A DNA stretch of 64,000 bases from contig NZ_MTQP01000064.1 in assembly GCF_001984175.1 (NCBI RefSeq), forward strand, positions 186,001 to 250,000, read 5' to 3'. This DNA comes from Saccharothrix sp. ALI-22-I (GTDB lineage Bacteria > Actinomycetota > Actinomycetes > Mycobacteriales > Pseudonocardiaceae). Every line of letters begins with the position of its first letter. Position 1 is the first letter of the stretch. A program made the translations under genes and the position numbers. This document shows positions 1-64,000 of the stretch, one piece after another. The notes under the pieces are model-generated. The model was not told where the DNA came from. It saw nothing but the letters and a program-made list of their open reading frames with translations, and made no database searches.

Positions 1-666
1 TTGCCACACCTCCGTGGGCACGCCGACCTGCACGATCCGACCCGCGCGCATCACCGCGACCCGGTCCGCCAGCGTGAACGCCTCGTCGTGGTCGTGCGTC
101 ACCACCAACGCGGTCGCGCCCGTCTCGCGGAGCAACCGCGCCAGGTCCACCGCCAACTGCTCCCGCAACGCCCGGTCCAGCGCGGACAGCGGTTCGTCCA
201 GCAGCAGGAGCTTCGGCCGGGGCGCGAGGGCACGGGCCAGCGCGACCCGTTGCTGCTCGCCGCCGGACAGTTCGGTCACCCGCCGCTTCCGGTAGCCGGC
301 CAGGCCGACCAGTTCCAGCAGCTCGGCCACCCGCTTCTCGCGCGCCTCCCGCTCCACCCGGTGCATCCGCAGCCCGAACGCCACGTTGCCCGCCACGTCC
401 CGGTGCGGGAACAGCTGACCGTCCTGGAACACCAGCCCGAACCCCCGCCGGTGCACGGGCGTCCCGGCCAAGTCCGTCCCGTCCCACGACACCACGCCCG
501 CGCCGACGGGCTCCAACCCCGCCACCGCGCGCAGCAACGTCGACTTCCCGCACCCGGACGGCCCGAGCAGCGCGACCACCTCGCCGTCCGCGATGTCCAG
601 GTCCACGTCGGACACCGCCGGCACCGGGCCGTAGCGGACGCTCAACCCCTTGACCCGCAACGACAT
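1..666 (-). CDS. thiQ: Thiamine-type ABC transporter ATP-binding protein (partial)
   Basis: ATPase subunit of an importer; it energises the permease encoded just upstream. Translation from ATG at 666 shows a Walker A (GPSGCGKST), a Q-loop (LVFQDGQLFPHR), the ABC signature LSGGEQQR, a Walker B (LLLLDEPLSALD) and the switch histidine (VVTHDHDEA). The C-terminus lies beyond the window edge. The start codon overlaps the stop of the permease gene (ATGA), so the two are translationally coupled. The TPP riboswitch at the head of the operon assigns thiamine or a precursor as substrate. Without it, a ferric-iron ATPase of the same family would be the alternative. Confidence 0.9.
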   Translation of the reverse strand, partial: MSLRVKGLSVRYGPVPAVSDVDLDIADGEVVALLGPSGCGKSTLLRAVAGLEPVGAGVVSWDGTDLAGTPVHRRGFGLVFQDGQLFPHRDVAGNVAFGLRMHRVEREAREKRVAELLELVGLAGYRKRRVTELSGGEQQRVALARALAPRPKLLLLDEPLSALDRALREQLAVDLARLLRETGATALVVTHDHDEAFTLADRVAVMRAGRIVQVGVPTEVWQ

Positions 667-2279
667 CAGAACTCCCCGCCGCTCGGCACCCGCAACCGCT
701 CGATCACCAGCACCGCCGCTGTGGTCACCACCATCAGCAACGCGCACGCCGCGTAGGCCATCTGGCTGTTCAACTCCCCCGGCCGCGACATCAGCCGGGC
801 GATCACCACCGGCAACGTCGGCGCGTCCGGCCGGGCCAGGAAACTCGTCGCGCCGAACTCCCCCAACGCCACCACGAACCCGAACCCGGCCGCCGCCACC
901 AACGACCGCGACGCCAACGGGAAGTCGACCTCCCGCCACACCCGCCACGGGCTCGCGCCCAACGTCGCCGCCGCCTGCCGCAGCCGTTCGTCCACGGCCC
1001 GCAGCACCGGCAGCACGATCCGCACGATCAACGGCGTCACCACCAGCGCCTGCGCCAACGGCACCAGCAGCGGTGACGTGCGGAAATCGCCGGGCAGGGC
1101 GTCCATCGTGATCAGGTAGCCGAAGCCGAGCGTCACCGCCGACACCCCCAACGGCAGCATCAGCGCGGTGTCCAGGGTTTCCGCGAACCACGAACCGTGC
1201 CGCCGCAGACCCACCAGCACCACCGCCGACACCACGCCGACCAGCAACGCCACCATCGTCGCGTCGGTGGCCGTGCGCACGGAGTTGAGCGCCGCGTCCA
1301 GCCCGGACACCGCCAACGTCCCCCGCTCCCCCGTGCCGGCCAGCGCCGCATACCCGGCGAAGCTCCAGCCGTCATCAGTGGCCAGGGACCGCACCACCAG
1401 CCCGACCACCGGCGTGAGCAGCAAAGACACCACCAGCCAGGCCGCCACGACCACGCCCCACTCGCCACCCACCGGCCGACGCGTCGGCTCGATCCGCAGC
1501 GGCAACGCCTTCTCCCGCTTCCGCCGCGCCAGACCGCCGATCACCAGCACCGCGATCACCGCGGCGAACTGCACCAGCGACAACGCGGCGGCTCCCGACA
1601 GGTCGAACAGCTCCACCGTGCGCAGGTAGATCTCGGTCTCCAGAGTCCGGTGACGGGCGCCGCCCAGCACCAGCACGACACCGAAACTGGTGGCGCAGAA
1701 CAGGAACACCACCGACGCCGCCGACCCGATCGCCGGGGCCAACGACGGCAGCACGACGGACGTGAACGCGCGGACGCGTGACGCACCCAGAGCGCGCGCC
1801 GCGTCCTCCGCACGCCGATCGACCCGCGCCCACAGGCCACCGACCGTGCGGGCGACCACGGCGACGTTGAAGAACGCGTTGGCCAGCACGATCGGCAGCA
1901 CCCCGCCGTCCGGCCACAACGCCCGGAACGCCAGCCCCACCACCACGGTCGGCAGCACGAACGGCACCATCACCGCCGCCCGCACCACCCCCGCGCCGCG
2001 GACCCGGCAACGGGCCAGCAGGAACGCCACCGGCATGCCCGTGACCAGCGCCAACGCCGTCGCCCCGGCGGCCTGACCGAGGGTGAACCCGACCAGGTCC
2101 CAGGTGTCGGCGCGGGCCAGCACGGGCAGCACGCCGCCCTCACCCAGCCCGAGCCCGACGATCGCCAGCACCGGCCAGGCGAAGAACACCCCCAGGAACG
2201 CCAGGGGCAGCAGGGCCGCGAACGACCAGGTCAGCCTCGGACCCAGTCTCGGACTCAGCCCTGGACCAACGTGCGCCAC
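666..2279 (-). CDS. thiP: Thiamine-type ABC transporter permease, fused double domain
   Basis: Membrane permease of about 537 residues with two tandem binding-protein-dependent transport domains, each with six or so hydrophobic segments. This is the fused architecture and length of ThiP. EAA-loop-like motifs occur in both halves (AARALGASRVRAF and AAATLGASPWRVW). I place the start at GTG 2279, which has GGTGGG about 8 bases upstream and overlaps the end of thiB by 25 bp. An in-frame start further upstream at 2366 is possible but would put 29 unlikely Arg-rich residues before the first membrane segment. The gene sits between thiB and thiQ in one operon. Confidence 0.88.
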   Translation of the reverse strand: MAHVGPGLSPRLGPRLTWSFAALLPLAFLGVFFAWPVLAIVGLGLGEGGVLPVLARADTWDLVGFTLGQAAGATALALVTGMPVAFLLARCRVRGAGVVRAAVMVPFVLPTVVVGLAFRALWPDGGVLPIVLANAFFNVAVVARTVGGLWARVDRRAEDAARALGASRVRAFTSVVLPSLAPAIGSAASVVFLFCATSFGVVLVLGGARHRTLETEIYLRTVELFDLSGAAALSLVQFAAVIAVLVIGGLARRKREKALPLRIEPTRRPVGGEWGVVVAAWLVVSLLLTPVVGLVVRSLATDDGWSFAGYAALAGTGERGTLAVSGLDAALNSVRTATDATMVALLVGVVSAVVLVGLRRHGSWFAETLDTALMLPLGVSAVTLGFGYLITMDALPGDFRTSPLLVPLAQALVVTPLIVRIVLPVLRAVDERLRQAAATLGASPWRVWREVDFPLASRSLVAAAGFGFVVALGEFGATSFLARPDAPTLPVVIARLMSRPGELNSQMAYAACALLMVVTTAAVLVIERLRVPSGGEF

Positions 2280-3289
2280 TGCTGCACCCACCGCTCGCGG
2301 TTCGCGTCGACCTGGTCGGCGGGCAGCGATCGGGCGGTGGCCGGCAGCGGCGCGGCCTTCGTCCACGCCTCGGGCAGCGCGACACCCTCGCGTGACGGGT
2401 AGACGTACATCGTGCCCGGCACGTCGGCCTGGACCTTCTCGCCCAGCAGGAAGTCCACGACCTTCTTGGCGTCCTCGGCGTTCTTCGCGCCGTTCAGCAC
2501 GCCCGCGTACTCGACCTGGCGGTAGCAGGTGTCCAGCAGCGCCTTGGTGCGCGGCGTGCCGTCGTCACCGATCTCCGCCGACGGCGAGGACGCGTAGGAC
2601 ACCACGATCGGCCGCGGCCCCTTGCCGCTGGAACCGGAGAAGTCCTGCGTGTAGGCCTCCTCCCAGCCGCTGACGACCTTCACGCCGTTGGCCTTGAGCT
2701 TGCCCCAGTAGTCCGCCCAGCCGTCCTCGCCGAACGCGGCGATCGTGCCGAGCAGGAACGCCAGGCCCGGCGACGACGTGGCCGGGTCCTCGACCACGAG
2801 CATGTCCTTGTACTTCGGGTCGGCCAGGTCGGCGTACTGCGTCGGCTCGCCGATGTCCTTGAACGCGGCCACGTCGATGTTCAGGCACACGTCGCCGACG
2901 TCCACCGCGTGCAGCCGGTTGGGCGGGTCGAGCCGGTAGCGCTGCGCGCCCTTCTCCGCCTCGGGGCTCGCGTACTCGGCGAACACACCCTCCTTGAGGG
3001 CGCGGGAGGCGAACGTGGAGTCCACGCCGAAGGCGACGTCCCCGATCGGGACGTCCTTGGTCAGCACCAGCTTGTTCGTCATCTCACCGGCGTCACCGCT
3101 GGCCAGGGGCTTGATCGTGATGCCGGTGTCGGTCTTGAACTGCTCCAGCAGCGCGGGCGTCAGCGCGAACGAGTCGTGCGTCACCAGCGTGACGACCCGC
3201 TCCCCCGCCGGCTGGTTGGAAGTGGTCACCGAACAGGCCGTGAGCAGCGCGAACGCGCTCGCGACGGTCAGCACTCGTCGAAACATCAT
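2255..3289 (-). CDS. thiB: Thiamine ABC transporter substrate-binding lipoprotein
   Basis: Extracytoplasmic binding protein of 344 residues. It begins with a lipoprotein signal peptide ending in a lipobox (LLTAC, lipidated Cys about residue 19) and continues with a family-typical region (VTLVTHDSFALTPALLEQF; GDVAFGVDSTFASRAL; DPATSSPGLAFLLG) matching ThiB/TbpA proteins. ATG codons at 3289 and 3286 follow GGGAGAG. The TPP riboswitch ends a few bases upstream, so expression should fall when thiamine diphosphate is abundant. The order binding protein, permease, ATPase is the classical thiBPQ order. Confidence 0.92.
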   Translation of the reverse strand: MMFRRVLTVASAFALLTACSVTTSNQPAGERVVTLVTHDSFALTPALLEQFKTDTGITIKPLASGDAGEMTNKLVLTKDVPIGDVAFGVDSTFASRALKEGVFAEYASPEAEKGAQRYRLDPPNRLHAVDVGDVCLNIDVAAFKDIGEPTQYADLADPKYKDMLVVEDPATSSPGLAFLLGTIAAFGEDGWADYWGKLKANGVKVVSGWEEAYTQDFSGSSGKGPRPIVVSYASSPSAEIGDDGTPRTKALLDTCYRQVEYAGVLNGAKNAEDAKKVVDFLLGEKVQADVPGTMYVYPSREGVALPEAWTKAAPLPATARSLPADQVDANRERWVQQWRTLVQG

Positions 3290-3295
3290 CTCTCC

Positions 3296-3380
3296 CTACA
3301 CCGGCATGACCCGGATCAGGTGTGGACGGTCGAAGGCTCGCGCGCCTTCCTCTCAGCCCGGCGCACCGGACTCCCGTGGT
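3296..3380 (-). promoter_or_regulatory. TPP riboswitch (THI element)
   Basis: Read on the minus strand, the 85 bases before thiB contain the hallmark blocks of the THI element in order: CGGGAGTCCGG, then GGGCTGAGAGGAAGG, a variable arm (about 3325-3345), then ACCTGATCCGGGTCATGCC and GGTGTAGGGAGA. CTGAGAGG and ACCTGATCCGG are the pyrimidine-binding and pyrophosphate-binding conserved segments. The last block merges with the thiB ribosome-binding site (GGGAGAG), which suggests control by sequestering the RBS, the usual mode in actinobacteria. Confidence 0.95.
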
Positions 3381-3420
3381 GAACGGGCAGCCTACCCCGC
3401 GTGGTGGGACGATCAGGGCC

Positions 3421-3714
3421 ATGGCCGAGCTGCTGACCGACGACCAGGTGACCAACGCGCTGAGCACGCTGCCCTCGTGGCAGGCCCAGGACGCCGCGCT
3501 GGTGCGCACGGTGGAGTTGGAGAGCTTCGCGCAGGCTCTCCAGGTGGTGAACCGGGTCGCGGAGATCGCCGAGAACGACAACCACCACCCCGACATCGAC
3601 ATCCGCTGGCGCACGGTGACGTTCCGGTGCAGCACGCACTCCAGCGGCGGGATCACCGCGCTGGACGTGTCACTCGCGGAGGAGATCGACGGGGTGCTCG
3701 ACGTCTTCCTGTGA
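3421..3714 (+). CDS. 4a-hydroxytetrahydrobiopterin dehydratase (PCD/DCoH family)
   Basis: A 97-residue cytosolic enzyme that dehydrates pterin-4a-carbinolamine. The signature block is visible: ENDNHHPDIDIRW, followed by the strand VTFRCSTHSSGGIT, and the length matches the family (about 95-100). ATG at 3421 is used; the frame is open further upstream but would run through the riboswitch. Its last 45 bases overlap the 3' end of the convergent GT87 gene. No phenylalanine hydroxylase lies in the window, so the physiological pterin reaction is unknown. Confidence 0.9.
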   Translation: MAELLTDDQVTNALSTLPSWQAQDAALVRTVELESFAQALQVVNRVAEIAENDNHHPDIDIRWRTVTFRCSTHSSGGITALDVSLAEEIDGVLDVFL

Positions 3715-4881
3715 TCGCTCCGCCGGCTGCCTCAGCACCACGGCGATCGTGACGAGCGTGAGCACGCCCACAGCCGGGTACACCCAGCCCAGCGCGGAGT
3801 AGTACCAGGGCCGCGGGATGATCCAGATCGACGGCTGCACCCTGAGCAGGAACGAGATCAGGTAGCTGCCGATGGCCACGATCCACGCGATCGCCGTGAC
3901 GGTCGCGAGTCGGTGCTGTGCCTTGTAGATCAACCACATCAGGGCCGGCACCGCCCACACCCAGTGGTGGCTCCACGAGATCGGCGAGACCAGCAGGCCG
4001 AGGAACTGCACGGCGACGATCATCGCCAGCGTGTCCTTCGCCTTCACCGCCGCGTGCAGGGCGAACCCGGCGAGCACGACGGCCACCGCCACCCCCAGTA
4101 CGAACACGGGCCCGGTCTCCACGTCGTAACCGACCGTGCGGGACAGCGCGCCGCGCAACGACTGGTTGATCGCCGAGCCGACCGGCCCGACCCTCGTCGC
4201 GTCACCGAGCAGGTGGAACCAGTACTCGTTCGACAGGCTCGGCGAGATCAGGTAGCCGAGCCCGACCGTGCCGAAGAACGCCGCCACCGACCACACGGCC
4301 GCCTTGTACCGCCGGGTGAGCAGGAAGTAGAGCCCGGAGATCGCGGGCGTGAGCTTCAACCCGGCCGCGATCCCGACGCCCGCGCCCTGCTTCCAGCTCC
4401 GCGCGCTGACCATCGTGCCGAGCAGGAGGGCCGCCAGGACCAGGTTGATCTGGCCGTAGTTCAGCGTGGTGCGGACCGGTTCGACCCAGATGAACAGCCC
4501 GGCCCACAGCAGCGCGCGGCGCGGGTCGTTGCTACCGACCAGCTGCAACGACTTCCGGGTGATGAACCACAGGCAGGCGAGGCTGACCAGCTGCCAGAAC
4601 CACCGCGCCGCGCCCCACGGGACCCAGGACAGGGGGAGGAAGACGAGCGCGGAGAACGGCGGGTAGGTGAACGGGAGGGCGAACTGGTCGGAGAACTCCT
4701 TGAGCCGCCAGTCGTAGAGCAGACCGGTGAACAGCTCGGGCGAGGCGTTCCGGTAGACCATCAGGTCCACCATGGTCATCTTCGTCTGGAAGGCGACCAT
4801 CGCCAGGTGTCCGAGCAGGGACAGGCCGAACACCCACGGCGCGAAGGCGAGCACCCGCCCCTCAAGTGCACGCAGTCCCAC
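3670..4881 (-). CDS. GT87-family (DUF2029) polyprenol-phosphate-mannose glycosyltransferase
   Basis: Polytopic membrane protein of 403 residues with about ten hydrophobic segments. The N-terminal external loop has the GT-C type acidic motif (MTMVDLMVYRN, Asp about residue 38) and FALPFTYPPFSALVFLPL, typical of mycobacterial alpha-1,2-mannosyltransferases that use polyprenyl-phosphate-mannose to extend phosphatidylinositol mannosides or lipomannan. The start is GTG at 4881 with GGAGG six bases upstream. It overlaps the convergent pterin dehydratase by 45 bp. The exact acceptor cannot be read from sequence. Confidence 0.85.
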   Translation of the reverse strand: MGLRALEGRVLAFAPWVFGLSLLGHLAMVAFQTKMTMVDLMVYRNASPELFTGLLYDWRLKEFSDQFALPFTYPPFSALVFLPLSWVPWGAARWFWQLVSLACLWFITRKSLQLVGSNDPRRALLWAGLFIWVEPVRTTLNYGQINLVLAALLLGTMVSARSWKQGAGVGIAAGLKLTPAISGLYFLLTRRYKAAVWSVAAFFGTVGLGYLISPSLSNEYWFHLLGDATRVGPVGSAINQSLRGALSRTVGYDVETGPVFVLGVAVAVVLAGFALHAAVKAKDTLAMIVAVQFLGLLVSPISWSHHWVWAVPALMWLIYKAQHRLATVTAIAWIVAIGSYLISFLLRVQPSIWIIPRPWYYSALGWVYPAVGVLTLVTIAVVLRQPAERSQEDVEHPVDLLRE

Positions 4882-4982
4882 CCTCTACCTCCACGATCGT
4901 GTGAATTGCACGACTGCCAGGCCACGAAACCGGGTACCCCGGCGTCTAGACGAGTGGGAGATCAACGCAAGGGGATAATCGC

Positions 4983-5087
4983 ATGACCACCGACATCGTC
5001 GTGTTCACCGTCAGCGCACTGGCCATGCTGGCCACCGCCGGAGGCGTCTTCGCCCTCGCCCGCCACAGCCGTAACCACGTGCGCTGA
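4983..5087 (+). CDS. Small 34-residue membrane protein
   Basis: A short gene with a good ribosome-binding site (AAGGGG, 8 bases before ATG 4983). It encodes MTTDIVVFTVSALAMLATAG followed by GVFALARHSRNHVR: a single hydrophobic helix (residues 4-27) with a basic C-terminal tail. It is followed 18 bases later by a near-perfect terminator hairpin, so it looks like a complete monocistronic unit. I do not recognise the family. Expression is inferred from the RBS, the third-position GC bias and the terminator. Confidence 0.6.
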   Translation: MTTDIVVFTVSALAMLATAGGVFALARHSRNHVR

Positions 5088-5105
5088 CGCCACAGCACAG
5101 TACCT

Positions 5106-5143
5106 CGGGGCGGTGCGCTGAGCGCACCGCCCCGAATCTTGTT
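5106..5143 (+). terminator. Intrinsic terminator after the small membrane protein
   Basis: A perfect inverted repeat, CGGGGCGGTGCGCT (5106-5119) and AGCGCACCGCCCCG (5121-5134), is followed by AATCTTGTT. As a hairpin it gives a GC-rich stem of at least 12 bp. Confidence 0.8.
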
Positions 5144-5181
5144 CACATCTGACACGCCCACGTACCCAGGCCGCGCCATCC

Positions 5182-5328
5182 TCACCGCGCCAGACGATCG
5201 AGCAACCCCGCATACCGCTCGCGTCCCCCACGGCACAGCGCCCGGACTCGATCCTCACGGACCCGGCGCGCTGCGGCGTCGGCGATGGCCCGCACCACGG
5301 CTTCGTGCTTGCCCACCACCAGTACCAC
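5182..5328 (-). CDS. Possible 48-residue orphan ORF or gene remnant
   Basis: On the minus strand, 28 bases after the ychF stop, a frame from GTG 5328 reads a short hydrophobic strand (VLVVGKHEAVVRAIADAAA) and then an Arg-rich amphipathic helix ending YAGLLDRLAR. Third positions are mostly G/C, as in real genes here. No convincing RBS is present. It may be a remnant of a longer gene or a small protein read through from ychF. Function unknown. Confidence 0.3.
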   Translation of the reverse strand: MVLVVGKHEAVVRAIADAAARRVREDRVRALCRGGRERYAGLLDRLAR

Positions 5329-5356
5329 TCCGGGCCGAGGTAGCTGGGAGCAGTGA

Positions 5357-6436
<1,080 letters not shown>

Positions 6437-6516
6437 GGTGAGTGAGTCTACGCGCCCCCAACGCCGTGTCCGATTCCCGCGAGACCACACCTCCCACCGC
6501 TGGCAGAGTGGTCGCC

Positions 6517-7785
6517 ATGCTCCTCGACGACGAACGCGCCTACCGGGCCGTCGCCGCCCGCGACGCCCGGTTCGACGGGTGCTTCATCCTCGCGGTGCGC
6601 ACGACCGGCATCTACTGCCGCCCGTCCTGCCCGGCCGTGACGCCCAAGCGGCGCAACGCCGAGTTCTACCCGACCGCGGCTGCTGCCCAGTCCGCCGGCT
6701 ACCGGGCGTGCCGGCGGTGCCTGCCCGACGCCGTGCCGGGCTCGCCGGAGTGGAACCTCCGGGCCGATCTGGCGGCCCGCGCCATGCGCCTGATCTCGGA
6801 CGGCCTGGTGGAACGCGAGGGCGTGCCGGGGCTGGCGTCACGCCTGGGCTACTCGGAACGCCACCTGACCCGCGTCCTGACCGCCGAACTGGGCGCCGGG
6901 CCGCTGGCGTTGGCCCGCGCCCACCGCGCGCATTCCGCGAGGTTGCTGATCGAAACGACGGCGCTGTCGTTCAGCGACATCGCGTTCGCCGCGGGTTTCG
7001 CCAGCGTGCGGCAGTTCAACGACACGATCCGCACGGTGTTCGCGACCACCCCGTCGGCCATGCGCTCGACCCGTGCGGCGTCGACCACGGCGGGCCGCAT
7101 CACGCTCCGCCTGCCGTACCGGCCGCCGTTCGACGCGGCGGGTCTGCTGGCGTACTTCCGGGCCAACGCGATTCCCGGCGTGGAGCACGTGACGGACCAC
7201 TGCTACGCGCGTTCGCTGCGGTTGCCGCACGGTCAGGCGACGGTGCGGTTGGAGCCCGCGGCGGGGTACGTCTCGTGCTCGCTGCGGCTGACCGACCTGC
7301 GTGACCTGGGCAGCGCCGTGAGCCGGGTGCGGCGGCTGCTGGACCTGGACGCCGACCCGGTGGCCGTGGACGACTTCCTGTCCGCCGACCCGGCGTTGCG
7401 CCCGTCGGTCCTGGCCCGGCCGGGGGTGCGGCTGCCGGGCAGTGTGGACGGCGGGGAAACCCTGCTCAGGGCCCTCGGCCACAATGCGCCGGGTGAGCGT
7501 TTGGAACACCCGGACGGCTCCGTGACGCACCTGTACCCGTCGCCGTCGGCGATCGGCTCGCCGGTGGCCGAGGCGTTGGCCGACGGCACGTTGCGGGTTG
7601 ACGTGGGCCGTGACGCGGACGAGCTGCACGCCGAGCTGTCGGCGTTCCCCGGCGTCGGCCCGGACGTCGCCTCGTACGTCGTGATGCGCGTTCTCGGCGC
7701 CCCCGACATCCCTTTGACCAGCGACAACACCGCGTGGCGCCCTTGGCGCTCGTACGCCGCGATGCACCTCAGGAGGACTGCGTGA
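6517..7785 (+). CDS. Ada-type Zn/AraC regulator fused to a degenerate AlkA-like domain
   Basis: A 422-residue protein. Residues 1-80 form an Ada N-terminal Zn domain with Cys34, Cys38, Cys65 and Cys68 (YCRPSC and CRRC). Residues 95-185 are an AraC-type helix-turn-helix (FSDIAFAAGFASVRQFNDTI). Residues 195-422 are AlkA-like, with the AlkA_N fold and a helix-hairpin-helix relic (FPGVGPDVASYVVMRVLG). Compared with normal AdaA-AlkA fusions, two blocks are missing: the LGQQVS helix region after LLRALG, and the segment around the catalytic aspartate before AWRPWRSYAAMHL. It should sense methylphosphotriesters and activate the operon. Glycosylase activity is doubtful. The start could also be GTG 6508. 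Confidence 0.8.
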   Translation: MLLDDERAYRAVAARDARFDGCFILAVRTTGIYCRPSCPAVTPKRRNAEFYPTAAAAQSAGYRACRRCLPDAVPGSPEWNLRADLAARAMRLISDGLVEREGVPGLASRLGYSERHLTRVLTAELGAGPLALARAHRAHSARLLIETTALSFSDIAFAAGFASVRQFNDTIRTVFATTPSAMRSTRAASTTAGRITLRLPYRPPFDAAGLLAYFRANAIPGVEHVTDHCYARSLRLPHGQATVRLEPAAGYVSCSLRLTDLRDLGSAVSRVRRLLDLDADPVAVDDFLSADPALRPSVLARPGVRLPGSVDGGETLLRALGHNAPGERLEHPDGSVTHLYPSPSAIGSPVAEALADGTLRVDVGRDADELHAELSAFPGVGPDVASYVVMRVLGAPDIPLTSDNTAWRPWRSYAAMHLRRTA

Positions 7786-8279
7786 GCACCGGCCACGTGT
7801 CGACCATCGACACCCCGATCAGCCCTTTCACCGCCATCGTCGCGATGGACGGCGCCGTCCTGGCCAGCGGCTGGACCGCGAGTTCCGACGAACTGCTCCC
7901 CCAGGTCTCCCCGTCACTGCGCCCCACCACCCTCACCACCCGCCGTGACCTGGGCGCGGTCACCAAGGCCATCCGCGCCTACCACTCGGGTGACCTGGAC
8001 GCGATCACCGACATCCCGGTCCGCCAACGCGGCGGCGAGTTCATGCAGCTGGCGTGGGACGCGCTGCGCACCGTCCCGGCGGGCAAGCCGGTCAGCTACG
8101 CCGACCACGCCCTGCTGGCCGGCCGCCCCGCCGCGGTCCGCGCCGCCGCCACCGCGTGCGCCAAGAACGCCGCCGCCCTCTTCGTCCCCTGCCACCGCGT
8201 CGTCCGCACGGGCGGCGCCATCGGCAACTTCCGCTGGGGCCCGGACGTGAAGCGCTGGCTCCTGCACCACGAGTCCTGA
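7782..8279 (+). CDS. ogt: Methylated-DNA-[protein]-cysteine S-methyltransferase
   Basis: A 165-residue suicide repair protein that removes O6-alkyl groups from guanine. The active-site motif PCHRV places the acceptor cysteine at residue 137, and RAAATACAKN with GNFRWGPDVKRWLL is the usual surrounding fold. GTG 7782 overlaps the stop of the Ada/AlkA-like gene (GTGA), so the two are co-translated. The pairing of an Ada-like sensor with Ogt makes an adaptive-response operon. Confidence 0.93.
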   Translation: MSTGHVSTIDTPISPFTAIVAMDGAVLASGWTASSDELLPQVSPSLRPTTLTTRRDLGAVTKAIRAYHSGDLDAITDIPVRQRGGEFMQLAWDALRTVPAGKPVSYADHALLAGRPAAVRAAATACAKNAAALFVPCHRVVRTGGAIGNFRWGPDVKRWLLHHES

Positions 8280-8371
8280 CGCCGTCCGCCGGCACGAACC
8301 GAGTTGTCCACAGGCGCGGCACTTGTCCACAGGCACGGCAAGGAGCACGGCAAACCGTCGGTCCCCCTGCT

Positions 8372-8396
8372 TGGATTAAAACCGGGGGTCCCCTGG
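8372..8396 (-). terminator. Probable terminator of the DUF6542 gene
   Basis: On the minus strand a short GC-rich hairpin (8382-8396, CCAGGGG...CCCCGG type) is followed by TTTTAATCC. It lies about 75 bases past the stop of the DUF6542 gene. The rest of 8280-8472 shows no gene. Confidence 0.45.
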
Positions 8397-8472
8397 GCCG
8401 CCCCTGCTTCTACCTGCCCGAAATCGGTTCTGTCGCGTGGCAAATAGGAGGCGGGACGGCCGCTAGGCCGGG

Positions 8473-9276
8473 TCAGTCCTCGTCACGTGGGCGGGGACGG
8501 CGGGTGGGACGGCCGCCTTCGCGCGGTGCGGCGGGTCGGCGGGGGCGGTCGGCGGGGACGGCGCCCGCGGCCGGTGGACGGGGTCGCTTGGGGCGGTCCT
8601 CGTCCGAGGCCGAAGCCGAAGCCGAGGCGGGACGGCGGCGTTCCGGGGCCTCACCGCGAGGGCGCTTGGGGCGGTCCTCGGGCTGCGGCTTCTCGGTGCG
8701 GTCGGCCGAGCGTTCGGCGCGGTCGGCCGAGCGTTCAGGGCGTTCCGGCCGGCGGGGCTTGTCCGGTTTGCGCTTGGCCTCGCGGATCTCGTCCTTCGTC
8801 GGCCGGTTCGGGTCCTTCTGCGTCGTCACCCGGATGATGCCGAGGATCACCGTGCACGCCGTGGTCACCGCCATCGCCGGGAACCCGTCGATCAGCGGTT
8901 TGCCCAGCGCGAGGCCGGCCGCCGCGAGTCCACCGCTGGGCATGCCCTGGGTGAACACCACCAGCACCGGCACCACGATCGCCAGGATCAGCGGCGGCTG
9001 GACGATCGGGCCGAACATCGAGCGCCGCTCGACGAACACCACCGCACCCACGCAGCCCACGAAGAACGTGATGGCGAACACCCAGCCCACGGTGTGCGTG
9101 GCCGAGCCGACATCGACGAACGTGCCGACGATGGCCAGCACGAACGCGATGAGCACAGCGGCCCACCAGGGCAAACCCCGAAAGCTGCCGAACATGGCGC
9201 GGTCGTTCCAGCGGACGTCGGCAACCTCGTCGTCCTCAGGCTCGCTGCGCGAGTCGTCACGCATTGCAGCGGTCAC
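8473..9276 (-). CDS. DUF6542-family membrane protein with charged C-terminal tail
   Basis: A 267-residue protein. After a short acidic N-terminus, residues 30-150 hold four hydrophobic segments (WWAAVLIAFVLAIVGTFVDV; VFAITFFVGCVGAVVFV; PPLILAIVVPVLVVF; MAVTTACTVILGIIRV) typical of DUF6542. Residues 160-267 are a disordered Arg/Pro/Asp-rich tail with repeated RPERSADRAERSADR-like units. GTG 9276 has GAGGAG five bases upstream. DUF6542 proteins are known from Pseudonocardiaceae near ychF and xse genes; their function is unknown. The low-complexity tail suggests interaction with nucleic acid or envelope polymers, which is inference. Confidence 0.75.
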   Translation of the reverse strand: MTAAMRDDSRSEPEDDEVADVRWNDRAMFGSFRGLPWWAAVLIAFVLAIVGTFVDVGSATHTVGWVFAITFFVGCVGAVVFVERRSMFGPIVQPPLILAIVVPVLVVFTQGMPSGGLAAAGLALGKPLIDGFPAMAVTTACTVILGIIRVTTQKDPNRPTKDEIREAKRKPDKPRRPERPERSADRAERSADRTEKPQPEDRPKRPRGEAPERRRPASASASASDEDRPKRPRPPAAGAVPADRPRRPAAPREGGRPTRRPRPRDED

Positions 9277-9312
9277 GCACACTCCTCGTTCGGCTCAGTC
9301 CGACACACTCTA

Positions 9313-10263
9313 TTACGCCTCGCGGGCGTCCAAGGGTGCACCAAGGCCGGCCTCGTCCGTCCGCCGCACCAACGGCAGGGGCGTGACGTCGGACGACGCG
9401 TTGCTCAACGGCTCCACGGCGGCCCGGAACCCCTCCAAAGCGTCCAGCTCACGCCGCCGCGCCGACAGGAACCGCTGGAGGTGCGTACTGGACAGGTTGA
9501 CCGCGTCGATAGCGCCGTCCGCGGCCCTGTGCGCACGTGAAGCCGCCGCTCTGACCTGCTCCACGTCGTCCGCCAACGCACGGTCGGTCACCGCGAACAT
9601 CGCCGCCGAGGCGATCACCGCGAACCCGGTCGGCCCGCACAGGAACACCCGCCGGTCGAGCAGCCATCGCAGCAGCTCGGGATCGGTGTCCAGGGCCGCC
9701 ACGACGGCGCCGTCGTTGGGCACGAACATGATCGTCCCGTAGATGGCGTCCGCCCACCGCTGGTAGCCCTTGCCCGCCAGCTCCGCGGCGCGCGCTCGGA
9801 TGTTCCTGACGTGCACGCGCAACGCGTCGACGCGCTCGGACGCGTTGTCGGTCTCCACCGCCTCCGCCCACGTGGCCATGCTCATCTTCGCGTCCACGGG
9901 CACCTGCCGGCCGCCGCCGACGTTGAGCACCAGGTCCGGCCGCACGGAACCACCGCCGGCGACGTCGACCTGCAGGCTGAAGTGGATGCCTTCGCGCAGG
10001 CCCAACACCCGCGCCGTCTCCACCAGCACCTTCTCGCCCAGCTCACCGCGACCGCTGACCGACGAGAACGCCACCTCGTACCGCTGCAACGCCGCCCACT
10101 GCGCGTCGCCGCGCTCCCGTTCGGCCTGCACCGCGGCCAGCGCGGCGTCCGTGCGCCGCACGCTGTCCTGGTAGAGCCGCCACAGGAACACCAGCGCACC
10201 CGCGAGCAGGAGCGCCACGACCACCGCCGCCGTGCTGAGGACCGCTGTCACACCCCAGATCAT
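9313..10263 (-). CDS. rmuC: RmuC-family DNA recombination protein
   Basis: A 316-residue protein with an N-terminal membrane anchor (VTAVLSTAAVVVALLLAGAL), a coiled-coil stretch (residues 25-60) and the RmuC nuclease-like core, with PDLVLNVGGGRQVPVDAKMSM and FVPNDGAVVAAL. The K in PVDAKM belongs to the PD-(D/E)xK-like site. RmuC limits inversions between inverted repeats in E. coli. It sits head-to-head with sbcD (about 100 bp apart), which also processes palindromic DNA, so the neighbourhood is coherent. Confidence 0.88.
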   Translation of the reverse strand: MIWGVTAVLSTAAVVVALLLAGALVFLWRLYQDSVRRTDAALAAVQAERERGDAQWAALQRYEVAFSSVSGRGELGEKVLVETARVLGLREGIHFSLQVDVAGGGSVRPDLVLNVGGGRQVPVDAKMSMATWAEAVETDNASERVDALRVHVRNIRARAAELAGKGYQRWADAIYGTIMFVPNDGAVVAALDTDPELLRWLLDRRVFLCGPTGFAVIASAAMFAVTDRALADDVEQVRAAASRAHRAADGAIDAVNLSSTHLQRFLSARRRELDALEGFRAAVEPLSNASSDVTPLPLVRRTDEAGLGAPLDAREA

Positions 10264-10367
10264 GTCGCACCGCCAGATTTGGACCGAATGCTGTGAGATC
10301 ACACGTCCGAGCGACACGCCGAGTCGGAGTACCGGTTCTGTCGGTGGTCGCCCTTAGCGTGGCCGGC

Positions 10368-11510
10368 ATGAAGATCCTGCACACCTCCGACTGGCACGTG
10401 GGGCGCACGTTCCACGGCCGTGACCTGCTCGTGGAGCAGGAGTCGGTGCTGGGCGGGATGGCCGAGACGGTGGCGGACGAGCGGGTCGACGTGGTCGTGG
10501 TGGCGGGCGACCTGTTCGACCGGGCGGTGCCGAACGCCGAGGCGGTGGCGGTGTGCTCGCGGGTGTTGAAGCGCATCCGCGCGGCCGGCGCGAAGATCGT
10601 GATCACGCCGGGGAACCACGACTCGGCGGCACGGCTGGGCTTCCTGGGCGCGTTCGCCGAGGCGGGCGGGCTGCACCTGCGCACGCGCGTCGCCGAGCTG
10701 CACGAGCCGGTGCTGTTCGCCGACGCGCACGGGCCGGTGGCGGTGTACGGAATCCCTTTCCTGGAACCGGAAACGGCCCGGCACACCCTCGGGGTCGAGG
10801 TCAAGGGCCACGGCGGTGTGCTCACCGAGGCGATGCGGCGGGTGAAACAGGACTTGGCCGCCCGGCCGGGCACGCGGTCGGTGGTGTTGGCGCACGCGTT
10901 CGTGACGGGCGGCGAGCCGTGCGAGTCGGAGCGGACCATCGCGGTGGGCGGTGTGCAGGACGTGTCGGGCGCGGTGTTCGCCGGGGTCGACTACGTGGCG
11001 CTGGGGCACCTGCACGGGCAGCAGACGTTGGCCGAGCACCTGCGGTACTCGGGCAGCCCGGTGGCGTACTCGTTCTCCGAGGCGCGGCACCACAAATCGG
11101 TGTGGCTGGTCGAATTGGACGCCGGCGGCTTGGCCGGGGTGGAGCGGCGTTCACTGCCGGTGCCGCGGGCGTTGTCCACGTTGAACGGCGCACTGGAAGA
11201 CCTGCTCCTGGCGCCCGACCACGAGCCGATCGAAGATCACTTCCTGTCGATCACGCTGACCGATCAGGTGAGGCCGCTGGACGCGTTGCGGCGGCTCCAG
11301 AAGCGGTTCCCGCACGCGGTGCACGTGGAGTGGCGGCCGGAGGGCGGGCGGACCGGCGAGCTGCGGTTCGCCGAACGGGTGCGTGGCCGCAGCGACGAGG
11401 AGATCGCCTGCTGCTTCATCGAGGACGTGCGCGGCGACCGGCCGGGCCCGCGTGAACTGGACCTGCTGCGCGACGCGTTCGCCGCCGCCGCACGGGAGGG
11501 CGACTCGTGA
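10368..11510 (+). CDS. sbcD: Nuclease SbcCD subunit D
   Basis: A 380-residue Mre11-type metallophosphoesterase. The calcineurin-like motifs are in order: TSDWHVGRTF (residue 7 on), VVVAGDLFDR, ITPGNHDSA, and VVLAHAFVTGG with YVALGHLHGQQ. The C-terminal capping domain carries FPHAVHVEWRPEG. ATG 10368 fits the family start MKILHTSDWH. It overlaps sbcC by GTGA. The SbcCD complex opens DNA hairpins and cleaves protein-blocked ends. Confidence 0.95.
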   Translation: MKILHTSDWHVGRTFHGRDLLVEQESVLGGMAETVADERVDVVVVAGDLFDRAVPNAEAVAVCSRVLKRIRAAGAKIVITPGNHDSAARLGFLGAFAEAGGLHLRTRVAELHEPVLFADAHGPVAVYGIPFLEPETARHTLGVEVKGHGGVLTEAMRRVKQDLAARPGTRSVVLAHAFVTGGEPCESERTIAVGGVQDVSGAVFAGVDYVALGHLHGQQTLAEHLRYSGSPVAYSFSEARHHKSVWLVELDAGGLAGVERRSLPVPRALSTLNGALEDLLLAPDHEPIEDHFLSITLTDQVRPLDALRRLQKRFPHAVHVEWRPEGGRTGELRFAERVRGRSDEEIACCFIEDVRGDRPGPRELDLLRDAFAAAAREGDS

Positions 11511-14386
11511 AGCTGCACCGGTTGGCGGTCAGCGGGTTCGGCCCGTACGCCGGGTGCGAGGAGGTCGATTTCGACGTCCTCGGCGCGGACGGCCTGTTCC
11601 TCCTGCACGGCGACACGGGCGCGGGCAAGACGACGCTGCTCGACGCGGTGGCGTTCGCGCTGTTCGGCAAGGTGCCCGGTGCGCGCGGCGACGTGAAGCG
11701 GCTGCGCTGCGACTACGCGCACCGCGACACCCAGACCTACGTCGAGCTGGAGCTGACCGTGCGCGGTCGGCGGTTCCGGATCAAGCGCAGCCCCGAGTAC
11801 GAGCGGCCGAAGAGGCGCGGCGACGGCGCGACCCGGCAGCAGGCCCAGGTGTCGCTGACCTGGATCAGCGGCTGGACCGGCGAGGGCCACAGCCGCATCG
11901 ACGACGTGGCCCGCGAGGTCGAAGGGCTGCTCGGGATGACCGCCGAGCAGTTCTTCCAGGTGGTGCTGCTGCCGCAGGGCGAGTTCGCCCGGTTCCTGCG
12001 CGCGGAGACCGCCGAGCGGGAGAAGCTGCTGGAGAAGCTGTTCGGCACGGAACGCTTCCTCGACGTGGAGAAGTGGTTCCGCGAGCGCCGCAAGGAACGC
12101 AAGCGCGACGTCGAGCGACTCGGCCTGGTGCACCGCGACCTGGTGCAGCGTGTCGCCGAGGTGGCGTTGGAGGAGCCGCCGGAGGGCGGTGGCGACCAGG
12201 AGTGGCTCAGCTCGCTGCTCAAGCGGCTGGACGAGGCCGAACGCGAGACCGACCTGGTGGCGGCCGACGCCGTCGCCCGGCGTGCCGCCGCGGAGAAGGA
12301 CTGGCAGGAGGCACGGGCGCGGCACGAACGCGTCCGTCGCGTGCGGGAGGCGCGCCGGAACCTCGACCGGTACGCCGAGGTGGAACCGAGCCTGCGGGCG
12401 TGGGTCGCCGAACGTGACGCCGCACGTCAGGCGGCGGTCGTGGTGCCCGCGCACGAACGGGCGGTGAAGCTGGCACGCGAACTCGACGCCGCCGTCGCCC
12501 AGGAGCGGGCGGCGGCCGACGCGGTGTCCGCCCTCGGCTACCAGGGCACCGACCTGCGCGGCGACGGTGAACGCCTGCGCGAGGAGGCCGGCGGCCTGAC
12601 CAGCCTGGCCGCCGAGGCCGAGCGGCAGCGCGTCGACCAGCGGCGGATCGCGCAACTGGACCGGGACGTCGCCACCACGTCCCAGCAGCTGGCCACGCTC
12701 GTCGCGCAACTGGACGAGGTGCCGCCCCGACTGGAGGCCGCGAAGAAGGCCGTCGAGGAGTCGCTGGAGGCCGCCGCACGGTTGGCGCAGGTGTCCGGTC
12801 TGGCCACCGCCGCGGCCGAGCTGCCGCGCGTCGAAAAAGCCTTCCAGGAGGCCGACGACGCGCGCCGGGTCGCGGTGGACGCGCAGCTCAAGACCTACGA
12901 GAAGCTGCTCCGGATTCGCCGGGAGCGGCTGGAGGGCATGGCCGTCGAGCTGGCCGGGCAACTGCACAGCGGCCACGAGTGCCCGGTGTGCGGTTCGGTC
13001 GAGCACCCGTCGCCCGCGCAGCCGATGCTGGGTTCGGTGACGGCCGCCGACGAGGAACGGGCCGCCGAGGACGACCAGCGCGCGCTCGACCGGCGGCAGA
13101 AGGCCGAGCAGGAGGCGCAGAAGCTCGAAGCGCGGCTGGGGTTGCTGCGCGAGCAGTTGGGCGACCGGCCGCCGGCCGAGCTGGAGCGCGAGCACCGCAA
13201 CGTGTCGGCCCTGGCCGAGCAGGTCGAGAGCAGGCAGGCCGCGCTGGCCGAGCTGGAGACCAAGGTGGACCGGGCGCTCGAACAGCGCAACGCGCTGGAA
13301 CGCCAACTGGCCGAAGCCGGCGCGCAACGCAAGGAGCTGGTGGAGGCGGTCGAGGAGCGCGGCGCGCGGCTGGAGGAGGCGCGCGGCGACTTCCCGGACG
13401 TGGTGACGCGCCGGGCCCACCTCAGTGACCTGGCCGACGCGCTGACCGGGTTGGCGACCCGCCGCGCGGCCGTGGCCGAGCACGAGGAACGCCTCGCCGA
13501 CCAGCGGCTGGAGGTGTCGCGGCTGGCCTCGATCGCCGGGTTCGCCGACGTGGCGGACGCCCTGGCCGCCGCACGCCCGGCCGCCGCCGTCGCCGAGCTG
13601 GAGACCCGCATCCGCGACGTCGAGAAGACCCGGACCGCCGCCGAGAGCACCCTGGCCGAGCTGCCCGACACCGACCCGGACGCCGAGGTCGACGTGACCG
13701 GCACCGAGGAGCGGTTCCGCCAGGCGAGCGACCGGGCGACCGCGGCCACCACGGCGCAGACCAACGCCCGCACGAGAGCCGCCCGCGCCGCCGACCTGGC
13801 CGAGAAGCTCAGGGCCGCCTGGCTGCGGCTGGAGCCGGTGGAGGCGGAGTACTCGGAGCTGGACGCGCTGACCGACGTGATCAACGGCATGGGCCAGAAC
13901 GCCAAGAGCATGACCCTGCGCACCTACGTCCTGGCCGCCCGCCTGGAAGAAGTCGCCGTGGCCGCCGGCGCGCGCCTGGAACGCATGAGCCAGGGCCGCT
14001 ACCGGTTCGTCCACTCGATCGAGGCCGGCCCGCGCGGCACCAGGGGCGGCCTCGGCCTGGACGTCATGGACGACTACTCGGGCCGGCAACGACCGGCGAA
14101 GACCCTGTCCGGTGGCGAGTCGTTCCTGGCGTCCCTGGCGCTGGCCCTGGGCCTGGCCGACGTCGTCGCCGCGGGCGCCGTGCTCGACACCCTGTTCATC
14201 GACGAGGGCTTCGGCACCCTGGACGCCGAGACCTTGGAACTGGTCATGACCACCCTCGACGAACTCCGCGCCGGCGGCCGCGTCGTCGGCCTCGTCTCGC
14301 ACGTCGAAGAGCTGCGCCAACGCATCCCCACCCGTCTCCGCGTGCGCAAGGCGCGCGAGGGCTCATCCCTCGAACTGACCGCCTGA
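11507..14386 (+). CDS. sbcC: Nuclease SbcCD subunit C
   Basis: A 959-residue SMC/Rad50-type ATPase. Walker A is GDTGAGKT (residues 35-42); the Q-loop region is QFFQVVLLPQGEFARFLRA. Long coiled coils (about 180-480 and 510-780) flank a zinc hook with CPVC (Cys492 and Cys495). The C-terminal lobe has the signature KTLSGGESFLASLALALGLA and Walker B DTLFIDEGFGTLD. GTG 11507 overlaps the sbcD stop. A 1018-codon open frame on the opposite strand is an artefact of codon bias. Confidence 0.96.
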   Translation: MKLHRLAVSGFGPYAGCEEVDFDVLGADGLFLLHGDTGAGKTTLLDAVAFALFGKVPGARGDVKRLRCDYAHRDTQTYVELELTVRGRRFRIKRSPEYERPKRRGDGATRQQAQVSLTWISGWTGEGHSRIDDVAREVEGLLGMTAEQFFQVVLLPQGEFARFLRAETAEREKLLEKLFGTERFLDVEKWFRERRKERKRDVERLGLVHRDLVQRVAEVALEEPPEGGGDQEWLSSLLKRLDEAERETDLVAADAVARRAAAEKDWQEARARHERVRRVREARRNLDRYAEVEPSLRAWVAERDAARQAAVVVPAHERAVKLARELDAAVAQERAAADAVSALGYQGTDLRGDGERLREEAGGLTSLAAEAERQRVDQRRIAQLDRDVATTSQQLATLVAQLDEVPPRLEAAKKAVEESLEAAARLAQVSGLATAAAELPRVEKAFQEADDARRVAVDAQLKTYEKLLRIRRERLEGMAVELAGQLHSGHECPVCGSVEHPSPAQPMLGSVTAADEERAAEDDQRALDRRQKAEQEAQKLEARLGLLREQLGDRPPAELEREHRNVSALAEQVESRQAALAELETKVDRALEQRNALERQLAEAGAQRKELVEAVEERGARLEEARGDFPDVVTRRAHLSDLADALTGLATRRAAVAEHEERLADQRLEVSRLASIAGFADVADALAAARPAAAVAELETRIRDVEKTRTAAESTLAELPDTDPDAEVDVTGTEERFRQASDRATAATTAQTNARTRAARAADLAEKLRAAWLRLEPVEAEYSELDALTDVINGMGQNAKSMTLRTYVLAARLEEVAVAAGARLERMSQGRYRFVHSIEAGPRGTRGGLGLDVMDDYSGRQRPAKTLSGGESFLASLALALGLADVVAAGAVLDTLFIDEGFGTLDAETLELVMTTLDELRAGGRVVGLVSHVEELRQRIPTRLRVRKAREGSSLELTA

Positions 14387-14412
14387 CCCCCGCTCCCGCT
14401 TAGCATCAGGGG

Positions 14413-14817
14413 ATGGCGTACCGGTCCGCGTTCCCCATGCTGATCTGCGACGACCTGGCGCGGTCTATCGCGTTCTACTGCGACGCCCTCGGCTTCACGG
14501 TGGCGTACCGCTTCCCCGAGGACGGCGATCCGGTGTACGTCGCCGTCGAGTTGACCGACGGCTCGAAGCTCGGGCTCGGGCAGGTCGCCCCGGACGGCAA
14601 GGGCGTGCACGGCCTGCCCCAACGCCCGGCCACCGGCCACCACTTCGAGCTGTGCGTCTACCACGACGACGTGGACGCGGCCGTCGCCGATCTCGAACGC
14701 CGGGGCCACCCCGTCCTCCAGCGGCCCAACGACACGCCCTGGGGTGAGCGGATCGCGTTCGTGGCCGACCCGGACGGCAACCCCGTCATGATCACCGCGT
14801 CCGCCGGCGAGGGTTAG
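14413..14817 (+). CDS. VOC-superfamily (glyoxalase/bleomycin-resistance fold) protein
   Basis: A 134-residue single VOC module with paired beta-alpha-beta-beta-beta units: FPMLICDDLARSIAFYCDAL at the N-terminus, then HHFELCVYHDDVDAAV and IAFVADPDGNPVMI. Candidate metal ligands are His in GHHFELCV and Glu or Asp in the last strand. Such proteins range from dioxygenases to drug-binding proteins, and the substrate cannot be read. It ends with a 4-base convergent overlap with the ABC exporter gene. Confidence 0.8.
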   Translation: MAYRSAFPMLICDDLARSIAFYCDALGFTVAYRFPEDGDPVYVAVELTDGSKLGLGQVAPDGKGVHGLPQRPATGHHFELCVYHDDVDAAVADLERRGHPVLQRPNDTPWGERIAFVADPDGNPVMITASAGEG

Positions 14818-16697
14818 GACGCCAGCAGCCCGCCCCGGTACGCGGCGGCCTGGAGTTCGAACAGCTCGAAGTAGTGGCCCCGCAACGCCATCAGCTCCTC
14901 GTGCGTGCCCTGCTCGATGATCCGCCCCTGGTCGAGCACGACGATCCGGTCGGCGTTGCGGATGTTCGCCAGCCGGTGCGTCACCAGGATCGTGGTGCGC
15001 CGCGCGGTGGCCTCGCGCAGGCCCTCGAACACGCGCGCCTCGGCCTTGGCGTCCAGCGCGGCGGTCGGCTCGTCGGCCACCAGCACCGCCGCGTCCCGGT
15101 ACATGCCGCGCGCGATGCCCATCCGCTGCCACTGCCCACCGGACAGGTCCTGACCGTCGTTGAACTGCCGCGACAGCACGGTGTCCGGCCCGGCGGGCAA
15201 CGACGCCAGCACCTCGTCCGCGCCGGACTTCGCCACCGCCTGCTGCCACGCATCCTCGTCGTCGCGCTCCAGCCGGCCGACCGTCACGTTGTGCCGTGCG
15301 GTCATCGGCCACTGCGCCGGGTCCTGCGCGATCACCGCGATCGACGAGTGCACCGAGTGCGGGTCGGCCGTCGCCAGGTCCACGTCGTCCCACGCGACCG
15401 TCCCGGACGAGGCCGGGAACAGGCCGGTCAGCACCTTGCCGAGGGTCGTCTTGCCGGACCCGTTCTCCCCGACCAGCGCGATGACCTCGCCCTTGGCCAC
15501 GGTCAGGTTCACGTCGAGCAGCGCGGGCTTGGGAGCACCGGGGTAGGTGAAGGAAACATCCGTCAGCGTGATGTGGGACGGGTCGGCCGGTGCCTTGACC
15601 GGTGAACTGCCCTGCGCCCGTTCCGCGCCTTCGACCAGCAGTTTCCGGTAGAAGTCGATGTAGAACGAGTCCTCGTACAGCGAGTTGACCGCGCGCGTCG
15701 TGGTCGCCAGCGAGGAGAACCCGGTGCGCATGGCCAGCACCGCCGTGCCCGCCAACGCCAGCTCCATGCCGCCGGTGTGCAGCAGGAGGCCCAGCACGAC
15801 GTACGCGATCGCGGTGCCGACACCGGCCAGCGCGCGCCCGGTCAGCCGCACCAGGTTCGTCCGGTGGGCCATCCGGATCTCGTCCGCCACCAGGCTGTCG
15901 GCGATGCGCCGGTGTTCGGCGAGCAGGCGTTCCTGCAACGTCAGCGCGTGCCGTTCCAGCGCGAAGTCGCGGTCCGTGGCGACTTCCTCCACGACACCTT
16001 TGCGGGTGTTGCGGGTCACCGAGTCGAGGAAGTGCTCGTACCGCAGTTTCGAGGCCCGCGCCGACGCCCAGGCGTTCGCGAACGCGGCCAGCAGCAGCGC
16101 CGGCGCCAGCCACGGGTTGAGCAGCCCGACCGTCACCACCGCCGCGATCAGCGAGATACCGCCGGACACCAGGTCCGCCAGGTACCGCAGGCTGCTTTCC
16201 AGCGACCGCACCCCGCGCCGACCGCCCTGACGTGCCAGTTCACGGAAGTCCGCGTCCTCGAACGCCAGCAGCGAGGCCCGCACGAGCACGGCGGTCACCT
16301 CGTCGTTGGCCTCCCGCGTGACCCTCGGCCGAAGCGAACTCTCGACCGCCGCCACCGCCGTGTCGAGCAACGCCCGGACCACGAACGACCCGACCACCAC
16401 CGCCAACGCGGGCAACGCCTCCACGATCCGCTGCGGCGTGGGGCCGTCCCGCAGCAGCGCCGCGAACACGTCCGCCGTGGCCAGCAGCCCGAACGCCGTC
16501 ACACAGCCGGACAGCACGTGCACCACGCCCGCCAGCACGGTGAGCCGGGGCGACGTGCGCCAGGCCAGCTGAACCACCATCGCGACCGCCGACGGCAGGC
16601 TCCGCAACGCCTTGCCCAAGCTCACGGACGTCCCAGCGCGGCGACGGGCCCACTTGGGGGTGGCGACGTTCTCCACCCCGATCAGCACGGTGCTCAT
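14814..16697 (-). CDS. ABC exporter, fused permease and ATPase
   Basis: A 627-residue half-transporter. An N-terminal six-helix membrane domain (residues 25-330) is followed by an ATPase with Walker A (VGENGSGKTTLGK), signature LSGGQWQRMGIARG, Walker B AAVLVADEPTAALD and switch His (LVTHRLANIRNA). The tail VVLDQGRIIEQGTHEELMALRGHYFELFELQA is typical of exporters of lipids, peptides or drugs and is close to those found in lanthipeptide clusters, but no precursor gene is adjacent. I chose ATG 16697; an in-frame GTG at 16742 lacks an RBS. Confidence 0.85.
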   Translation of the reverse strand: MSTVLIGVENVATPKWARRRAGTSVSLGKALRSLPSAVAMVVQLAWRTSPRLTVLAGVVHVLSGCVTAFGLLATADVFAALLRDGPTPQRIVEALPALAVVVGSFVVRALLDTAVAAVESSLRPRVTREANDEVTAVLVRASLLAFEDADFRELARQGGRRGVRSLESSLRYLADLVSGGISLIAAVVTVGLLNPWLAPALLLAAFANAWASARASKLRYEHFLDSVTRNTRKGVVEEVATDRDFALERHALTLQERLLAEHRRIADSLVADEIRMAHRTNLVRLTGRALAGVGTAIAYVVLGLLLHTGGMELALAGTAVLAMRTGFSSLATTTRAVNSLYEDSFYIDFYRKLLVEGAERAQGSSPVKAPADPSHITLTDVSFTYPGAPKPALLDVNLTVAKGEVIALVGENGSGKTTLGKVLTGLFPASSGTVAWDDVDLATADPHSVHSSIAVIAQDPAQWPMTARHNVTVGRLERDDEDAWQQAVAKSGADEVLASLPAGPDTVLSRQFNDGQDLSGGQWQRMGIARGMYRDAAVLVADEPTAALDAKAEARVFEGLREATARRTTILVTHRLANIRNADRIVVLDQGRIIEQGTHEELMALRGHYFELFELQAAAYRGGLLAS

Positions 16698-16794
16698 CGT
16701 TCCAGCAAACGCGAACTCCCCTTGCCCGCCAACCGCTTTCACCGTCAGCGCAGCTCAGTGGGCCGGAACCCCGAAATTGTCAGACCCCGCCGGC

Positions 16795-16832
16795 AGAATA
16801 AAAGCAGGGGTCCCCTTGGCGAGGACCCCTGC
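16795..16832 (-). terminator. Terminator downstream of ispH
   Basis: On the minus strand GCAGGGGTCC and GGACCCCTGC form a perfect 10-bp stem (16804-16813 with 16823-16832), followed by TTTTATT. It lies 40 bases past the ispH stop. Confidence 0.85.
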
Positions 16833-16872
16833 GAAGCATGACGGGCGGCGTGCGGCCGACCGATCGGACAGG

Positions 16873-17817
16873 TCAGCGCACCATGTCCTTGCGCAGTTCG
16901 CGGGGCAGGGCGAAGGCGATCTTCTCGTTGGCCGTGGTGATCTCCTCGACGCTGCCGTAGCCGCGCTCGGCCAGGAACTCCAGCAGCTCCATCACCAGGA
17001 TGTCCGGCACCGACGCGCCCGACGTCACGCCGACCGTCGTCACGCCCTCCAGCCACGCCGGGTCGACCTCGCGCGCGTAGTCGATCAAGTACGAGGCGCG
17101 GGCGCCCGCCTGCAACGCCACCTCGACCAGCCGCACCGAGTTGGACGAGTTCTTCGACCCGACCACCAGCACCAGGTCGCACTCCGGCGCCATCGTCTTC
17201 ACCGCGGTCTGCCGGTTGGACGTGGCGTAGCAGATGTCGTCCGACGGCGGCTCCTGGAGATCCGGGAACCGGTCCTGCAACTGGCGCACCCGCACCATCG
17301 TCTCGTCCACCGACAGCGTGGTCTGGGACAGCCAGACCACCTTGGACGGGTCGCGCACGACGACCTTGTCGACGTCCTCCGCCTTGTCCACCAGCTGGAT
17401 GTGCGACGGCGCCTCGCCGTACGTGCCCTCGACCTCTTCGTGTCCTTCGTGGCCGATCAGCAGGATGTCGTAGTCCTCGCGGGCGAACCGCTTGGCCTCG
17501 TTGTGGACCTTGGTCACCAACGGGCAGGTGGCGTCGATGGTGCGGAGCTGCCGGGACGCCGCCTCCTCGTGCACCGCGGGCGACACGCCGTGCGCCGAGA
17601 ACACCACCAGCGCGCCCTCGGGCACCTCGTCGGTCTCGTCCACGAAGATCGCGCCACGACGCGACAAGGTCTCCACGACGTGCTTGTTGTGGACGATCTC
17701 CTTGCGCACGTAGACCGGGGCACCGTACTGCTCCAGCGCCTTCTCCACGGTCACGACGGCACGGTCCACGCCTGCGCAGTAGCCACGCGGCTTGGCCAGG
17801 AGCACTCGCTTGTCCAT
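16873..17817 (-). CDS. ispH: 4-hydroxy-3-methylbut-2-enyl diphosphate reductase
   Basis: Last enzyme of the MEP isoprenoid pathway (314 residues), an iron-sulfur protein making IPP and DMAPP. The three cluster-binding cysteines are visible: [12 protein letters not shown] at the N-terminus, [11 protein letters not shown] in the middle and [12 protein letters not shown]. The motif CYATSNRQ and [10 protein letters not shown] are diagnostic. ATG 17817 is the first good start. It is divergent from the lipid-droplet protein, as lytB2 is from Rv1109c in M. tuberculosis. Confidence 0.96.
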
Positions 17818-17880
17818 GGTCCCCAGGGTACGGCGTGCCGGATGTAGGCATCCGACGGCCGACTGCGGCAGGCTGTAGGC

Positions 17881-18378
17881 ATGAAGCCTCTGCCGCTGAC
17901 CGTCCGCCTCGCCGCGGGACTGGCGGTCACCGCCGTCGAGCAGGCCCGGAAGCTGCCGCAGCAACTCGCGGGCCTCCCGGTCACCGTGGTCAGTGAAGCC
18001 TTGCAGCTGTCCATGCGGGTCCAGCAGCGGGTGACGGAACTCGCAATCAAGGGTGACGACGTGCTCGCCGTGCTGCGCCCGGTGGAGCAGGAGCCCGAGT
18101 GGGCGACGTTCGACGAGGACGAGCCCGCGACGCCGTCCGAAACGCTGTCCGAGCCCGCCGAGGACCCGTGGGCGGAGGAGGAGCAGGCGTTGGCTGTCGA
18201 GCTCCCCGCGGTGCTGCCGACCTACGACGAGCTGTCGTTGGCGCAGCTCCGGGCCCGGTTGCGCACGTTGTCCGCGGAGGATCTGGAACAGCTGCTGGCG
18301 CACGAGCGCACGCACGCCGCCCGTCCCGAGTTCACCGGCATGCTCACGCGCCGCATCGCGAACCTCAAGAACACGTGA
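17881..18378 (+). CDS. Lipid droplet-associated-type protein (Rv1109c-like)
   Basis: A 165-residue protein. It has an amphipathic helical N-terminus ([20 protein letters not shown], then [36 protein letters not shown]), an acidic low-complexity linker (residues 75-105) and a C-terminal helical motif [20 protein letters not shown] with [20 protein letters not shown]. This arrangement and its place between ispH and xseA match mycobacterial proteins annotated as lipid-droplet associated. Its stop overlaps the xseA start (GTGA). The biochemical role is not established. Confidence 0.75.
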
Positions 18379-19667
18379 CAGACGAGAAGTCCAGCCCCGA
18401 GAACCCGTGGCCGGTGCGGACCGTCGCACGCAAGATCTTCGACTGGATCAACCGCCTCGGTGACGTGTGGGTGGAGGGCCAGGTCACGCAGCTGAGCGCG
18501 CGGCCCGGCACGTCCACGGCGTTCCTCACCCTGCGTGACCCGTCGGTGGACATGTCGATGCAGCTGACCGCGCCGGTGAACATGGTGCGCGAGTTGCAAC
18601 TGTCCGAGGGCAGCCGGGTGGTGGTGCACGGGAAGCCGAACTTCTTCCCCAACCGCGGCACGCTGAGCCTGCGGGTGGACGAGATCCGCCAGGTCGGCAT
18701 CGGCGAGCTGCTGGCCCGGATCGAACGCCTCCGCAAACTGCTCAACGCCGAGGGCCTGTTCGACCCGCGCCGCAAGCGCAAGCCGCCGTTCCTGCCGAAC
18801 AAGATCGGCCTCATCACCGGTCGGGCGTCGGCCGCCGAACGGGACGTGCTGACCAACGCGCACGCCCGCTGGCCGGGCGCGCGGTTCCGGGTCGTGAACG
18901 TTGCGGTGCAAGGGGTGTTGGCGGTGCCGCAGATCCTCACCGCACTGTCGACTCTGGACCGCGACTCCGAAGTGGACGTCATCGTGCTGGCGCGCGGCGG
19001 CGGCAGCGTGGAGGACCTGCTGCCGTTCTCCGACGAGGCGTTGTGCCGGGCGGTGGCGCAGTGCCGCACGCCGGTGCTGTCCGCGATCGGGCACGAGCCG
19101 GACACCCCGCTGCTGGACCACGTGGCGGACGTGCGCTGCTCCACGCCCACCGATGCCGGCAAACGGGTGGTTCCGGATGTGGCGGAAGAAGGCGAGCGAA
19201 TCCGCCAATTGCGCGACCGCAGCCGCCGCGCGCTGCACGGTTGGGTGGACCGGGAGCGCAAGCTGCTCGCCGCGCTGCGCACCCGACCTGCGCTTTCCGA
19301 CCCGTACGGGCCGCTGGACCGGCGCGCGGAGGACGTGGACCGGCTGCGTGAACGGGCCCGGCGGGCGGTGCGCAACCGTCTCGATTCAGAGACCGCCGGC
19401 CTGATCGCCACGACAGCACGCTTGACGACCCTCGGACCTGCCGCCACGCTGGCGCGGGGGTATGCGGTGGTGCAACTCGTCACACCCGAAGGGGTCGACG
19501 GAGTGCTCCGATCGATCTCCCAGGCACCCGCGGGCACCCAGTTGAGGGTGCGCGTGGCCGACGGTGCCGTGCACGCGGTGGTCACCGCCGGCGGAGCCGG
19601 CGATCAGACGACCGCCGACGGCGATCAGGCAGAGGAAGGAGGCGGTGGTGCCGAACACGGCACGTGA
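18375..19667 (+). CDS. xseA: Exodeoxyribonuclease VII large subunit
   Basis: A 430-residue subunit. An OB-fold N-domain ([24 protein letters not shown], split family block) is followed by the catalytic core with [37 protein letters not shown] and [19 protein letters not shown], then a coiled-coil region with many Arg (about 290-380). GTG 18375 couples it to the upstream gene. It degrades single-stranded DNA with the small XseB subunit encoded 385 bases downstream. Confidence 0.95.
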
Positions 19668-20055
19668 GCCCACGTTCCTGCCCTTGACGATGGCCGCCGC
19701 GAGTGAACCGGACGACGAGGGAGCCCGCGCGGTGCGCAGCCGCGCCGAATCGGCCGACCGGGCCGCCGCCGATTGCTGGCTGTCACTGGTCGCCGGCTGC
19801 ACGTCCGGCCGGCAGACGTTGATCAACCGGTTGCGCGACCTGTCCGAGGCCACCTCCGGTTACGCCGGGATGCGGTGGTGGTCAGGTCACGGCTCGGTGC
19901 ACCGCAGGCGGGTCACCGCCGCCGAGCACCGCATCGACGACGCGGTGCGCGAGGGTGACGGCGCGGAGTTCGCCGAGGCGTTCATCGGCTACGACCAGGC
20001 GGTCGCGACCGTCGTGGTGCACGTCCAGAACCGATTGGGGAAGTTGTCCACGTGA
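19648..20055 (+). CDS. Conserved-looking hypothetical protein between xseA and xseB
   Basis: About 135 residues. GTG 19648 has a strong RBS (GGAAGGAGG) inside the end of xseA, which it overlaps by 20 bases; its own stop overlaps the xseB start (GTGA-type). The protein is helical and soluble, with the segment [19 protein letters not shown] and then [19 protein letters not shown], and an acidic end. Both overlaps argue for co-translation in the xse operon. I recognise no family. In mycobacteria xseA is followed directly by xseB, so this gene is an insertion relative to that order. Confidence 0.65.
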
Positions 20056-20261
20056 GTGAGCCGGGCTACGAGCAGGCCAGGGACGAGTTGGTGGAAGTGG
20101 TCCGCAGGCTGGAGGCGGGCGGCCTGTCGCTGGAGGAGTCGTTGGCGCTGTGGGAACGCGGCGAGGCCCTGGCCAAGACCTGCGAACGGCAGCTCGCGGG
20201 GGCCCGCGAACGGATCGATCAAGCACTCAGTGTGACCGAGGAGGACGTGGCCGAAGCGTGA
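20052..20261 (+). CDS. xseB: Exodeoxyribonuclease VII small subunit
   Basis: A 69-residue helical protein with the family signature [19 protein letters not shown] and [20 protein letters not shown], ending in an acidic tail. Length and sequence are typical. It starts at GTG 20052, overlapping the preceding stop. It binds XseA to form exonuclease VII. Confidence 0.95.
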
Positions 20262-20309
20262 CGACATGCGAGGATTGGTCTACCGGCCGGTCATCGCAGG
20301 AGGAACGTC

Positions 20310-21365
20310 ATGGTCACAGGCAGTAGCCCGTCCGAACGTCGGCGCGAGGCACCAGACCGGAACCTCGCGCTGGAACTGGTCCGGGTGACCGAGGCCGCCG
20401 CGATGGCCGCCGGGCGCTGGGTGGGCCGCGGCGACAAGAACGGCGGCGACGGCGCGGCGGTGGACGCCATGCGCAAGCTGATCGGCACCGTCTCCATGCG
20501 CGGTGTCGTGGTGATCGGCGAGGGCGAGAAGGACGAGGCGCCCATGCTGTTCAACGGCGAGGAGGTCGGCAACGGCGACGGCCCCGACTGCGATGTCGCG
20601 GTCGACCCGATCGACGGCACCACGCTGATGGCCAAGGGCATGCCGAACGCGCTGGCGGTGCTCGCGGTGGCCGAGCGAGGCGCGATGTTCGACCCGTCCG
20701 CCGTGTTCTACATGGAGAAGCTGGCGACGGGGCCGGAGGCGGCCGACGTCATCGACATCACCGCGCCGATCGCGGAGAACATCCGCCGGGTGGCGAAGGC
20801 CAAGCACCTCGACGTGTCCGACGTGACCGTCTGCATCCTGGACCGGCCGCGGCACGAGTCGATCGTGAAGGAGGTGCGGGCGGCGGGCGCCCGGATCCAC
20901 TTCATCTCCGACGGCGACGTGGCGGGCGCGATCTCGGCGGCCCGGCCCAACACCGGCATCGACCTGCTGGTCGGCATCGGCGGCACGCCCGAGGGCATCA
21001 TCGCGGCGGCGGCGCTGAAGTGCATGGGCGGTTCGATCCAGGCCAAGCTGTGGCCGAAGGACGACGACGAGCGCGGCCGGGCGCTGGACGCGGGCCACGA
21101 CCTGGACCGGGTGCTGCTGACCGACGACCTGGTGCAGGGCGACAACGTGTTCTTCTGCGCGACCGGCGTCACCGACGGCGACCTGGTGCGCGGCGTGCAC
21201 TACCGGGCGGGCGGCTGCACGACCCAGTCGATCGTGATGCGGTCGAAGTCCGGCACGGTGCGGATGATCGACGGGTTCCACCGGCTGGAGAAGCTGCGCC
21301 AGTACGCGTCGGTGGACTTCGACATCCCGCCCACCGGCGAGGACGCCCTCCCGCCGCTCCCGTAG
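20310..21365 (+). CDS. glpX: Class II fructose-1,6-bisphosphatase
   Basis: A 351-residue GlpX-type phosphatase for gluconeogenesis. The metal and phosphate motifs are visible: [32 protein letters not shown], and a [10 protein letters not shown]-like block ([21 protein letters not shown]). The start at 20310 follows AGGAGGAACGTC. In actinobacteria this is the main FBPase, and the order glpX then fum recalls Rv1099c-Rv1098c, here separated by five inserted genes. Confidence 0.95.
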
Positions 21366-21421
21366 GCCGATCCCGTAAGCCGCTGCCGTAGCCGCTCTGT
21401 AAGCCGATCCGTAGGCCGATC
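21366..21421 (+). repeat. Five degenerate 12-bp direct repeats after glpX
   Basis: Immediately after the glpX stop the sequence cycles through GTAGGCCGATCCC, GTAAGCCGCTGCC, GTAGCCGCTCT, GTAAGCCGATCC and GTAGGCCGATCG. This is about one unit per 12 bases with the core GTARGCCGMTC. The unit is partly self-complementary (GGCC). No gene or terminator is otherwise seen here. Confidence 0.7.
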
Positions 21422-21546
21422 GCCACCGACCGCTGTCAACGGTCAACCCAGCGTTACCGCCGATCGGATGTGGTGATCACCGAGCGTTCATCCCTAGTTT
21501 CCGATTCGTCCCCGAGCACCCTGCGCCGGGGACGGAGAGGAAAGTG

Positions 21547-22314
21547 ATGAAGGTTCGCACCCTGTTCACCGCCTTCGCGGTGGCGGTCGGAGCTGCTTTC
21601 GCCATGGCGGCCGGGGCGGTGGCGGCCCCGGCGGACGAGGGCGAGGTCACCCCGTTCGTCGTCGGCGGCGGCAACGCCACGCAGACCTACTCGTTCATGG
21701 TGTCCCTGCAGAGCACCTCGGGTAGTCACTTCTGCGGTGGCTCGTTGATCAAGGCCAACTGGGTCGTCACGGCCAAGCACTGCGTGTCGGGCCGGACGCC
21801 GTCTTCCATCCGGGCCCGCGTCGGCTCGACCAGCCGCACCAGCGGCGGCACGGTCGCGACGGGCGCGCAGATCGTCACCAACGCGTCGTACGACATCGCG
21901 CTGGTGCGCCTGGCCACCTCGGTGAGCCAGACGCCGATCACGGTGGCGTCGACGTCGGGCGCGGTCGGCACCGCCACCCGCATCATCGGCTGGGGCCAGA
22001 CCTGCGCGCCGCGTGGCTGCGGTGGCGCGCCGGTCACGTTGCAGGAGCTGAACACGTCCATCGTGTCGGACGGCAGCTGCTCGGGGATCTACGGCACGTA
22101 CGAGATCTGCACGAGCAACCCCGGCGGCAACTCCGGCGCCTGCTACGGCGACTCGGGCGGCCCGCAGATCAAGTCCGTGGGCGGTGCGTGGCAGCTGGTC
22201 GGCGCCACCAGCCGTGCCGGCAACAACAACTCCACCTGCGCGACCGGCCCGTCGATCTACATGGACGTGCCGGCGTTCCGCTCGTGGATCAGCGGGTACG
22301 CGGGCGCGGTCTAG
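21547..22314 (+). CDS. Secreted S1-family serine protease
   Basis: A 255-residue exported protease. The signal peptide (about residues 1-28) ends AGAVAAP, and a short propeptide precedes the mature N-terminus [13 protein letters not shown]. The triad is intact: His in WVVTAKHCV, Asp in YDIALVRL and Ser in GDSGGP, with three disulfide pairs likely. The residue six before the catalytic Ser (position 189 in chymotrypsin numbering) is Gly in [10 protein letters not shown], so specificity should be chymotrypsin- or elastase-like rather than tryptic. TAKHC replaces the usual TAAHC. ATG 21547 has AGAGGAAAG upstream. Confidence 0.9.
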
Positions 22315-22336
22315 ACCGTTCTTCCGATATCCGAAG

Positions 22337-22367
22337 GGCCGTCCTGCCTCCGGGTGGGGCGGCCTTT
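22337..22367 (+). terminator. Terminator after the S1 protease gene
   Basis: GGCCGTCC (22337-22344) pairs with GGGCGGCC (22357-22364) through one G.T wobble and is followed by TTTCC. It lies about 20 bases past the protease stop. Confidence 0.75.
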
Positions 22368-22463
22368 CCGCTATCCCGATTCGTTATCACAGCAGTTGCA
22401 ACCAGGGGGTTCGGCGCAGCGTCTCCAGGGTCAGTACACAGCTTGATCTCTGGGGGTTGCGCG

Positions 22464-23096
22464 ATGCGCAGAGCAGCTTTGGTGGTAATCGCTTTCCTGG
22501 CCACGGCGTGCGGGACGTCCGAGGCGTCCGGCCCGGCTTCGTCGCCGTCATCCGAACCGGCTTCTTCTTCGGTGTCCGCGCCGCCGTCTTCTTCTTCTGA
22601 AGTGCCATCGTCATCAACCGTGCCGTCGTCCGACGCGCCCACGTCGGAGCCGCCCGCCCCGTCGCCCACGCCCGCGCCTCCGGTGGAGACCACGAAGAGC
22701 CCCGAACCGCAGCCCGCGCCGCCGCCCCCGCCGGTGACCGTGGCCGGCACGCCGTGCGACATCACCGAAGGCGCGTGCATCCGGTTGTCCACCAGGGAGA
22801 GCTGGCTGATCAGCGGTGGGCACGTGAGCTACGGCCCGGTGCCGATCACCTCCGGCCGACCCGGTTACGAGACGCCCGTCGGCTACTTCCCGGTGCTGTG
22901 GAAGGTGCGGGACGACTGGAGCAGGCCCTACAACGCGCCCATGCCGTTCTCCACGTACTTCGTCAGCAGCGGCATCGCGTTCCACGAGGGCAGCCTCACC
23001 GACGAGTCGCACGGCTGCATCCACCTGTCCCGCGAGGCGGCGTCGCGGTACTTCGACGCCCTCCAGGTGGGTGACCAGGTCCAGGTGGTCGCGTAA
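22464..23096 (+). CDS. Lipoprotein L,D-transpeptidase (YkuD domain)
   Basis: A 210-residue envelope enzyme. The lipobox FLATACG sets the lipidated Cys near residue 15. A long Ser/Pro linker (residues 20-90) spans toward the peptidoglycan, and a compact YkuD catalytic domain follows with GRPGYETPVGYFPVLWKVRD, AFHEGSLTDESHGCIHLS and the nucleophile Cys in SHGCIHL. Family enzymes make 3-3 cross-links or anchor proteins. ATG 22464 is the only start giving a clean signal peptide. A close paralogue without the linker follows directly. Confidence 0.88.
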   Translation: MRRAALVVIAFLATACGTSEASGPASSPSSEPASSSVSAPPSSSSEVPSSSTVPSSDAPTSEPPAPSPTPAPPVETTKSPEPQPAPPPPPVTVAGTPCDITEGACIRLSTRESWLISGGHVSYGPVPITSGRPGYETPVGYFPVLWKVRDDWSRPYNAPMPFSTYFVSSGIAFHEGSLTDESHGCIHLSREAASRYFDALQVGDQVQVVA

Positions 23097-23152
23097 CCGT
23101 GTGTGTTCGAGCGCCTCGAACGGGGTAACCCCGGTTCCGAGGAGTGATTCGG

Positions 23153-23581
23153 ATGAAGAAGACGCTCGGCACCGCAGTGGCCGCGTCGGCCTTGATCCTC
23201 GGCCTCGCGGCTCCCGCCACGGCTTCGGCCAGCACGCCCTGTTCGATCTCCGACGGGGCGTGCCTGAAGCTGTCCACGAACCAGGCGTGGCTGGTCTACC
23301 AGGGCAACGCCAGCTACGGCCCCGTCCCGGTGACGCACGGCCGGCCCGGTTACGAGACGCCGGTGGGCACGTTCTCCGTCCTGCGCAAGGTCCGCGACGA
23401 CTGGAGCAAGCCCTACAACGCACCGATGCCGTACTCGGTGTACTTCACCAGCAGCGGCATCGCGTTCCACGAAGGCAGCCTGACCGATCTGTCGCACGGC
23501 TGCGTGCACCTGTCGCACGACGCCGCGGTGACGTTCTTCGACAACCTGTTCGCCGGCGAGCAGGTCCAGGTCGTGCCTTGA
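23153..23581 (+). CDS. Secreted L,D-transpeptidase (YkuD domain), paralogue
   Basis: A 142-residue protein with a Sec signal peptide (MKKTLGTAVAASALILGLAA, cleaved after ATASA) followed almost directly by a YkuD domain. It shares long identical stretches with its upstream neighbour (GRPGYETPVG; SSGIAFHEGSLTD) and has the nucleophile motif SHGCVHLS. GAGGAG precedes ATG 23153 by 8 bases. The lack of linker and lipid anchor suggests a soluble, freely diffusing form. It ends 7 bases from the convergent reductase gene. Confidence 0.88.
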   Translation: MKKTLGTAVAASALILGLAAPATASASTPCSISDGACLKLSTNQAWLVYQGNASYGPVPVTHGRPGYETPVGTFSVLRKVRDDWSKPYNAPMPYSVYFTSSGIAFHEGSLTDLSHGCVHLSHDAAVTFFDNLFAGEQVQVVP

Positions 23582-23587
23582 GTTCGC

Positions 23588-24571
23588 TCAGCCCGCGTTG
23601 CTGGAGTGGCCCGGGAACAGGTGTGCCTCCGGGTTGAGCAGCACGGCGATGTTGTTGACCGCGGTGGCGGCCTCACCGAACCCGGTGGCGATCAGCTTCA
23701 CCTTTCCGGGGTACTGGGCGACGTCGCCCGCCGCGTAGACGCGATCCCGGGCGGTGCGCATGGTGGTGTCCACCAGCACCGCCCGGTGGTCCAGTTCCAG
23801 GCCCCACGACTCGATCGGCCCCAGGTCGGCGGTGAAGCCGAGGGCCGCGACCACGGCGTGCGCGGGCAGCACCTTGCGGTCGCCGCCCTTGAGGCCCAGT
23901 TCCACCTCGGCCAGGTCCGGGTCGCCGCGCAGTTCCAGCACCTCGGCGTCGGTGATGATCTCCACGCCCAGGTCGCGCACCTGCCGCACGGTCGGCGGGT
24001 GCGCGCGGAACGTCGCACGGCGGTGCACCAGGGTGACGCTGGACGCGATCGGGTGAAGCGCGAGGGCCCAGTCGAACGCCGAGTCGCCGCCGCCGACGAC
24101 CACCACGTCCTGGCCGGTGTGCACGTTGAGCTTGGGCACGAAGTGCACCATGCCGCGGTCCAGCCAGCCGTCGCCCGCGGGCAGCGGACGTGGCCGGAAC
24201 TCGCCGATACCCGCCGTGATCAGCACCGCGCCGGCGCGCACCACACCGCCGTCGGCCAGCCCGACCTCCAGTCGACCGTCCACATCGGACAACGTGCGGG
24301 CCTGGCGGCCGAGCAGGTAGGTCGGCTTCCACTGGTCGGCCTGCTGCACGAGCGCGGTCACCAGCTCTCGCCCGCGCACCGCCGGGAACCCGGCCACGTC
24401 GAAGATCATCTTCTCCGGGTACATCGCGGTGATCTGGCCACCCGCCTCCGGCAGCGCGTCGACCAGCGCCACGGACAGGTCCCGGAATCCCGCGTAGTAC
24501 GCCGCGAACAGCCCTGTCGGGCCCGCACCGACGATGAGCAGGTCGACCTCAAGCTCCATGACTTCGACCAT
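23588..24571 (-). CDS. Type-2 ferredoxin/flavodoxin-NADP+ reductase
   Basis: A 327-residue FAD/NADPH protein of the thioredoxin-reductase fold that lacks the redox CxxC. The FAD site GAGPTGLFAAYYAGFR is at the N-terminus, the NADPH site VVVVGGGDSAFDWALAL in the middle, and the end is YAAGDVAQYPGKVKLIATGF then GHSSNAG, a C-terminal signature of YumC-type reductases. The start is at 24571 (a downstream ATG at 24559 is possible). It probably supplies electrons to ferredoxin-dependent enzymes. It is divergent from fumC. Confidence 0.88.
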   Translation of the reverse strand: MVEVMELEVDLLIVGAGPTGLFAAYYAGFRDLSVALVDALPEAGGQITAMYPEKMIFDVAGFPAVRGRELVTALVQQADQWKPTYLLGRQARTLSDVDGRLEVGLADGGVVRAGAVLITAGIGEFRPRPLPAGDGWLDRGMVHFVPKLNVHTGQDVVVVGGGDSAFDWALALHPIASSVTLVHRRATFRAHPPTVRQVRDLGVEIITDAEVLELRGDPDLAEVELGLKGGDRKVLPAHAVVAALGFTADLGPIESWGLELDHRAVLVDTTMRTARDRVYAAGDVAQYPGKVKLIATGFGEAATAVNNIAVLLNPEAHLFPGHSSNAG

Positions 24572-24639
24572 AGGTGTTCCAGCCCACTCTTCCCACCCTT
24601 CTCGGGCCGACTCGGGCGAGCCGGTCCAAACTCGGTGTC

Positions 24640-26034
24640 ATGGCTGAACAGGAGTACCGCGTCGAACACGACACCATGGGCGAGGTCAAGGTGCCGGTCG
24701 ACGCGCTGTGGCGTGCGCAGACGCAGCGCGCGGTGGAGAACTTCCCGATCTCCGGCAGGGGCCTGGAGCGCGCCCAGATCCGCGCGCTCGGCCTGCTGAA
24801 GGCCGCCGCGGCCCGGGTGAACGAGCGGCTGGGGGTTCTGGAACCCGAAGTCGCCGCGGCCATCGCCGCCGCCGCCGACTCGGTGGCCGCGGGCGAGCAC
24901 GACGCGCACTTCCCGGTGGACGTGTTCCAGACCGGGTCCGGCACGTCGTCGAACATGAACGCGAACGAGGTCATCGCCACCCTGGCCACCCGCGCCCTGG
25001 GCCGCGAGGTGCACCCGAACGACCACGTCAACGCCTCGCAGTCGTCCAACGACACGTTCCCGACCACGCTGCGGGTGGCGGCGACGGAGGCGGTGGCGCG
25101 TGACGTCATCCCGGCTCTGGAGCACCTGGTCTCGGTGTTGGACGCCCGTGCCGCCGACTGGACGTCCCTGGTGAAGTCGGGTCGCACGCACCTGATGGAC
25201 GCCGTCCCCATCACCCTGGGCCAAGAGGTCGGCGCGTGGGCCACCCAGGTCCGCTACGGCATCGAGCGCCTGACGTCGTCGCTGCCGCGCCTCGCGGAGC
25301 TGCCGATCGGCGGCACCGCCGTCGGCAGCGGCCTCAACGCGCCGGCCGGTTTCGGCGCGGCCGTCTCCGCCGAGCTGGCCTCCGTCACCGGCCTGCCCCT
25401 GACCGAGGCCCGCGACCACTTCGAGGCCCAGGCCACGCAGGACGGCGTCGTGGAGATCTCCGGCCAGCTCCGCGCCACCGCCGTGGGCCTCTACAAGATC
25501 GCGAACGACCTGCGCTGGCTGGGCTCCGGCCCCCGAACCGGCCTGGGCGAGCTGGCGCTGCCCGACCTCCAGCCCGGCTCATCGATCATGCCCGGCAAGG
25601 TCAACCCCGTGATCTCCGAGGCCACGATGATGGTCGTGGCCCAAGTGATCGGCAACGACGCAGCGGTCGCGTTCGCCGGCTCCCAGGGCAACTTCCAGCT
25701 CAACGTGATGCTGCCCGTCATCGCCCGCAACGTCCTCGAATCCTCCCGCCTCCTCGCCTCGGTCGCCCGCCTCCTGGCCGACAAGGTCCTGACCGGCGCC
25801 CAACCCCAGATCGACCGGATGCGCGAGTACGCCGAGTCCTCCCCCTCCATCGTCACCCCCCTGAACCGCTACCTCGGCTACGAAGAAGCAGCCTCAATCG
25901 CCAAGCAGTCCCTCAAGGAACGCAAAACCATCCGCGAGGTAGTCCTGGAACGCGGCCACGTCCCCACCAAACTCACCGAATCCCAACTAGACCAAGCCCT
26001 AGACGTCCTCCGAATGGCCAACGGCGGCCGCTAA
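24640..26034 (+). CDS. fumC: Class II fumarate hydratase
   Basis: A 464-residue TCA-cycle enzyme. Diagnostic segments are [45 protein letters not shown] and the superfamily signature [12 protein letters not shown]. The length matches class II fumarases. ATG 24640 gives [16 protein letters not shown]. The last 60 codons are noticeably richer in A-ending codons than the rest. Repeat array A begins 8 bases after the stop. Confidence 0.96.
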
Positions 26035-26041
26035 CCCCAAG

Positions 26042-26220
26042 TCGCGAGAGTCGAACCCCCAGACCCCGAGAGTCGAACCCCCAAGTCAACGTTCGACTCT
26101 CGCGTTCCGAACGTACGACTCACGCGCGTGTCCAACGTTCGGAACGTGCGTGTCCAACGTTCGGAACGTGCGTGTCCTGCGTTGGGAACAGGCGAGTTCA
26201 ACGCTCGGAACGTGCGAGCT
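26042..26220 (-). repeat. Repeat array A: 22-bp units between fumC and an EamA gene
   Basis: Read on the minus strand the array has four consecutive 22-base units of the form GTTCCGAACGTT + GGACACGCRC with variants (GTTCCGAGCGTT + GAACTCGCCT; GTTCCCAACGCA + GGACACGCAC). Inverted units follow around the palindrome CGTACGTTCGGAACG, then two copies of GGGGGTTCGACTCTCG. It lies between convergent genes and encodes the last residues of the EamA protein. Confidence 0.9.
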
Positions 26221-27112
26221 GGGCGTTTGGCTCGAGCTGGGGCGGGAGGGCGGTGTCGGCCGTGCGCCCTCGTAGGCCGATCACGCAGCCCAAGGCCACC
26301 GCCGCAGCGCCCAGCACCGCCACGGCGGTCAGTTCCTGCGCACCCAGAGCGACCGACGCCGCCAGCCCCGCCACCGGCATCAGGCCGATCAGCACGCCGG
26401 CCCGGTCCGCGCCCAACCGCGCCACCGCGAAGTACCAGAGCCCGAACGCCACGGTCGTCAGCACGACCCCCAGCACCACCATCGCCGTGCCTTCCCGCAC
26501 CGAAGGCACCTGCCACCCGCCGAACACCGTCCCCAACGCCCCACCGGCCACGGCCGCGAGCAGGCAGCACCACGTCGACACCGCCACCCCGCCCAGCCGG
26601 CGCACCACACCCACCGCGAACAGCGTGAACGACACCTCGCCCGCCATCGTCAACAACGCCAGCACCAGCCCCGGCCCGTGCCACGCCCCACCGCCGGACA
26701 GCACCACCACCCCGCCGACCACGACCACTGCGCCCACCACCGCGAGCACGGCCGGTTTCCGCCCCGCCACCAGCGGCGCGACCAACGCCAACACCAACGG
26801 ACTCGCACCGAGCACGGCCGCGACGAACCCCGGCTCGGCGTACCGCTGCGCGAACAGCAGGCACGCGTTGAACCCCAGCATCCCGGTCGCCACCAGCCCG
26901 ACCAGCGCCGGCCAGTCCCGCCGCCCCGGCACCGGCAGCCGCCCGCCCCGCAGGTAGATCCACGCGAGCAGCGCCAACCCGGCCAACGCGTACCGCATCG
27001 CTTGCCCCGCGAGCAGCGGATATTCCAGCAGCATGCCGCTCACCGGCACGGATGCGCCCACCATCACCGCTGCCAACGCACCTGACGCGATCGCGGTCCT
27101 CGTAGTTCTCAT
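26198..27112 (-). CDS. EamA/DMT-family transporter
   Basis: About 304 residues with ten hydrophobic helices in two EamA repeats (for example LAGQAMRYALAGLALLAWIY, and VLGVVLTTVAFGLWYFAVA in the second half). It probably exports a small metabolite; the substrate is unknown. The last residues (QLARSER and stop) are encoded within repeat array A, so the array has supplied the stop codon. ATG 27112 starts 47 bases from the divergent MocR regulator, a common pairing in which the regulator controls the exporter. Confidence 0.85.
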   Translation of the reverse strand: MRTTRTAIASGALAAVMVGASVPVSGMLLEYPLLAGQAMRYALAGLALLAWIYLRGGRLPVPGRRDWPALVGLVATGMLGFNACLLFAQRYAEPGFVAAVLGASPLVLALVAPLVAGRKPAVLAVVGAVVVVGGVVVLSGGGAWHGPGLVLALLTMAGEVSFTLFAVGVVRRLGGVAVSTWCCLLAAVAGGALGTVFGGWQVPSVREGTAMVVLGVVLTTVAFGLWYFAVARLGADRAGVLIGLMPVAGLAASVALGAQELTAVAVLGAAAVALGCVIGLRGRTADTALPPQLEPNAQLARSER

Positions 27113-27132
27113 GCCCAGAACTCTCACCGACC

Positions 27133-27180
27133 AGTGGTCCAGGTTTAAGCTCCACTTCGATGAGCGCCAACTGGACCACT
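27133..27180. promoter_or_regulatory. Candidate MocR operator spanning the regulator start codon
   Basis: A perfect 10-bp inverted repeat, AGTGGTCCAG (27133-27142) and CTGGACCACT (27171-27180), is separated by 28 bases. It lies in the short divergent region between the EamA gene and the MocR gene, with the right arm inside the regulator's coding sequence. The spacing places the arms nearly four helical turns apart. Regulator identity is inferred from position. Confidence 0.55.
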
Positions 27181-28530
27181 TCCCGCGAACTCCTCCTCCC
27201 CGCCCCGCAGGGCCGGCGCGCGGTGGAGTCCGAGCTGCGCCGCGCGGTGCGGGACGGACGCCTCGCGCCGGGCACCCGCCTGCCGTCCAGCCGCGACCTG
27301 GCGGCCCAGCTCGGCGTCGCCCGCGGCACCGTCACGGCCGCGTACGCGCAGCTCATCGGCGAGGGTTACCTGACCGCACGGCGTGGTTCAGGCACCGTCG
27401 TCGCCGCCGCCGTCACGTGGCCGGGCGCGGTCGCCGCCGACCCCGAGCCCGCCCCGCGCTTCCGGTACGACCTGCGGCCGGGCGTGCCCGCGTTGAGCGC
27501 GTTCCCGCGTGAGGAGTGGTTGCAGGCGCAGAAGTCGGCACTGATGGACCTGTCCACCGACGACCTCGGCTACCCTGATCCGGCCGGTTTCGGGCCGCTG
27601 CGCCGTGAGCTGGCGGACTACCTGGGCCGGGTGCGCGCGGTGGCCGCGCGACCGTCCGAAGTGGTCGTCACGAACGGCGCGGCGGAGGGGATCTCGTTGC
27701 TGGGCCGGGTGTTGCACGCGGCCGGGCACCGCAGTGTGGCGGTCGAGGAGCCGAGTCACTTCGGCGGCGCGGAGATGCTGGCGTCGCACGGCCTGACCAT
27801 CTGCCTGATTCCCGTTGACGACAAAGGTCTTCGCGTCGATCTGCTGTCCAAAACGGACTGTCGTGCCGTGTTCGTCACGGCGGCGCACCAGTTCCCGTTG
27901 GGTGTCGTGCTGCACCCGACGCGTCGCCGTGCCCTGTTGGAGTGGGCGCGCGCGTGCGACGGGTTGGTGGTGGAGGACGACTACGACGCCGAGCACCGTT
28001 ACGACCGGCCGGCTCTGGGGGCGATGCAGGCGCTCGACCCGACGCGCGTGGTGTACCAGGGCAGTGCGAGCAAGGTCCTGGCGCCCGCGTTGCGGCTGGG
28101 GTGGCTGGTGTTGCCGAGCGCGCTGCGCGATGTCGTCGTGGACCGCAAACGTCTGGACGACCTCGGCACCGGGACGTTGCACCAGGCCGCGTTCGCCCGG
28201 CTGCTCAGCACCGGCGGGTACGACCGGCACCTGCGCCGCACGCGTCAGCTGTACCGGGCTCGGCGGGACGCGTTGCTGGACGAACTGCGCAACGTCCTGC
28301 CGGACTGGGAGCCGATCGGGGTGGCGGCGGGCTTGCACGTCGTCCTGCGGCTGCCGGAGGGCACGGACGACGTGGCGTTGCAGGACCGGCTGGCCCGGCG
28401 TGGCGTCAACGCTCTGGCGTTGGCCAATTACGCCCGGACGCCGATGTTCCCCGGACTGGTCCTCGGGTACGCGGCGTTGACGCCGGACCGGCTCCGGGAA
28501 GCCGTCCGAGAGCTGCGCGCGGCGATCTAA
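27160..28530 (+). CDS. MocR/PdxR-family transcriptional regulator
   Basis: A 456-residue fusion. Residues 10-80 are a GntR winged helix (ELRRAVRDGRLAPGTRLPSS, RDLAAQLGVARGTVTAAYAQL). Residues 110-456 are a fold-type I aminotransferase-like domain with VVTNGAAEGISLLGRVL, a VVEDDYDAEHRYD block and the PLP lysine in YQGSASKVLAPALRLGW. Such regulators sense PLP or amino acids such as GABA, taurine or ectoine precursors. It is divergent from an EamA exporter and probably controls it. Confidence 0.9.
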   Translation: MSANWTTSRELLLPAPQGRRAVESELRRAVRDGRLAPGTRLPSSRDLAAQLGVARGTVTAAYAQLIGEGYLTARRGSGTVVAAAVTWPGAVAADPEPAPRFRYDLRPGVPALSAFPREEWLQAQKSALMDLSTDDLGYPDPAGFGPLRRELADYLGRVRAVAARPSEVVVTNGAAEGISLLGRVLHAAGHRSVAVEEPSHFGGAEMLASHGLTICLIPVDDKGLRVDLLSKTDCRAVFVTAAHQFPLGVVLHPTRRRALLEWARACDGLVVEDDYDAEHRYDRPALGAMQALDPTRVVYQGSASKVLAPALRLGWLVLPSALRDVVVDRKRLDDLGTGTLHQAAFARLLSTGGYDRHLRRTRQLYRARRDALLDELRNVLPDWEPIGVAAGLHVVLRLPEGTDDVALQDRLARRGVNALALANYARTPMFPGLVLGYAALTPDRLREAVRELRAAI

Positions 28531-28559
28531 GCCGGTTTTTGTCGGTGGTCGGGTGCACC

Positions 28560-30134
28560 ATGGTCCACGTGTTGTTCACCGAAGTCGTCGAGACGTCCGC
28601 CGCGGTCACGGCGACGCGTTCCCGCCTGGCCAAGGTCGCCGCCCTGGCCGAGCTGGTGCGCCGGATGAGCACGCCCGCGGTGGTGTCGTTCCTGGTCGGC
28701 GTGCCCAGCCAGGGGCGGATCGGCGCGGGCTGGCGCACCGTGTTCGACCTGGCCGTACCGCCGGCCCCGCAGCCTTCGCTCACGGTGTCCGAAGTGGACG
28801 AGGCGCTGGGCGCGTTCGCGTCGGCCGGCGGCAGGGGTTCGACAGCACGGCGTGCGGCGTTGCTGACCGACCTGTTCGGCAGAGCCACGGCGGCCGAACA
28901 GGACTTCCTGCGTCGGCTGCTGACCGGGGAACTGCGCCAAGGTGCACTCGAAGGGGTGATGTTGGACGCGATAGCGCGGGCGGCCGACGTGCCCGGCGAG
29001 GTGGTGCGGCGGGCGTTCATGCTCTCGGGGAAGCTGCCGGAGACGGCCGTGGCCGCGATGACCGGCGAGGACGCCCTGGCCCGGTTCCGGCTGGAAGTCG
29101 GCCGCCCGGTGCGGCCGATGCTCGCTTCACCGGCGGAGTCGCTGAACGAGGCGCTGGCCGAGTTGGGGTCGTGCGTGGTGGAGCACAAGCTGGACGGCGC
29201 GCGCATCCAGGTCCACCGGTCGGGTGACGAGATCCGCATCTTCACCCGGACGTTGCGCGAGATCACCGCGACGGTGCCCGAGTTGGTGGAGTTGGTGCGC
29301 GGGCTGCCCTGCACGTCGGTGGTGCTGGACGGCGAGACGCTGGCGTTGAACGACGACGGCAAGCCCCGGCCGTTCCAGGAGACGATGAGCAGATTCGGCG
29401 CTCTGCTCGATGCCGCCTCCGCTGGGAAGCGCACGTCGGCGGGAGACGTCCGTGAGCTGCTGCTGAGCCCGTTCTTCTTCGACTGCCTGCACCTGGACGG
29501 CGTGGATCTGCTCGACGAGCCGCTGCGGGCGCGGCTGGACGCGTTGCGCGCGGTGGCCGGTCGACACGTCATCCCGGGAGTGGTCGCGCCTTCCGAGGAC
29601 GACGCGGCCCAGGTGCTGGACGAGGCGTTGGCCGCCGGTCACGAAGGCGTGATGGTGAAGTCACTCGATTCGGTGTACGCGGCGGGCCGGCGTGGGCGGG
29701 CGTGGCAGAAGGTGAAGCCGGTGCACACGCTCGACCTGGTGGTGCTGGGCGTCGAGTGGGGCAGCGGTCGGCGCAAGGGTTTGCTGTCGAACCTGCACCT
29801 GGGTGCGCGCGACCCCGACGGCGGGCCGCCGATCATGGTCGGCAAGACGTTCAAGGGGCTCACCGACGAGCTGCTGGCGTGGCAGACGCGGGAGCTGATG
29901 GCGATCGCGACGGAGAAGACGGACTGGGCGGTGATGGTCAGACCGGAACTGGTGATCGAGATCGAGTTGGACGGCGCGCAGGTCAGTCCCCGGTACCCCG
30001 GCGGGGTGGCGCTGCGGTTCGCCCGGGTGCTCCGGTACCGGCCGGACAAGGACGCGGGCGAAGCGGACACGATCGACGCGGTCCGCGCGCTGCTCCCGAA
30101 GCGCGGGGCGGGCCAGGAAGACACGACTGGGTGA
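28560..30134 (+). CDS. ligB: ATP-dependent DNA ligase (LigB type)
   Basis: A 524-residue ligase resembling mycobacterial LigB. An N-terminal helical DNA-binding domain (residues 1-200; GELRQGALEGVMLDAIARAA) leads to the nucleotidyltransferase motif I VEHKLDGARIQVH with the adenylated Lys. Motif III is VVLDGETLAL, motif IV EGVMVKSL and motif V WQKVKPVHTLDLVVL. An OB-fold follows (PRYPGGVALRFARVLRYR, KDAGEADTIDAV). The start is ATG 28560; GTG 28569 is possible. It is non-essential in mycobacteria and may act in repair. Confidence 0.93.
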   Translation: MVHVLFTEVVETSAAVTATRSRLAKVAALAELVRRMSTPAVVSFLVGVPSQGRIGAGWRTVFDLAVPPAPQPSLTVSEVDEALGAFASAGGRGSTARRAALLTDLFGRATAAEQDFLRRLLTGELRQGALEGVMLDAIARAADVPGEVVRRAFMLSGKLPETAVAAMTGEDALARFRLEVGRPVRPMLASPAESLNEALAELGSCVVEHKLDGARIQVHRSGDEIRIFTRTLREITATVPELVELVRGLPCTSVVLDGETLALNDDGKPRPFQETMSRFGALLDAASAGKRTSAGDVRELLLSPFFFDCLHLDGVDLLDEPLRARLDALRAVAGRHVIPGVVAPSEDDAAQVLDEALAAGHEGVMVKSLDSVYAAGRRGRAWQKVKPVHTLDLVVLGVEWGSGRRKGLLSNLHLGARDPDGGPPIMVGKTFKGLTDELLAWQTRELMAIATEKTDWAVMVRPELVIEIELDGAQVSPRYPGGVALRFARVLRYRPDKDAGEADTIDAVRALLPKRGAGQEDTTG

Positions 30135-30199
30135 TCATGGGCCGAAAATGTACGGAAACACTGTCACCGGCCCTCGGTTGAAACTACGGGTCCATTCAG

Positions 30200-30391
30200 G
30201 TGACGTCGATCAGCGCGGAAAGCCTGTCCTACAGCGTCGCCTTCCCCCACAGCGGTGGCATCCAGGCGTCCGTCGGGCCGAGCCTCGGCGGCGGGACCTT
30301 CGGGTTTCGGGACTTCCCGGCGATCGACGTCGGCCTGCTGGTGGTCGACGGCACGTCCGCGCTGGTCCTCCAGCCCGGCGTCATCCCCTGA
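30200..30391 (+). CDS. Orphan 63-residue ORF, possible gene fragment
   Basis: A frame from GTG 30200 reads MTSISAESLSYSVAFPHSGG and continues to LVVDGTSALVLQPGVIP with almost every third base G or C, as in true genes here. No clear RBS precedes it and an in-frame stop lies 8 codons upstream. The sequence looks like the middle of a beta-rich domain, so it may be a remnant of a larger lost gene. I recognise no family. Confidence 0.35.
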   Translation: MTSISAESLSYSVAFPHSGGIQASVGPSLGGGTFGFRDFPAIDVGLLVVDGTSALVLQPGVIP

Positions 30392-30493
30392 GCCGGGTAC
30401 CGCCCCCCGTCTGGGGACCGCCCCGCATCGGGGGTCGGAGCCGCAGTAGTGTGGCCTTGGAGGAACGCACAACCTCAGACCCCGTATCGATGA

Positions 30494-31993
<1,500 letters not shown>

Positions 31994-32030
31994 TGCGGTT
32001 CTGACACCCCGATCTGGACAGGTGGACCAG

Positions 32031-32984
32031 GTGGACGAAGCCGTCGCGGTGAAAGACCTGGTGAAGGTCTACAAGAGCGGCCAGAGACCGGCCGTGGACG
32101 GGCTGGGCTTCGCGGTCCGCCGGGGTGAGGTGTTCGGCCTGCTCGGCCCGAACGGGGCGGGCAAGACGACCACCGTGGGAGTACTGACCACCAGGGTCCG
32201 GCCGACGTCCGGCACGGCCCTGGTGGAAGGCGTGGACGTGGTCGCGGACTCGCAGCGGGCACGGCAGCTGCTCGCCGTCGTGCCGCAGCGCAACAACCTG
32301 GACCGGGCCCTGAACGTCCGGCACAACCTGCTGTTCCACGCCGCCTACCACGGCATCGGGCGCGCGGAACGGGTCCGGCTGGCCGACGAGATCCTGGAGC
32401 GGATGGGGCTCAAGGACCACGCGACGAGCCTGGTGGACACGCTTTCGGGCGGCCAGGCGCAGCGGTTGATGATCGCGCGCGCCCTGATGCACCGGCCGAA
32501 GGTGCTGTTCCTGGACGAACCGTCGACCGGTCTCGACCCGCAGGCCCGGCTGTTCGTGCACGACCGGGTGACCGCGCTGCACGCGGACGGCGTCACGGTC
32601 GTGCTCACCACGCACGACATGGACGAGGCGCACAAGCTGTGCGACCGGGTCGGCATCGTCGACCACGGCAAGCTGCTCGCCCTCGACTCCCCCGACGAGC
32701 TGACCAGGACCCTGCCGGGCAGCACCACGCTCAGCGTCACGGTCACCCTCGACGGCACCGGTCCCGAGCCGGTGACCGCGGGGCTGGGCAAGGTCGAGGG
32801 CGTGCAGCGGGTGGAGAACGTGCAGGACATGTTCCGCCTCTACACCGACGTCGCGCCCGCCGCGGCGCTGCCGGAGGTGCTGCGCACCCTCGAACGGCTC
32901 GGCACACCGGTCACCGACCTGTCCATCGGGACGCCGAGCCTGGAAGACGTGTTCATCCACCTGACCGGGCGGGAGCTGCGATGA
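32031..32984 (+). CDS. DrrA-type ABC transporter ATP-binding protein
   Basis: About 317 residues. Walker A is GLLGPNGAGKTTTVG, the Q-loop AVVPQRNNLDRAL, the signature LSGGQAQRLMIARAL, Walker B VLFLDEPSTGLD and the switch His VLTTHDMDEAHKLC. A C-terminal DUF4162-like domain (residues 230-317) ends DLSIGTPSLEDVFIHLTGRE. The family exports antibiotics or lipids. GTG 32031 has AGGTGG upstream; an in-frame GTG at 32022 is the alternative. It overlaps the permease gene by ATGA. Confidence 0.88.
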   Translation: MDEAVAVKDLVKVYKSGQRPAVDGLGFAVRRGEVFGLLGPNGAGKTTTVGVLTTRVRPTSGTALVEGVDVVADSQRARQLLAVVPQRNNLDRALNVRHNLLFHAAYHGIGRAERVRLADEILERMGLKDHATSLVDTLSGGQAQRLMIARALMHRPKVLFLDEPSTGLDPQARLFVHDRVTALHADGVTVVLTTHDMDEAHKLCDRVGIVDHGKLLALDSPDELTRTLPGSTTLSVTVTLDGTGPEPVTAGLGKVEGVQRVENVQDMFRLYTDVAPAAALPEVLRTLERLGTPVTDLSIGTPSLEDVFIHLTGRELR

Positions 32985-33748
32985 CGTCGCTGCGCACGTT
33001 CAACGCCATCCTGTGGCGGGACATCTTCGTGACCGGTCGGGAACTGCCGAGCTTCCTGGCGCAGGTGATCATCCAGCCGTTCTTCATCCTGTTCATCTTC
33101 GCCAAGGTGCTCGGCGACATCGGGTTCGTGCAGGACGACTTCGCGGCCGTGCTGCTGCCCGGCATCGTGGCGATGAACGGGTTCCTCGGCGCGTTGCAGA
33201 ACACCACGTTGCCGCTGGTACTGGACTTCTCGTGGACGCGCGAGATCGAGGACCGGTTGCTGGCGCCCATCCCGATCCCGCTGGTCGCGGTGGAGAAGAT
33301 GGTGTTCGGGGCGTTGCGCGGCCTGCTCGCCGCCGTGCTGATGGTCCCGATCGGGTTCGTGATGCTGGACATCACCTGGCCCGCGTCCGGCATACCCACG
33401 GCTCTGGTGGTGGTCGTCCTGGGCTCGTTGGCGGGGGCGGCGGTGGGCATGGTCATCGGCACGTCGGTCTCACCGCGGCACATCACCGTGATGTTCGCGG
33501 TGATCCTGACGCCGTTGCTGTTCACCGGTTCGGCCCAGTTCCCGTGGCCCGCGTTGGACAGCCTGCGCTGGTTCCAGGTCCTGTGCGCCCTCAACCCGCT
33601 CACCTACGTCAGCGAGGGCATGCGGGCCGTCCTGGTCCCCGACGTGCCCCACATCCCGCTGTGGGTGTGCTTCGTAGTGCTGATCGCCTCGATCCTCGGC
33701 TTCGGCGCCCTGGGCATGCGCGGCTTCATGCGCCGAGCGCTGGACTAG
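32981..33748 (+). CDS. ABC-2 type permease (DrrB-like)
   Basis: A 255-residue membrane protein with six hydrophobic segments, including FLAQVIIQPFFILFIFAKVL and ALNPLTYVSEGMRAVLV, a conserved ABC-2 motif. ATG 32981 overlaps the ATPase stop, so the two form one exporter. Together they resemble daunorubicin-type or linearmycin-type resistance pumps, but no biosynthetic cluster is adjacent. Repeat array B begins three bases after the stop. Confidence 0.88.
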   Translation: MTSLRTFNAILWRDIFVTGRELPSFLAQVIIQPFFILFIFAKVLGDIGFVQDDFAAVLLPGIVAMNGFLGALQNTTLPLVLDFSWTREIEDRLLAPIPIPLVAVEKMVFGALRGLLAAVLMVPIGFVMLDITWPASGIPTALVVVVLGSLAGAAVGMVIGTSVSPRHITVMFAVILTPLLFTGSAQFPWPALDSLRWFQVLCALNPLTYVSEGMRAVLVPDVPHIPLWVCFVVLIASILGFGALGMRGFMRRALD

Positions 33749-33751
33749 CAC

Positions 33752-33863
33752 GTTCCGAACGTTCAACTCGCCTGTTCCGAACGTTGGACACGCGCGTTCC
33801 GAACGTTGGACACGCGCGAGAGTCGTACGTTCGACTCTCGCGGTCCGAGGGTTCGACTCACGG
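33752..33863 (+). repeat. Repeat array B: 22-bp units after the ABC permease
   Basis: Five tandem units on the plus strand: GTTCCGAACGTT + CAACTCGCCT, then twice GTTCCGAACGTT + GGACACGCGC, then a 24-base unit GAGAGTCGTACGTT + CGACTCTCGC (palindromic at its ends), then GGTCCGAGGGTT + CGACTCACGG. It lies between convergent genes and has the CCGAAC core subtype also found in array A. Confidence 0.92.
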
Positions 33864-33871
33864 TGTTTGCG

Positions 33872-33905
33872 GGGCCTCCCCGGTCGGTGGCGACCGGGGA
33901 GGCCC
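33872..33905. terminator. Strong hairpin between array B and phoH2
   Basis: GGGCCTCCCCGGTCG (33872-33886) and CGACCGGGGAGGCCC (33891-33905) make a perfect 15-bp stem with loop GTGG. No U-tract follows on either side, but its position 24 bases past the phoH2 stop suggests a bidirectional terminator. Confidence 0.75.
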
Positions 33906-33928
33906 TGGAGGGGTAAGGGGTCAGAGTG

Positions 33929-35311
33929 TCAGGAGGCGTAGTCCTCCAGCATCTCGGTGACCAGTGCGGCGATCGGGGAGCGCTCCGACCGGGTCAACGT
34001 CATGTGCGCGAACAGCGGGTGGCCCTTCAGCTTCTCGATGACCGCCGCGACGCCGTCGTGCCGGCCGACGCGCAGGTTGTCGCGCTGCGCCACGTCGTGG
34101 GTGAGCACCACCCGCGAGTTGGTGCCCAGCCGCGACAGCACGGTGAGCAGCACGTTGCGCTCCAACGACTGCGCCTCGTCCACGATCACGAACGAGTCGT
34201 GCAGCGACCGGCCCCGGATGTGGGTCAGCGGCATGACCTCCAGCATGCCGCGGTCCATGATCTCCTCCACCACGTCCTGGCTGACCAGCGCGCCGAGGGT
34301 GTCGAACACCGCCTGCGCCCACGGCTGCATCTTCTCGCTCTCGGAACCGGGCAGGTAGCCCAACTCCTGCCCGCCCACCGCGTACAGCGGACGGAAGACC
34401 ACGACCTTGCGGTGCTGGCGGCGTTCCATGACCGCCTCCAGGCCCGCGCACAGCGCGAGCGCCGACTTGCCGGTGCCGGCCCGTCCGCCCAGCGAGACGA
34501 TGCCGACCTCGGTGTCGAGCAGCAGGTCCAGCGCCACGCGCTGCTCGGCCGACCGGCCGTGCAGCCCGAACGCCTCGCGGTCACCCCGCACCAGCCGGAC
34601 CTGCTTGTCCGGCGTGACCCGGCCCAACGCGCTCGACGTGCCCGCCAGCAGGCGCAGCCCGCTGTGGCACGGCAGCTCCGCGACGCGGGCGAGGTCGAGG
34701 TCGAACAGCGACGGGTCGATCACGCCGTCGCGGTACAGCGCGTCCACCACGGACTGGTCCACGTCCACGTCGGACATCCCGGAATACCCCGACAGCGTGA
34801 CGTCGTGGGCCCGGTACTCCTCGGCGGCGAGACCGACCGCGCCCGCCTTGACGCGCAGCGGCATGTCCTTGGTGACCAGCGTGACGACGTTGCCCTCGGC
34901 CGCGAGGTTGAGCGCGCAGGCCAGTATCCGGGCGTCGTTGGAGTCCGTGCGGAAACCCGCGGGAAGCACCTCCGGATCGGAGTGGTTGAGCTCGACGCGC
35001 AGCGTGCCGCCGTGATCACCGATCGGCACCGGGTTGTCCAGCCGACCGTGCTGGAGCCGCAAGTCGTCGAGCAGTCGCAGCGCTTCCCGGGCGAACCAGC
35101 CCAGTTCGGGGTGGTGCCGCTTGCCCTCCAGCTCACTGATCACCACGAGCGGCAGCACGACCTCGTGCTCGGCGAACCGCGTGGAGGCCAGGGGGTCGGA
35201 GAGCAGCACGGACGTGTCCACCACGTACGTGTGGGTCGTCGGCGCGCCACGGCGCCGGGAAGTGCTGCGCGATGAGCCTGAGGAACGGCTCGCGGGTCGT
35301 CGTGCGTTCAC
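33929..35311 (-). CDS. phoH2: PhoH2-type PIN-PhoH RNA helicase/ribonuclease
   Basis: A 460-residue fusion. An N-terminal PIN nuclease ([41 protein letters not shown]) carries the acidic residues of the metal site. A PhoH ATPase follows ([34 protein letters not shown]). PhoH2 of M. tuberculosis (Rv1095) has RNA helicase and RNase activity; there it is paired with a small antitoxin-like gene, which I do not see here. GTG 35311 with GGGAG five bases upstream is preferred over the longer open frame. Confidence 0.92.
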
Positions 35312-35688
35312 GGCAACTCCCTCACGAACGCGGCACCCGCGTCCGCTCCTCGCTGGGCCAGGCACCACCCTGATCGACCGGAACGCCTCGCTAGCGAGAG
35401 GCGTACCGACCACGAGGGCCGGGTGCCGGCCCCCTCGCGCTTACCGCCACAATCAGGGCCTCCCTGCGCGGTCCGCAGTGGACGCGTCCCGCCATCCGGA
35501 AGTTACCTCCGCAGGTCCCTCTTGTGCAGGCAGCCACACAGGTGATTCGTCAATTCGTCACCTCGTCGCAAAACGCGGGAAAGACGGCCACTTCGCGTGC
35601 TCACGGGCGACAGCAGGCCGTCACATCGGCGCAACAAGACCTCGTCCACGCAGCTCAGAGCCGGTGCGGCCGGACGCGGAACGGCCGA
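35312..35688. other. Intergenic region with no gene found
   Basis: These 377 bases separate phoH2 from the DUF885 gene. I see no RBS-led ORF, RNA gene or clear hairpin. It has a small direct repeat GATTCGTCAATTCGTCACC (near 35541) and lower GC than the flanks. It presumably holds the phoH2 promoter. Confidence 0.5.
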
Positions 35689-36927
35689 TTACCCAGGGTC
35701 GCGGGACAGCCAGGGCACCCCCGCCTCGACCTCCTCCGCCAGCGCGGCCGGCGTCAAAGGTTCATCGAGGAGTCTCAGGTAACGGTCACTCAAGGTGTCC
35801 GTGTGCGCACGCAAGTCGAGCCAGGCCCGGACCAGCCGCACGCCCTCCACGTACGTCGTCGTGTACGCCCGCCACAGAGGGTCACCGAGGAAGCGCAGCA
35901 TGTGGCGGGCCCGGCGTTGCGAGACGAGCAGCCAGCGGCACAGGAAGTCGACCACGTCGTCCGGGTGGGCACGCCGGTCGTGCAGCATCAGGGCCGCGTC
36001 CTGGCGCACGGTGAGCAGCCCGGACAGCGCCGTCTCGACCCGTTCGGCCAGCGCGCCGTCCATCCGCAGGCCCAGGTCGCCCATGATCTCCTCGGTCCAC
36101 CGGCCCCAGCCCGCGCCGACCACGGCGTGCAGGCCGAGTTCGGCCATGCCCTCCGCCATCAGGCACTGCGGCGAGTTGATCAGGAACAACGACTGCTCGG
36201 CGTGCCCGCGCTTGCCGACCAGCCCCACCTCCTTGCGGCAGTGCTCGGTGTGGTGGCCGGGGTAGGACTCGTGCGCGACCAGGTTCGGCAGGTTCGACAT
36301 CCGGTGGCCCAGGTCGGCGTTGATCGCCACCCGCGACCGGAAGCCGCCCAGGTAGTAGTTGAACCCGCTCCACGGCTTGTCGGTGACGATCTCGTACTCC
36401 ACGAGCTCGTTCGTTGGCAGCTCGAACCGCTGCCGGACGCGGTCGCGCAGCGCGCTGGACAGGGCGTGCACGGTGGCCTTGAGCCGGCGCGGCGGCACCT
36501 CGTCCAGGGCGCGGTGGTCGGCGAGCCGTTCGGCCAGCGAGCCGGGGCCGGGCAGCAGGTCGTCCAGGAGGGCGTGCGCGCGGCGGTAGGTGTCGGTGTG
36601 GCCGGGGCGGATGTCCACCTGGAAGTAGGCCTTGACCTCGTCCACGAACGGCACGCGCACGCCGGCGAGCTTGCGCGCGATGGTCTCGGCAGCGACCAGG
36701 TGGGCGTCCAGGAACCGTTTGCGCTCCGGCTCCAGGTCGACTCCGCGCAGCTCACGACGCAGCAGCGCGGCCCGTTCGGCCAGCGCGGCCGGGTGCGGCT
36801 TCGGTTCGTTGTCGACCGCGCGGCGCAGCGCCCGGTCGCCGGTGAACGAGTCGACCAGACCGGGGTGCAGGCGGTCGAGCCGCAGCCCGAGCACCAGGTA
36901 CTCGCGCACCACCCCGCCGGCGTCCAT
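35689..36927 (-). CDS. DUF885-family metallohydrolase (M32-like)
   Basis: A 412-residue protein of the DUF885 family, which resembles zinc carboxypeptidases. The zinc motif HESYPGHHTEH and the downstream MAEGMAELGLHAV supply three metal ligands; GFNYYLGGFRSRVAINADLG is a family block. No signal peptide is visible, so it should be cytosolic. The start is ATG 36927. Its first about 74 codons are duplicated as a truncated copy at 38840-39062. It is divergent from the His-rich module. Substrate unknown. Confidence 0.8.
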   Translation of the reverse strand: MDAGGVVREYLVLGLRLDRLHPGLVDSFTGDRALRRAVDNEPKPHPAALAERAALLRRELRGVDLEPERKRFLDAHLVAAETIARKLAGVRVPFVDEVKAYFQVDIRPGHTDTYRRAHALLDDLLPGPGSLAERLADHRALDEVPPRRLKATVHALSSALRDRVRQRFELPTNELVEYEIVTDKPWSGFNYYLGGFRSRVAINADLGHRMSNLPNLVAHESYPGHHTEHCRKEVGLVGKRGHAEQSLFLINSPQCLMAEGMAELGLHAVVGAGWGRWTEEIMGDLGLRMDGALAERVETALSGLLTVRQDAALMLHDRRAHPDDVVDFLCRWLLVSQRRARHMLRFLGDPLWRAYTTTYVEGVRLVRAWLDLRAHTDTLSDRYLRLLDEPLTPAALAEEVEAGVPWLSRDPG

Positions 36928-37050
36928 AGGACGGAAAGCCTACGTCACCCGTCTGGGCTACCGGTCGCGCGCCGCGACCAAACCGGAAAAAGAAAAGATC
37001 ACACGATCGTAGGTCACCGCTTATTGGTCGGAGCGCGGGTTGGGTATGTT

Positions 37051-37082
37051 TCGCGCCGAACGGGAGGATCCGTTCGGCGCGA
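37051..37082 (+). promoter_or_regulatory. Leader hairpin of His-rich module, copy 1
   Basis: A perfect 13-bp stem, TCGCGCCGAACGG (37051-37063) with CCGTTCGGCGCGA (37070-37082), closes a six-base loop GAGGAT. It lies just downstream of a possible -10 (TATGTT, 37045-37050). In copy 2 the same structure is kept through paired substitutions. Confidence 0.75.
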
Positions 37083-37108
37083 CGAAGTGCATTCAAGGAG
37101 AGAAACTC

Positions 37109-37156
37109 GTGCCGATGCAGGCGCAGCGACGACTCCCATCGCCACGAGCCTCGTGA
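37109..37156 (+). CDS. Leader micro-ORF 1, copy 1 (15 residues)
   Basis: GTG 37109 follows a strong ribosome-binding site (AAGGAGAG, 7 bases upstream) and encodes MPMQAQRRLPSPRAS. Its stop overlaps the next start as TGATG. The RBS is as good as any in the window, so initiation here seems likely. It may be a leader that feeds ribosomes into micro-ORF 2. Confidence 0.45.
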   Translation: MPMQAQRRLPSPRAS

Positions 37157-37278
37157 TGGTGACCTCGCCCGCGTTCACCGACGATATCGACGTCGCCGGC
37201 CAGTGCGGCCGGGGGAACGCCGACGACGCAGCCAGCCCTTGCTTCATCGAACACACAAAGGAGTCAGTTTCATGCTGA
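37156..37278 (+). CDS. Micro-ORF 2, copy 1 (40-residue Cys-containing peptide)
   Basis: ATG 37156 overlaps the stop of micro-ORF 1 (TGATG) and the frame ends in TGA overlapping the His-rich gene start (ATGCTGA). The peptide runs MVTSPAFTDDIDVAGQ then CGRGNADDAASPC and ends VSC, with Cys at 17, 29 and 40 and a net acidic core. It has no signal peptide. Third positions are G/C-rich in the first two thirds. The two differences from copy 2 (ACA/ACT, TGC/TGT) are both silent. Family unknown; it could be a peptide product or only a coupling ORF. Confidence 0.4.
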   Translation: MVTSPAFTDDIDVAGQCGRGNADDAASPCFIEHTKESVSC

Positions 37279-37595
37279 AGAAGATTGGCGCAGCTTCCGC
37301 CATCGCCGCGGCGATGCTGCTGCTCGCGTCGCCCGCCAACGCCCAAGTCAGCATTCTCCCGATTACCATCGAGGACAGCAACGTCAACTTCTGCCACAAC
37401 GACATCGTCGCCTCCGCCGCCGCCATCACTATCCCGCTCTTGGGCGCCCCCGAGGCCGAGAACACCGAGGGCGGCGACTGCACGGTCTGGGAGGACGTGA
37501 ACGTCATCGTGGACGAGGACGATGACGACCACGGCCACAAGCCGCACGGCCACGGCCACGGCCACGGCCACGGCCACCACGACAACGACGACTGA
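37272..37595 (+). CDS. Secreted His-rich, acidic small protein, copy 1
   Basis: A 107-residue protein. The signal peptide MLKKIGAASAIAAAMLLLA is cleaved after NA-Q near residue 24. The mature part has two cysteines (SNVNFCHND and GDCTVWED), then VIVDEDDDD and a run of His-Gly repeats ending GHHDNDD. The acidic cluster next to about nine histidines suggests metal binding outside the membrane (Zn, Ni or Cu), which is inference. AAAGGAG precedes ATG 37272. The HG codons form a CACGGC hexamer repeat that could vary by slippage. Confidence 0.75.
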   Translation: MLKKIGAASAIAAAMLLLASPANAQVSILPITIEDSNVNFCHNDIVASAAAITIPLLGAPEAENTEGGDCTVWEDVNVIVDEDDDDHGHKPHGHGHGHGHGHHDNDD

Positions 37596-37834
37596 CGGGC
37601 TGACGGGTTACCACAGGACGCCTTCTTCAGCGAACCGGGGAACGGAACGTAGCCGTTAAGGTGCTAGTCCCGATGGACGTGTCACACAATGGTGGCTGTC
37701 GACACCCCTGGTATCTGATTCCTGGGTGACCATTCCACTGCGGGCCTCGACGTCCGGGATCACCGAAGACTCCGGAAGATCGGGATCGCGCAGAGGAGAG
37801 TGAGCGTGCCGGAGAGGGCAGGCGGCGACGTTAA

Positions 37835-38839
37835 GCGCCCGTTTCCGAACTGAGGGCGCTTGAGGGCCTTTGGTGCGGGGACGAGGGAACTCCTGGTAGA
37901 TCGGACGGTGTCCATGCTCCGTTCCACCAGGAGTTCCGTTGTTATCGGGCCCGATCCCCGCCGGCGGTGTCACTGCGGGTGCCCAGTGCTGCCGTCTCGC
38001 CTCGTCCCACGAGCCCACCCGACGGGTCAGCAGGTATTCCACCGACGTCACCGACGCCCAGTGGGCGGTGCTCGATCCGCTCCTGCTGGACCCGGCGTGG
38101 CTTGAGGGTCGGGGCGGGCCTCGGGAGAAGCACTGCCGCCGGGTGATCGTCGACGCGATCCTCTACGTGGTGGACAACGGCATCAAGTGGTGCGCCCTGC
38201 CCGCGGACTTCCCGCCCTGGCCGACGGTCTACAGACGCCTCGCCGTGTGGGAGAAGGCCGGTGCGACGCAGCGGCTGCTCGACGGGCTTCGCGACCGCGC
38301 CCGGCTCGAGGAGGATTGGGTGGCGGCGCCCTCGGCGGCGATCGTCGACTCGCAGTCGGTACGCGCGGCCGAGACCGTCGGGAAGGCGACCCGCGGTTTC
38401 GACGCGGGCAAGAAGGTCAACGGCCGTAAACGCCACATCGTCGTGGACACCGTCGGGTTCCTGATGGCGGTACTGGTCACTCCGGCCTCCACGCAGGACC
38501 GCGTCGCCGCCCGCAGCCTGCTGCAGCGCATGCACGGCACCGTAGGCGGGCGCGTCGCCCTGGTGTGGGCCGACGGCGGCTACACCGGCATCCTGCCCGA
38601 CTGGGCCCGCGCCACCCTCGGCCTGGAGTGGAGATCGTGAAACGCCCCGACCTGCCGCATTTCACGGTGCTGCCCCGCCGTTGGGTGGTGGAAGAACCCT
38701 GGCCTGGATCACCGGCCACCGTCGTTGCGTCCGCGACTACGAACGACTACGCCATCACCACGAGGCCATGGTCCGCTGGTCCATGATCCGCATCACCAGC
38801 CGTCGACTCATGCAACCGCAGCAGTTCGGAAACGGGCGC
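37835..38839 (+). mobile_element. IS5-like insertion sequence, decayed
   Basis: A 1005-bp element bounded by perfect 18-bp terminal inverted repeats, GCGCCCGTTTCCGAACTG at 37835-37852 and its complement at 38822-38839. A subterminal inverted repeat (GGAACTCCTGGT at 37886-37897, ACCAGGAGTTCC at 37926-37937) lies before the transposase. The left flank is TAA and the right flank CAC, so no target duplication is present. The right end abuts a truncated DUF885 gene, which suggests a deletion mediated by the element. Confidence 0.9.
37939..38819 (+). pseudogene. IS5-family transposase with two frameshifts
   Basis: DDE transposase of the IS5 group. The first frame reads TDAQWAVLDPLLLDPAWLEG, IKWCALPADFPPWPTVYRRL, IVDSQSVRAAETVGKATRGF and HIVVDTVGFLMAVLVTPAST, with the first acidic site in IVDSQS and the second in WADGGYTG. 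One base is missing near 38628 (LGLE then EIVKRPDLPHFTVLPRRWVV) and another near 38693 (VVE then RTLAWITGHRRCVRDYERL, split). Restoring both rebuilds a normal C-terminus with the catalytic Glu. It is inactive unless frameshifting rescues it twice. Confidence 0.9.
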
Positions 38840-39062
38840 CACCATCGAAGCGTTTGCGCGTCGGGTGGAGGTCGGTGCCCGCGAGCTCGCGGCGCAACTG
38901 AGCGGCCCGTTCGGCCGGCGCCGCCGGGTGCTGCCTCGGCTCGTTGTCCACCGCGCGGCGCAGCGCCCGGTCGCCGGTGAACGAGTCGACCAGACCGGGG
39001 TGCAGGCGGTCGAGCCGCAGCCCGAGCACCAGGTATTCACACACGAAGTCAGCGCCGTTCAT
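38840..39062 (-). pseudogene. Truncated DUF885 paralogue
   Basis: ATG 39062 starts a frame equal to the first about 74 codons of the DUF885 gene at 35689-36927. The stretch YLVLGLRLDRLHPGLVDSF then TGDRALRRAVDNEP is identical, while the flanks differ (MNGADFVCE against MDAGGVVRE). The frame runs into the IS right end at 38839 and stops shortly after. About 340 codons including the zinc site are gone. Confidence 0.88.
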
Positions 39063-39185
39063 GGGTCGCCCAGCCTACGTCACCCGTCTGGGCGGCCGGT
39101 CGCACGCCGCGACCAAACCGGAAAAAGAAAAAATCACACGATCGTAGGTCACCGCTTATTGGTCGGAGCGCGGGTTGGGTATGTT

Positions 39186-39219
39186 TCGCACCGGAACGGG
39201 AGGATCCCGTTCGGTGCGA
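39186..39219 (+). promoter_or_regulatory. Leader hairpin of His-rich module, copy 2
   Basis: The stem TCGCACC.GAACGGG (39186-39200, one bulged G) pairs with CCCGTTCGGTGCGA (39206-39219) around loop AGGAT. Relative to copy 1, G to A at 39190 is matched by C to T on the facing strand, and a G.C pair is added near the loop. Confidence 0.75.
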
Positions 39220-39245
39220 CGAAGTGCATTCAAGGAGAGAACCTC

Positions 39246-39293
39246 GTGCCGATGCAGGCGCAGCGACGACTCCCATCGCCACGAGCCTCGTGA
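39246..39293 (+). CDS. Leader micro-ORF 1, copy 2 (15 residues)
   Basis: Same peptide as copy 1 (MPMQAQRRLPSPRAS) behind AAGGAGAG, ending in the TGATG overlap with micro-ORF 2. The coding bases are identical to copy 1. Confidence 0.45.
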   Translation: MPMQAQRRLPSPRAS

Positions 39294-39415
39294 TGGTGAC
39301 CTCGCCCGCGTTCACCGACGATATCGACGTCGCCGGCCAGTGCGGCCGGGGGAACGCCGACGACGCAGCCAGCCCTTGCTTCATCGAACACACTAAGGAG
39401 TCAGTTTCATGTTGA
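39293..39415 (+). CDS. Micro-ORF 2, copy 2 (40-residue Cys-containing peptide)
   Basis: The protein is identical to copy 1. The two base changes (ACT for ACA at Thr34; TGT for TGC at Cys40) are silent. The second is silent in both overlapping frames, since the same base changes CTG to TTG (Leu) in the His-rich gene. The end overlaps the His-rich start as ATGTTGA. With only two changes the case for selection is weak but consistent. Confidence 0.4.
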   Translation: MVTSPAFTDDIDVAGQCGRGNADDAASPCFIEHTKESVSC

Positions 39416-39750
39416 AGAAGATTGGCGCAGCTTCCGCCATCACCGTGGCGATGCTGCTGTTCGCGTCGCCCGCCAACGCCCAAGTTCTCGAAGTTTTCCC
39501 GGTTGACATCGACGACAGCAACGTCAACTTCTGCCACAACGACATCGACGCCGCCGGCGCCGCCATCACCACCACCGTCACTGGCCTCCTCCCCGCGGAG
39601 GAGGAGACCAGCGAGGGCGGCAGCCACGACTGCACGGTCTGGGAGGACGTGATCATCATCGTGGACGAGGACGATGACGACCACGGCCACAAGCCGCACG
39701 GCCACAAGCCGCACGGCCACGGCCACGGCCACCACGACAACGACGACTGA
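39409..39750 (+). CDS. Secreted His-rich, acidic small protein, copy 2
   Basis: A 113-residue paralogue of the protein at 37272. The signal peptide, both Cys motifs (SNVNFCHND, HDCTVWED) and the DEDDDDHGH start of the tail are conserved. The region between the cysteines differs and is longer (TTTVTGLLPAEEETSEGGS), and the tail is rearranged (HGHKPHGHKPHGHGHGHH). Ends are more similar than the middle, as expected if gene conversion homogenises the flanks. TAAGGAG precedes ATG 39409. Confidence 0.75.
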   Translation: MLKKIGAASAITVAMLLFASPANAQVLEVFPVDIDDSNVNFCHNDIDAAGAAITTTVTGLLPAEEETSEGGSHDCTVWEDVIIIVDEDDDDHGHKPHGHKPHGHGHGHHDNDD

Positions 39751-39986
39751 CGGGCTGACGGGTTACCACAGGACGCCTTCTTCAGCGAACCGGGGAACGG
39801 AACGTAGCCGTTAAGGTGACAGTTCCGATGGACGTGTCACACAATGGCGACTGTCGACACCCCCCGTATCTGATTCCTGGGTGACCATTCCACTGCGGAC
39901 CTCGACGTCCGGGGATCACCGAAGACTCCGGAAGATCGGGATCGCGCAGAGGAGAGTGAGCGTGCTGGAGAGGCAGGCGGCGTTAA

Positions 39987-40463
39987 CATCATCGACGACT
40001 GATCTCGACTTCACGTGAGTTTCGACCCGGGGGCCACCGGAACGCATTCCGGTGGCCCCCACTCGATTGTGGTCTCCATTCACACAACCGAGATCGCAGT
40101 GTTCGCCCAACGTCAGCCACCGGTGATTCCGCGAGTCCCCCAGAAGAGCAAGAACACTCAAGAAGGTGAGCGGCGCCTCCATCCCGCATTCGCCCAAGCT
40201 GCGGGCTCGAGTTCACCAGCGGGCCGCTGGTGGGCGAGCAATGACCCTGAAGCGGTTGTCGGCCTGCGGAAACATTGTGGCCGTTCTCGACGCCGCGGTG
40301 CGACCGGGTCGACGGAGCGTTCATCACCCGTTGTGTCGATCAGAAACTGCGCCGTAGGTCGTGTCGTGAACGGCGACGAGTCGACATCATCGACGAGGAC
40401 TGCGACCCCCGACTCGGTCCCCGTCGGGGCACCGCCGCTCGGCGGCGCCCCCCTATCGCGTGG
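39987..40463. other. Low-GC-like stretch without recognisable gene
   Basis: Nearly 480 bases between the His-rich copy 2 and the prenyl diphosphate synthase. Codon bias is absent in all frames and composition is more AT-rich than the backbone, which suggests foreign or decaying DNA. Apart from the hairpin at 40029-40060, a GC-rich imperfect hairpin near 40433-40455 may end the minus-strand prenyltransferase transcript. Confidence 0.5.
40029..40060. terminator. Strong hairpin after the duplicated module
   Basis: GGGGGCCACCGGAA (40029-40042) and TTCCGGTGGCCCCC (40047-40060) form a perfect 14-bp stem with loop CGCA. No U-tract follows. Confidence 0.65.
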
Positions 40464-41243
40464 TCAGGACCCGAAGCGGCGGTGGCGGATCGCGTAGTCG
40501 CGCAGGGCGCGCAGGAAGTCGGTGCGGCGGAACTCCGGCCAGTAGGCCTCGCAGAACCAGAACTCCGAGTGCGCCGACTGCCACAGCATGAAACCCGACA
40601 ACCGCTGCTCGCCCGAGGTGCGGATGAGCAGGTCCGGGTCGGGCTGACCGGACGTGTAGAGGTGTTCGGCGATGTGGTCGACGTCCAGGACCTCGGCCAG
40701 CTCCTCGATCGTGCCGCCGGACTCGGCGTGCTTCTGCAGCAGCTTGCGGACCGCGTCGGCGATCTCCTGCCGCCCGCCGTAGCCGACCGCGACGTTGACC
40801 TCCAGGCCGGTGCGCGCCTTCGTGCGCAGGGCGGCCGCGGACAGCCGGGCGGCGGTCTCGGTGGGCAGCATGTCGAGTGCGCCGACGTGCCGGATGCGCC
40901 ACGGGTTACCGGGCTCGGCCAGCTCGTCGACGATGTCGGCGATGATGTCGAGCAGCGGTCCCAGCTCTTCGGTCGGCCGGTTGAGGTTGTCGGTGGACAG
41001 CAGCCACAGCGTCACCACCTCGACCTCCGCCTCACGGCACCAGGTCAGCAGCTCCAGGATCTTGCGCGCGCCGGCGCGGTGGCCGTGCGCGACGTCGGCG
41101 AAGCCCGCCTCCTTGGCCCAACGACGGTTGCCGTCCAGCACCACGCCGACGTGACGTGGTCGTTGCTTGCCGTCGAGCCATCGGTTGAGGCGGAACTCGT
41201 AACCCTTGAGCAGGACGCTCTTGACCCGTTCGCGAAGACCCAC
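40464..41243 (-). CDS. Short-chain Z-isoprenyl diphosphate synthase (Rv1086-like)
   Basis: A 259-residue cis-prenyltransferase. Motifs in order: VGVVLDGNRRWAKEAG with the catalytic Asp, HGHRAGARKI, TLWLLSTDNLNRP, and DLLIRTSGEQRLSGFMLWQ then SEFWFCEAYWPEF. The N-terminal extension (residues 1-30) and the position next to a hemolysin III gene match Rv1086, which makes (2Z,6E)-farnesyl diphosphate for decaprenyl phosphate synthesis. The start is GTG 41243. A long-chain UPP synthase role is the alternative. Confidence 0.9.
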   Translation of the reverse strand: MGLRERVKSVLLKGYEFRLNRWLDGKQRPRHVGVVLDGNRRWAKEAGFADVAHGHRAGARKILELLTWCREAEVEVVTLWLLSTDNLNRPTEELGPLLDIIADIVDELAEPGNPWRIRHVGALDMLPTETAARLSAAALRTKARTGLEVNVAVGYGGRQEIADAVRKLLQKHAESGGTIEELAEVLDVDHIAEHLYTSGQPDPDLLIRTSGEQRLSGFMLWQSAHSEFWFCEAYWPEFRRTDFLRALRDYAIRHRRFGS

Positions 41244-41319
41244 GCTGGAAGAGCGTACGCCGGGTGTGCGTGGTCACGCCGTCGTGTGCTGACCACGTCT
41301 CCCGCGCTCCCGTAACCTC

Positions 41320-42003
41320 GTGAGGGTGACCGCGTCGATGCATCCCCAGCCCCCCGCGCCCGCGATGCGGCCCCGCCTGCGGGGTTGGCTGCACCTCTGG
41401 TCCTTCGTCGTGTCGGTCGCGACCGGTGCGACGTTGATCGCCCTCGCGGCGTCCACGGTGTCGGCGAAGGCCGCGCTGGCCACATCCGTGTACGGGGCGA
41501 CCGTGCTCGGCCTCTTCGGCGTCAGCGCCCTGTACCACCGGGTGAACTGGGTCAGCGTGCGGGCACGCACGTGGATGAAACGCCTCGACCACTCGATGAT
41601 CTTCGTGTTCATCGCCGGCACCTACACCCCGTTCGCCCTGCTGGCCATGCCCCCGGGCACGGGCAACGTGGTCCTGCTGGTCGTGTGGGCAGGTGCGCTC
41701 GGCGGCGTCACGTTGAAACTCGCCTGGCCACACGCCCCGAGGTGGCTCGGCGTACCGATCTACATCGCCCTGGGCTGGGTCGCGGTATTCGTCCTCCCCG
41801 ACCTCCTGCACCACGTGGGCGTGGCGGCCCTGGTCCTACTCCTGGCAGGCGGCCTCCTCTACACCGCCGGCGCCGTCTTCTACGCGACCCGCTGGCCCAA
41901 CCCCTGGCCCCAGGTCTTCGGCTACCACGAGTTCTTCCACGCCGCCACGGTGCTGGCGGCACTGTGCCACTACATCGCCATCTGGTTCGCGATCTACTCC
42001 TGA
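41320..42003 (+). CDS. TrhA/hemolysin III-family membrane protein
   Basis: About 227 residues, seven hydrophobic helices, PAQR-like fold. Diagnostic motifs are VSALYHRVNW, LDHSMIFVFIAGTYTPFALL and HEFFHAATVLAALCHYIA, holding the zinc-site His and Asp. GTG 41320, GTG 41326 and ATG 41338 are all possible starts; there is no clear RBS. In Bacillus the family member TrhA helps membrane fluidity control. It is divergent from the prenyl synthase, as Rv1085c is from Rv1086. Confidence 0.9.
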   Translation: MRVTASMHPQPPAPAMRPRLRGWLHLWSFVVSVATGATLIALAASTVSAKAALATSVYGATVLGLFGVSALYHRVNWVSVRARTWMKRLDHSMIFVFIAGTYTPFALLAMPPGTGNVVLLVVWAGALGGVTLKLAWPHAPRWLGVPIYIALGWVAVFVLPDLLHHVGVAALVLLLAGGLLYTAGAVFYATRWPNPWPQVFGYHEFFHAATVLAALCHYIAIWFAIYS

Positions 42004-42204
42004 CCACTCGATACTCGGCCGCATGACATCCGTGGCGGGCAGGGCGGTGCGGTGGGTGGCGAAGTCGGCTTCCGTGGCGTGGCGGTGGGCGAAGTTGTGC
42101 AGCGGCGCCGACGGGTCCAACTGCCAGGCCGGGTCGTACGAACCCACGGTGAACAAGGCGAATCCCCCGTTTCCCGAATTAGCGGGGAACGGGGGGCTCG
42201 TCAC
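41836..42204 (-). CDS. Possible small ORF coupled to the preceding minus-strand gene
   Basis: GTG 42204 overlaps the stop of the gene at 42201-42758 (GTGA). The first 68 codons (GGFALFTVGSYDPAWQLDPS; PLHNFAHRHATEADFATHRT) have nearly all third positions G or C and read like protein. The frame then runs 55 codons antisense to the end of the trhA gene. A terminator-like hairpin lies near its start. It may be a gene that lost its 3' end, or chance. No family recognised. Confidence 0.3.
   Translation of the reverse strand: MTSPPFPANSGNGGFALFTVGSYDPAWQLDPSAPLHNFAHRHATEADFATHRTALPATDVMRPSIEWSGVDREPDGDVVAQCRQHRGGVEELVVAEDLGPGVGPAGRVEDGAGGVEEAACQE
42164..42195. terminator. Bidirectional terminator-like hairpin
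   Basis: CCCCCGTTTCCCG (42164-42176) pairs with CGGGGAACGGGGG (42183-42195), a 13-bp stem with one T.G wobble and loop AATTAG, about 160 bases past trhA and just past the minus-strand gene. Confidence 0.6.
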
Positions 42205-42758
42205 GCCAGATCGGGTCCCTGTGCGCGCAGGTCGTCCACCCGGGTCATCGCCTCGCGCAGTTCGGTCAGCCACGTGTCCGCGTGCTCGCCGACCAGCCGC
42301 ACCGCCCACGCCAGCGCCTCCGACCGGGACCGCGCCACGCCCGCCGCGACCAGGGTGTCCAGCACCTTGCGCTCGGGCTGCCGCAGCCGCGTCATCACGG
42401 GCACCGACAACGTCGTGAACATCTCCTCCGTGTCACCGAGCCGCGCGCCCCAGGCGACCTTGCGCCGGTAGCGGTGCTCGGCCTGGCGGGCGATCTCGAT
42501 CCGCTCGTCCCTGGTCTGCTCGCGGAACCGGCTGATCCGGCCCGACTCGGCCGCGCCACGCTCGGCGTCGTCGGCGAACTCGCCTTCCAGAGCGGGCAGA
42601 GTGCCCACCACCCAGATCTCTTCCCGGTCCACCGCCACCACCGGCGCCTCGGTGAACCAGCCGTCGGGCAGCCTGCCGCTGAACCAGGCCGCCGCGTCGT
42701 CCGCCGGGGGCTGGTCGGCCTGCTGCCAACCGCCCCGTCCGCCCCATCCACGTCGCAT
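42201..42758 (-). CDS. Conserved-looking hypothetical protein
   Basis: A 185-residue soluble protein. A Gly/Arg-rich start (MRRGWGGRGGWQQ) leads to WFSGRLPDGWFTEAPVVAVD, EEIWVVGTLP, a charged helical region (RISRFREQTRDERIEIARQA) and a C-terminal helix-turn-helix-like part (VAAGVARSRSEALAWAVRLV, GEHADTWLTELREAM). ATG 42758 follows GAGGTGGT. I do not recognise the family. It lies between trhA and the YyaL gene. Confidence 0.6.
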   Translation of the reverse strand: MRRGWGGRGGWQQADQPPADDAAAWFSGRLPDGWFTEAPVVAVDREEIWVVGTLPALEGEFADDAERGAAESGRISRFREQTRDERIEIARQAEHRYRRKVAWGARLGDTEEMFTTLSVPVMTRLRQPERKVLDTLVAAGVARSRSEALAWAVRLVGEHADTWLTELREAMTRVDDLRAQGPDLA

Positions 42759-42834
42759 CGGAGCACCACCTCGATTACATGATTACGTCGATGCAGACGC
42801 TACGCTGGCAACACGTGCCCAGCAGGTCGGTTCG

Positions 42835-44805
42835 CTACCGGTGGACAACCGCCAGGGCCGTGGTCAGCTCCGCCACGGACGTCACCGGCCGGTCGCACAC
42901 GTACCCGCGGCACACGTACGCCGCCGCGCCGCCGTCCACCAACGGCCGGTCGGCCAGCAACGGCGCGGAGTCCGGCGCGCCCGCCACCACCACACCGCCG
43001 CCGTGCACGCCCCGCCACGCGGCGCTGACCAGGTCGGACGCGTCACCGACCACCGCGACCTGCACCGGCCCCAGCGCCAACGCCTCGGCCACGCTCAGCC
43101 AGTGCCCGGCGAACCGGGGCTCACGGGCGGCCAGCAGCCCGGCCCGCGCGACGGCGGCCTCGGCGGCGTCCCGGTAGGTCGACGGCCCGCCCAGCACGGA
43201 CGCCGTCACCAGCGCCGAGGCCAACGACGAAGCGCCGGACGGGCTCGCGTTGTCCGACGGGTCCGACGGCCGCTGCACCAACGCCTCGGCGTCGTCGGCC
43301 GTGTCGTAGTAGACGCCGGGCTCGGAACCCGCGAACCGGGCCAGCGCGGTGTCCAGCAGCCCACAGGCGACGGTGAACCACTTGACGTCACCGGTCGCCT
43401 GGTGCAACGCCAGCAGGCCGTCGGCGAAGCACCCGTAGTCCTCCAGCACGCCCGCCGCCGTGCCCGCGACACCGTGACGAGACGTCCGCAGCAGCCGCCC
43501 GTCGACCAGGTGCACGTCCAGCACGAGCGAAGCCGCCCGCGCCGACGCCTCCACCCACCGCGGCTCCCCGAACACCGCGCCCGCCTCGGCCAGCGCCGCG
43601 ATCGCCAACCCGTTCCACGCCGTCACGACCTTGTCGTCACGCCCCGGCTGCGGCCGCCGGTCGCGCACCTCCAGCAGCTTGGCCGCGATCTCCGGATCGG
43701 GCGAACCGAGCATCCGCAACGTCGAGCTGCCGTGCTCGAACGTGCCCTCGTCCGTCACGCCGTAGAGCTCCGCAGCGCGCGCTCCGGTCGCCAACCCCAG
43801 CGCCTCGACCAACTGCGCGGGCGTCCACACATACGTCAAACCCTCGACGCCCTCGGTGTCCGCGTCGAGCGACGCCGCGAACCCGCCCTCCGGCGTGCCG
43901 AGGTCGCGCAACAGGAACTCCGCCGTCTCCCGCACCACCGCCCGGTACCGCGGGTTGTCGTCACGGCGGCTCAGGTGCGTGTAGGCGCGCAGCAGCAAGG
44001 CGTTGTCGTACAACATCTTCTCGAAGTGCGGCACCACCCACGCCGCGTCCACGCTGTACCGCGCGAACCCGCCCGCCAGCTGGTCGTACAGCCCGCCGTC
44101 CGCCATAGCGCTGCACGTCGCCCGCGCCATCGAGAACGCCTCGACCGACCCGGTCCGCTCGTAGTGCCGCAGCAGGAACTCCAGCACCATCGACGGCGGG
44201 AACTTCGGCGCGCCACCGAACCCGGCGTTGGTCCGGTCGAAGTGCCCCAGCAACGACACCACCGCACCCGCCAGCACGTCGGCGTCCACAGTGGACTGAG
44301 GAAGCGGCTTGAACGCCAGCTGCGACACGATCCCCGCCGCCGACTCGCGCACCTCGTCGCCCTGCTCACGCCAAGCGTGCGTGATGGCCTCCAGCACCTG
44401 CCCGAACGACGGCATGCCCGGCCGCGGCGACGGCGGGTAGTACGTGCCCGCGTAGAACGGCTCGCCGTCGGGCGTGAGGAAGCACGTCATCGGCCACCCG
44501 CCGTGCCCGCTGAGCGCCTGCGTGACCGCCATGTAGACCGCGTCCACGTCCGGCCGTTCCTCGCGATCGACCTTGATGTTGACGAAGTGCTCGTTCATGT
44601 ACGCCGCGGTGGCCTCGTCCTCGAACGACTCGTGCGCCATCACGTGACACCAGTGGCACGCCGCGTAACCGATCGACAGCAGGACCGGCACGCCCCGTTC
44701 ACGGGCCTCCTCGAACGCCTTCGGCGACCACGGCCACCAGTGCACCGGGTTGTCGGCGTGCTGGAGCAGGTACGGGCTGGTCGAGGACGCGAGCCGGTTC
44801 GTCAT
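42835..44805 (-). CDS. YyaL-type thioredoxin-domain, N-acylglucosamine-2-epimerase-like protein
   Basis: A 656-residue protein. The N-terminal thioredoxin-like domain ([40 protein letters not shown]) has CHWC in place of the canonical CGPC. An alpha/alpha six-barrel region follows ([46 protein letters not shown]). ATG 44805 is the usual family start [13 protein letters not shown]. Rv1084 is the mycobacterial counterpart. The enzymatic role of the family is not firmly established. Confidence 0.9.
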
Positions 44806-44858
44806 GGCTCCACAGTAATTCCCGGACAATCACCGGACCGGTCGATCAGACTGTGCCA

Positions 44859-45605
44859 ATGGTTCCCCCGAACGAGCCCCTTCCCCACGACCTGCGCCAC
44901 GAGACGGGCCCGTTCGACGTGATCGGCGACGTGCACGGGTGCCAGGTGGAACTGGTCCACCTGCTCCGCGAACTGGGCTATTCCAGCGAAGGCGTCCACC
45001 CGGAGGGCCGCAAGGTGGCGTTCCTGGGCGATTTGGTGGACCGCGGCCCGGACACGCCGGGCGTGCTGCGACTCGCGATGGCCATGGTGGCGGCGGGCAA
45101 CGCGGTCTCGGTGCGCGGGAACCACGAGGAGAAGCTGGTGCGGGCGTTGAAGGGCCACAACGTCACGATCGGCCACGGACTGGCGCAGTCGTTGGACCAA
45201 CTGGCCCGCGAGACGGCGGCGTTCCGCGCCGAGGTGCTGGCGTTCTGCGACTCCCTGGTGCCGCACTACGTCCTGGACGGCGGCAAGCTCGTCATCGCCC
45301 ACGCCGGCCTCCCCGAGCGCTTCCACGGGCGTGAGTCGGCACGGATGCGGTCGTTGGCGTTGTGGGGTGTCAGCACGGGCGAGTACGACTCCCGGGGGTT
45401 CCCGGTGCGCCACCCGTGGGCGGAGGACTACCGGGGTGCGGCGATGGTCCTCTATGGACACACGCCGATCGAGGAACCGGAGTGGGTGAACGGAACCCTG
45501 TGCCTGGACACGGGCTGCGTGTTCGGCGGCAGGCTCACCGCCCTGCGCTACCCGGAACGCGAGATCGTGTCCGTCCCGGCCCGCCGCGTCTGGTACCGGC
45601 AGTAG
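44859..45605 (+). CDS. Stand-alone Pnkp-type metallophosphoesterase
   Basis: A 248-residue calcineurin-like phosphatase. Metal motifs: FDVIGDVHGCQVELVHLL, AFLGDLVDRGPDTPGVL, VRGNHEEKLVRALKG, VIAHAGLPERFHG and LYGHTPIEEPEW. DTGCVFGGRLTALRYPE and VSVPARRVWYRQ match the central phosphatase module of bacterial polynucleotide kinase-phosphatase (Pnkp), but the N-terminal kinase and C-terminal adenylyltransferase domains are absent. Likely substrates are 2',3'-cyclic or 3'-phosphate RNA ends, or Ap4A-type nucleotides. It ends 11 bases before the STAND gene, suggesting an operon. Confidence 0.85.
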   Translation: MVPPNEPLPHDLRHETGPFDVIGDVHGCQVELVHLLRELGYSSEGVHPEGRKVAFLGDLVDRGPDTPGVLRLAMAMVAAGNAVSVRGNHEEKLVRALKGHNVTIGHGLAQSLDQLARETAAFRAEVLAFCDSLVPHYVLDGGKLVIAHAGLPERFHGRESARMRSLALWGVSTGEYDSRGFPVRHPWAEDYRGAAMVLYGHTPIEEPEWVNGTLCLDTGCVFGGRLTALRYPEREIVSVPARRVWYRQ

Positions 45606-45616
45606 GCTCACGGACT

Positions 45617-48600
45617 GTGCGCGCGAGCTACCGGGAGCGCCCGCCCTGGTTAGCGCGGGTGGGTGACGTCGGCGCGGGCGTGCTCATCGCACCGGACCTG
45701 GTGCTGACGTGCTCACACGTCGTGCCCCACGATTCGGTGGACGTCACCCTCGTGCACGTGGGTTCCACGGTCGCCGCGTCCGTCGAATTCAGGGATGACG
45801 ACGGCGACCTGGCCGTTCTGCGCCTGGCCACCCCGGTTTCCGCCGTCTGCGCGCCGCTGCGCGCGCCGACCGCGTTGAGCGACCACACGTACCTGGTGCA
45901 GGGCTTCGCGGGCGGCAACCACACCGAGTCGCGCGGCAGGCTCGGCGGACGGGTCGGCCCGGGCTGGGTGCAGCTGGAACACACCTCCGGCCACCGCATC
46001 GACCGGGGCTTCTCCGGCGCGCCGGTGTGGGACGACACGCTGCAAGCCGTGGTGGGCATCGTCGTGACCGCTCACAAGGCCGTGGGTGGCGGCAACCTCA
46101 TCCCGGTCGAGGAGATCGTCCGCTTATGGCCCTCCGCCGCCTTGTACACGGGCTGGCGGGTCGACCTGGACGACGCCTTCGACACCCACTGGCTGCCCCG
46201 TGCGCGCGGCGTCGAGCCACACGAGCCCACCGACGTCTGGCACTTCGTCGGCAGGCACCGCGCGTTGACCGAACTGGCCTTCTACCTGCAAGGACCGGCG
46301 GACGGGCGGGTGCGGGCGGTGGTCGGGAGTCCCGGCAGCGGCAAGAGCGCCGTGATCGCGCGGACCGTCGTACTGGCCGACCGCGCGGGCCGCCCACTCG
46401 TGCCCACGAACAGCCTCCCGCCCGAGGTCGCTCTCCCACCGGTCGGCAGCGTGACCGTCGCCGTCCACGCCCGCGGCAAGACGTTGATGGACGTAGTGCG
46501 CGCCATCGCCGATGGCGCCGACGTCGAAGCGGCCGACCAGACCGAGCTGCTGCAACGCTGCGGGCCCATCTCGGTCGTGGTCGACGCGCTGGACGAGGCG
46601 GCGGGCGACGCACCGATGGCCATCGCCACCATGCTCAACCGCCTGGCCACGCACTCGGAGCGGCACGTCGTGGTCGGCACGCGAGTAGGCGCACGCGGGT
46701 CCTCCTCGAACGCCCTGCTGACCAGGCTCGGCAACCCGGTGGTGCTGGACCTCGACTCCGAGGGCTACCTCGACCACCAGGACGTGATCACCTACGCCGA
46801 ACACCGGGTGGACGACCCGGCTCGGGCGGCGGCCATCGCGCGGCACGCGGGTGGCAACTTCCTGATCGCCCAGCTGGCGTGTCTGACCGACTCGGAAAGG
46901 CTGCCGACCAGCGTCGGCGCGGCCGTGGACGACTACCTGACCGTTCGGTTCGACCGGCCCCGGGTGGTCCGCGACCTGCTCCTACCGCTCGCCTACGCCG
47001 AGGGCTCGGGCCTGCCGGAAGGACCGCTGTGGCTGGCTCTGGCGAACACCCTCGGCGCCACCGACTACACGGCGCACGACCTGCGTGAAGTGCTGACGTC
47101 GGCGGCCAGTTACCTGGTCGAGCGGAGCGGTGGGACGTTCCGGCTGTTCCACCAGGCGTTGGACGACACGTTCCGCGCCGAACGACCGGGCCTGGACCAG
47201 GTGGTCTACGAGACCCTGCGCGGGCAGGTCACCGGGTGGGAGGACGCGCCGGAGTACGTCCGCGCGCACCTGACGCAGCACGCCGTCACGGCGGGCCGGC
47301 TGGACGACCTGGTCGAAGACCTCGACTTCATGCTGACCGCGGACCCTGAACGGGTGGTGCCGCACCTCGCGCACGTCACCTCGGAACGGGCCGTCGCGGT
47401 CCGCCGCACCTACCGCCGCGCGCTGCACAGCTTCGAGGACGGCGACCGGGCCCACCGCGCCGCGTGTTTCGCGTTGAAGGCGAGGCAGAGCGGCTTCGGT
47501 GGTCTGGCCGACGAGGTCACCGGCCCGGTGGCGTGGCACGCGGCGGTTCTGGCACAGCGCCCCGAGGACGGTTACCAGGTGCTCGCCCGCATCCCGCAGC
47601 ACACGCGGGTGGGTATGTGGTTGGACCGGCGGGGCAACCCGGCGGTCCTCATCAGCGGGGTCGGCAGTGCGGTACTGCTCCGGTACCAGGACTACCGGCT
47701 GGTCGAAGTGGACCGGTTGGCCGACGCGAGCGTCCCCTACTTCACGGTGATCGCGCCGGAGATCCTGCCCGACGGGCGGGAGGTGGCGTTGAGCTCGACC
47801 TTGGACGGCGCCCTCGCGCGGTGGTCGTTCACCGATCGGCTGCGCCTCACCGGGATGACCTCGCTCGACGAAGTGCAGTACGTATCGGACGTGGACACGA
47901 CCACCACCCCGGACGGCAGGCTGCTCGCCGGCGTCGCCGACGGCTCCTCGGTGTGGGTGGTCGACTTCACCGACGACGTCCCTGTCGTGCTGCACCGGGT
48001 GCGGTTCGAGGGCCTCTCCCCCAGCCGGGCGTGCGCGATCACCGCCGAGGGCGATGTCGTCCACCTGGCTTGCGCCGGCGCCTTCGGGGTGTGGTTCGCG
48101 GACGTGACCGCGAACGGCGTCGTCCGGAACGCGGCGGTCCACCTGACCAAGGAGGTCTCCACCATCATCCGCTTCGCCGCCACGGCAAGCGGGCCGGTGT
48201 TGCTGGTCGGGTTCACGAACCGGCCGCCGGGTCTGGTGGAGCGGGTCGACGGTGTCCCGTTCCCCGTGGCCGCGGTGGGCACGACGACCACATCGCCCCC
48301 CAACACCGCGACGAAGCCGGGCCTCGCCACGGGTGTCCTGGCGGACGGGCGGACGATCGCCGTGACCTTCGGCGTGTTCGGCGGGGGCGAACTGTACGAG
48401 GTGGGGGCCGAGGTCGTCCCGCTCGGCGGACCCCTGGCCGTGAGCCGGGCCATCGACGGCTCACTCGCGATCGGTGACGGACCGTCCGGCGTCCCGGTCG
48501 TGCTCACGCGCACCAAGGACCGCGTCCAGATGTGGGACGTCGACCGGCCGGCACCCCCGGCCGACGTGCCGCCGGACATCCCGGACAACGCGCACAACCC

Positions 48601-49477
48601 CAGGTTCCTGCGAGGTGACGGCACCGAGGTCGTCGCGGTGCACTGGCGCAACGACGAGGTGCGGGTCACGACGGTGACCGACCACGTCATGCCGCCCGTC
48701 GAGGTCGCGGTCCGGGGTGACATCCGCGCCGTCGCCCACGCCGACAACCGGCCGGTCATCACGCTGCACCGGGCTGCCGGGACGATCGAGGTGTGGGCGC
48801 ACACGCCGCGCGGGCTCCGCCGGTCACGACCGGCGATCACGCCGGCCAAGCTTCGCCGACCCGGTTCGCACGAGGCCGTGGACGACACGGGGTCGGCGGT
48901 GGTCGTGTGGGACAGCGACGACGAGCTGACGTGGTGGACGTGGGACGGCGGCGGGTGGCGCCCCACCACCGACCGCATCGACCGGGACCCTCACCAGTCG
49001 CAGCGGCCTCGGCTCTACCGGCTGCGCGACGAACCGCGACTGCTCGTCACCGGCTCGGCCGCGTTCATCGCCCGTCCCGGCGAGCGCTTGGCGAACCTCG
49101 GCGGTGACTGCGGCACCGAGGCCGCGATCGGGTACGACGCCGCCGAACCGGTCGCGGCACTGCGCACCGACGACCGGATCAGCCTGCTGTCACTGGCGGC
49201 CGACCGCTTCACGGCGTGGTCACGGCCGTGGAGCCACGGGTTCGCCGGGAACGGCTGGTTCCACGTCGACCTCGCGTTCCCGGCCGCCGGTCGGGCGCTC
49301 GTCGCCGCGGGGAGCCTCGAAGGCCGGGTGCGCGTCTGGGCGTGCCATCGCGGCGGCACGGCCCGTGAGCTGGCGTCGATCGACCTGGAGACCGGGCTCG
49401 AAGGCCTCATCTGGACCAGGGACCACAAGCTGGTCGTGTGGTACGTGGACGGCGTGCTGAAACTGGACTTCGGCTAG
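45617..49477 (+). CDS. Trypsin-like protease / STAND ATPase / beta-propeller fusion protein
   Basis: A 1286-residue cytosolic multidomain protein. Residues 12-190: trypsin-like protease with His34 (LTCSHVV), Asp64 (GDLAVLRL) and Ser133 (GFSGAPVW), all present. Residues 225-430: STAND-type P-loop ATPase with Walker A GSPGSGKS (237-244) and Walker B VVVDALDEA (320-328). Residues 430-640: helical arm or winged-helix region. Residues 650-1286: degenerate beta-propeller with W-rich blades (LARWSF, VQMWDVDR, IEVWAHTP, VRVWACHR). No signal peptide. Proteins of this build are known as predicted conflict or immunity sensors: the propeller senses, the ATPase oligomerises, the protease acts. GTG 45617 has TAGGCT 9 bases upstream and no RBS, so it is coupled or leaderless. 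Confidence 0.85.
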   Translation: MRASYRERPPWLARVGDVGAGVLIAPDLVLTCSHVVPHDSVDVTLVHVGSTVAASVEFRDDDGDLAVLRLATPVSAVCAPLRAPTALSDHTYLVQGFAGGNHTESRGRLGGRVGPGWVQLEHTSGHRIDRGFSGAPVWDDTLQAVVGIVVTAHKAVGGGNLIPVEEIVRLWPSAALYTGWRVDLDDAFDTHWLPRARGVEPHEPTDVWHFVGRHRALTELAFYLQGPADGRVRAVVGSPGSGKSAVIARTVVLADRAGRPLVPTNSLPPEVALPPVGSVTVAVHARGKTLMDVVRAIADGADVEAADQTELLQRCGPISVVVDALDEAAGDAPMAIATMLNRLATHSERHVVVGTRVGARGSSSNALLTRLGNPVVLDLDSEGYLDHQDVITYAEHRVDDPARAAAIARHAGGNFLIAQLACLTDSERLPTSVGAAVDDYLTVRFDRPRVVRDLLLPLAYAEGSGLPEGPLWLALANTLGATDYTAHDLREVLTSAASYLVERSGGTFRLFHQALDDTFRAERPGLDQVVYETLRGQVTGWEDAPEYVRAHLTQHAVTAGRLDDLVEDLDFMLTADPERVVPHLAHVTSERAVAVRRTYRRALHSFEDGDRAHRAACFALKARQSGFGGLADEVTGPVAWHAAVLAQRPEDGYQVLARIPQHTRVGMWLDRRGNPAVLISGVGSAVLLRYQDYRLVEVDRLADASVPYFTVIAPEILPDGREVALSSTLDGALARWSFTDRLRLTGMTSLDEVQYVSDVDTTTTPDGRLLAGVADGSSVWVVDFTDDVPVVLHRVRFEGLSPSRACAITAEGDVVHLACAGAFGVWFADVTANGVVRNAAVHLTKEVSTIIRFAATASGPVLLVGFTNRPPGLVERVDGVPFPVAAVGTTTTSPPNTATKPGLATGVLADGRTIAVTFGVFGGGELYEVGAEVVPLGGPLAVSRAIDGSLAIGDGPSGVPVVLTRTKDRVQMWDVDRPAPPADVPPDIPDNAHNPRFLRGDGTEVVAVHWRNDEVRVTTVTDHVMPPVEVAVRGDIRAVAHADNRPVITLHRAAGTIEVWAHTPRGLRRSRPAITPAKLRRPGSHEAVDDTGSAVVVWDSDDELTWWTWDGGGWRPTTDRIDRDPHQSQRPRLYRLRDEPRLLVTGSAAFIARPGERLANLGGDCGTEAAIGYDAAEPVAALRTDDRISLLSLAADRFTAWSRPWSHGFAGNGWFHVDLAFPAAGRALVAAGSLEGRVRVWACHRGGTARELASIDLETGLEGLIWTRDHKLVVWYVDGVLKLDFG

Positions 49478-49761
49478 TCCTTCTTGCCGTCGTCGTCCCC
49501 GGTCGTGGGTTCGGTGGCTGTCGGCTTGTCGAAGGACGCGGGCACCTTCTTCAGGTGTTTGTTCATCGACCTGACCAGGAAGAACACCGCGATGAAGAAC
49601 AGCACCAGGATCAGCAGGCCCAACGGGGAGGACTTGCCGAAGTCCTCCTGCTGGCCGCCCGGGTCCTTGTCCGGGGACGGCACCGAGGGCTGTTGGGCCA
49701 GCACGATCGCCGTGGTCTGCTCCCACGGGATCGGGCCGGACAGCTGGTCTGGCGCAGTCAC
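49474..49761 (-). CDS. Small single-span membrane protein (Rv1083-like)
   Basis: A 95-residue protein with one hydrophobic helix ([20 protein letters not shown]) and a charged C-terminal tail ([20 protein letters not shown]). GTG 49761 overlaps the mca stop (GTGA), so it is co-translated with mca as in mycobacteria. It overlaps the end of the convergent STAND gene by 4 bases. Function unknown. Confidence 0.8.
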
Positions 49762-50639
49762 GCGGTCACCCTCTCCCGGACGCCCGCGAACAGGTCGTCC
49801 TCGGGCACGGTGCTGTCGACCAGCGACCGGGCCAACTCGTACTCCTCCGTCGGCCACATCTTGCGCTGCATCTCCAGCGGCACGGCGAACCAGCGGCTCT
49901 CGGGGTCGATCTGGGTGGCGTGGGCCTTCAGGGCCTCGTCGCGCACCTCGAAGTAGTCGGCGCACTCGACGCGGGTGGTGACGCGCTCGATGACGTCCGG
50001 CTTGTCGGTGCTCCAGCCCGCCAGCCACTCGGCGTACGGGGACTCCTGGCCCTCGGCGATCAGGGCTTCGTGGAAGGCCATCAGCTTCGCGCGGGAGAAG
50101 CCGTGCGAGTAGTACAGCTTCAGCGGCTGCCACGGCTCGCCCAGCTCGGGGTAGCGCTCCGGGTCGCCCGCCGCGTCGAACGCGGCGACGGAGACCTCGT
50201 GGCAGCGGATGTGGTCGGGGTGCGGGTAGCCGCCGTTCTCGTCGTAGGTGACGATCACGTGCGGGCGGAACTCGCGGATCACCTCGACCAGCGGCGGCGT
50301 GGACTCCTCCAGCGGGACGAGGGCGAAGCAGCCCTCCGGCAGCGGCGGCAGCGGGTCGCCCTCGGGCAGGCCCGAGTCGACGAAACCGAGCCAGCGGTGC
50401 TGCACGCCCAGGATCTCGGCGGCGCGGGCCATCTCGGCGCGCCGGATCTCGGCCATGTTGTCGAGCACCTCGGGGCGGTCCATGGCGGGGTTCAGGATGC
50501 TGCCCGCCTCGCCGCCCGTGCAGGTCACGACCATCACTTCGTGGCCCTCGGCCACGTAACGGGCCATCGTCGCGGCACCCTTGCTCGACTCGTCGTCGGG
50601 GTGCGCGTGCACCGCCATCAGGCGCAGCTTCTCAACCAT
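49758..50639 (-). CDS. mca: Mycothiol S-conjugate amidase
   Basis: A 293-residue zinc amidase (LmbE family) that cleaves mycothiol S-conjugates during detoxification. Zinc motif: [20 protein letters not shown] with downstream [13 protein letters not shown]. The length and C-terminal block ([20 protein letters not shown]) match Mca rather than the deacetylase MshB. ATG 50639 follows GGAGGAGC. Its presence means the organism makes mycothiol, an actinobacterial marker. Confidence 0.94.
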
Positions 50640-50749
50640 GACGGTGGTGCTCCTCCTTGGCCCTGCCGAATGAGGCGTCTCCAGCCCCTGCGACACTCAA
50701 CGCGGTAGTCGGTGGTCATTGTTCCCCACGGGCAGGAGGGCGTTGGCAA

Positions 50750-51160
50750 GTGGCACTGCCCGAGGGTCGGTACGGCAAACCCCGCAGGCCGCTGCCCCGG
50801 TGGGCCCGCTGGTCACTCCCCGTGATCGCGGTGCTGATCGGCAGTGTCATCGCGTGGGTCGGCTACCGCAACCTCGGCACCCAGCCCGTCGAGGCCAAGC
50901 AGACCGCGTTCGAGGTGCTGGACGACAGCTCCGTCGAAATCACGTTCGAAGTGGTCAGGCAGACACCGGAACAGGCTGTCGTGTGCATCGTGCGCGCGCG
51001 TTCCCAGGACGGCGACGAGGCGGGTCGGCGTGAGGTCCTGGTCGAGCCCGGCGCCGACACGGTGCGCGCCACGACGGTGCTGAAGACGTCCAAACCTCCG
51101 GTCACCGGAGAGGTCTTCGGCTGCTCCTACCAGGTTCCGGCTTACCTGTCCACGAGGTAG
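50750..51160 (+). CDS. DUF4307-family membrane-anchored protein
   Basis: A 136-residue protein: basic N-terminus ([19 protein letters not shown]), one transmembrane helix ([18 protein letters not shown]), then an extracytoplasmic beta-rich domain with two Cys ([28 protein letters not shown]). This is the DUF4307 layout, next to mca and greA as in Rv1081c. GTG 50750 has AGGAGGG 9 bases upstream. Function unknown. Confidence 0.85.
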
Positions 51161-51351
51161 CGGCCAAGCGGGTGATCTGCAGGTTTAGTGGCGGATCCGG
51201 GAACAAAACACCGTCGCTGAGCGTTGTACGCGTGTTACTCTGGCCTCTCAGCACGGCCCCGACGCGGGCCGTGTTTTTCCGTTCCGGGCTGGTGTGCCCG
51301 GGAACTGCCAGCCCACGCCGTGGGCCGGAGCAAGACAAGGAGTTGGTGACC

Positions 51352-51840
51352 GTGAGCGACACTGAGGTGACCTGGCTGACCCAGGAGGCCTACGACCGGC
51401 TCAAGGGAGAGCTGGACGAGATGATCGAGAATCGCCCGGTCATTGCTGCGGAGATCAACGCGCGTCGCGAAGAGGGTGACCTCCGCGAGAACGGCGGGTA
51501 CCACGCGGCCCGCGAGGAGCAGGGCAAGCAGGAGGCCCGCATCCGCCAGCTGCAGGAACTGCTGAGGGTCGCCAAGGTCGGCGAGGCACCCACGGTCACG
51601 GGCGTCGCGGCGCCCGGCATGGTGCTCACCGTTCGTTACGACGGTGACGACGAGACCGAAGAGTTCCTGCTGGCGACCCGTGAGGAGGGCGCGCACGGCG
51701 CGCTGGAGGTCTACTCCCCCTCGTCCCCGCTGGGCAAGGCGTTGCTCGGCGCCAAGGAGGGCGAGACACGCCAGTACGAACTGCCCAACGGCAACACGAT
51801 GAAGGTCACCCTCATCAAGGCCGTGCCGTACGCCGGCTGA
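51352..51840 (+). CDS. greA: Transcription elongation factor GreA
   Basis: A 162-residue factor that rescues backtracked RNA polymerase. The N-terminal coiled coil ([20 protein letters not shown]) carries the acidic tip ([20 protein letters not shown] with the Asp/Glu pair), and the C-terminal FKBP-like domain ends [21 protein letters not shown] 51352 is chosen because AAGGAG lies 9 bases upstream; GTG 51346 is too close to it. Confidence 0.95.
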
Positions 51841-51856
51841 CCCCAAGACATCAGCA

Positions 51857-51886
51857 GGGCGGCCACCAAACGGGTGGCCGCCCTTC
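51857..51886 (+). terminator. greA terminator
   Basis: GGGCGGCCACC (51857-51867) and GGTGGCCGCCC (51873-51883) form an 11-bp stem followed by TTCTGCTGT, 16 bases past the greA stop. Confidence 0.88.
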
Positions 51887-51907
51887 TGCTGTCCCCCACC
51901 CCACCCC

Positions 51908-52027
51908 CGCGAGAGTCGAACACTCAGGCCGCGCGTGTCCAACGTTCAGAACACGCGTGTCCAACGTTCAGAACGCGTATGTCCAACGTTCAGGACCCCC
52001 GAATTCAACGCTCAGAACACGCGTGCG
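51908..52027 (-). repeat. Repeat array C: 22-bp units between greA and lrp
   Basis: On the minus strand: GTTCTGAGCGTT + GAATTCGGGG, GTCCTGAACGTT + GGACATACGC, GTTCTGAACGTT + GGACACGCGT, GTTCTGAACGTT + GGACACGCGC, then a unit GGCCTGAGTGTT + CGACTCTCGC. It abuts the lrp stop codon and has the CTGAAC core subtype. Confidence 0.92.
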
Positions 52028-52522
52028 TCAGACGATGTGCTCCAGCAGCGGGCGCACGCGTGGCGGGACGGGGGTCGAGAGCGCGATCGACGTGGACAGG
52101 CGCTGCACGCCCGGCACGTCCACGATCGAGTCGATCACCCGCTGCAAGTCGGCGTTCGACCGGGCCACCACCCGCACGAACAGGTCACCCGGTCCGGTGG
52201 TCGCATGGACCTCGCACACCTCGTTGATGGCGGCCAACCCGTCGGACACCTCGTGCCGTCGTCCCTGCGCGATCTCCAGCACGGCGAACGCGGTCAACCC
52301 GTAGCCCATCGCGGCCAGGTCGAGCGCCGGCGGGAAGCCGGTCAGCACACCGCGCGCCACCAGCCGGTCCAGCCGGGCCTGCACCGTGCCGCGCGCCACG
52401 CCGAGCCGCCGTGAGCACTCCAGCACGCCCAGCCGGGGCTCGTCGGTGAGCAGCAACAACAGCCGTGCGTCCAAGGCGTCCACAGGCTGGTCAGAGTGTT
52501 CAGTTTGTGGATCTGAGGGCAT
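52028..52522 (-). CDS. Lrp/AsnC-family transcriptional regulator
   Basis: A 164-residue regulator: N-terminal helix-turn-helix (LLLLLTDEPRLGVLECSRRL; GVARGTVQARLDRLVARGVL) and C-terminal RAM ligand-binding domain (EVCEVHATTGPGDLFVRVVA). It is divergent from hppD and probably controls tyrosine breakdown in response to an aromatic amino acid. ATG 52522 lies at the edge of a palindrome that could be its operator. Its stop codon abuts array C. Confidence 0.9.
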   Translation of the reverse strand: MPSDPQTEHSDQPVDALDARLLLLLTDEPRLGVLECSRRLGVARGTVQARLDRLVARGVLTGFPPALDLAAMGYGLTAFAVLEIAQGRRHEVSDGLAAINEVCEVHATTGPGDLFVRVVARSNADLQRVIDSIVDVPGVQRLSTSIALSTPVPPRVRPLLEHIV

Positions 52523-52535
52523 GTACCACTGTACA
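52522..52535. promoter_or_regulatory. Candidate Lrp operator
   Basis: A perfect palindrome, TGTAC-CACT-GTACA, touches the lrp start codon in the 75-base divergent region before hppD. Lrp/AsnC proteins commonly bind short palindromes of this type; binding by this protein is inference. Confidence 0.5.
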
Positions 52536-52594
52536 AAATGATCAGCGAAAGAAGCGACTGTTGCTCACCCTGACCAGGCGTGCACATCCTGTGA

Positions 52595-53779
<1,185 letters not shown>

Positions 53780-53795
53780 CGTTGTGTCTGCGGCG

Positions 53796-53828
53796 GGCCG
53801 GTTCGGGTACCCCCTGGGCCGGCCTTTC
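53796..53828 (+). terminator. hppD terminator
   Basis: GGCCGG (53796-53801) pairs with CCGGCC (53819-53824) with additional G.C pairing inside, followed by TTT, 16 bases past the stop. Confidence 0.65.
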
Positions 53829-53920
53829 CTGTCGGAACGCTGACGATGGCCTACCGGGTGCGCCGAGACCGGTACTCTCGGTGTGGGGACATCTCACACA
53901 GCATTCACCTGGAGGGTGGC

Positions 53921-54151
53921 ATGGCGCTCGCGGCACGGGTCACCGCGGTGCTCCCGCTCGTCGGAGCGGTGGCCACGGCCGTGGCGTTGACCGGCGCGGC
54001 CTTCTTCACCGTGGCCCACGCGGGGTGCGCGGAGACCGGCCGGTTCGTGGAGCGCGACGGCGTGGTCGAGTTCGTCGGCGGTTGCGTGGACGGGCAGGAG
54101 CTGCCCGCCGTGCCGCGGGTGGAGAACGCGCGGTACGACGTCAAGCCCTGA
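53921..54151 (+). CDS. Small secreted or membrane-anchored protein
   Basis: A 76-residue protein with a hydrophobic N-terminus (VTAVLPLVGAVATAVALTGA, then AFFTVAHAG) that may be a signal peptide or anchor. A short exported part with two Cys follows (GCAETGRFVERDG; GGCVDGQELPAVP), probably disulfide-bonded. GGAGGG precedes ATG 53921. No family recognised. Confidence 0.65.
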   Translation: MALAARVTAVLPLVGAVATAVALTGAAFFTVAHAGCAETGRFVERDGVVEFVGGCVDGQELPAVPRVENARYDVKP

Positions 54152-54188
54152 GGTTCTGTCCGGCCGACGTTCGCGCCATAGTGGAACC

Positions 54189-54461
54189 ATGTGTCGCAAC
54201 ATCAGGGTGCTCCACAACTTCGAACCGCCCGCCACCGAGGACGAGGTCCGTGCGGCGGCCGTGCAGTACGTGCGCAAGGTGAGCGGCTCGGCCCACCCGT
54301 CGGCGGCGAACCAGGAGGCGTTCGACGCCGCCGTCGAGGCGGTCGCCGAGGCCACCCGCGTCCTCCTCGATGCCCTGGTCACCAAGGCCCCACCCCGTGA
54401 CCGCGAGGTAGAAGCCGCCAAGGCCAAGGAACGCTCCGCCGCCCGCTACGGCCCCCGCTAA
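54189..54461 (+). CDS. DUF2277-family protein
   Basis: A 90-residue small protein with the DUF2277 hallmark N-terminus MCRNIRVLHNFEPPATEDEV and continuing helices (AAAVQYVRKVSGS; FDAAVEAVAEATRVLLDAL). The length fits the family, whose function is unknown. Array D begins three bases after the stop. Confidence 0.88.
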   Translation: MCRNIRVLHNFEPPATEDEVRAAAVQYVRKVSGSAHPSAANQEAFDAAVEAVAEATRVLLDALVTKAPPRDREVEAAKAKERSAARYGPR

Positions 54462-54463
54462 CC

Positions 54464-54730
54464 CCGAGAGTCGAACCCCCAGCCCCCGCGTGTCCAACGC
54501 TCAGGACCCCCGAATTCAACGCTCAGGTACCGGGAGTCGACCGGTCGAGCAGCACGAAACCCCGCGCTCGGACCGGCTGAGCGCGGGGTTCGGGTGTTCT
54601 GAACGTAGAACTCGGGGGTCCTGAACGTAGGACTCTCGCGACCTGAACGTTCGACTCTCGCGTTCTGAATGTTCAACTCACGTGTTCTGAGCGTTGGACA
54701 CGCGCGTTCGCAACGTTGGACACGCGGGGG
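54464..54730. repeat. Repeat array D: two opposed arms of 22-bp units around a terminator
   Basis: The left arm (54464-54540) holds minus-oriented units (GTCCTGAGCGTT + GGACACGCGG, and a unit with GAATTCGGGG). The right arm (54593-54727) holds six plus-oriented units, among them GTTCTGAACGTA + GAACTCGGGG, GACCTGAACGTT + CGACTCTCGC, GTTCTGAATGTT + CAACTCACGT and GTTCTGAGCGTT + GGACACGCGC. The arms are complementary in part (GAGAGTCGAAC against GTTCGACTCTC). A run of nine G bases follows. Confidence 0.9.
54558..54590. terminator. Hairpin inside array D
   Basis: AACCCCGCGCTC (54558-54569) and GAGCGCGGGGTT (54579-54590) form a perfect 12-bp stem between the two arms of array D. There is no U-tract on the plus strand. 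Confidence 0.7.
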
Positions 54731-54745
54731 GGGGTGGGGTGGGGG

Positions 54746-55897
54746 TTAGGTTAGGGCGGTTAGGAGGTCGGTGATCAGGTCGTCGGGGGACTCGATGCCG
54801 ACTGAGATGCGGATCAGGTCGGCGGGGACCTGGAGGAGTGAGCCGGCGGTGCTGGCGTGGGTCATGCGGCCGGGGTGTTCGATCAGGGATTCGACGCCGC
54901 CCAGGGACTCGGCGAGGGTGAAGAGCTCGGTGCGGGAGCAGACGCGGAGGGCCGCTTCCTCGCCGCCTTCCACGGTGAACGAGATCATGCCGCCGAAGCG
55001 GCGCATCTGCTTCGCGGCGATCTCGTGGCCGGGGTGGTCGGGGAGGCCGGGGTAGAGGACCCGGGTGACCTTCGGGTGCCGGAGCAGGGCTTCGGCGATC
55101 TTCTCGGCGTTGTCCGAGTGCTTCTCCATGCGCACTTCGAGCGTCTTGATGCCGCGCAACGTCAACCACGCGTCGAACGGCCCCGGCACCGCGCCCGCGC
55201 CGTTCTGGAGGAAGCCGAACTGCGCGTCCAGGTCGTCGTCCGACGTGATCAAAGCCCCGCCGACGACGTCCGAGTGCCCGCCCACGTACTTGGTGGTCGA
55301 GTGCAGCACCACGTCCGCACCCAGCTCCAACGGGTTCTGCAGGTACGGCGAGGCGAACGTGTTGTCCACCACCAGCCGCGCCCCCGCCGAGTGCGCGACC
55401 TGCGCGAGCACGGCGATGTCGGCGATGTTGAGCAACGGGTTGGTGGGCGTCTCCACCCAGATCACCTTGGTGTTCGGACGCACGGCCGCACGCACCGCGT
55501 CGACGTCGGACAGCGCCACCGGCGTGTGCTCGACGCCCCACTGGCCGAGCACCTTGTCGATCAGCCGGAACGTGCCGCCGTACGCGTCGTTCGGGATGAC
55601 GACGTGATCACCAGGGCGGCACATCGCACGCAGAGCGGCGTCGGTCGCGCCCATGCCGGAGGCGAACGCGCGCCCGTGCCGTCCGCCTTCGAGCGCCGCC
55701 AGGCACTCCTCCAGCGCGGCACGGGTGGGGTTGCCGGTGCGGGAGTACTCGAACCCGCCGCGCAGCCCGCCGACGCCGTCCTGGGCGTAGGTGGAGGTGG
55801 CGTGGATCGGCACGATGACCGAGCCCGTCGTCGGGTCGGGGTCCTGCCCGGCGTGGATAGCCCTGGTCGCGAAACCGTAGTGGCCGGTGTCCGTCAT
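54746..55897 (-). CDS. metB: Cystathionine gamma-synthase
   Basis: A 383-residue PLP enzyme of methionine synthesis and transsulfuration. The PLP lysine lies in VLHSTTKYVGGHSDVVGGAL; YSRTGNPTRAALEECLAALE and DNTFASPYLQNPLELGAD are family blocks. ATG 55897 gives MTDTGHYGFATRAIHAGQDP. With cbs two genes away it makes a reverse-transsulfuration and methionine cluster as in Rv1077-Rv1079. Separating synthase from lyase activity by sequence alone is not certain. Confidence 0.92.
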   Translation of the reverse strand: MTDTGHYGFATRAIHAGQDPDPTTGSVIVPIHATSTYAQDGVGGLRGGFEYSRTGNPTRAALEECLAALEGGRHGRAFASGMGATDAALRAMCRPGDHVVIPNDAYGGTFRLIDKVLGQWGVEHTPVALSDVDAVRAAVRPNTKVIWVETPTNPLLNIADIAVLAQVAHSAGARLVVDNTFASPYLQNPLELGADVVLHSTTKYVGGHSDVVGGALITSDDDLDAQFGFLQNGAGAVPGPFDAWLTLRGIKTLEVRMEKHSDNAEKIAEALLRHPKVTRVLYPGLPDHPGHEIAAKQMRRFGGMISFTVEGGEEAALRVCSRTELFTLAESLGGVESLIEHPGRMTHASTAGSLLQVPADLIRISVGIESPDDLITDLLTALT

Positions 55898-55916
55898 GGC
55901 TCTAGGGTACGGCGAT

Positions 55917-55958
55917 CGAAAAAGCAAGCGCCCGTCGGCTGGATGGCCGACGGGCGCT
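55917..55958 (-). terminator. Terminator of the RDD-protein gene
   Basis: On the minus strand AGCGCCCGTCGGC and GCCGACGGGCGCT (55927-55939 with 55946-55958) make a 13-bp stem followed by TGCTTTTTC. Confidence 0.9.
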
Positions 55959-55984
55959 CGGGTGAAACTCGACGGGTAACCCCG

Positions 55985-57088
55985 TCACCACTGCTGGGGC
56001 GGCTGCTGGCCGTACGGGTTGGGCTGCTGCGGCTGGCCGTACGGGTTCGACGCCGGCGGCTGACCGTAGGGGTTCGGCTGCTGCTGGCCGTACCCGCCAC
56101 CACCACCGGGGTAACCACCGGGGGCCTGGGCCGCCGGGGCGTTCACCACGACGGTGCCCATGATCTTGTCCGCCCACGTCTGCTTCTTCGCTTCCCACAG
56201 CGGCGCGAACCAGCCCGCGTAGCAGGCGATCGAGTCGACGAAGTGGCACAGGTGGCGGACGAAGGCGTTGCCGAAGCCGATCGGCTGCCCCGTCTCCTCC
56301 TTGATGAGCTTGACCTTGGCGATCTTCTTGCCCATCGACTGGCCGGTGGTGCCCGCCAGGTACCAGGAGTTGTAGATGATGAAACCGAGGTAGGCCACGT
56401 ACCCGACCCCGTACATGATCAGCATGATCGTCGGGTCACCGGAGAGCCCGCCGATGGTCAGCAGGATGGCGAGCACGAGACCGGGCGCGACGTAGTCGAT
56501 CAGCGCGCCGACCGCGCGGCTGCCCCACTCCGCGTACCCGCCGGCGGGCGGCGGAGGCCCGTACGCGGGCTGGCCGTAGCCGGGCTGCGCGCCCCACGCC
56601 TGCTGCTGCGGCTGCCCGTACGGGTTCGCCTGAGGCTGGGCCGGCGGCTGGCCATAGGGGTTGGACGGCGGCTGCTGGCCGTACGGGTTCGGCTGAGGCT
56701 GGCCCTGCGGCTGACCGTACGGGTTGGACGGCGGCTGCTGACCGTACGGCTGCTGGCCGTACTGGGCGGGCGGCTGCTGACCGTAGCCAGGCTGCTGGGC
56801 CGGGAACGATCCCGAGCCCGGCTGCTGCACCGGCTGGCCGTAGGGGTTGGACGGGGGCTGCTGCTGGGTCGCGCCCGGGGACACGACCTGGGTCGCGTCC
56901 GGGTTCGAGCCGGGCTGCTGGCCGGAGGGCACGACCTGGGTCGCCTCCGGCGGCGGGAAAGCAGGGGGCTGACCGCCGCTCGGCACGACCTGGGTCGCGT
57001 CGGCGTTCGGGGGCTGGGCACCCTGCCCCTGCTCCTGCTGGTGTTGACCGCCGAACTGCTGGTTCTCTGGCGGCTGCGGAGCGTTCAT
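55985..57088 (-). CDS. Proline/glutamine-rich RDD-family membrane protein (Pra-like)
   Basis: A 367-residue protein. Residues 1-185 are low complexity with many NPYGQP-type repeats and three DATQVVSPG-like motifs. Residues 185-320 are an RDD domain (WGSRAVGALIDYVAPGLVLA; WYLAGTTGQSMGKKIAKVKL), with the R and D residues in the first helix. A second NPYGQP tail ends the protein. The mycobacterial counterpart (Rv1078, proline-rich antigen) has the same build and position. ATG 57088 excludes a spurious Arg-rich extension. Confidence 0.88.
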   Translation of the reverse strand: MNAPQPPENQQFGGQHQQEQGQGAQPPNADATQVVPSGGQPPAFPPPEATQVVPSGQQPGSNPDATQVVSPGATQQQPPSNPYGQPVQQPGSGSFPAQQPGYGQQPPAQYGQQPYGQQPPSNPYGQPQGQPQPNPYGQQPPSNPYGQPPAQPQANPYGQPQQQAWGAQPGYGQPAYGPPPPAGGYAEWGSRAVGALIDYVAPGLVLAILLTIGGLSGDPTIMLIMYGVGYVAYLGFIIYNSWYLAGTTGQSMGKKIAKVKLIKEETGQPIGFGNAFVRHLCHFVDSIACYAGWFAPLWEAKKQTWADKIMGTVVVNAPAAQAPGGYPGGGGGYGQQQPNPYGQPPASNPYGQPQQPNPYGQQPPQQW

Positions 57089-57194
57089 CGGAGTTTCCAA
57101 CCCCCTTGGCACGGGCCGTAGGCGTATGAGTCGGTGGCCAACGCTAGCGGATGCCGCCGCGCCGGCCACCGGCAACCGGTCAACCCGTCCCAGA

Positions 57195-58565
57195 TCAGCG
57201 ACCGGCGAGGAAACCCAGGATGTCCTGCCGGGTGACGACGCCGGCGGGCTTTCCGTCCTCCAGGACCAGTGCACCGTCCGCTGAGGACAGTGCGTGCATG
57301 GCCGAACTGATCGACTCGCCCGCGCCGATCGTGGGCAGCTTCAACGACATGTGCCGGTCCAGCCGGTCGGTCAGCTGCGCCTTGCCGGTGAACAGCGCGT
57401 CGAGCAGGTCCCGCTCGTTGACCGCGCCGGCGACCTCGGCGGCCATCACCGGCGGCTCGGCGTTGACGACCGGCATCTGGGACACGCCGTACTCGCGCAT
57501 GATCGCGACCGCCTCGGCGACCGTCTCATTGGGATGGCCGTGCACGAGGTCGGGCATCGTGCCGTCCTTGCGCCGCAACACGTCCCCGACCGTCGCGCCG
57601 GACATGTCCGGCGACAGGAAGCCGTACTGCGCCATCCACTTGTCGTTGAACACGCTGGACAGGTAGCCGCGTCCGCCGTCGGGCAGCAGCACCACGATCA
57701 CGTCGTCCGGGCCCGCGTGCTCGGCCACCCGCAGCGCCGCCGCGACGGCCATGCCGCACGACCCGCCGACGAGCAGACCCTCCTCGCGGGCCAGTCGCCG
57801 GGTGATCTCGAACGAGTCGGAGTCGCTCACCGCCACGATCTCGTCGCACACGGTCCGGTCGTAGGCGTCCGGCCAGAAGTCCTCGCCGACGCCCTCGACC
57901 AGGTACGGCCGGCCGGTGCCGCCGGAGTAGACCGAGCCCTCCGGGTCCGCGCCGATGACCTTCACCCGGCCCTCGGAGACCTCCTTGAGGTACTTCCCGG
58001 TGCCCGAGATGGTGCCGCCGGTGCCGACGCCCGCGACGAAGTGGGTGATCCGGCCCTCGGTCTGCCGCCACACCTCGGGACCGGTGCCGTGGTAGTGGCT
58101 GGCCGGGTTCTCCGGGTTGGCGTACTGGTTGGGCTTCCACGCGCCGGGGATCTCGGCGACCAGGCGGTCGGAGACGTTGTAGTACGAGTCGGGGTGTTCC
58201 GGCGCGACCGCGGTCGGGCACACCACGACCTCGGCCCCGTAGGCCTTGAGCACGTTGCGCTTGTCCACGCTGACCTTGTCCGGGCAGACGAAGACGCACT
58301 TGTAGCCCTTCCGCTGGGCCACCAGCGCCAGGCCGACGCCGGTGTTGCCCGACGTGGGCTCGACGATCGTGCCGCCGGGCTTGAGCTCGCCGCTGCGCTC
58401 GGCCGCCTCCACCATGCGCAGGGCGATGCGGTCCTTCACGCTGCCGCCGGGGTTGAGGTATTCGACCTTGGCCAGGATGAGCGGCTGGAGCCCTTCGGCC
58501 ACCGTGTTCAACTTCACCAGCGGCGTGTTGCCGACCAGGTCGACAACGCTCTCGACGTACTCCAC
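57195..58565 (-). CDS. cbs: Cystathionine beta-synthase
   Basis: A 456-residue PLP enzyme joining serine and homocysteine. The PLP lysine is in NPGGSVKDRIALRMVEAAE; EPTSGNTGVGLALVAQRKGY and VAGVGTGGTISGTGKYLKEV are family blocks. A pair of CBS domains (residues 335-456; GVSQMPVVNAEPPVMAAEVA) ends the protein and may bind adenosyl ligands. GTG 58565 with GGAAGG 7 bases upstream is chosen over GTG 58580. It is divergent from the SGNH hydrolase gene. Confidence 0.94.
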   Translation of the reverse strand: MEYVESVVDLVGNTPLVKLNTVAEGLQPLILAKVEYLNPGGSVKDRIALRMVEAAERSGELKPGGTIVEPTSGNTGVGLALVAQRKGYKCVFVCPDKVSVDKRNVLKAYGAEVVVCPTAVAPEHPDSYYNVSDRLVAEIPGAWKPNQYANPENPASHYHGTGPEVWRQTEGRITHFVAGVGTGGTISGTGKYLKEVSEGRVKVIGADPEGSVYSGGTGRPYLVEGVGEDFWPDAYDRTVCDEIVAVSDSDSFEITRRLAREEGLLVGGSCGMAVAAALRVAEHAGPDDVIVVLLPDGGRGYLSSVFNDKWMAQYGFLSPDMSGATVGDVLRRKDGTMPDLVHGHPNETVAEAVAIMREYGVSQMPVVNAEPPVMAAEVAGAVNERDLLDALFTGKAQLTDRLDRHMSLKLPTIGAGESISSAMHALSSADGALVLEDGKPAGVVTRQDILGFLAGR

Positions 58566-58680
58566 GACGGCGCCTTCCACTTCTTGAGATGACCCGCTGA
58601 GCCTATATGGGTGTCGCGGCGGTCGGCGGGTGGACGATTCGGTCGGTGGACGATGAACACCGGGAGAAGGGGTGGTCTCG

Positions 58681-59499
58681 ATGCGGGGGTTCCGGCTCCT
58701 CGCGGTGGTCGCGGGCGCGTTGGGCGGGTTGACCGGGGTCGCGTACGGGCTGTTCACCGAGCAGTCCAGGCGGGCGCGGGTGGTGATCGGGGTGCCGGAC
58801 GCGCCGCCGTTGCGGGCGGACGGGGTGTACGGCGTGCACAGCGCTCGTCCGGCCGGGCGGCGGCTGAGCGACGTGGACGGGGCGGGGGCGCAGGTCCGGT
58901 TCGCGGTACTCGGCGATTCGATGGCGGCCGGGCTGGGGGTGGACGACCCGGCCGAGTTACCGGGTGTCGTGCTGGCGACGGGGTTGGCCGACGAGATCGG
59001 GTCGCCGGTGCGGCTGGAGACGTACGCGATCTCCGGGTCCACGACCCGCGACCTGTCGGCTCAGGTGGACCGGGTGGTGGCCGACCCGCCGGACCTGGCG
59101 CTGGTGATCATCGGCGCGAACGACGTGACCACGCGGCTGTCGATCCCGGTGTCGGCGGCGTTGCTGGGCGCGGAGGTGCGGCGGCTGCGTGCGGCGGGGG
59201 TCGGGGTGGTGGTGGGGACGTGCCCGGACCTGGGGACGGTGCGGCCGATCGGTGAGCCGCTGCGGTCGGTGGCGCGTGGCTGGTCACGGCGGTTGGCGCG
59301 GGCCCAGCGGGTCGAGGTGGAACGGGCGGGTGGCGTGGCGGTGGCGTTGGGGGATCTGCTGGCGGCGGAGTTCCACGCACGGGCGGACTACTTCAGCCGT
59401 GACCGGTTCCACCCGAGCGCGGCGGGGTACGAGGCGGCGACGTCGATCCTGTTGGCACCGTTGTGCGGCGTCCTTCGTCACGAGTGGTGGCCGCACTGA
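58681..59499 (+). CDS. SGNH/GDSL-family hydrolase, membrane-anchored
   Basis: A 272-residue predicted esterase or lipase. An N-terminal hydrophobic helix (FRLLAVVAGALGGLTGVAYG) anchors or exports it. Block I is VLGDSMAAGLGV (nucleophile Ser), block III IIGANDVTTRL and block V DRFHPSAAGYEAA with the catalytic Asp-x-x-His. The position between cbs and a thiolase matches Rv1075c. AAGGGG precedes ATG 58681. Confidence 0.9.
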   Translation: MRGFRLLAVVAGALGGLTGVAYGLFTEQSRRARVVIGVPDAPPLRADGVYGVHSARPAGRRLSDVDGAGAQVRFAVLGDSMAAGLGVDDPAELPGVVLATGLADEIGSPVRLETYAISGSTTRDLSAQVDRVVADPPDLALVIIGANDVTTRLSIPVSAALLGAEVRRLRAAGVGVVVGTCPDLGTVRPIGEPLRSVARGWSRRLARAQRVEVERAGGVAVALGDLLAAEFHARADYFSRDRFHPSAAGYEAATSILLAPLCGVLRHEWWPH

Positions 59500-59555
59500 A
59501 CGGGCGTTAACTAGGCTGCACGTCACACGTTGCGGCGAAACAAAGGAGTTCCGTA

Positions 59556-60776
59556 ATGCCTGAGGCCGTCATCGTTTCCGCTGCCCGGTCGCCCATCGGG
59601 CGCGCGGGCAAGGGCTCGCTCAAGGACATGCGCGCCGACGACCTGACCGTGCAGGTCCTCAAGGCCGCGCTGGCGAAGGTTCCGCAGCTCGACCCGAACG
59701 ACATCGACGACCTCATGCTGGGCTGCGGCCTGCCCGGCGGCGAGCAGGGTTTCAACCTGGGCCGCGTGGTGTCCGTGCTGGCGGGGTACGACAACCTGCC
59801 CGGCACCACGGTCACGCGTTACTGCGCGTCCAGCGTGCAGACGACCCGGATGGCGCTGCACGCCATCAAGGCGGGCGAGGGTGACGTGTTCATCAGCGCC
59901 GGCGTGGAGACGGTGTCGAGCTTCGCGCGCGGGTCGTCCGACTCGTGGCCGGGCACGCACAACCCGGTGTTCGCCGACGCCGAGGCCCGCACGGTCGCGG
60001 TCGCGCAGTCCGGCGCGTCGGAGTGGGTGGACCCGCGCGTCAACGGGCAGTTGCCGGACGTCTACATCGCCATGGGCCAGACGGCGGAGAACCTGGCGCT
60101 GACCAAGGGCGTGTCGCGCGAGGAGATGGACCAGTTCGGCGTGCGGTCGCAGAACCTCGCCGAGAAGGCCATCGCCAACGGCTTCTGGGCGCGCGAGATC
60201 ACCCCGATCACGCTGCCGGACGGCACGGTCGTGTCGACCGACGACGGCCCGCGACCCGGCGTGACGATCGAGGGCGTGTCGGGGCTCAAGCCGGTGTTCC
60301 GGCCGGACGGGCGGGTCACCGCGGGCAACTGCTGCCCGTTGAACGACGGCGCGGCGGCGTTGGTGATCATGAGTGACGTGAAGGCGCGGGAGCTGGGCAT
60401 CACGCCGTTGGCGCGGATCGTGTCGACCGGCGTGTCCGGGTTGTCGCCGGAGATCATGGGGCTCGGGCCGGTGGAGGCGTCGCGGCGGGCGTTGGCACTG
60501 GCCGGGATGTCGGTGTCGGACATCGACCTGGTGGAGATCAACGAGGCGTTCGCGGCGCAGGTCATCCCGTCGTACCAGGACCTGGGGATCGATCTCGACC
60601 GGCTGAACGTCAACGGTGGCGCGATCGCGGTCGGTCACCCGTTCGGGATGACCGGTGCGCGGATCACCACGACGCTGATCAACTCGCTGCAGTTCCACGA
60701 CAAGCAGTTCGGGCTGGAGACGATGTGCGTCGGCGGTGGCCAGGGCATGGCCATGGTGATCGAACGGCTCAGCTGA
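59556..60776 (+). CDS. Acetyl-CoA C-acyltransferase (thiolase)
   Basis: A 406-residue FadA-type thiolase for beta-oxidation or acetoacetyl-CoA synthesis. The nucleophile Cys90 is in TRYCASSVQTTRMA, the base His in GGAIAVGHPFGMTGAR and the second Cys in METMCVGGGQGMA-like sequence (LETMCVGGGQGMAMV). AAAGGAG precedes ATG 59556. It corresponds in position to fadA3 (Rv1074c). Confidence 0.93.
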   Translation: MPEAVIVSAARSPIGRAGKGSLKDMRADDLTVQVLKAALAKVPQLDPNDIDDLMLGCGLPGGEQGFNLGRVVSVLAGYDNLPGTTVTRYCASSVQTTRMALHAIKAGEGDVFISAGVETVSSFARGSSDSWPGTHNPVFADAEARTVAVAQSGASEWVDPRVNGQLPDVYIAMGQTAENLALTKGVSREEMDQFGVRSQNLAEKAIANGFWAREITPITLPDGTVVSTDDGPRPGVTIEGVSGLKPVFRPDGRVTAGNCCPLNDGAAALVIMSDVKARELGITPLARIVSTGVSGLSPEIMGLGPVEASRRALALAGMSVSDIDLVEINEAFAAQVIPSYQDLGIDLDRLNVNGGAIAVGHPFGMTGARITTTLINSLQFHDKQFGLETMCVGGGQGMAMVIERLS

Positions 60777-60838
60777 ACCGCTGAACCGCGTCACGTTTAC
60801 TGTTACCAGGCGTCCTACCGTTGAGTAGGGAGGTCGGG

Positions 60839-61051
60839 GTGACGATGCCTTACGTGTGGTGGCACAGCGGGTACGACCGGCTGTGTCACGCATTTCCCGT
60901 GCGGCAGGCCTCGGAGGTGTACTTCGAGGCGGCCTGCGCCCACTCGGTGCCGCCGGATCTCGTGGTCCGGACACCGGGTGGGGCGCTGTGCGTGCCGTGC
61001 CTGGTCGAGGTGGGTTCAGCCATGGACGACGACCACGGCTGGCGCGACTGA
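60839..61051 (+). CDS. Small Cys/His protein, possible zinc-binding
   Basis: A 70-residue protein: MTMPYVWWHSGYDRLCHAFP with further motifs FEAACAHSVPPD and ALCVPCLVEVG. The pattern H, C, C-x-H and C-x-x-C suggests a single zinc site. GGGAGG lies 5-6 bases before GTG 60839. I do not recognise a named family. Array E starts at the base after its stop. Confidence 0.65.
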   Translation: MTMPYVWWHSGYDRLCHAFPVRQASEVYFEAACAHSVPPDLVVRTPGGALCVPCLVEVGSAMDDDHGWRD

Positions 61052-61145
61052 CGCACGTTCTGAGCGTTCAACTCGGGTGTCCTGAACGTTGGACACGCGC
61101 GTTCTGGAGGTTGGACACGCGTGTTCTGGGGGTTGGACACGCGCG
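61052..61145 (+). repeat. Repeat array E: 22-bp units
   Basis: Four plus-oriented units: GTTCTGAGCGTT + CAACTCGGGT, GTCCTGAACGTT + GGACACGCGC, GTTCTGGAGGTT + GGACACGCGT, GTTCTGGGGGTT + GGACACGCGC, then a GGGACGCGCGGGG tail. It lies between convergent genes. Confidence 0.92.
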
Positions 61146-61172
61146 GGACGCGCGGGGGTGTGGGGTGGGACG

Positions 61173-61210
61173 CCGAAGGGCGTCCTGGCCGGAGCCGGGA
61201 CGCCCTTCGG
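61173..61210. terminator. Hairpin between array E and the Bax inhibitor gene
   Basis: CCGAAGGGCGTCC (61173-61185) pairs perfectly with GGACGCCCTTCGG (61198-61210). It lies 15 bases past the minus-strand gene's stop. Confidence 0.75.
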
Positions 61211-61225
61211 GTGTGCTGGGTGGCG

Positions 61226-62026
61226 CTAGTCGTTCTGGAAGTAGGACAGCAGGCGCAGGATCTCCAGGTACAGCCAGACGAGAGTGGTCATCAGGCCGAA
61301 CGCGGCCAGCCAGGCGTACTTGGCGGGCAGCGCGCTGCGGATCATCTCGTTGGCGGCCTCGAAGTCCAGCAGGAAGCTGAACGCCGCGATACCGATCACG
61401 ACCAGGCTGAAGATGATCGCCAGGGTCCCGCCGTCACGCAGGCCCATGTTCACGCCGAACATACCCATGACCAGGTTGCCCAGCATGAGCACGACCACGC
61501 CCACGGTGGCGCCGATGATCCACTTGGTCAGGCGCGGCGTGACCCGGATCGCACCCGTCTTGTAGACCACGAGCATCGCGCCGAACACGCCGAACGTGCC
61601 GAGGATCGCCTGCCACGCGATACCGGAGTAGAGCATTTCGAACACGCCGGTGATGGCGCCGAGGAACACACCCTCGGCCGCCGAGTAGGCCAGCACCAGC
61701 GGAGCGCTCGGCATGCGCTTGAAGATGATGATCAGGGCCAGGACCAGACCGATGAGCATGCCCGGGATCGCCAGCGCGAACGGCTGGACCTGACCGGTGA
61801 GCACCAGCCACGCCGAGATGAAGCCGGTGACGATGGCCAGACCGAGCGTCGCGGCGGTCTTGGTGACCACGTCGTCGATCGTGATGGGACGCTCGCCGGT
61901 GGTCGGCGGCGCGCCCTGGTAGCCGCCGTACTGCTGCGCCTCGTAGGGCTGGCCGAAGCCTGCGTAGTTACCGCTACCGCCGCCGGTCGGCAGGTTGCGG
62001 AACGCGGGGTTGCTGGTGGTACGCAC
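61226..62026 (-). CDS. Bax inhibitor-1/YccA-family membrane protein
   Basis: A 266-residue protein. A disordered Gly/Tyr/Gln-rich N-terminus (residues 1-45) leads to seven hydrophobic helices: AATLGLAIVTGFISAWLVLT, ALAIPGMLIGLVLALIIIF, YSAAEGVFLGAITGVFEMLY and so on, ending WLYLEILRLLSYFQND, the family tail with its Asp. It is probably a proton-sensitive ion leak channel. GTG 62026 follows AGGAGGAC. Confidence 0.9.
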   Translation of the reverse strand: MRTTSNPAFRNLPTGGGSGNYAGFGQPYEAQQYGGYQGAPPTTGERPITIDDVVTKTAATLGLAIVTGFISAWLVLTGQVQPFALAIPGMLIGLVLALIIIFKRMPSAPLVLAYSAAEGVFLGAITGVFEMLYSGIAWQAILGTFGVFGAMLVVYKTGAIRVTPRLTKWIIGATVGVVVLMLGNLVMGMFGVNMGLRDGGTLAIIFSLVVIGIAAFSFLLDFEAANEMIRSALPAKYAWLAAFGLMTTLVWLYLEILRLLSYFQND

Positions 62027-62190
62027 CTCGTCCTCCTGTGGCGTGCTGACGCCGTCACGGGTTCAACGACCACACGAGTCGATCGGTTCCCCGTCGGGTA
62101 AAAGTGACTTTACTCGGGTTGTCGATCTCGAATCCACACCCCGCACTGCGGAGCGTAGTCGGCACTCCACCCCCCTGGAGGATTGTCGAC

Positions 62191-62208
62191 ATGATCTCGG
62201 ACCCGTAA
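62191..62208 (+). promoter_or_regulatory. Possible 5-residue leader ORF upstream of the surface-protein gene
   Basis: ATG ATC TCG GAC CCG TAA follows a strong CTGGAGGA site 8-9 bases upstream, 52 bases before the real gene. It may be a translated leader, or the site may be used otherwise. No other gene is seen in 62027-62259. Confidence 0.3.
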
Positions 62209-62259
62209 GGCTCACCCCGGCAGCTCCTACCCGACGCGCCGAGGGGTTTTGAGGACATC

Positions 62260-63711
62260 ATGGCTTGGAGACGACTTGCCGGCGCGGTGCTCGCGGCCGG
62301 TCTGGCCCTGCTCGCGCTGCCCGCCACGGCCGGGGCCCAGCCGGGGCACGGCACCCCACCGGAGCACATCGGGTACGAGACGATCGCGCAGGGGTACAAG
62401 GGCAAGCCCGCGGGCGAAGGCGACTGGCTCGGCTCCTACCTCTGGCGCGGCCAGCAGGTGTGGTGCGTGCAGTACTCGCTGCTCGCGCCGGACAGCAACG
62501 TGGAGTACCGGGACGGGGACGAACTGCTCTCCAAGGGCGGCTCGAAGCTGCCCGACGACTTCGCGGCCAACATCTCGTACCTCCTGTTGAGGTACGCCAC
62601 CACCCAGTCGCCTGACGAGTCGGCGGCGCTGGCGCACCTGCTCCACTCCTGGACGGCGTACGAGGACACGACCAACCCGGACCCGGCCCGCCACATCACC
62701 CTCGACCCGAACAACGGCTACAAGAACATCGCCTACAACGTCGGCTTCCACTACGACGCGCTCAAAGCGAAGAGTGAAGCGGCGGCGCAGGCGGTGGACC
62801 GGATGAAGGCCGAGGCGGAGGCCAACCGCGGGCCGTGGGCGGCCAAGGTGAGCGCGCCGGCGAAGGACCAGATCATCGGCACCCCCGACACGTGGGTGGT
62901 GGACATCACCAAGACCGACGGCGGTCAGGTGGCCGGTGTCCCGGTGACGGTGGAGCTGACCGACGCGACGCTGGAGACCGGGGCGCCCGCCGGCGAGCTG
63001 ACCACGCCGAACGACGGCAAGGCGCTCGCGGTGAAGGTGGTGCCGACCGGGCCGAACCCGTCGTTCACGGTGAAGCTGGACAGCCCGGCCGACCGGCCGA
63101 AGGTGCTCGTCCCGGCGGACGCCGACATGCAGCGGATCGTCACCACGGGCGGCGAGAAGAAGCTGGCCGCGAACGCGACGACGACGGCGAAGACGGCGCC
63201 GGGTGTGGTGAAGGTCGCCAAGACCGACGCGGAGACCGGCAAGGCGATCGCGGGCGTGGCGCTGCGGGTGACCGCGGCCGACGGCTCGACGCCCGCGAAG
63301 CGGCAGGACGACACCGCGTTGACCGGGCCCGAGGGTCAACCGATCGTGCTCCAGACCGCCGCCGACGGCACCGCGGTCGTGCCCGACCTGCGCACGCCGC
63401 AGGAGATCTGCGTGATCGAGGTCGCACCGGTCAAGGGCTACGAGGAGTACTTCGACCCGAACGCGCCGCCCAAGGTGTGCGGGACCGTCGAGCCGGGGCA
63501 GACGTTGGCGCTGGCGTTGACCAACAAGCCGGACAAGCCGATCGTGCCGATCACGATCCCGGCGGGTTCGGAAGGGGCCGGGGTGGTGGCGAAGGCGTCG
63601 TTCACCACCGAGGTCTCGACCGGGGCGGTGGTCGGGTTCGGCGGTGTGGTGCTGATCGGCGCGGCCCTGTTCGGGCTGCTGGGCAAGCGGCGGGCGGCCG
63701 CCCGCCGATGA
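62260..63711 (+). CDS. Cell-surface protein with putative thioester (TQXA-like) and SpaA-like domains
   Basis: A 483-residue exported protein. Signal peptide residues 1-26 (LAGAVLAAGLALLALPATAG). Residues 30-190 resemble thioester/TQXA adhesion domains: Cys69 in QQVWCVQYSL and Gln116 in YATTQSPDE could form an internal Cys-Gln thioester. Two beta-sandwich regions follow (WVVDITKTDGGQVAGVPVTV; VVKVAKTDAETGKAIAGVAL, the second a SpaA-like fold). A transmembrane helix (VVGFGGVVLIGAALFGLLG) and KRRAAARR end it. No clear LPxTG precedes the helix. A probable sortase gene follows. Confidence 0.75.
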   Translation: MAWRRLAGAVLAAGLALLALPATAGAQPGHGTPPEHIGYETIAQGYKGKPAGEGDWLGSYLWRGQQVWCVQYSLLAPDSNVEYRDGDELLSKGGSKLPDDFAANISYLLLRYATTQSPDESAALAHLLHSWTAYEDTTNPDPARHITLDPNNGYKNIAYNVGFHYDALKAKSEAAAQAVDRMKAEAEANRGPWAAKVSAPAKDQIIGTPDTWVVDITKTDGGQVAGVPVTVELTDATLETGAPAGELTTPNDGKALAVKVVPTGPNPSFTVKLDSPADRPKVLVPADADMQRIVTTGGEKKLAANATTTAKTAPGVVKVAKTDAETGKAIAGVALRVTAADGSTPAKRQDDTALTGPEGQPIVLQTAADGTAVVPDLRTPQEICVIEVAPVKGYEEYFDPNAPPKVCGTVEPGQTLALALTNKPDKPIVPITIPAGSEGAGVVAKASFTTEVSTGAVVGFGGVVLIGAALFGLLGKRRAAARR

Positions 63712-63718
63712 GGTGCGA

Positions 63719-64000
63719 GTGAAGGCGCTGTTGACGGGTGCGGCGGTGGCGGCTCTGATCGCCTCCGCCGCGCTCGTGTCCACCCAGTCGTCGGACGTCG
63801 TGCTGGCGGGCCGGCCGACGCCCGGTGACGCCGTGGTGCCGCACCCGTTGGGCGACAGCGCCCGCTCCGGGCGGGGCGTGGACCTGGCCGGGATGCCGGT
63901 CGGCGCGAACGCCCCCGCGTCACCGCCACCGGCGACCACCGCCGCCACCACCACTCCACCGCCGCCACCACCGGCGCCGCCGCAGCAGCAGCCGGGGACG
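63719..64000 (+). CDS. Secreted protein with proline-rich linker, probably class F sortase (partial)
   Basis: The first 94 codons only. GTG 63719 (GATGAGG five bases upstream) starts MKALLTGAAVAALIASAALV, an N-terminal anchor, followed by a Pro/Thr/Ala-rich linker (PPPATTAATTTPPPPPPAPP). The catalytic region lies outside the window. Small actinobacterial class F sortases have this layout and often follow surface-protein genes of this type, so the call is by context. Confidence 0.5.
   Translation, partial: MKALLTGAAVAALIASAALVSTQSSDVVLAGRPTPGDAVVPHPLGDSARSGRGVDLAGMPVGANAPASPPPATTAATTTPPPPPPAPPQQQPGT

Follow-up and report, generated by a model that had tools for sequence, protein, structure and literature searches.

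Bidirectional intrinsic terminators are a known kind of element between convergent genes, and mycobacterial interspersed repetitive units are actinobacterial intergenic tandem repeats that touch stop codons; the latter differ in unit length and sequence from the arrays reported here. A GTAG or CGTC tag beside a palindrome marks REPs and BIMEs, and BIMEs bind gyrase, IHF or DNA polymerase I. REPs, as described in the available portions of PMC3733652, lie mainly between unidirectional and convergent genes, are found in two species mostly no more than 20 bp from 3' ends when the genes are convergent, sometimes supply stop codons and sometimes lie inside UvrD/RecB-type genes. In what is available of PMC2817692 and PMC8049555, REPs are tied to the RAYT transposase, and the accessible part of PMC8049555 presents REPINs as persistent sequence populations whose inverted pairs are able to form hairpins. 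The words Actinobacteria, Saccharo-, Amycolatopsis, Frankia and Streptomyces are absent from the available main text of PMC3733652, as is Actinobacteria from that of PMC2817692, and the available main text of the Saccharothrix espanaensis genome paper (PMC3469384) has no word beginning with 'repeat', 'repetitive', 'crispr' or 'palindrom'; among the matches listed, no literature on the 22-bp repeat described here was found. In this report, we describe a family of extragenic mosaic repeats that is akin in kind to BIMEs and REPs and of different make, and with moderate confidence we read it as a REP/BIME-like family that is spread by recombination and tolerated at gene 3' ends, with termination as a likely consequence of its opposed forms.

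The window, the whole 64-kb stretch of DNA that was analysed (window coordinates are positions on contig C61 minus 186000), comes from the 10.3-Mb genome, in 69 contigs, of a soil bacterium related to Saccharothrix, whose GreA is 94-95% identical to the GreA of Saccharothrix obliqua and S. algeriensis. The 22-bp unit of this genome is GTTCYGAACGTTGGACACGCGC, and three kinds of unit are distinguished by positions 13-16, namely c ([GC]AAC/T), a (GGAC) and b (CGAC). A unit profile scan with thresholds chosen by hand found 31 units in six arrays in five gaps, with 8, 5, 5, 3, 6 and 4 units in positional order; the earlier note was right about where the arrays lie. The first array (26044..26211, eight units, orientation --++----, kinds <bb< >bb> <aaac<) has on one side a fumarase-family lyase gene (stop 26034, +) and on the other an EamA transporter gene (26198-27064, -), the TGA stop of which sits in the cap unit of the array. 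The second (33752..33863, five units, +++-+, kinds >caa> <b< >b>) is flanked on the left by an ABC-2 permease gene (stop 33748, +) and on the right by a PIN-PhoH gene (33929-35224, -) and is followed by a strong separate hairpin. The third (51909..52018, five units on the minus strand in one run, <baaac<) is bordered by a GreA gene (stop 51840, +) on one side and by an Lrp/AsnC-type regulator gene (52028-52483, -) on the other, with a separate GC-rich hairpin between the GreA gene and the array. What had been described as one array at 54464 is correctly located and consists of two opposed runs on either side of a centre that forms a GC-rich hairpin (54530..54595; best 40-nt fold outside the units, -30.8 kcal/mol): three units on the minus strand (54464..54529, run <bac<) start 2 bp past the stop of a DUF2277 gene (54207-54461, +), and six on the plus strand (54596..54727, run >cabcaa>, readable as two arms, cab and caa) end 18 bp short of the stop codon of a gene for a Cys/Met PLP enzyme (54746-55897, -). 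The last array (61057..61144, four units on the plus strand in one run, >caaa>) separates a 68-aa ORF without a Pfam match (stop 61051, +) from a Bax-inhibitor-1-like gene (61226-62026, -), and again a separate hairpin is predicted after it. The nearer edge of every window array is no more than 18 bp from a stop codon, which bears out the closeness to stops that the earlier note had pointed to. Its set of second halves was likewise right, and the order of these halves within a run is an additional finding: CAACTC.../GAATTC... mark the cap unit, and GGACACGCGC and CGACTCTCGC come later. The description of the units as tandem without spacers applies inside a run, and opposed runs may have a centre between them.

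The repeats are no product of chance. The exact core GTTCNGAACGTT occurs 191 times (99+92) in the genome and its reversed control 0 times, and a profile score above 12 is reached at 154 sites in 848 kb of the genome against 10 in a single Markov-1 simulated sequence of 848 kb; arrays are also present in relatives. Eight isolated single-unit matches, all in coding sequence, are taken as chance.

Units are assembled into runs and runs into arrays by a simple grammar, which we determined in 1.65 Mb from three species, comprising 848 kb of the window's genome (G000) and 400 kb each of its relatives G255 and G159. Of 235 steps between neighbouring units of a run, 233 measure 22 bp, and a run is polar, the cap (c) unit being followed by repeats; c comes first in 78 of 84 runs, and c units stand at later positions in only 5 of 235 cases. 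A run has from 1 to 6 units and an array from one to three runs, so arranged that an array is a single run, an inward pair (+-), an outward pair (-+) or a set of three, with opposed runs in 13/26 arrays of G000, 6/13 of G255 and 9/14 of G159. Inward pairs outnumber outward ones by 8 to 2 in the first G000 sample, and outward pairs outnumber inward ones by 6 to 0 in G255 and 7 to 2 in G159; since a second G000 sample, read off the array rows, has 8 outward pairs and 0 inward, pair orientation is no clean species difference. In representatives of two other genera the spacing is 21 bp in 45/56 steps (G254) and 22 bp in 55/56 (G031), but of the G254 runs with at least two units 19 of 27 begin with a c-like unit, which is also common at later positions (24/56), and of the G031 runs only 2 of 19 begin with a distinct cap; the cap rule is therefore firm only in the three Saccharothrix-like species.

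The placement of the arrays was examined in the same three-species sample, with genes called by a home-made codon-usage caller and not by a standard program. Excluding single-unit matches, it holds 55 arrays of at least two units, of which two in coding frames (one in G000 and one in G255) were set aside; these two apparently lie in one and the same UvrD/PD-(D/E)XK helicase-nuclease gene, as judged from translations and, for the G000 copy only, from Pfam. Of the remaining 53, 30 lie between convergent genes, 21 between co-directional and 2 between divergent ones, against 8.9, 27.3 and 16.8 expected from non-coding length, so that convergent gaps are enriched (binomial p 6.7e-11) and divergent ones strongly reduced (p 5.4e-7). 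Counted per facing 3' end in gaps of at least 40 bp, arrays number 0.097 in convergent and 0.046 in co-directional gaps (Fisher p 0.007). Stop-facing edges lie at median distances of 10, 9.5 and 2 bp from the stop in the three species, and co-directional arrays lie near the stop of the upstream gene, on average 0.18 of the way from that stop to the next start (n=21). From the 30/21/2 split and these short distances it follows that the placement rule is 'behind a gene': the common factor is the gene 3' end, with a preference for convergent gaps. The claim that every array is convergent thus holds for the five gaps of the window and fails elsewhere, already in the 848-kb sample of the same genome, where 26 intergenic arrays are divided into 13 convergent, 11 co-directional and 2 divergent; among 17 further arrays on other contigs, picked by exact core matches, the figures are 11, 6 and 0. 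With 21 of 53 arrays in co-directional gaps, the proposal of a role specific to convergent transcription is not supported either, and because PMC3733652 gives the same placement for REPs, a special insulating function cannot be read from placement by itself. A nucleoid-protein site, also suggested in the earlier note, is a possibility. No fixed orientation relative to the adjacent stop was found, the cap pointing away from it at 16/37 stop-facing edges in the first G000 sample, 16/22 in G255, 17/22 in G159 and 22/28 in the second G000 sample, the last read off array rows. In the other genera the stop-codon rule is looser: G254 has 10 convergent, 4 co-directional and 2 divergent arrays (n=16) and G031 has 5, 5 and 2 (n=12), a larger divergent share in stretches that were chosen for matches, and many G254 arrays are tens to hundreds of bp off the nearest stop. 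As to the two divergent cases of the main sample, one array lies between mfd-like and sugar-dehydrogenase-like genes and the other beside a short ORF that is possibly a truncated gene, names and status being taken from reading the translations.

Array positions outlast array sequence. The count was confined to gaps whose flanking genes are reciprocal best hits and are neighbours in each of the two species. Of the orthologous gaps in which at least one of the two has an array, 8/11, 7/11 and 9/12 have one in both for the three species pairs, over a median identity of 90-91% between reciprocal best proteins. Copy number, run number and orientation nevertheless differ at orthologous gaps, and the units of one genome change together. 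Between G000 and G255, a-units are 0.827 alike within an array, 0.830 between arrays of one genome, 0.745 between orthologous arrays and 0.738 between non-orthologous ones. The homogenisation contrast is smaller in the pairs with G159: for G000-G159, likeness is 0.775 between loci of one genome, 0.767 within an array and 0.744 between orthologous arrays, and for G255-G159 the corresponding values are 0.762, 0.758 and 0.726. The two G000 pairs show no such contrast for c-units (same genome, 0.761 and 0.726; orthologous, 0.764 and 0.762). Over 167-225 bp that include the centre, four arrays at different loci of G255 show 90.7-95.2% identity, and at three of these loci an array is present in another species too, as is expected from copying between established loci. 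The gap that holds the first window array was also compared in relatives. Array-rich species carry arrays of varied length between the fumarase and EamA genes, and the stop codon of the EamA gene comes from the cap unit in the window's genome and apparently in several relatives. In several array-poor species the two genes abut or overlap, and the array-rich genome G143 has no array there either; the array is therefore dispensable at this place in some relatives.

For the samples examined, placement, grammar, common positions, unit likeness within a genome and block copies are established, and the within-genome likeness and the blocks suggest copying by recombination or gene conversion. The 22-bp unit is the building block of a polar run (cap, then repeats), and one to three runs, often facing each other, make an array; under the reading that we prefer, arrays would spread and stay alike through ectopic recombination or gene conversion and would survive where they are least harmful, directly behind stop codons. 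Stable positions with jointly changing units make the family well suited to asking whether copying, tolerance or a role in transcript ending maintains gene-end repeats.

With respect to such a function, RNA entering facing runs from either side could fold into a long stem-loop that would serve as a bidirectional terminator or 3'-end protector and replace the ordinary terminator. Opposed arrays fold far better than their shuffles (mean z -8.3, -14.9 and -13.4 in the three species), which is expected of any inverted repeat, and single runs modestly better (group means -0.9 to -2.9). In convergent gaps with opposed runs, 14 of 18 are without another hairpin at or below -15 kcal/mol, and a hairpin of this strength is present in 4/18 of them compared with 6/10 convergent gaps with a single run; the counts fit opposed arrays standing in for ordinary terminators, the difference being small and confounded by lack of room. 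In the 126 convergent gaps of at least 40 bp that carry no array, the median of the best hairpin is -28, compared with -20 for 100 random windows of G159. Like known bidirectional intrinsic terminators, opposed arrays are potential long stem-loops, many of which fill the space between two stops; they differ in being built from an interspersed repeat, and a strong separate hairpin adjoins 6 of the 10 convergent arrays made of a single run. On the basis of folding, a terminator role is plausible for the opposed forms, and opposed arrays probably act as bidirectional terminators. Selection for run-to-run pairing gave no signal in four of five tests, in which facing runs matched each other no better than they matched runs of other arrays (p 0.11, 0.91, 0.98 and 0.51), and only the outward pairs of G159 matched better (p 0.022); the stem as such therefore shows little sign of selection.

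The family is abundant in one Saccharothrix-like group and patchy across other Pseudonocardiaceae. Of 297 family genomes, only the window's own (191) and G228 (70) have many copies of the exact core GTTCNGAACGTT, and all others have 14 or fewer. The wider core GAACGTNSRACWCNCG reaches 46-434 copies in 14 of 25 genus genomes and 0-11 in the other 11; taking at least 40 core copies as array-rich, a cut of our own, the 14 array-rich genomes form one group on the fumarase-gene tree (one change; support 82/84; 83% of bootstrap trees), which is a tree of one gene whose key fork is not among the starred ones and in which some rows with over-long flanks were left to column filtering (1392/4346 columns kept). 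Elsewhere in the family the wider core counts 231 copies in G254, 145 in G031, 79 in G228, 64 in G193 and 52 in G019, and is often near zero in other sampled species of the same genera. Because the motif drifts, a zero count may reflect a changed unit and not the absence of arrays; Amycolatopsis thermalba carries a cousin repeat, about 21 bp long, which scores weakly (14.4) against the profile. The stretches of relatives, including those of G254 and G031, were chosen by core matches, and the scan of relatives also took in GreA loci.

A different account, which we consider unlikely, holds that a protein binds DNA at the units and that the cap would be where its loading starts or stops; at gene ends the putative protein might bend DNA, recruit gyrase or stand in the way of RNA polymerase, and a change in its specificity would explain why the units of a genome change jointly. 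Since 22 bp is about two helical turns, the sites would lie on one face of the helix. The strict register (233/235) and the polar cap (78/84) speak for such an account, as do the near-two-turn spacings of G254 (21 bp, 45/56) and G031 (22 bp, 55/56) and the equal likeness of a-units within and between arrays, which plain local tandem duplication would not give. However, block copying as seen in G255 yields homogeneity without any protein, a distinct cap opens only 2/19 G031 runs, and no candidate protein emerged, two families only having been looked for. The more elaborate form of the idea appears rather improbable to us, namely genome-wide polar loading arrays at gene 3' ends, with a cap that would mark the start, phased 22-bp units that would align the putative protein on one DNA face, and a fast-changing sequence-specific protein that would change together with its site in each species. 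To much the same small degree we credit purely neutral satellite DNA that fills spare space behind genes and has no effect on transcription; the variation in copy number, run number and orientation at orthologous gaps and the little covariation from run to run agree with it, whereas in three species units keep the 22-bp phase and runs begin with the cap, and positions persist over about 10% protein divergence, a pattern of which copying could explain a part.

Returning to the recombination-spread family that we favour, its relation to REPs proper can be set out more closely. The arrays are extragenic near 3' ends, are rare in divergent gaps and combine opposite orientations in one element; they are high in copy, as REPs and BIMEs are in the available parts of PMC3733652 and PMC2817692. 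Gap type, 3'-end proximity, supply of stop codons and insertion in a UvrD/RecB-type gene are all features that the accessible text of PMC3733652 gives for REPs. The arrays are thus BIME-like in placement and at most candidate BIMEs. They differ in their head-to-tail 22-bp register with a cap unit and in having neither a constant GTAG tag nor an associated RAYT (Y1) transposase. The view that they are not a standard REP accordingly stands for tag and transposase and not for placement. They share with REPINs, as available in PMC8049555, persistent sequence populations and hairpin-capable inverted pairs; they differ in having runs of 1 to 6 units where a REPIN has one REP each, and in that Y1 transposase does not follow them. 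That the arrays are nonetheless strict REP/BIME elements moved by a RAYT (Y1) transposase is very improbable and largely refuted. Placement, stop-codon supply and units in a helicase-nuclease gene of the UvrD class, all named in the available text of PMC3733652, would suit it, as would the GTAG that 41/84 G255 units carry at positions 10-13 and Y1_Tnp matches in three array-rich genomes (two in the window's, one in G292, two in G255). But Y1_Tnp is present in 7 of 43 genomes, that is, in 3/20 array-rich ones, the window's own included, and 4/23 others, so the transposase does not follow the arrays, and GTAG, counted at those unit positions only, is found in just 11/147 G000 and 33/88 G159 units. 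The family, with its REP-like placement and polar grammar, is without Y1 transposase in 17 of 20 array-rich genomes, and searches for the families Y1_Tnp and RVT_1 revealed no mover of the arrays.

A reverse-transcriptase-borne repeat is rejected, because RVT_1 occurs in 11 of 30 genomes and does not follow the array-rich ones, being present in G000, G292, G143, G261 and G019 and absent from the array-rich G288, G268, G206, G255, G159, G254, G031 and G228; a CRISPR array is rejected too, in agreement with the earlier note, as units abut in a 22-bp register with recurring halves and no unique spacers, and so is a known RNA family, the only Rfam match above the gathering score in the window being a TPP riboswitch at 3277-3387, away from all arrays. 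As a minor observation, the runs bear what we take to be a resemblance to integron attC cores, and the b-units presumably resemble the T-arm of tRNA.

Repeat units of the array family also occur within a protein-coding sequence: an open reading frame encoding a UvrD helicase with a PD-(D/E)XK nuclease domain contains units both in the window's own genome (sequence stretch L054, 10781-14365) and in the Saccharothrix-like relative G255 (segment 342273-345845). These two unit-bearing frames read as the same gene in two species. A published account of REPs, a known family of extragenic palindromic repeats, reports REPs within the same gene class (PMC3733652). Elsewhere in the window's genome, at positions 169464-169613 of contig C62, an array adjoins a 77-codon ORF whose translation resembles the interior of a longer protein; the ORF may be what is left of a gene that the array, or some other event, interrupted.

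The units also occur in other genera. At three loci in genus g45 (genomes G228 and G201; L087:8500-8627, L088:9180-9307 and L089:9559-9686), two units, a centre of ~40 bp and two inverted units make up a 128-bp form, the arms of which match near letter for letter, variants included. A start identical in layout was observed in Actinokineospora xionganensis (L105:6509-6615), where the contig stops ahead of the final unit. In G254, an array-rich genome of another genus, the units are embedded in recurring composites of ~180-330 bp with similar centres (L293-L302); these are less closely tied to stop codons, and their sites include two divergent gaps.

Within the window, the only Rfam match at gathering score was a TPP riboswitch (3277-3387, minus strand), and tandem repeats of 27/63 bp were observed at 56005-56776 within a reading frame of ~367 aa (55985-57088, minus strand).
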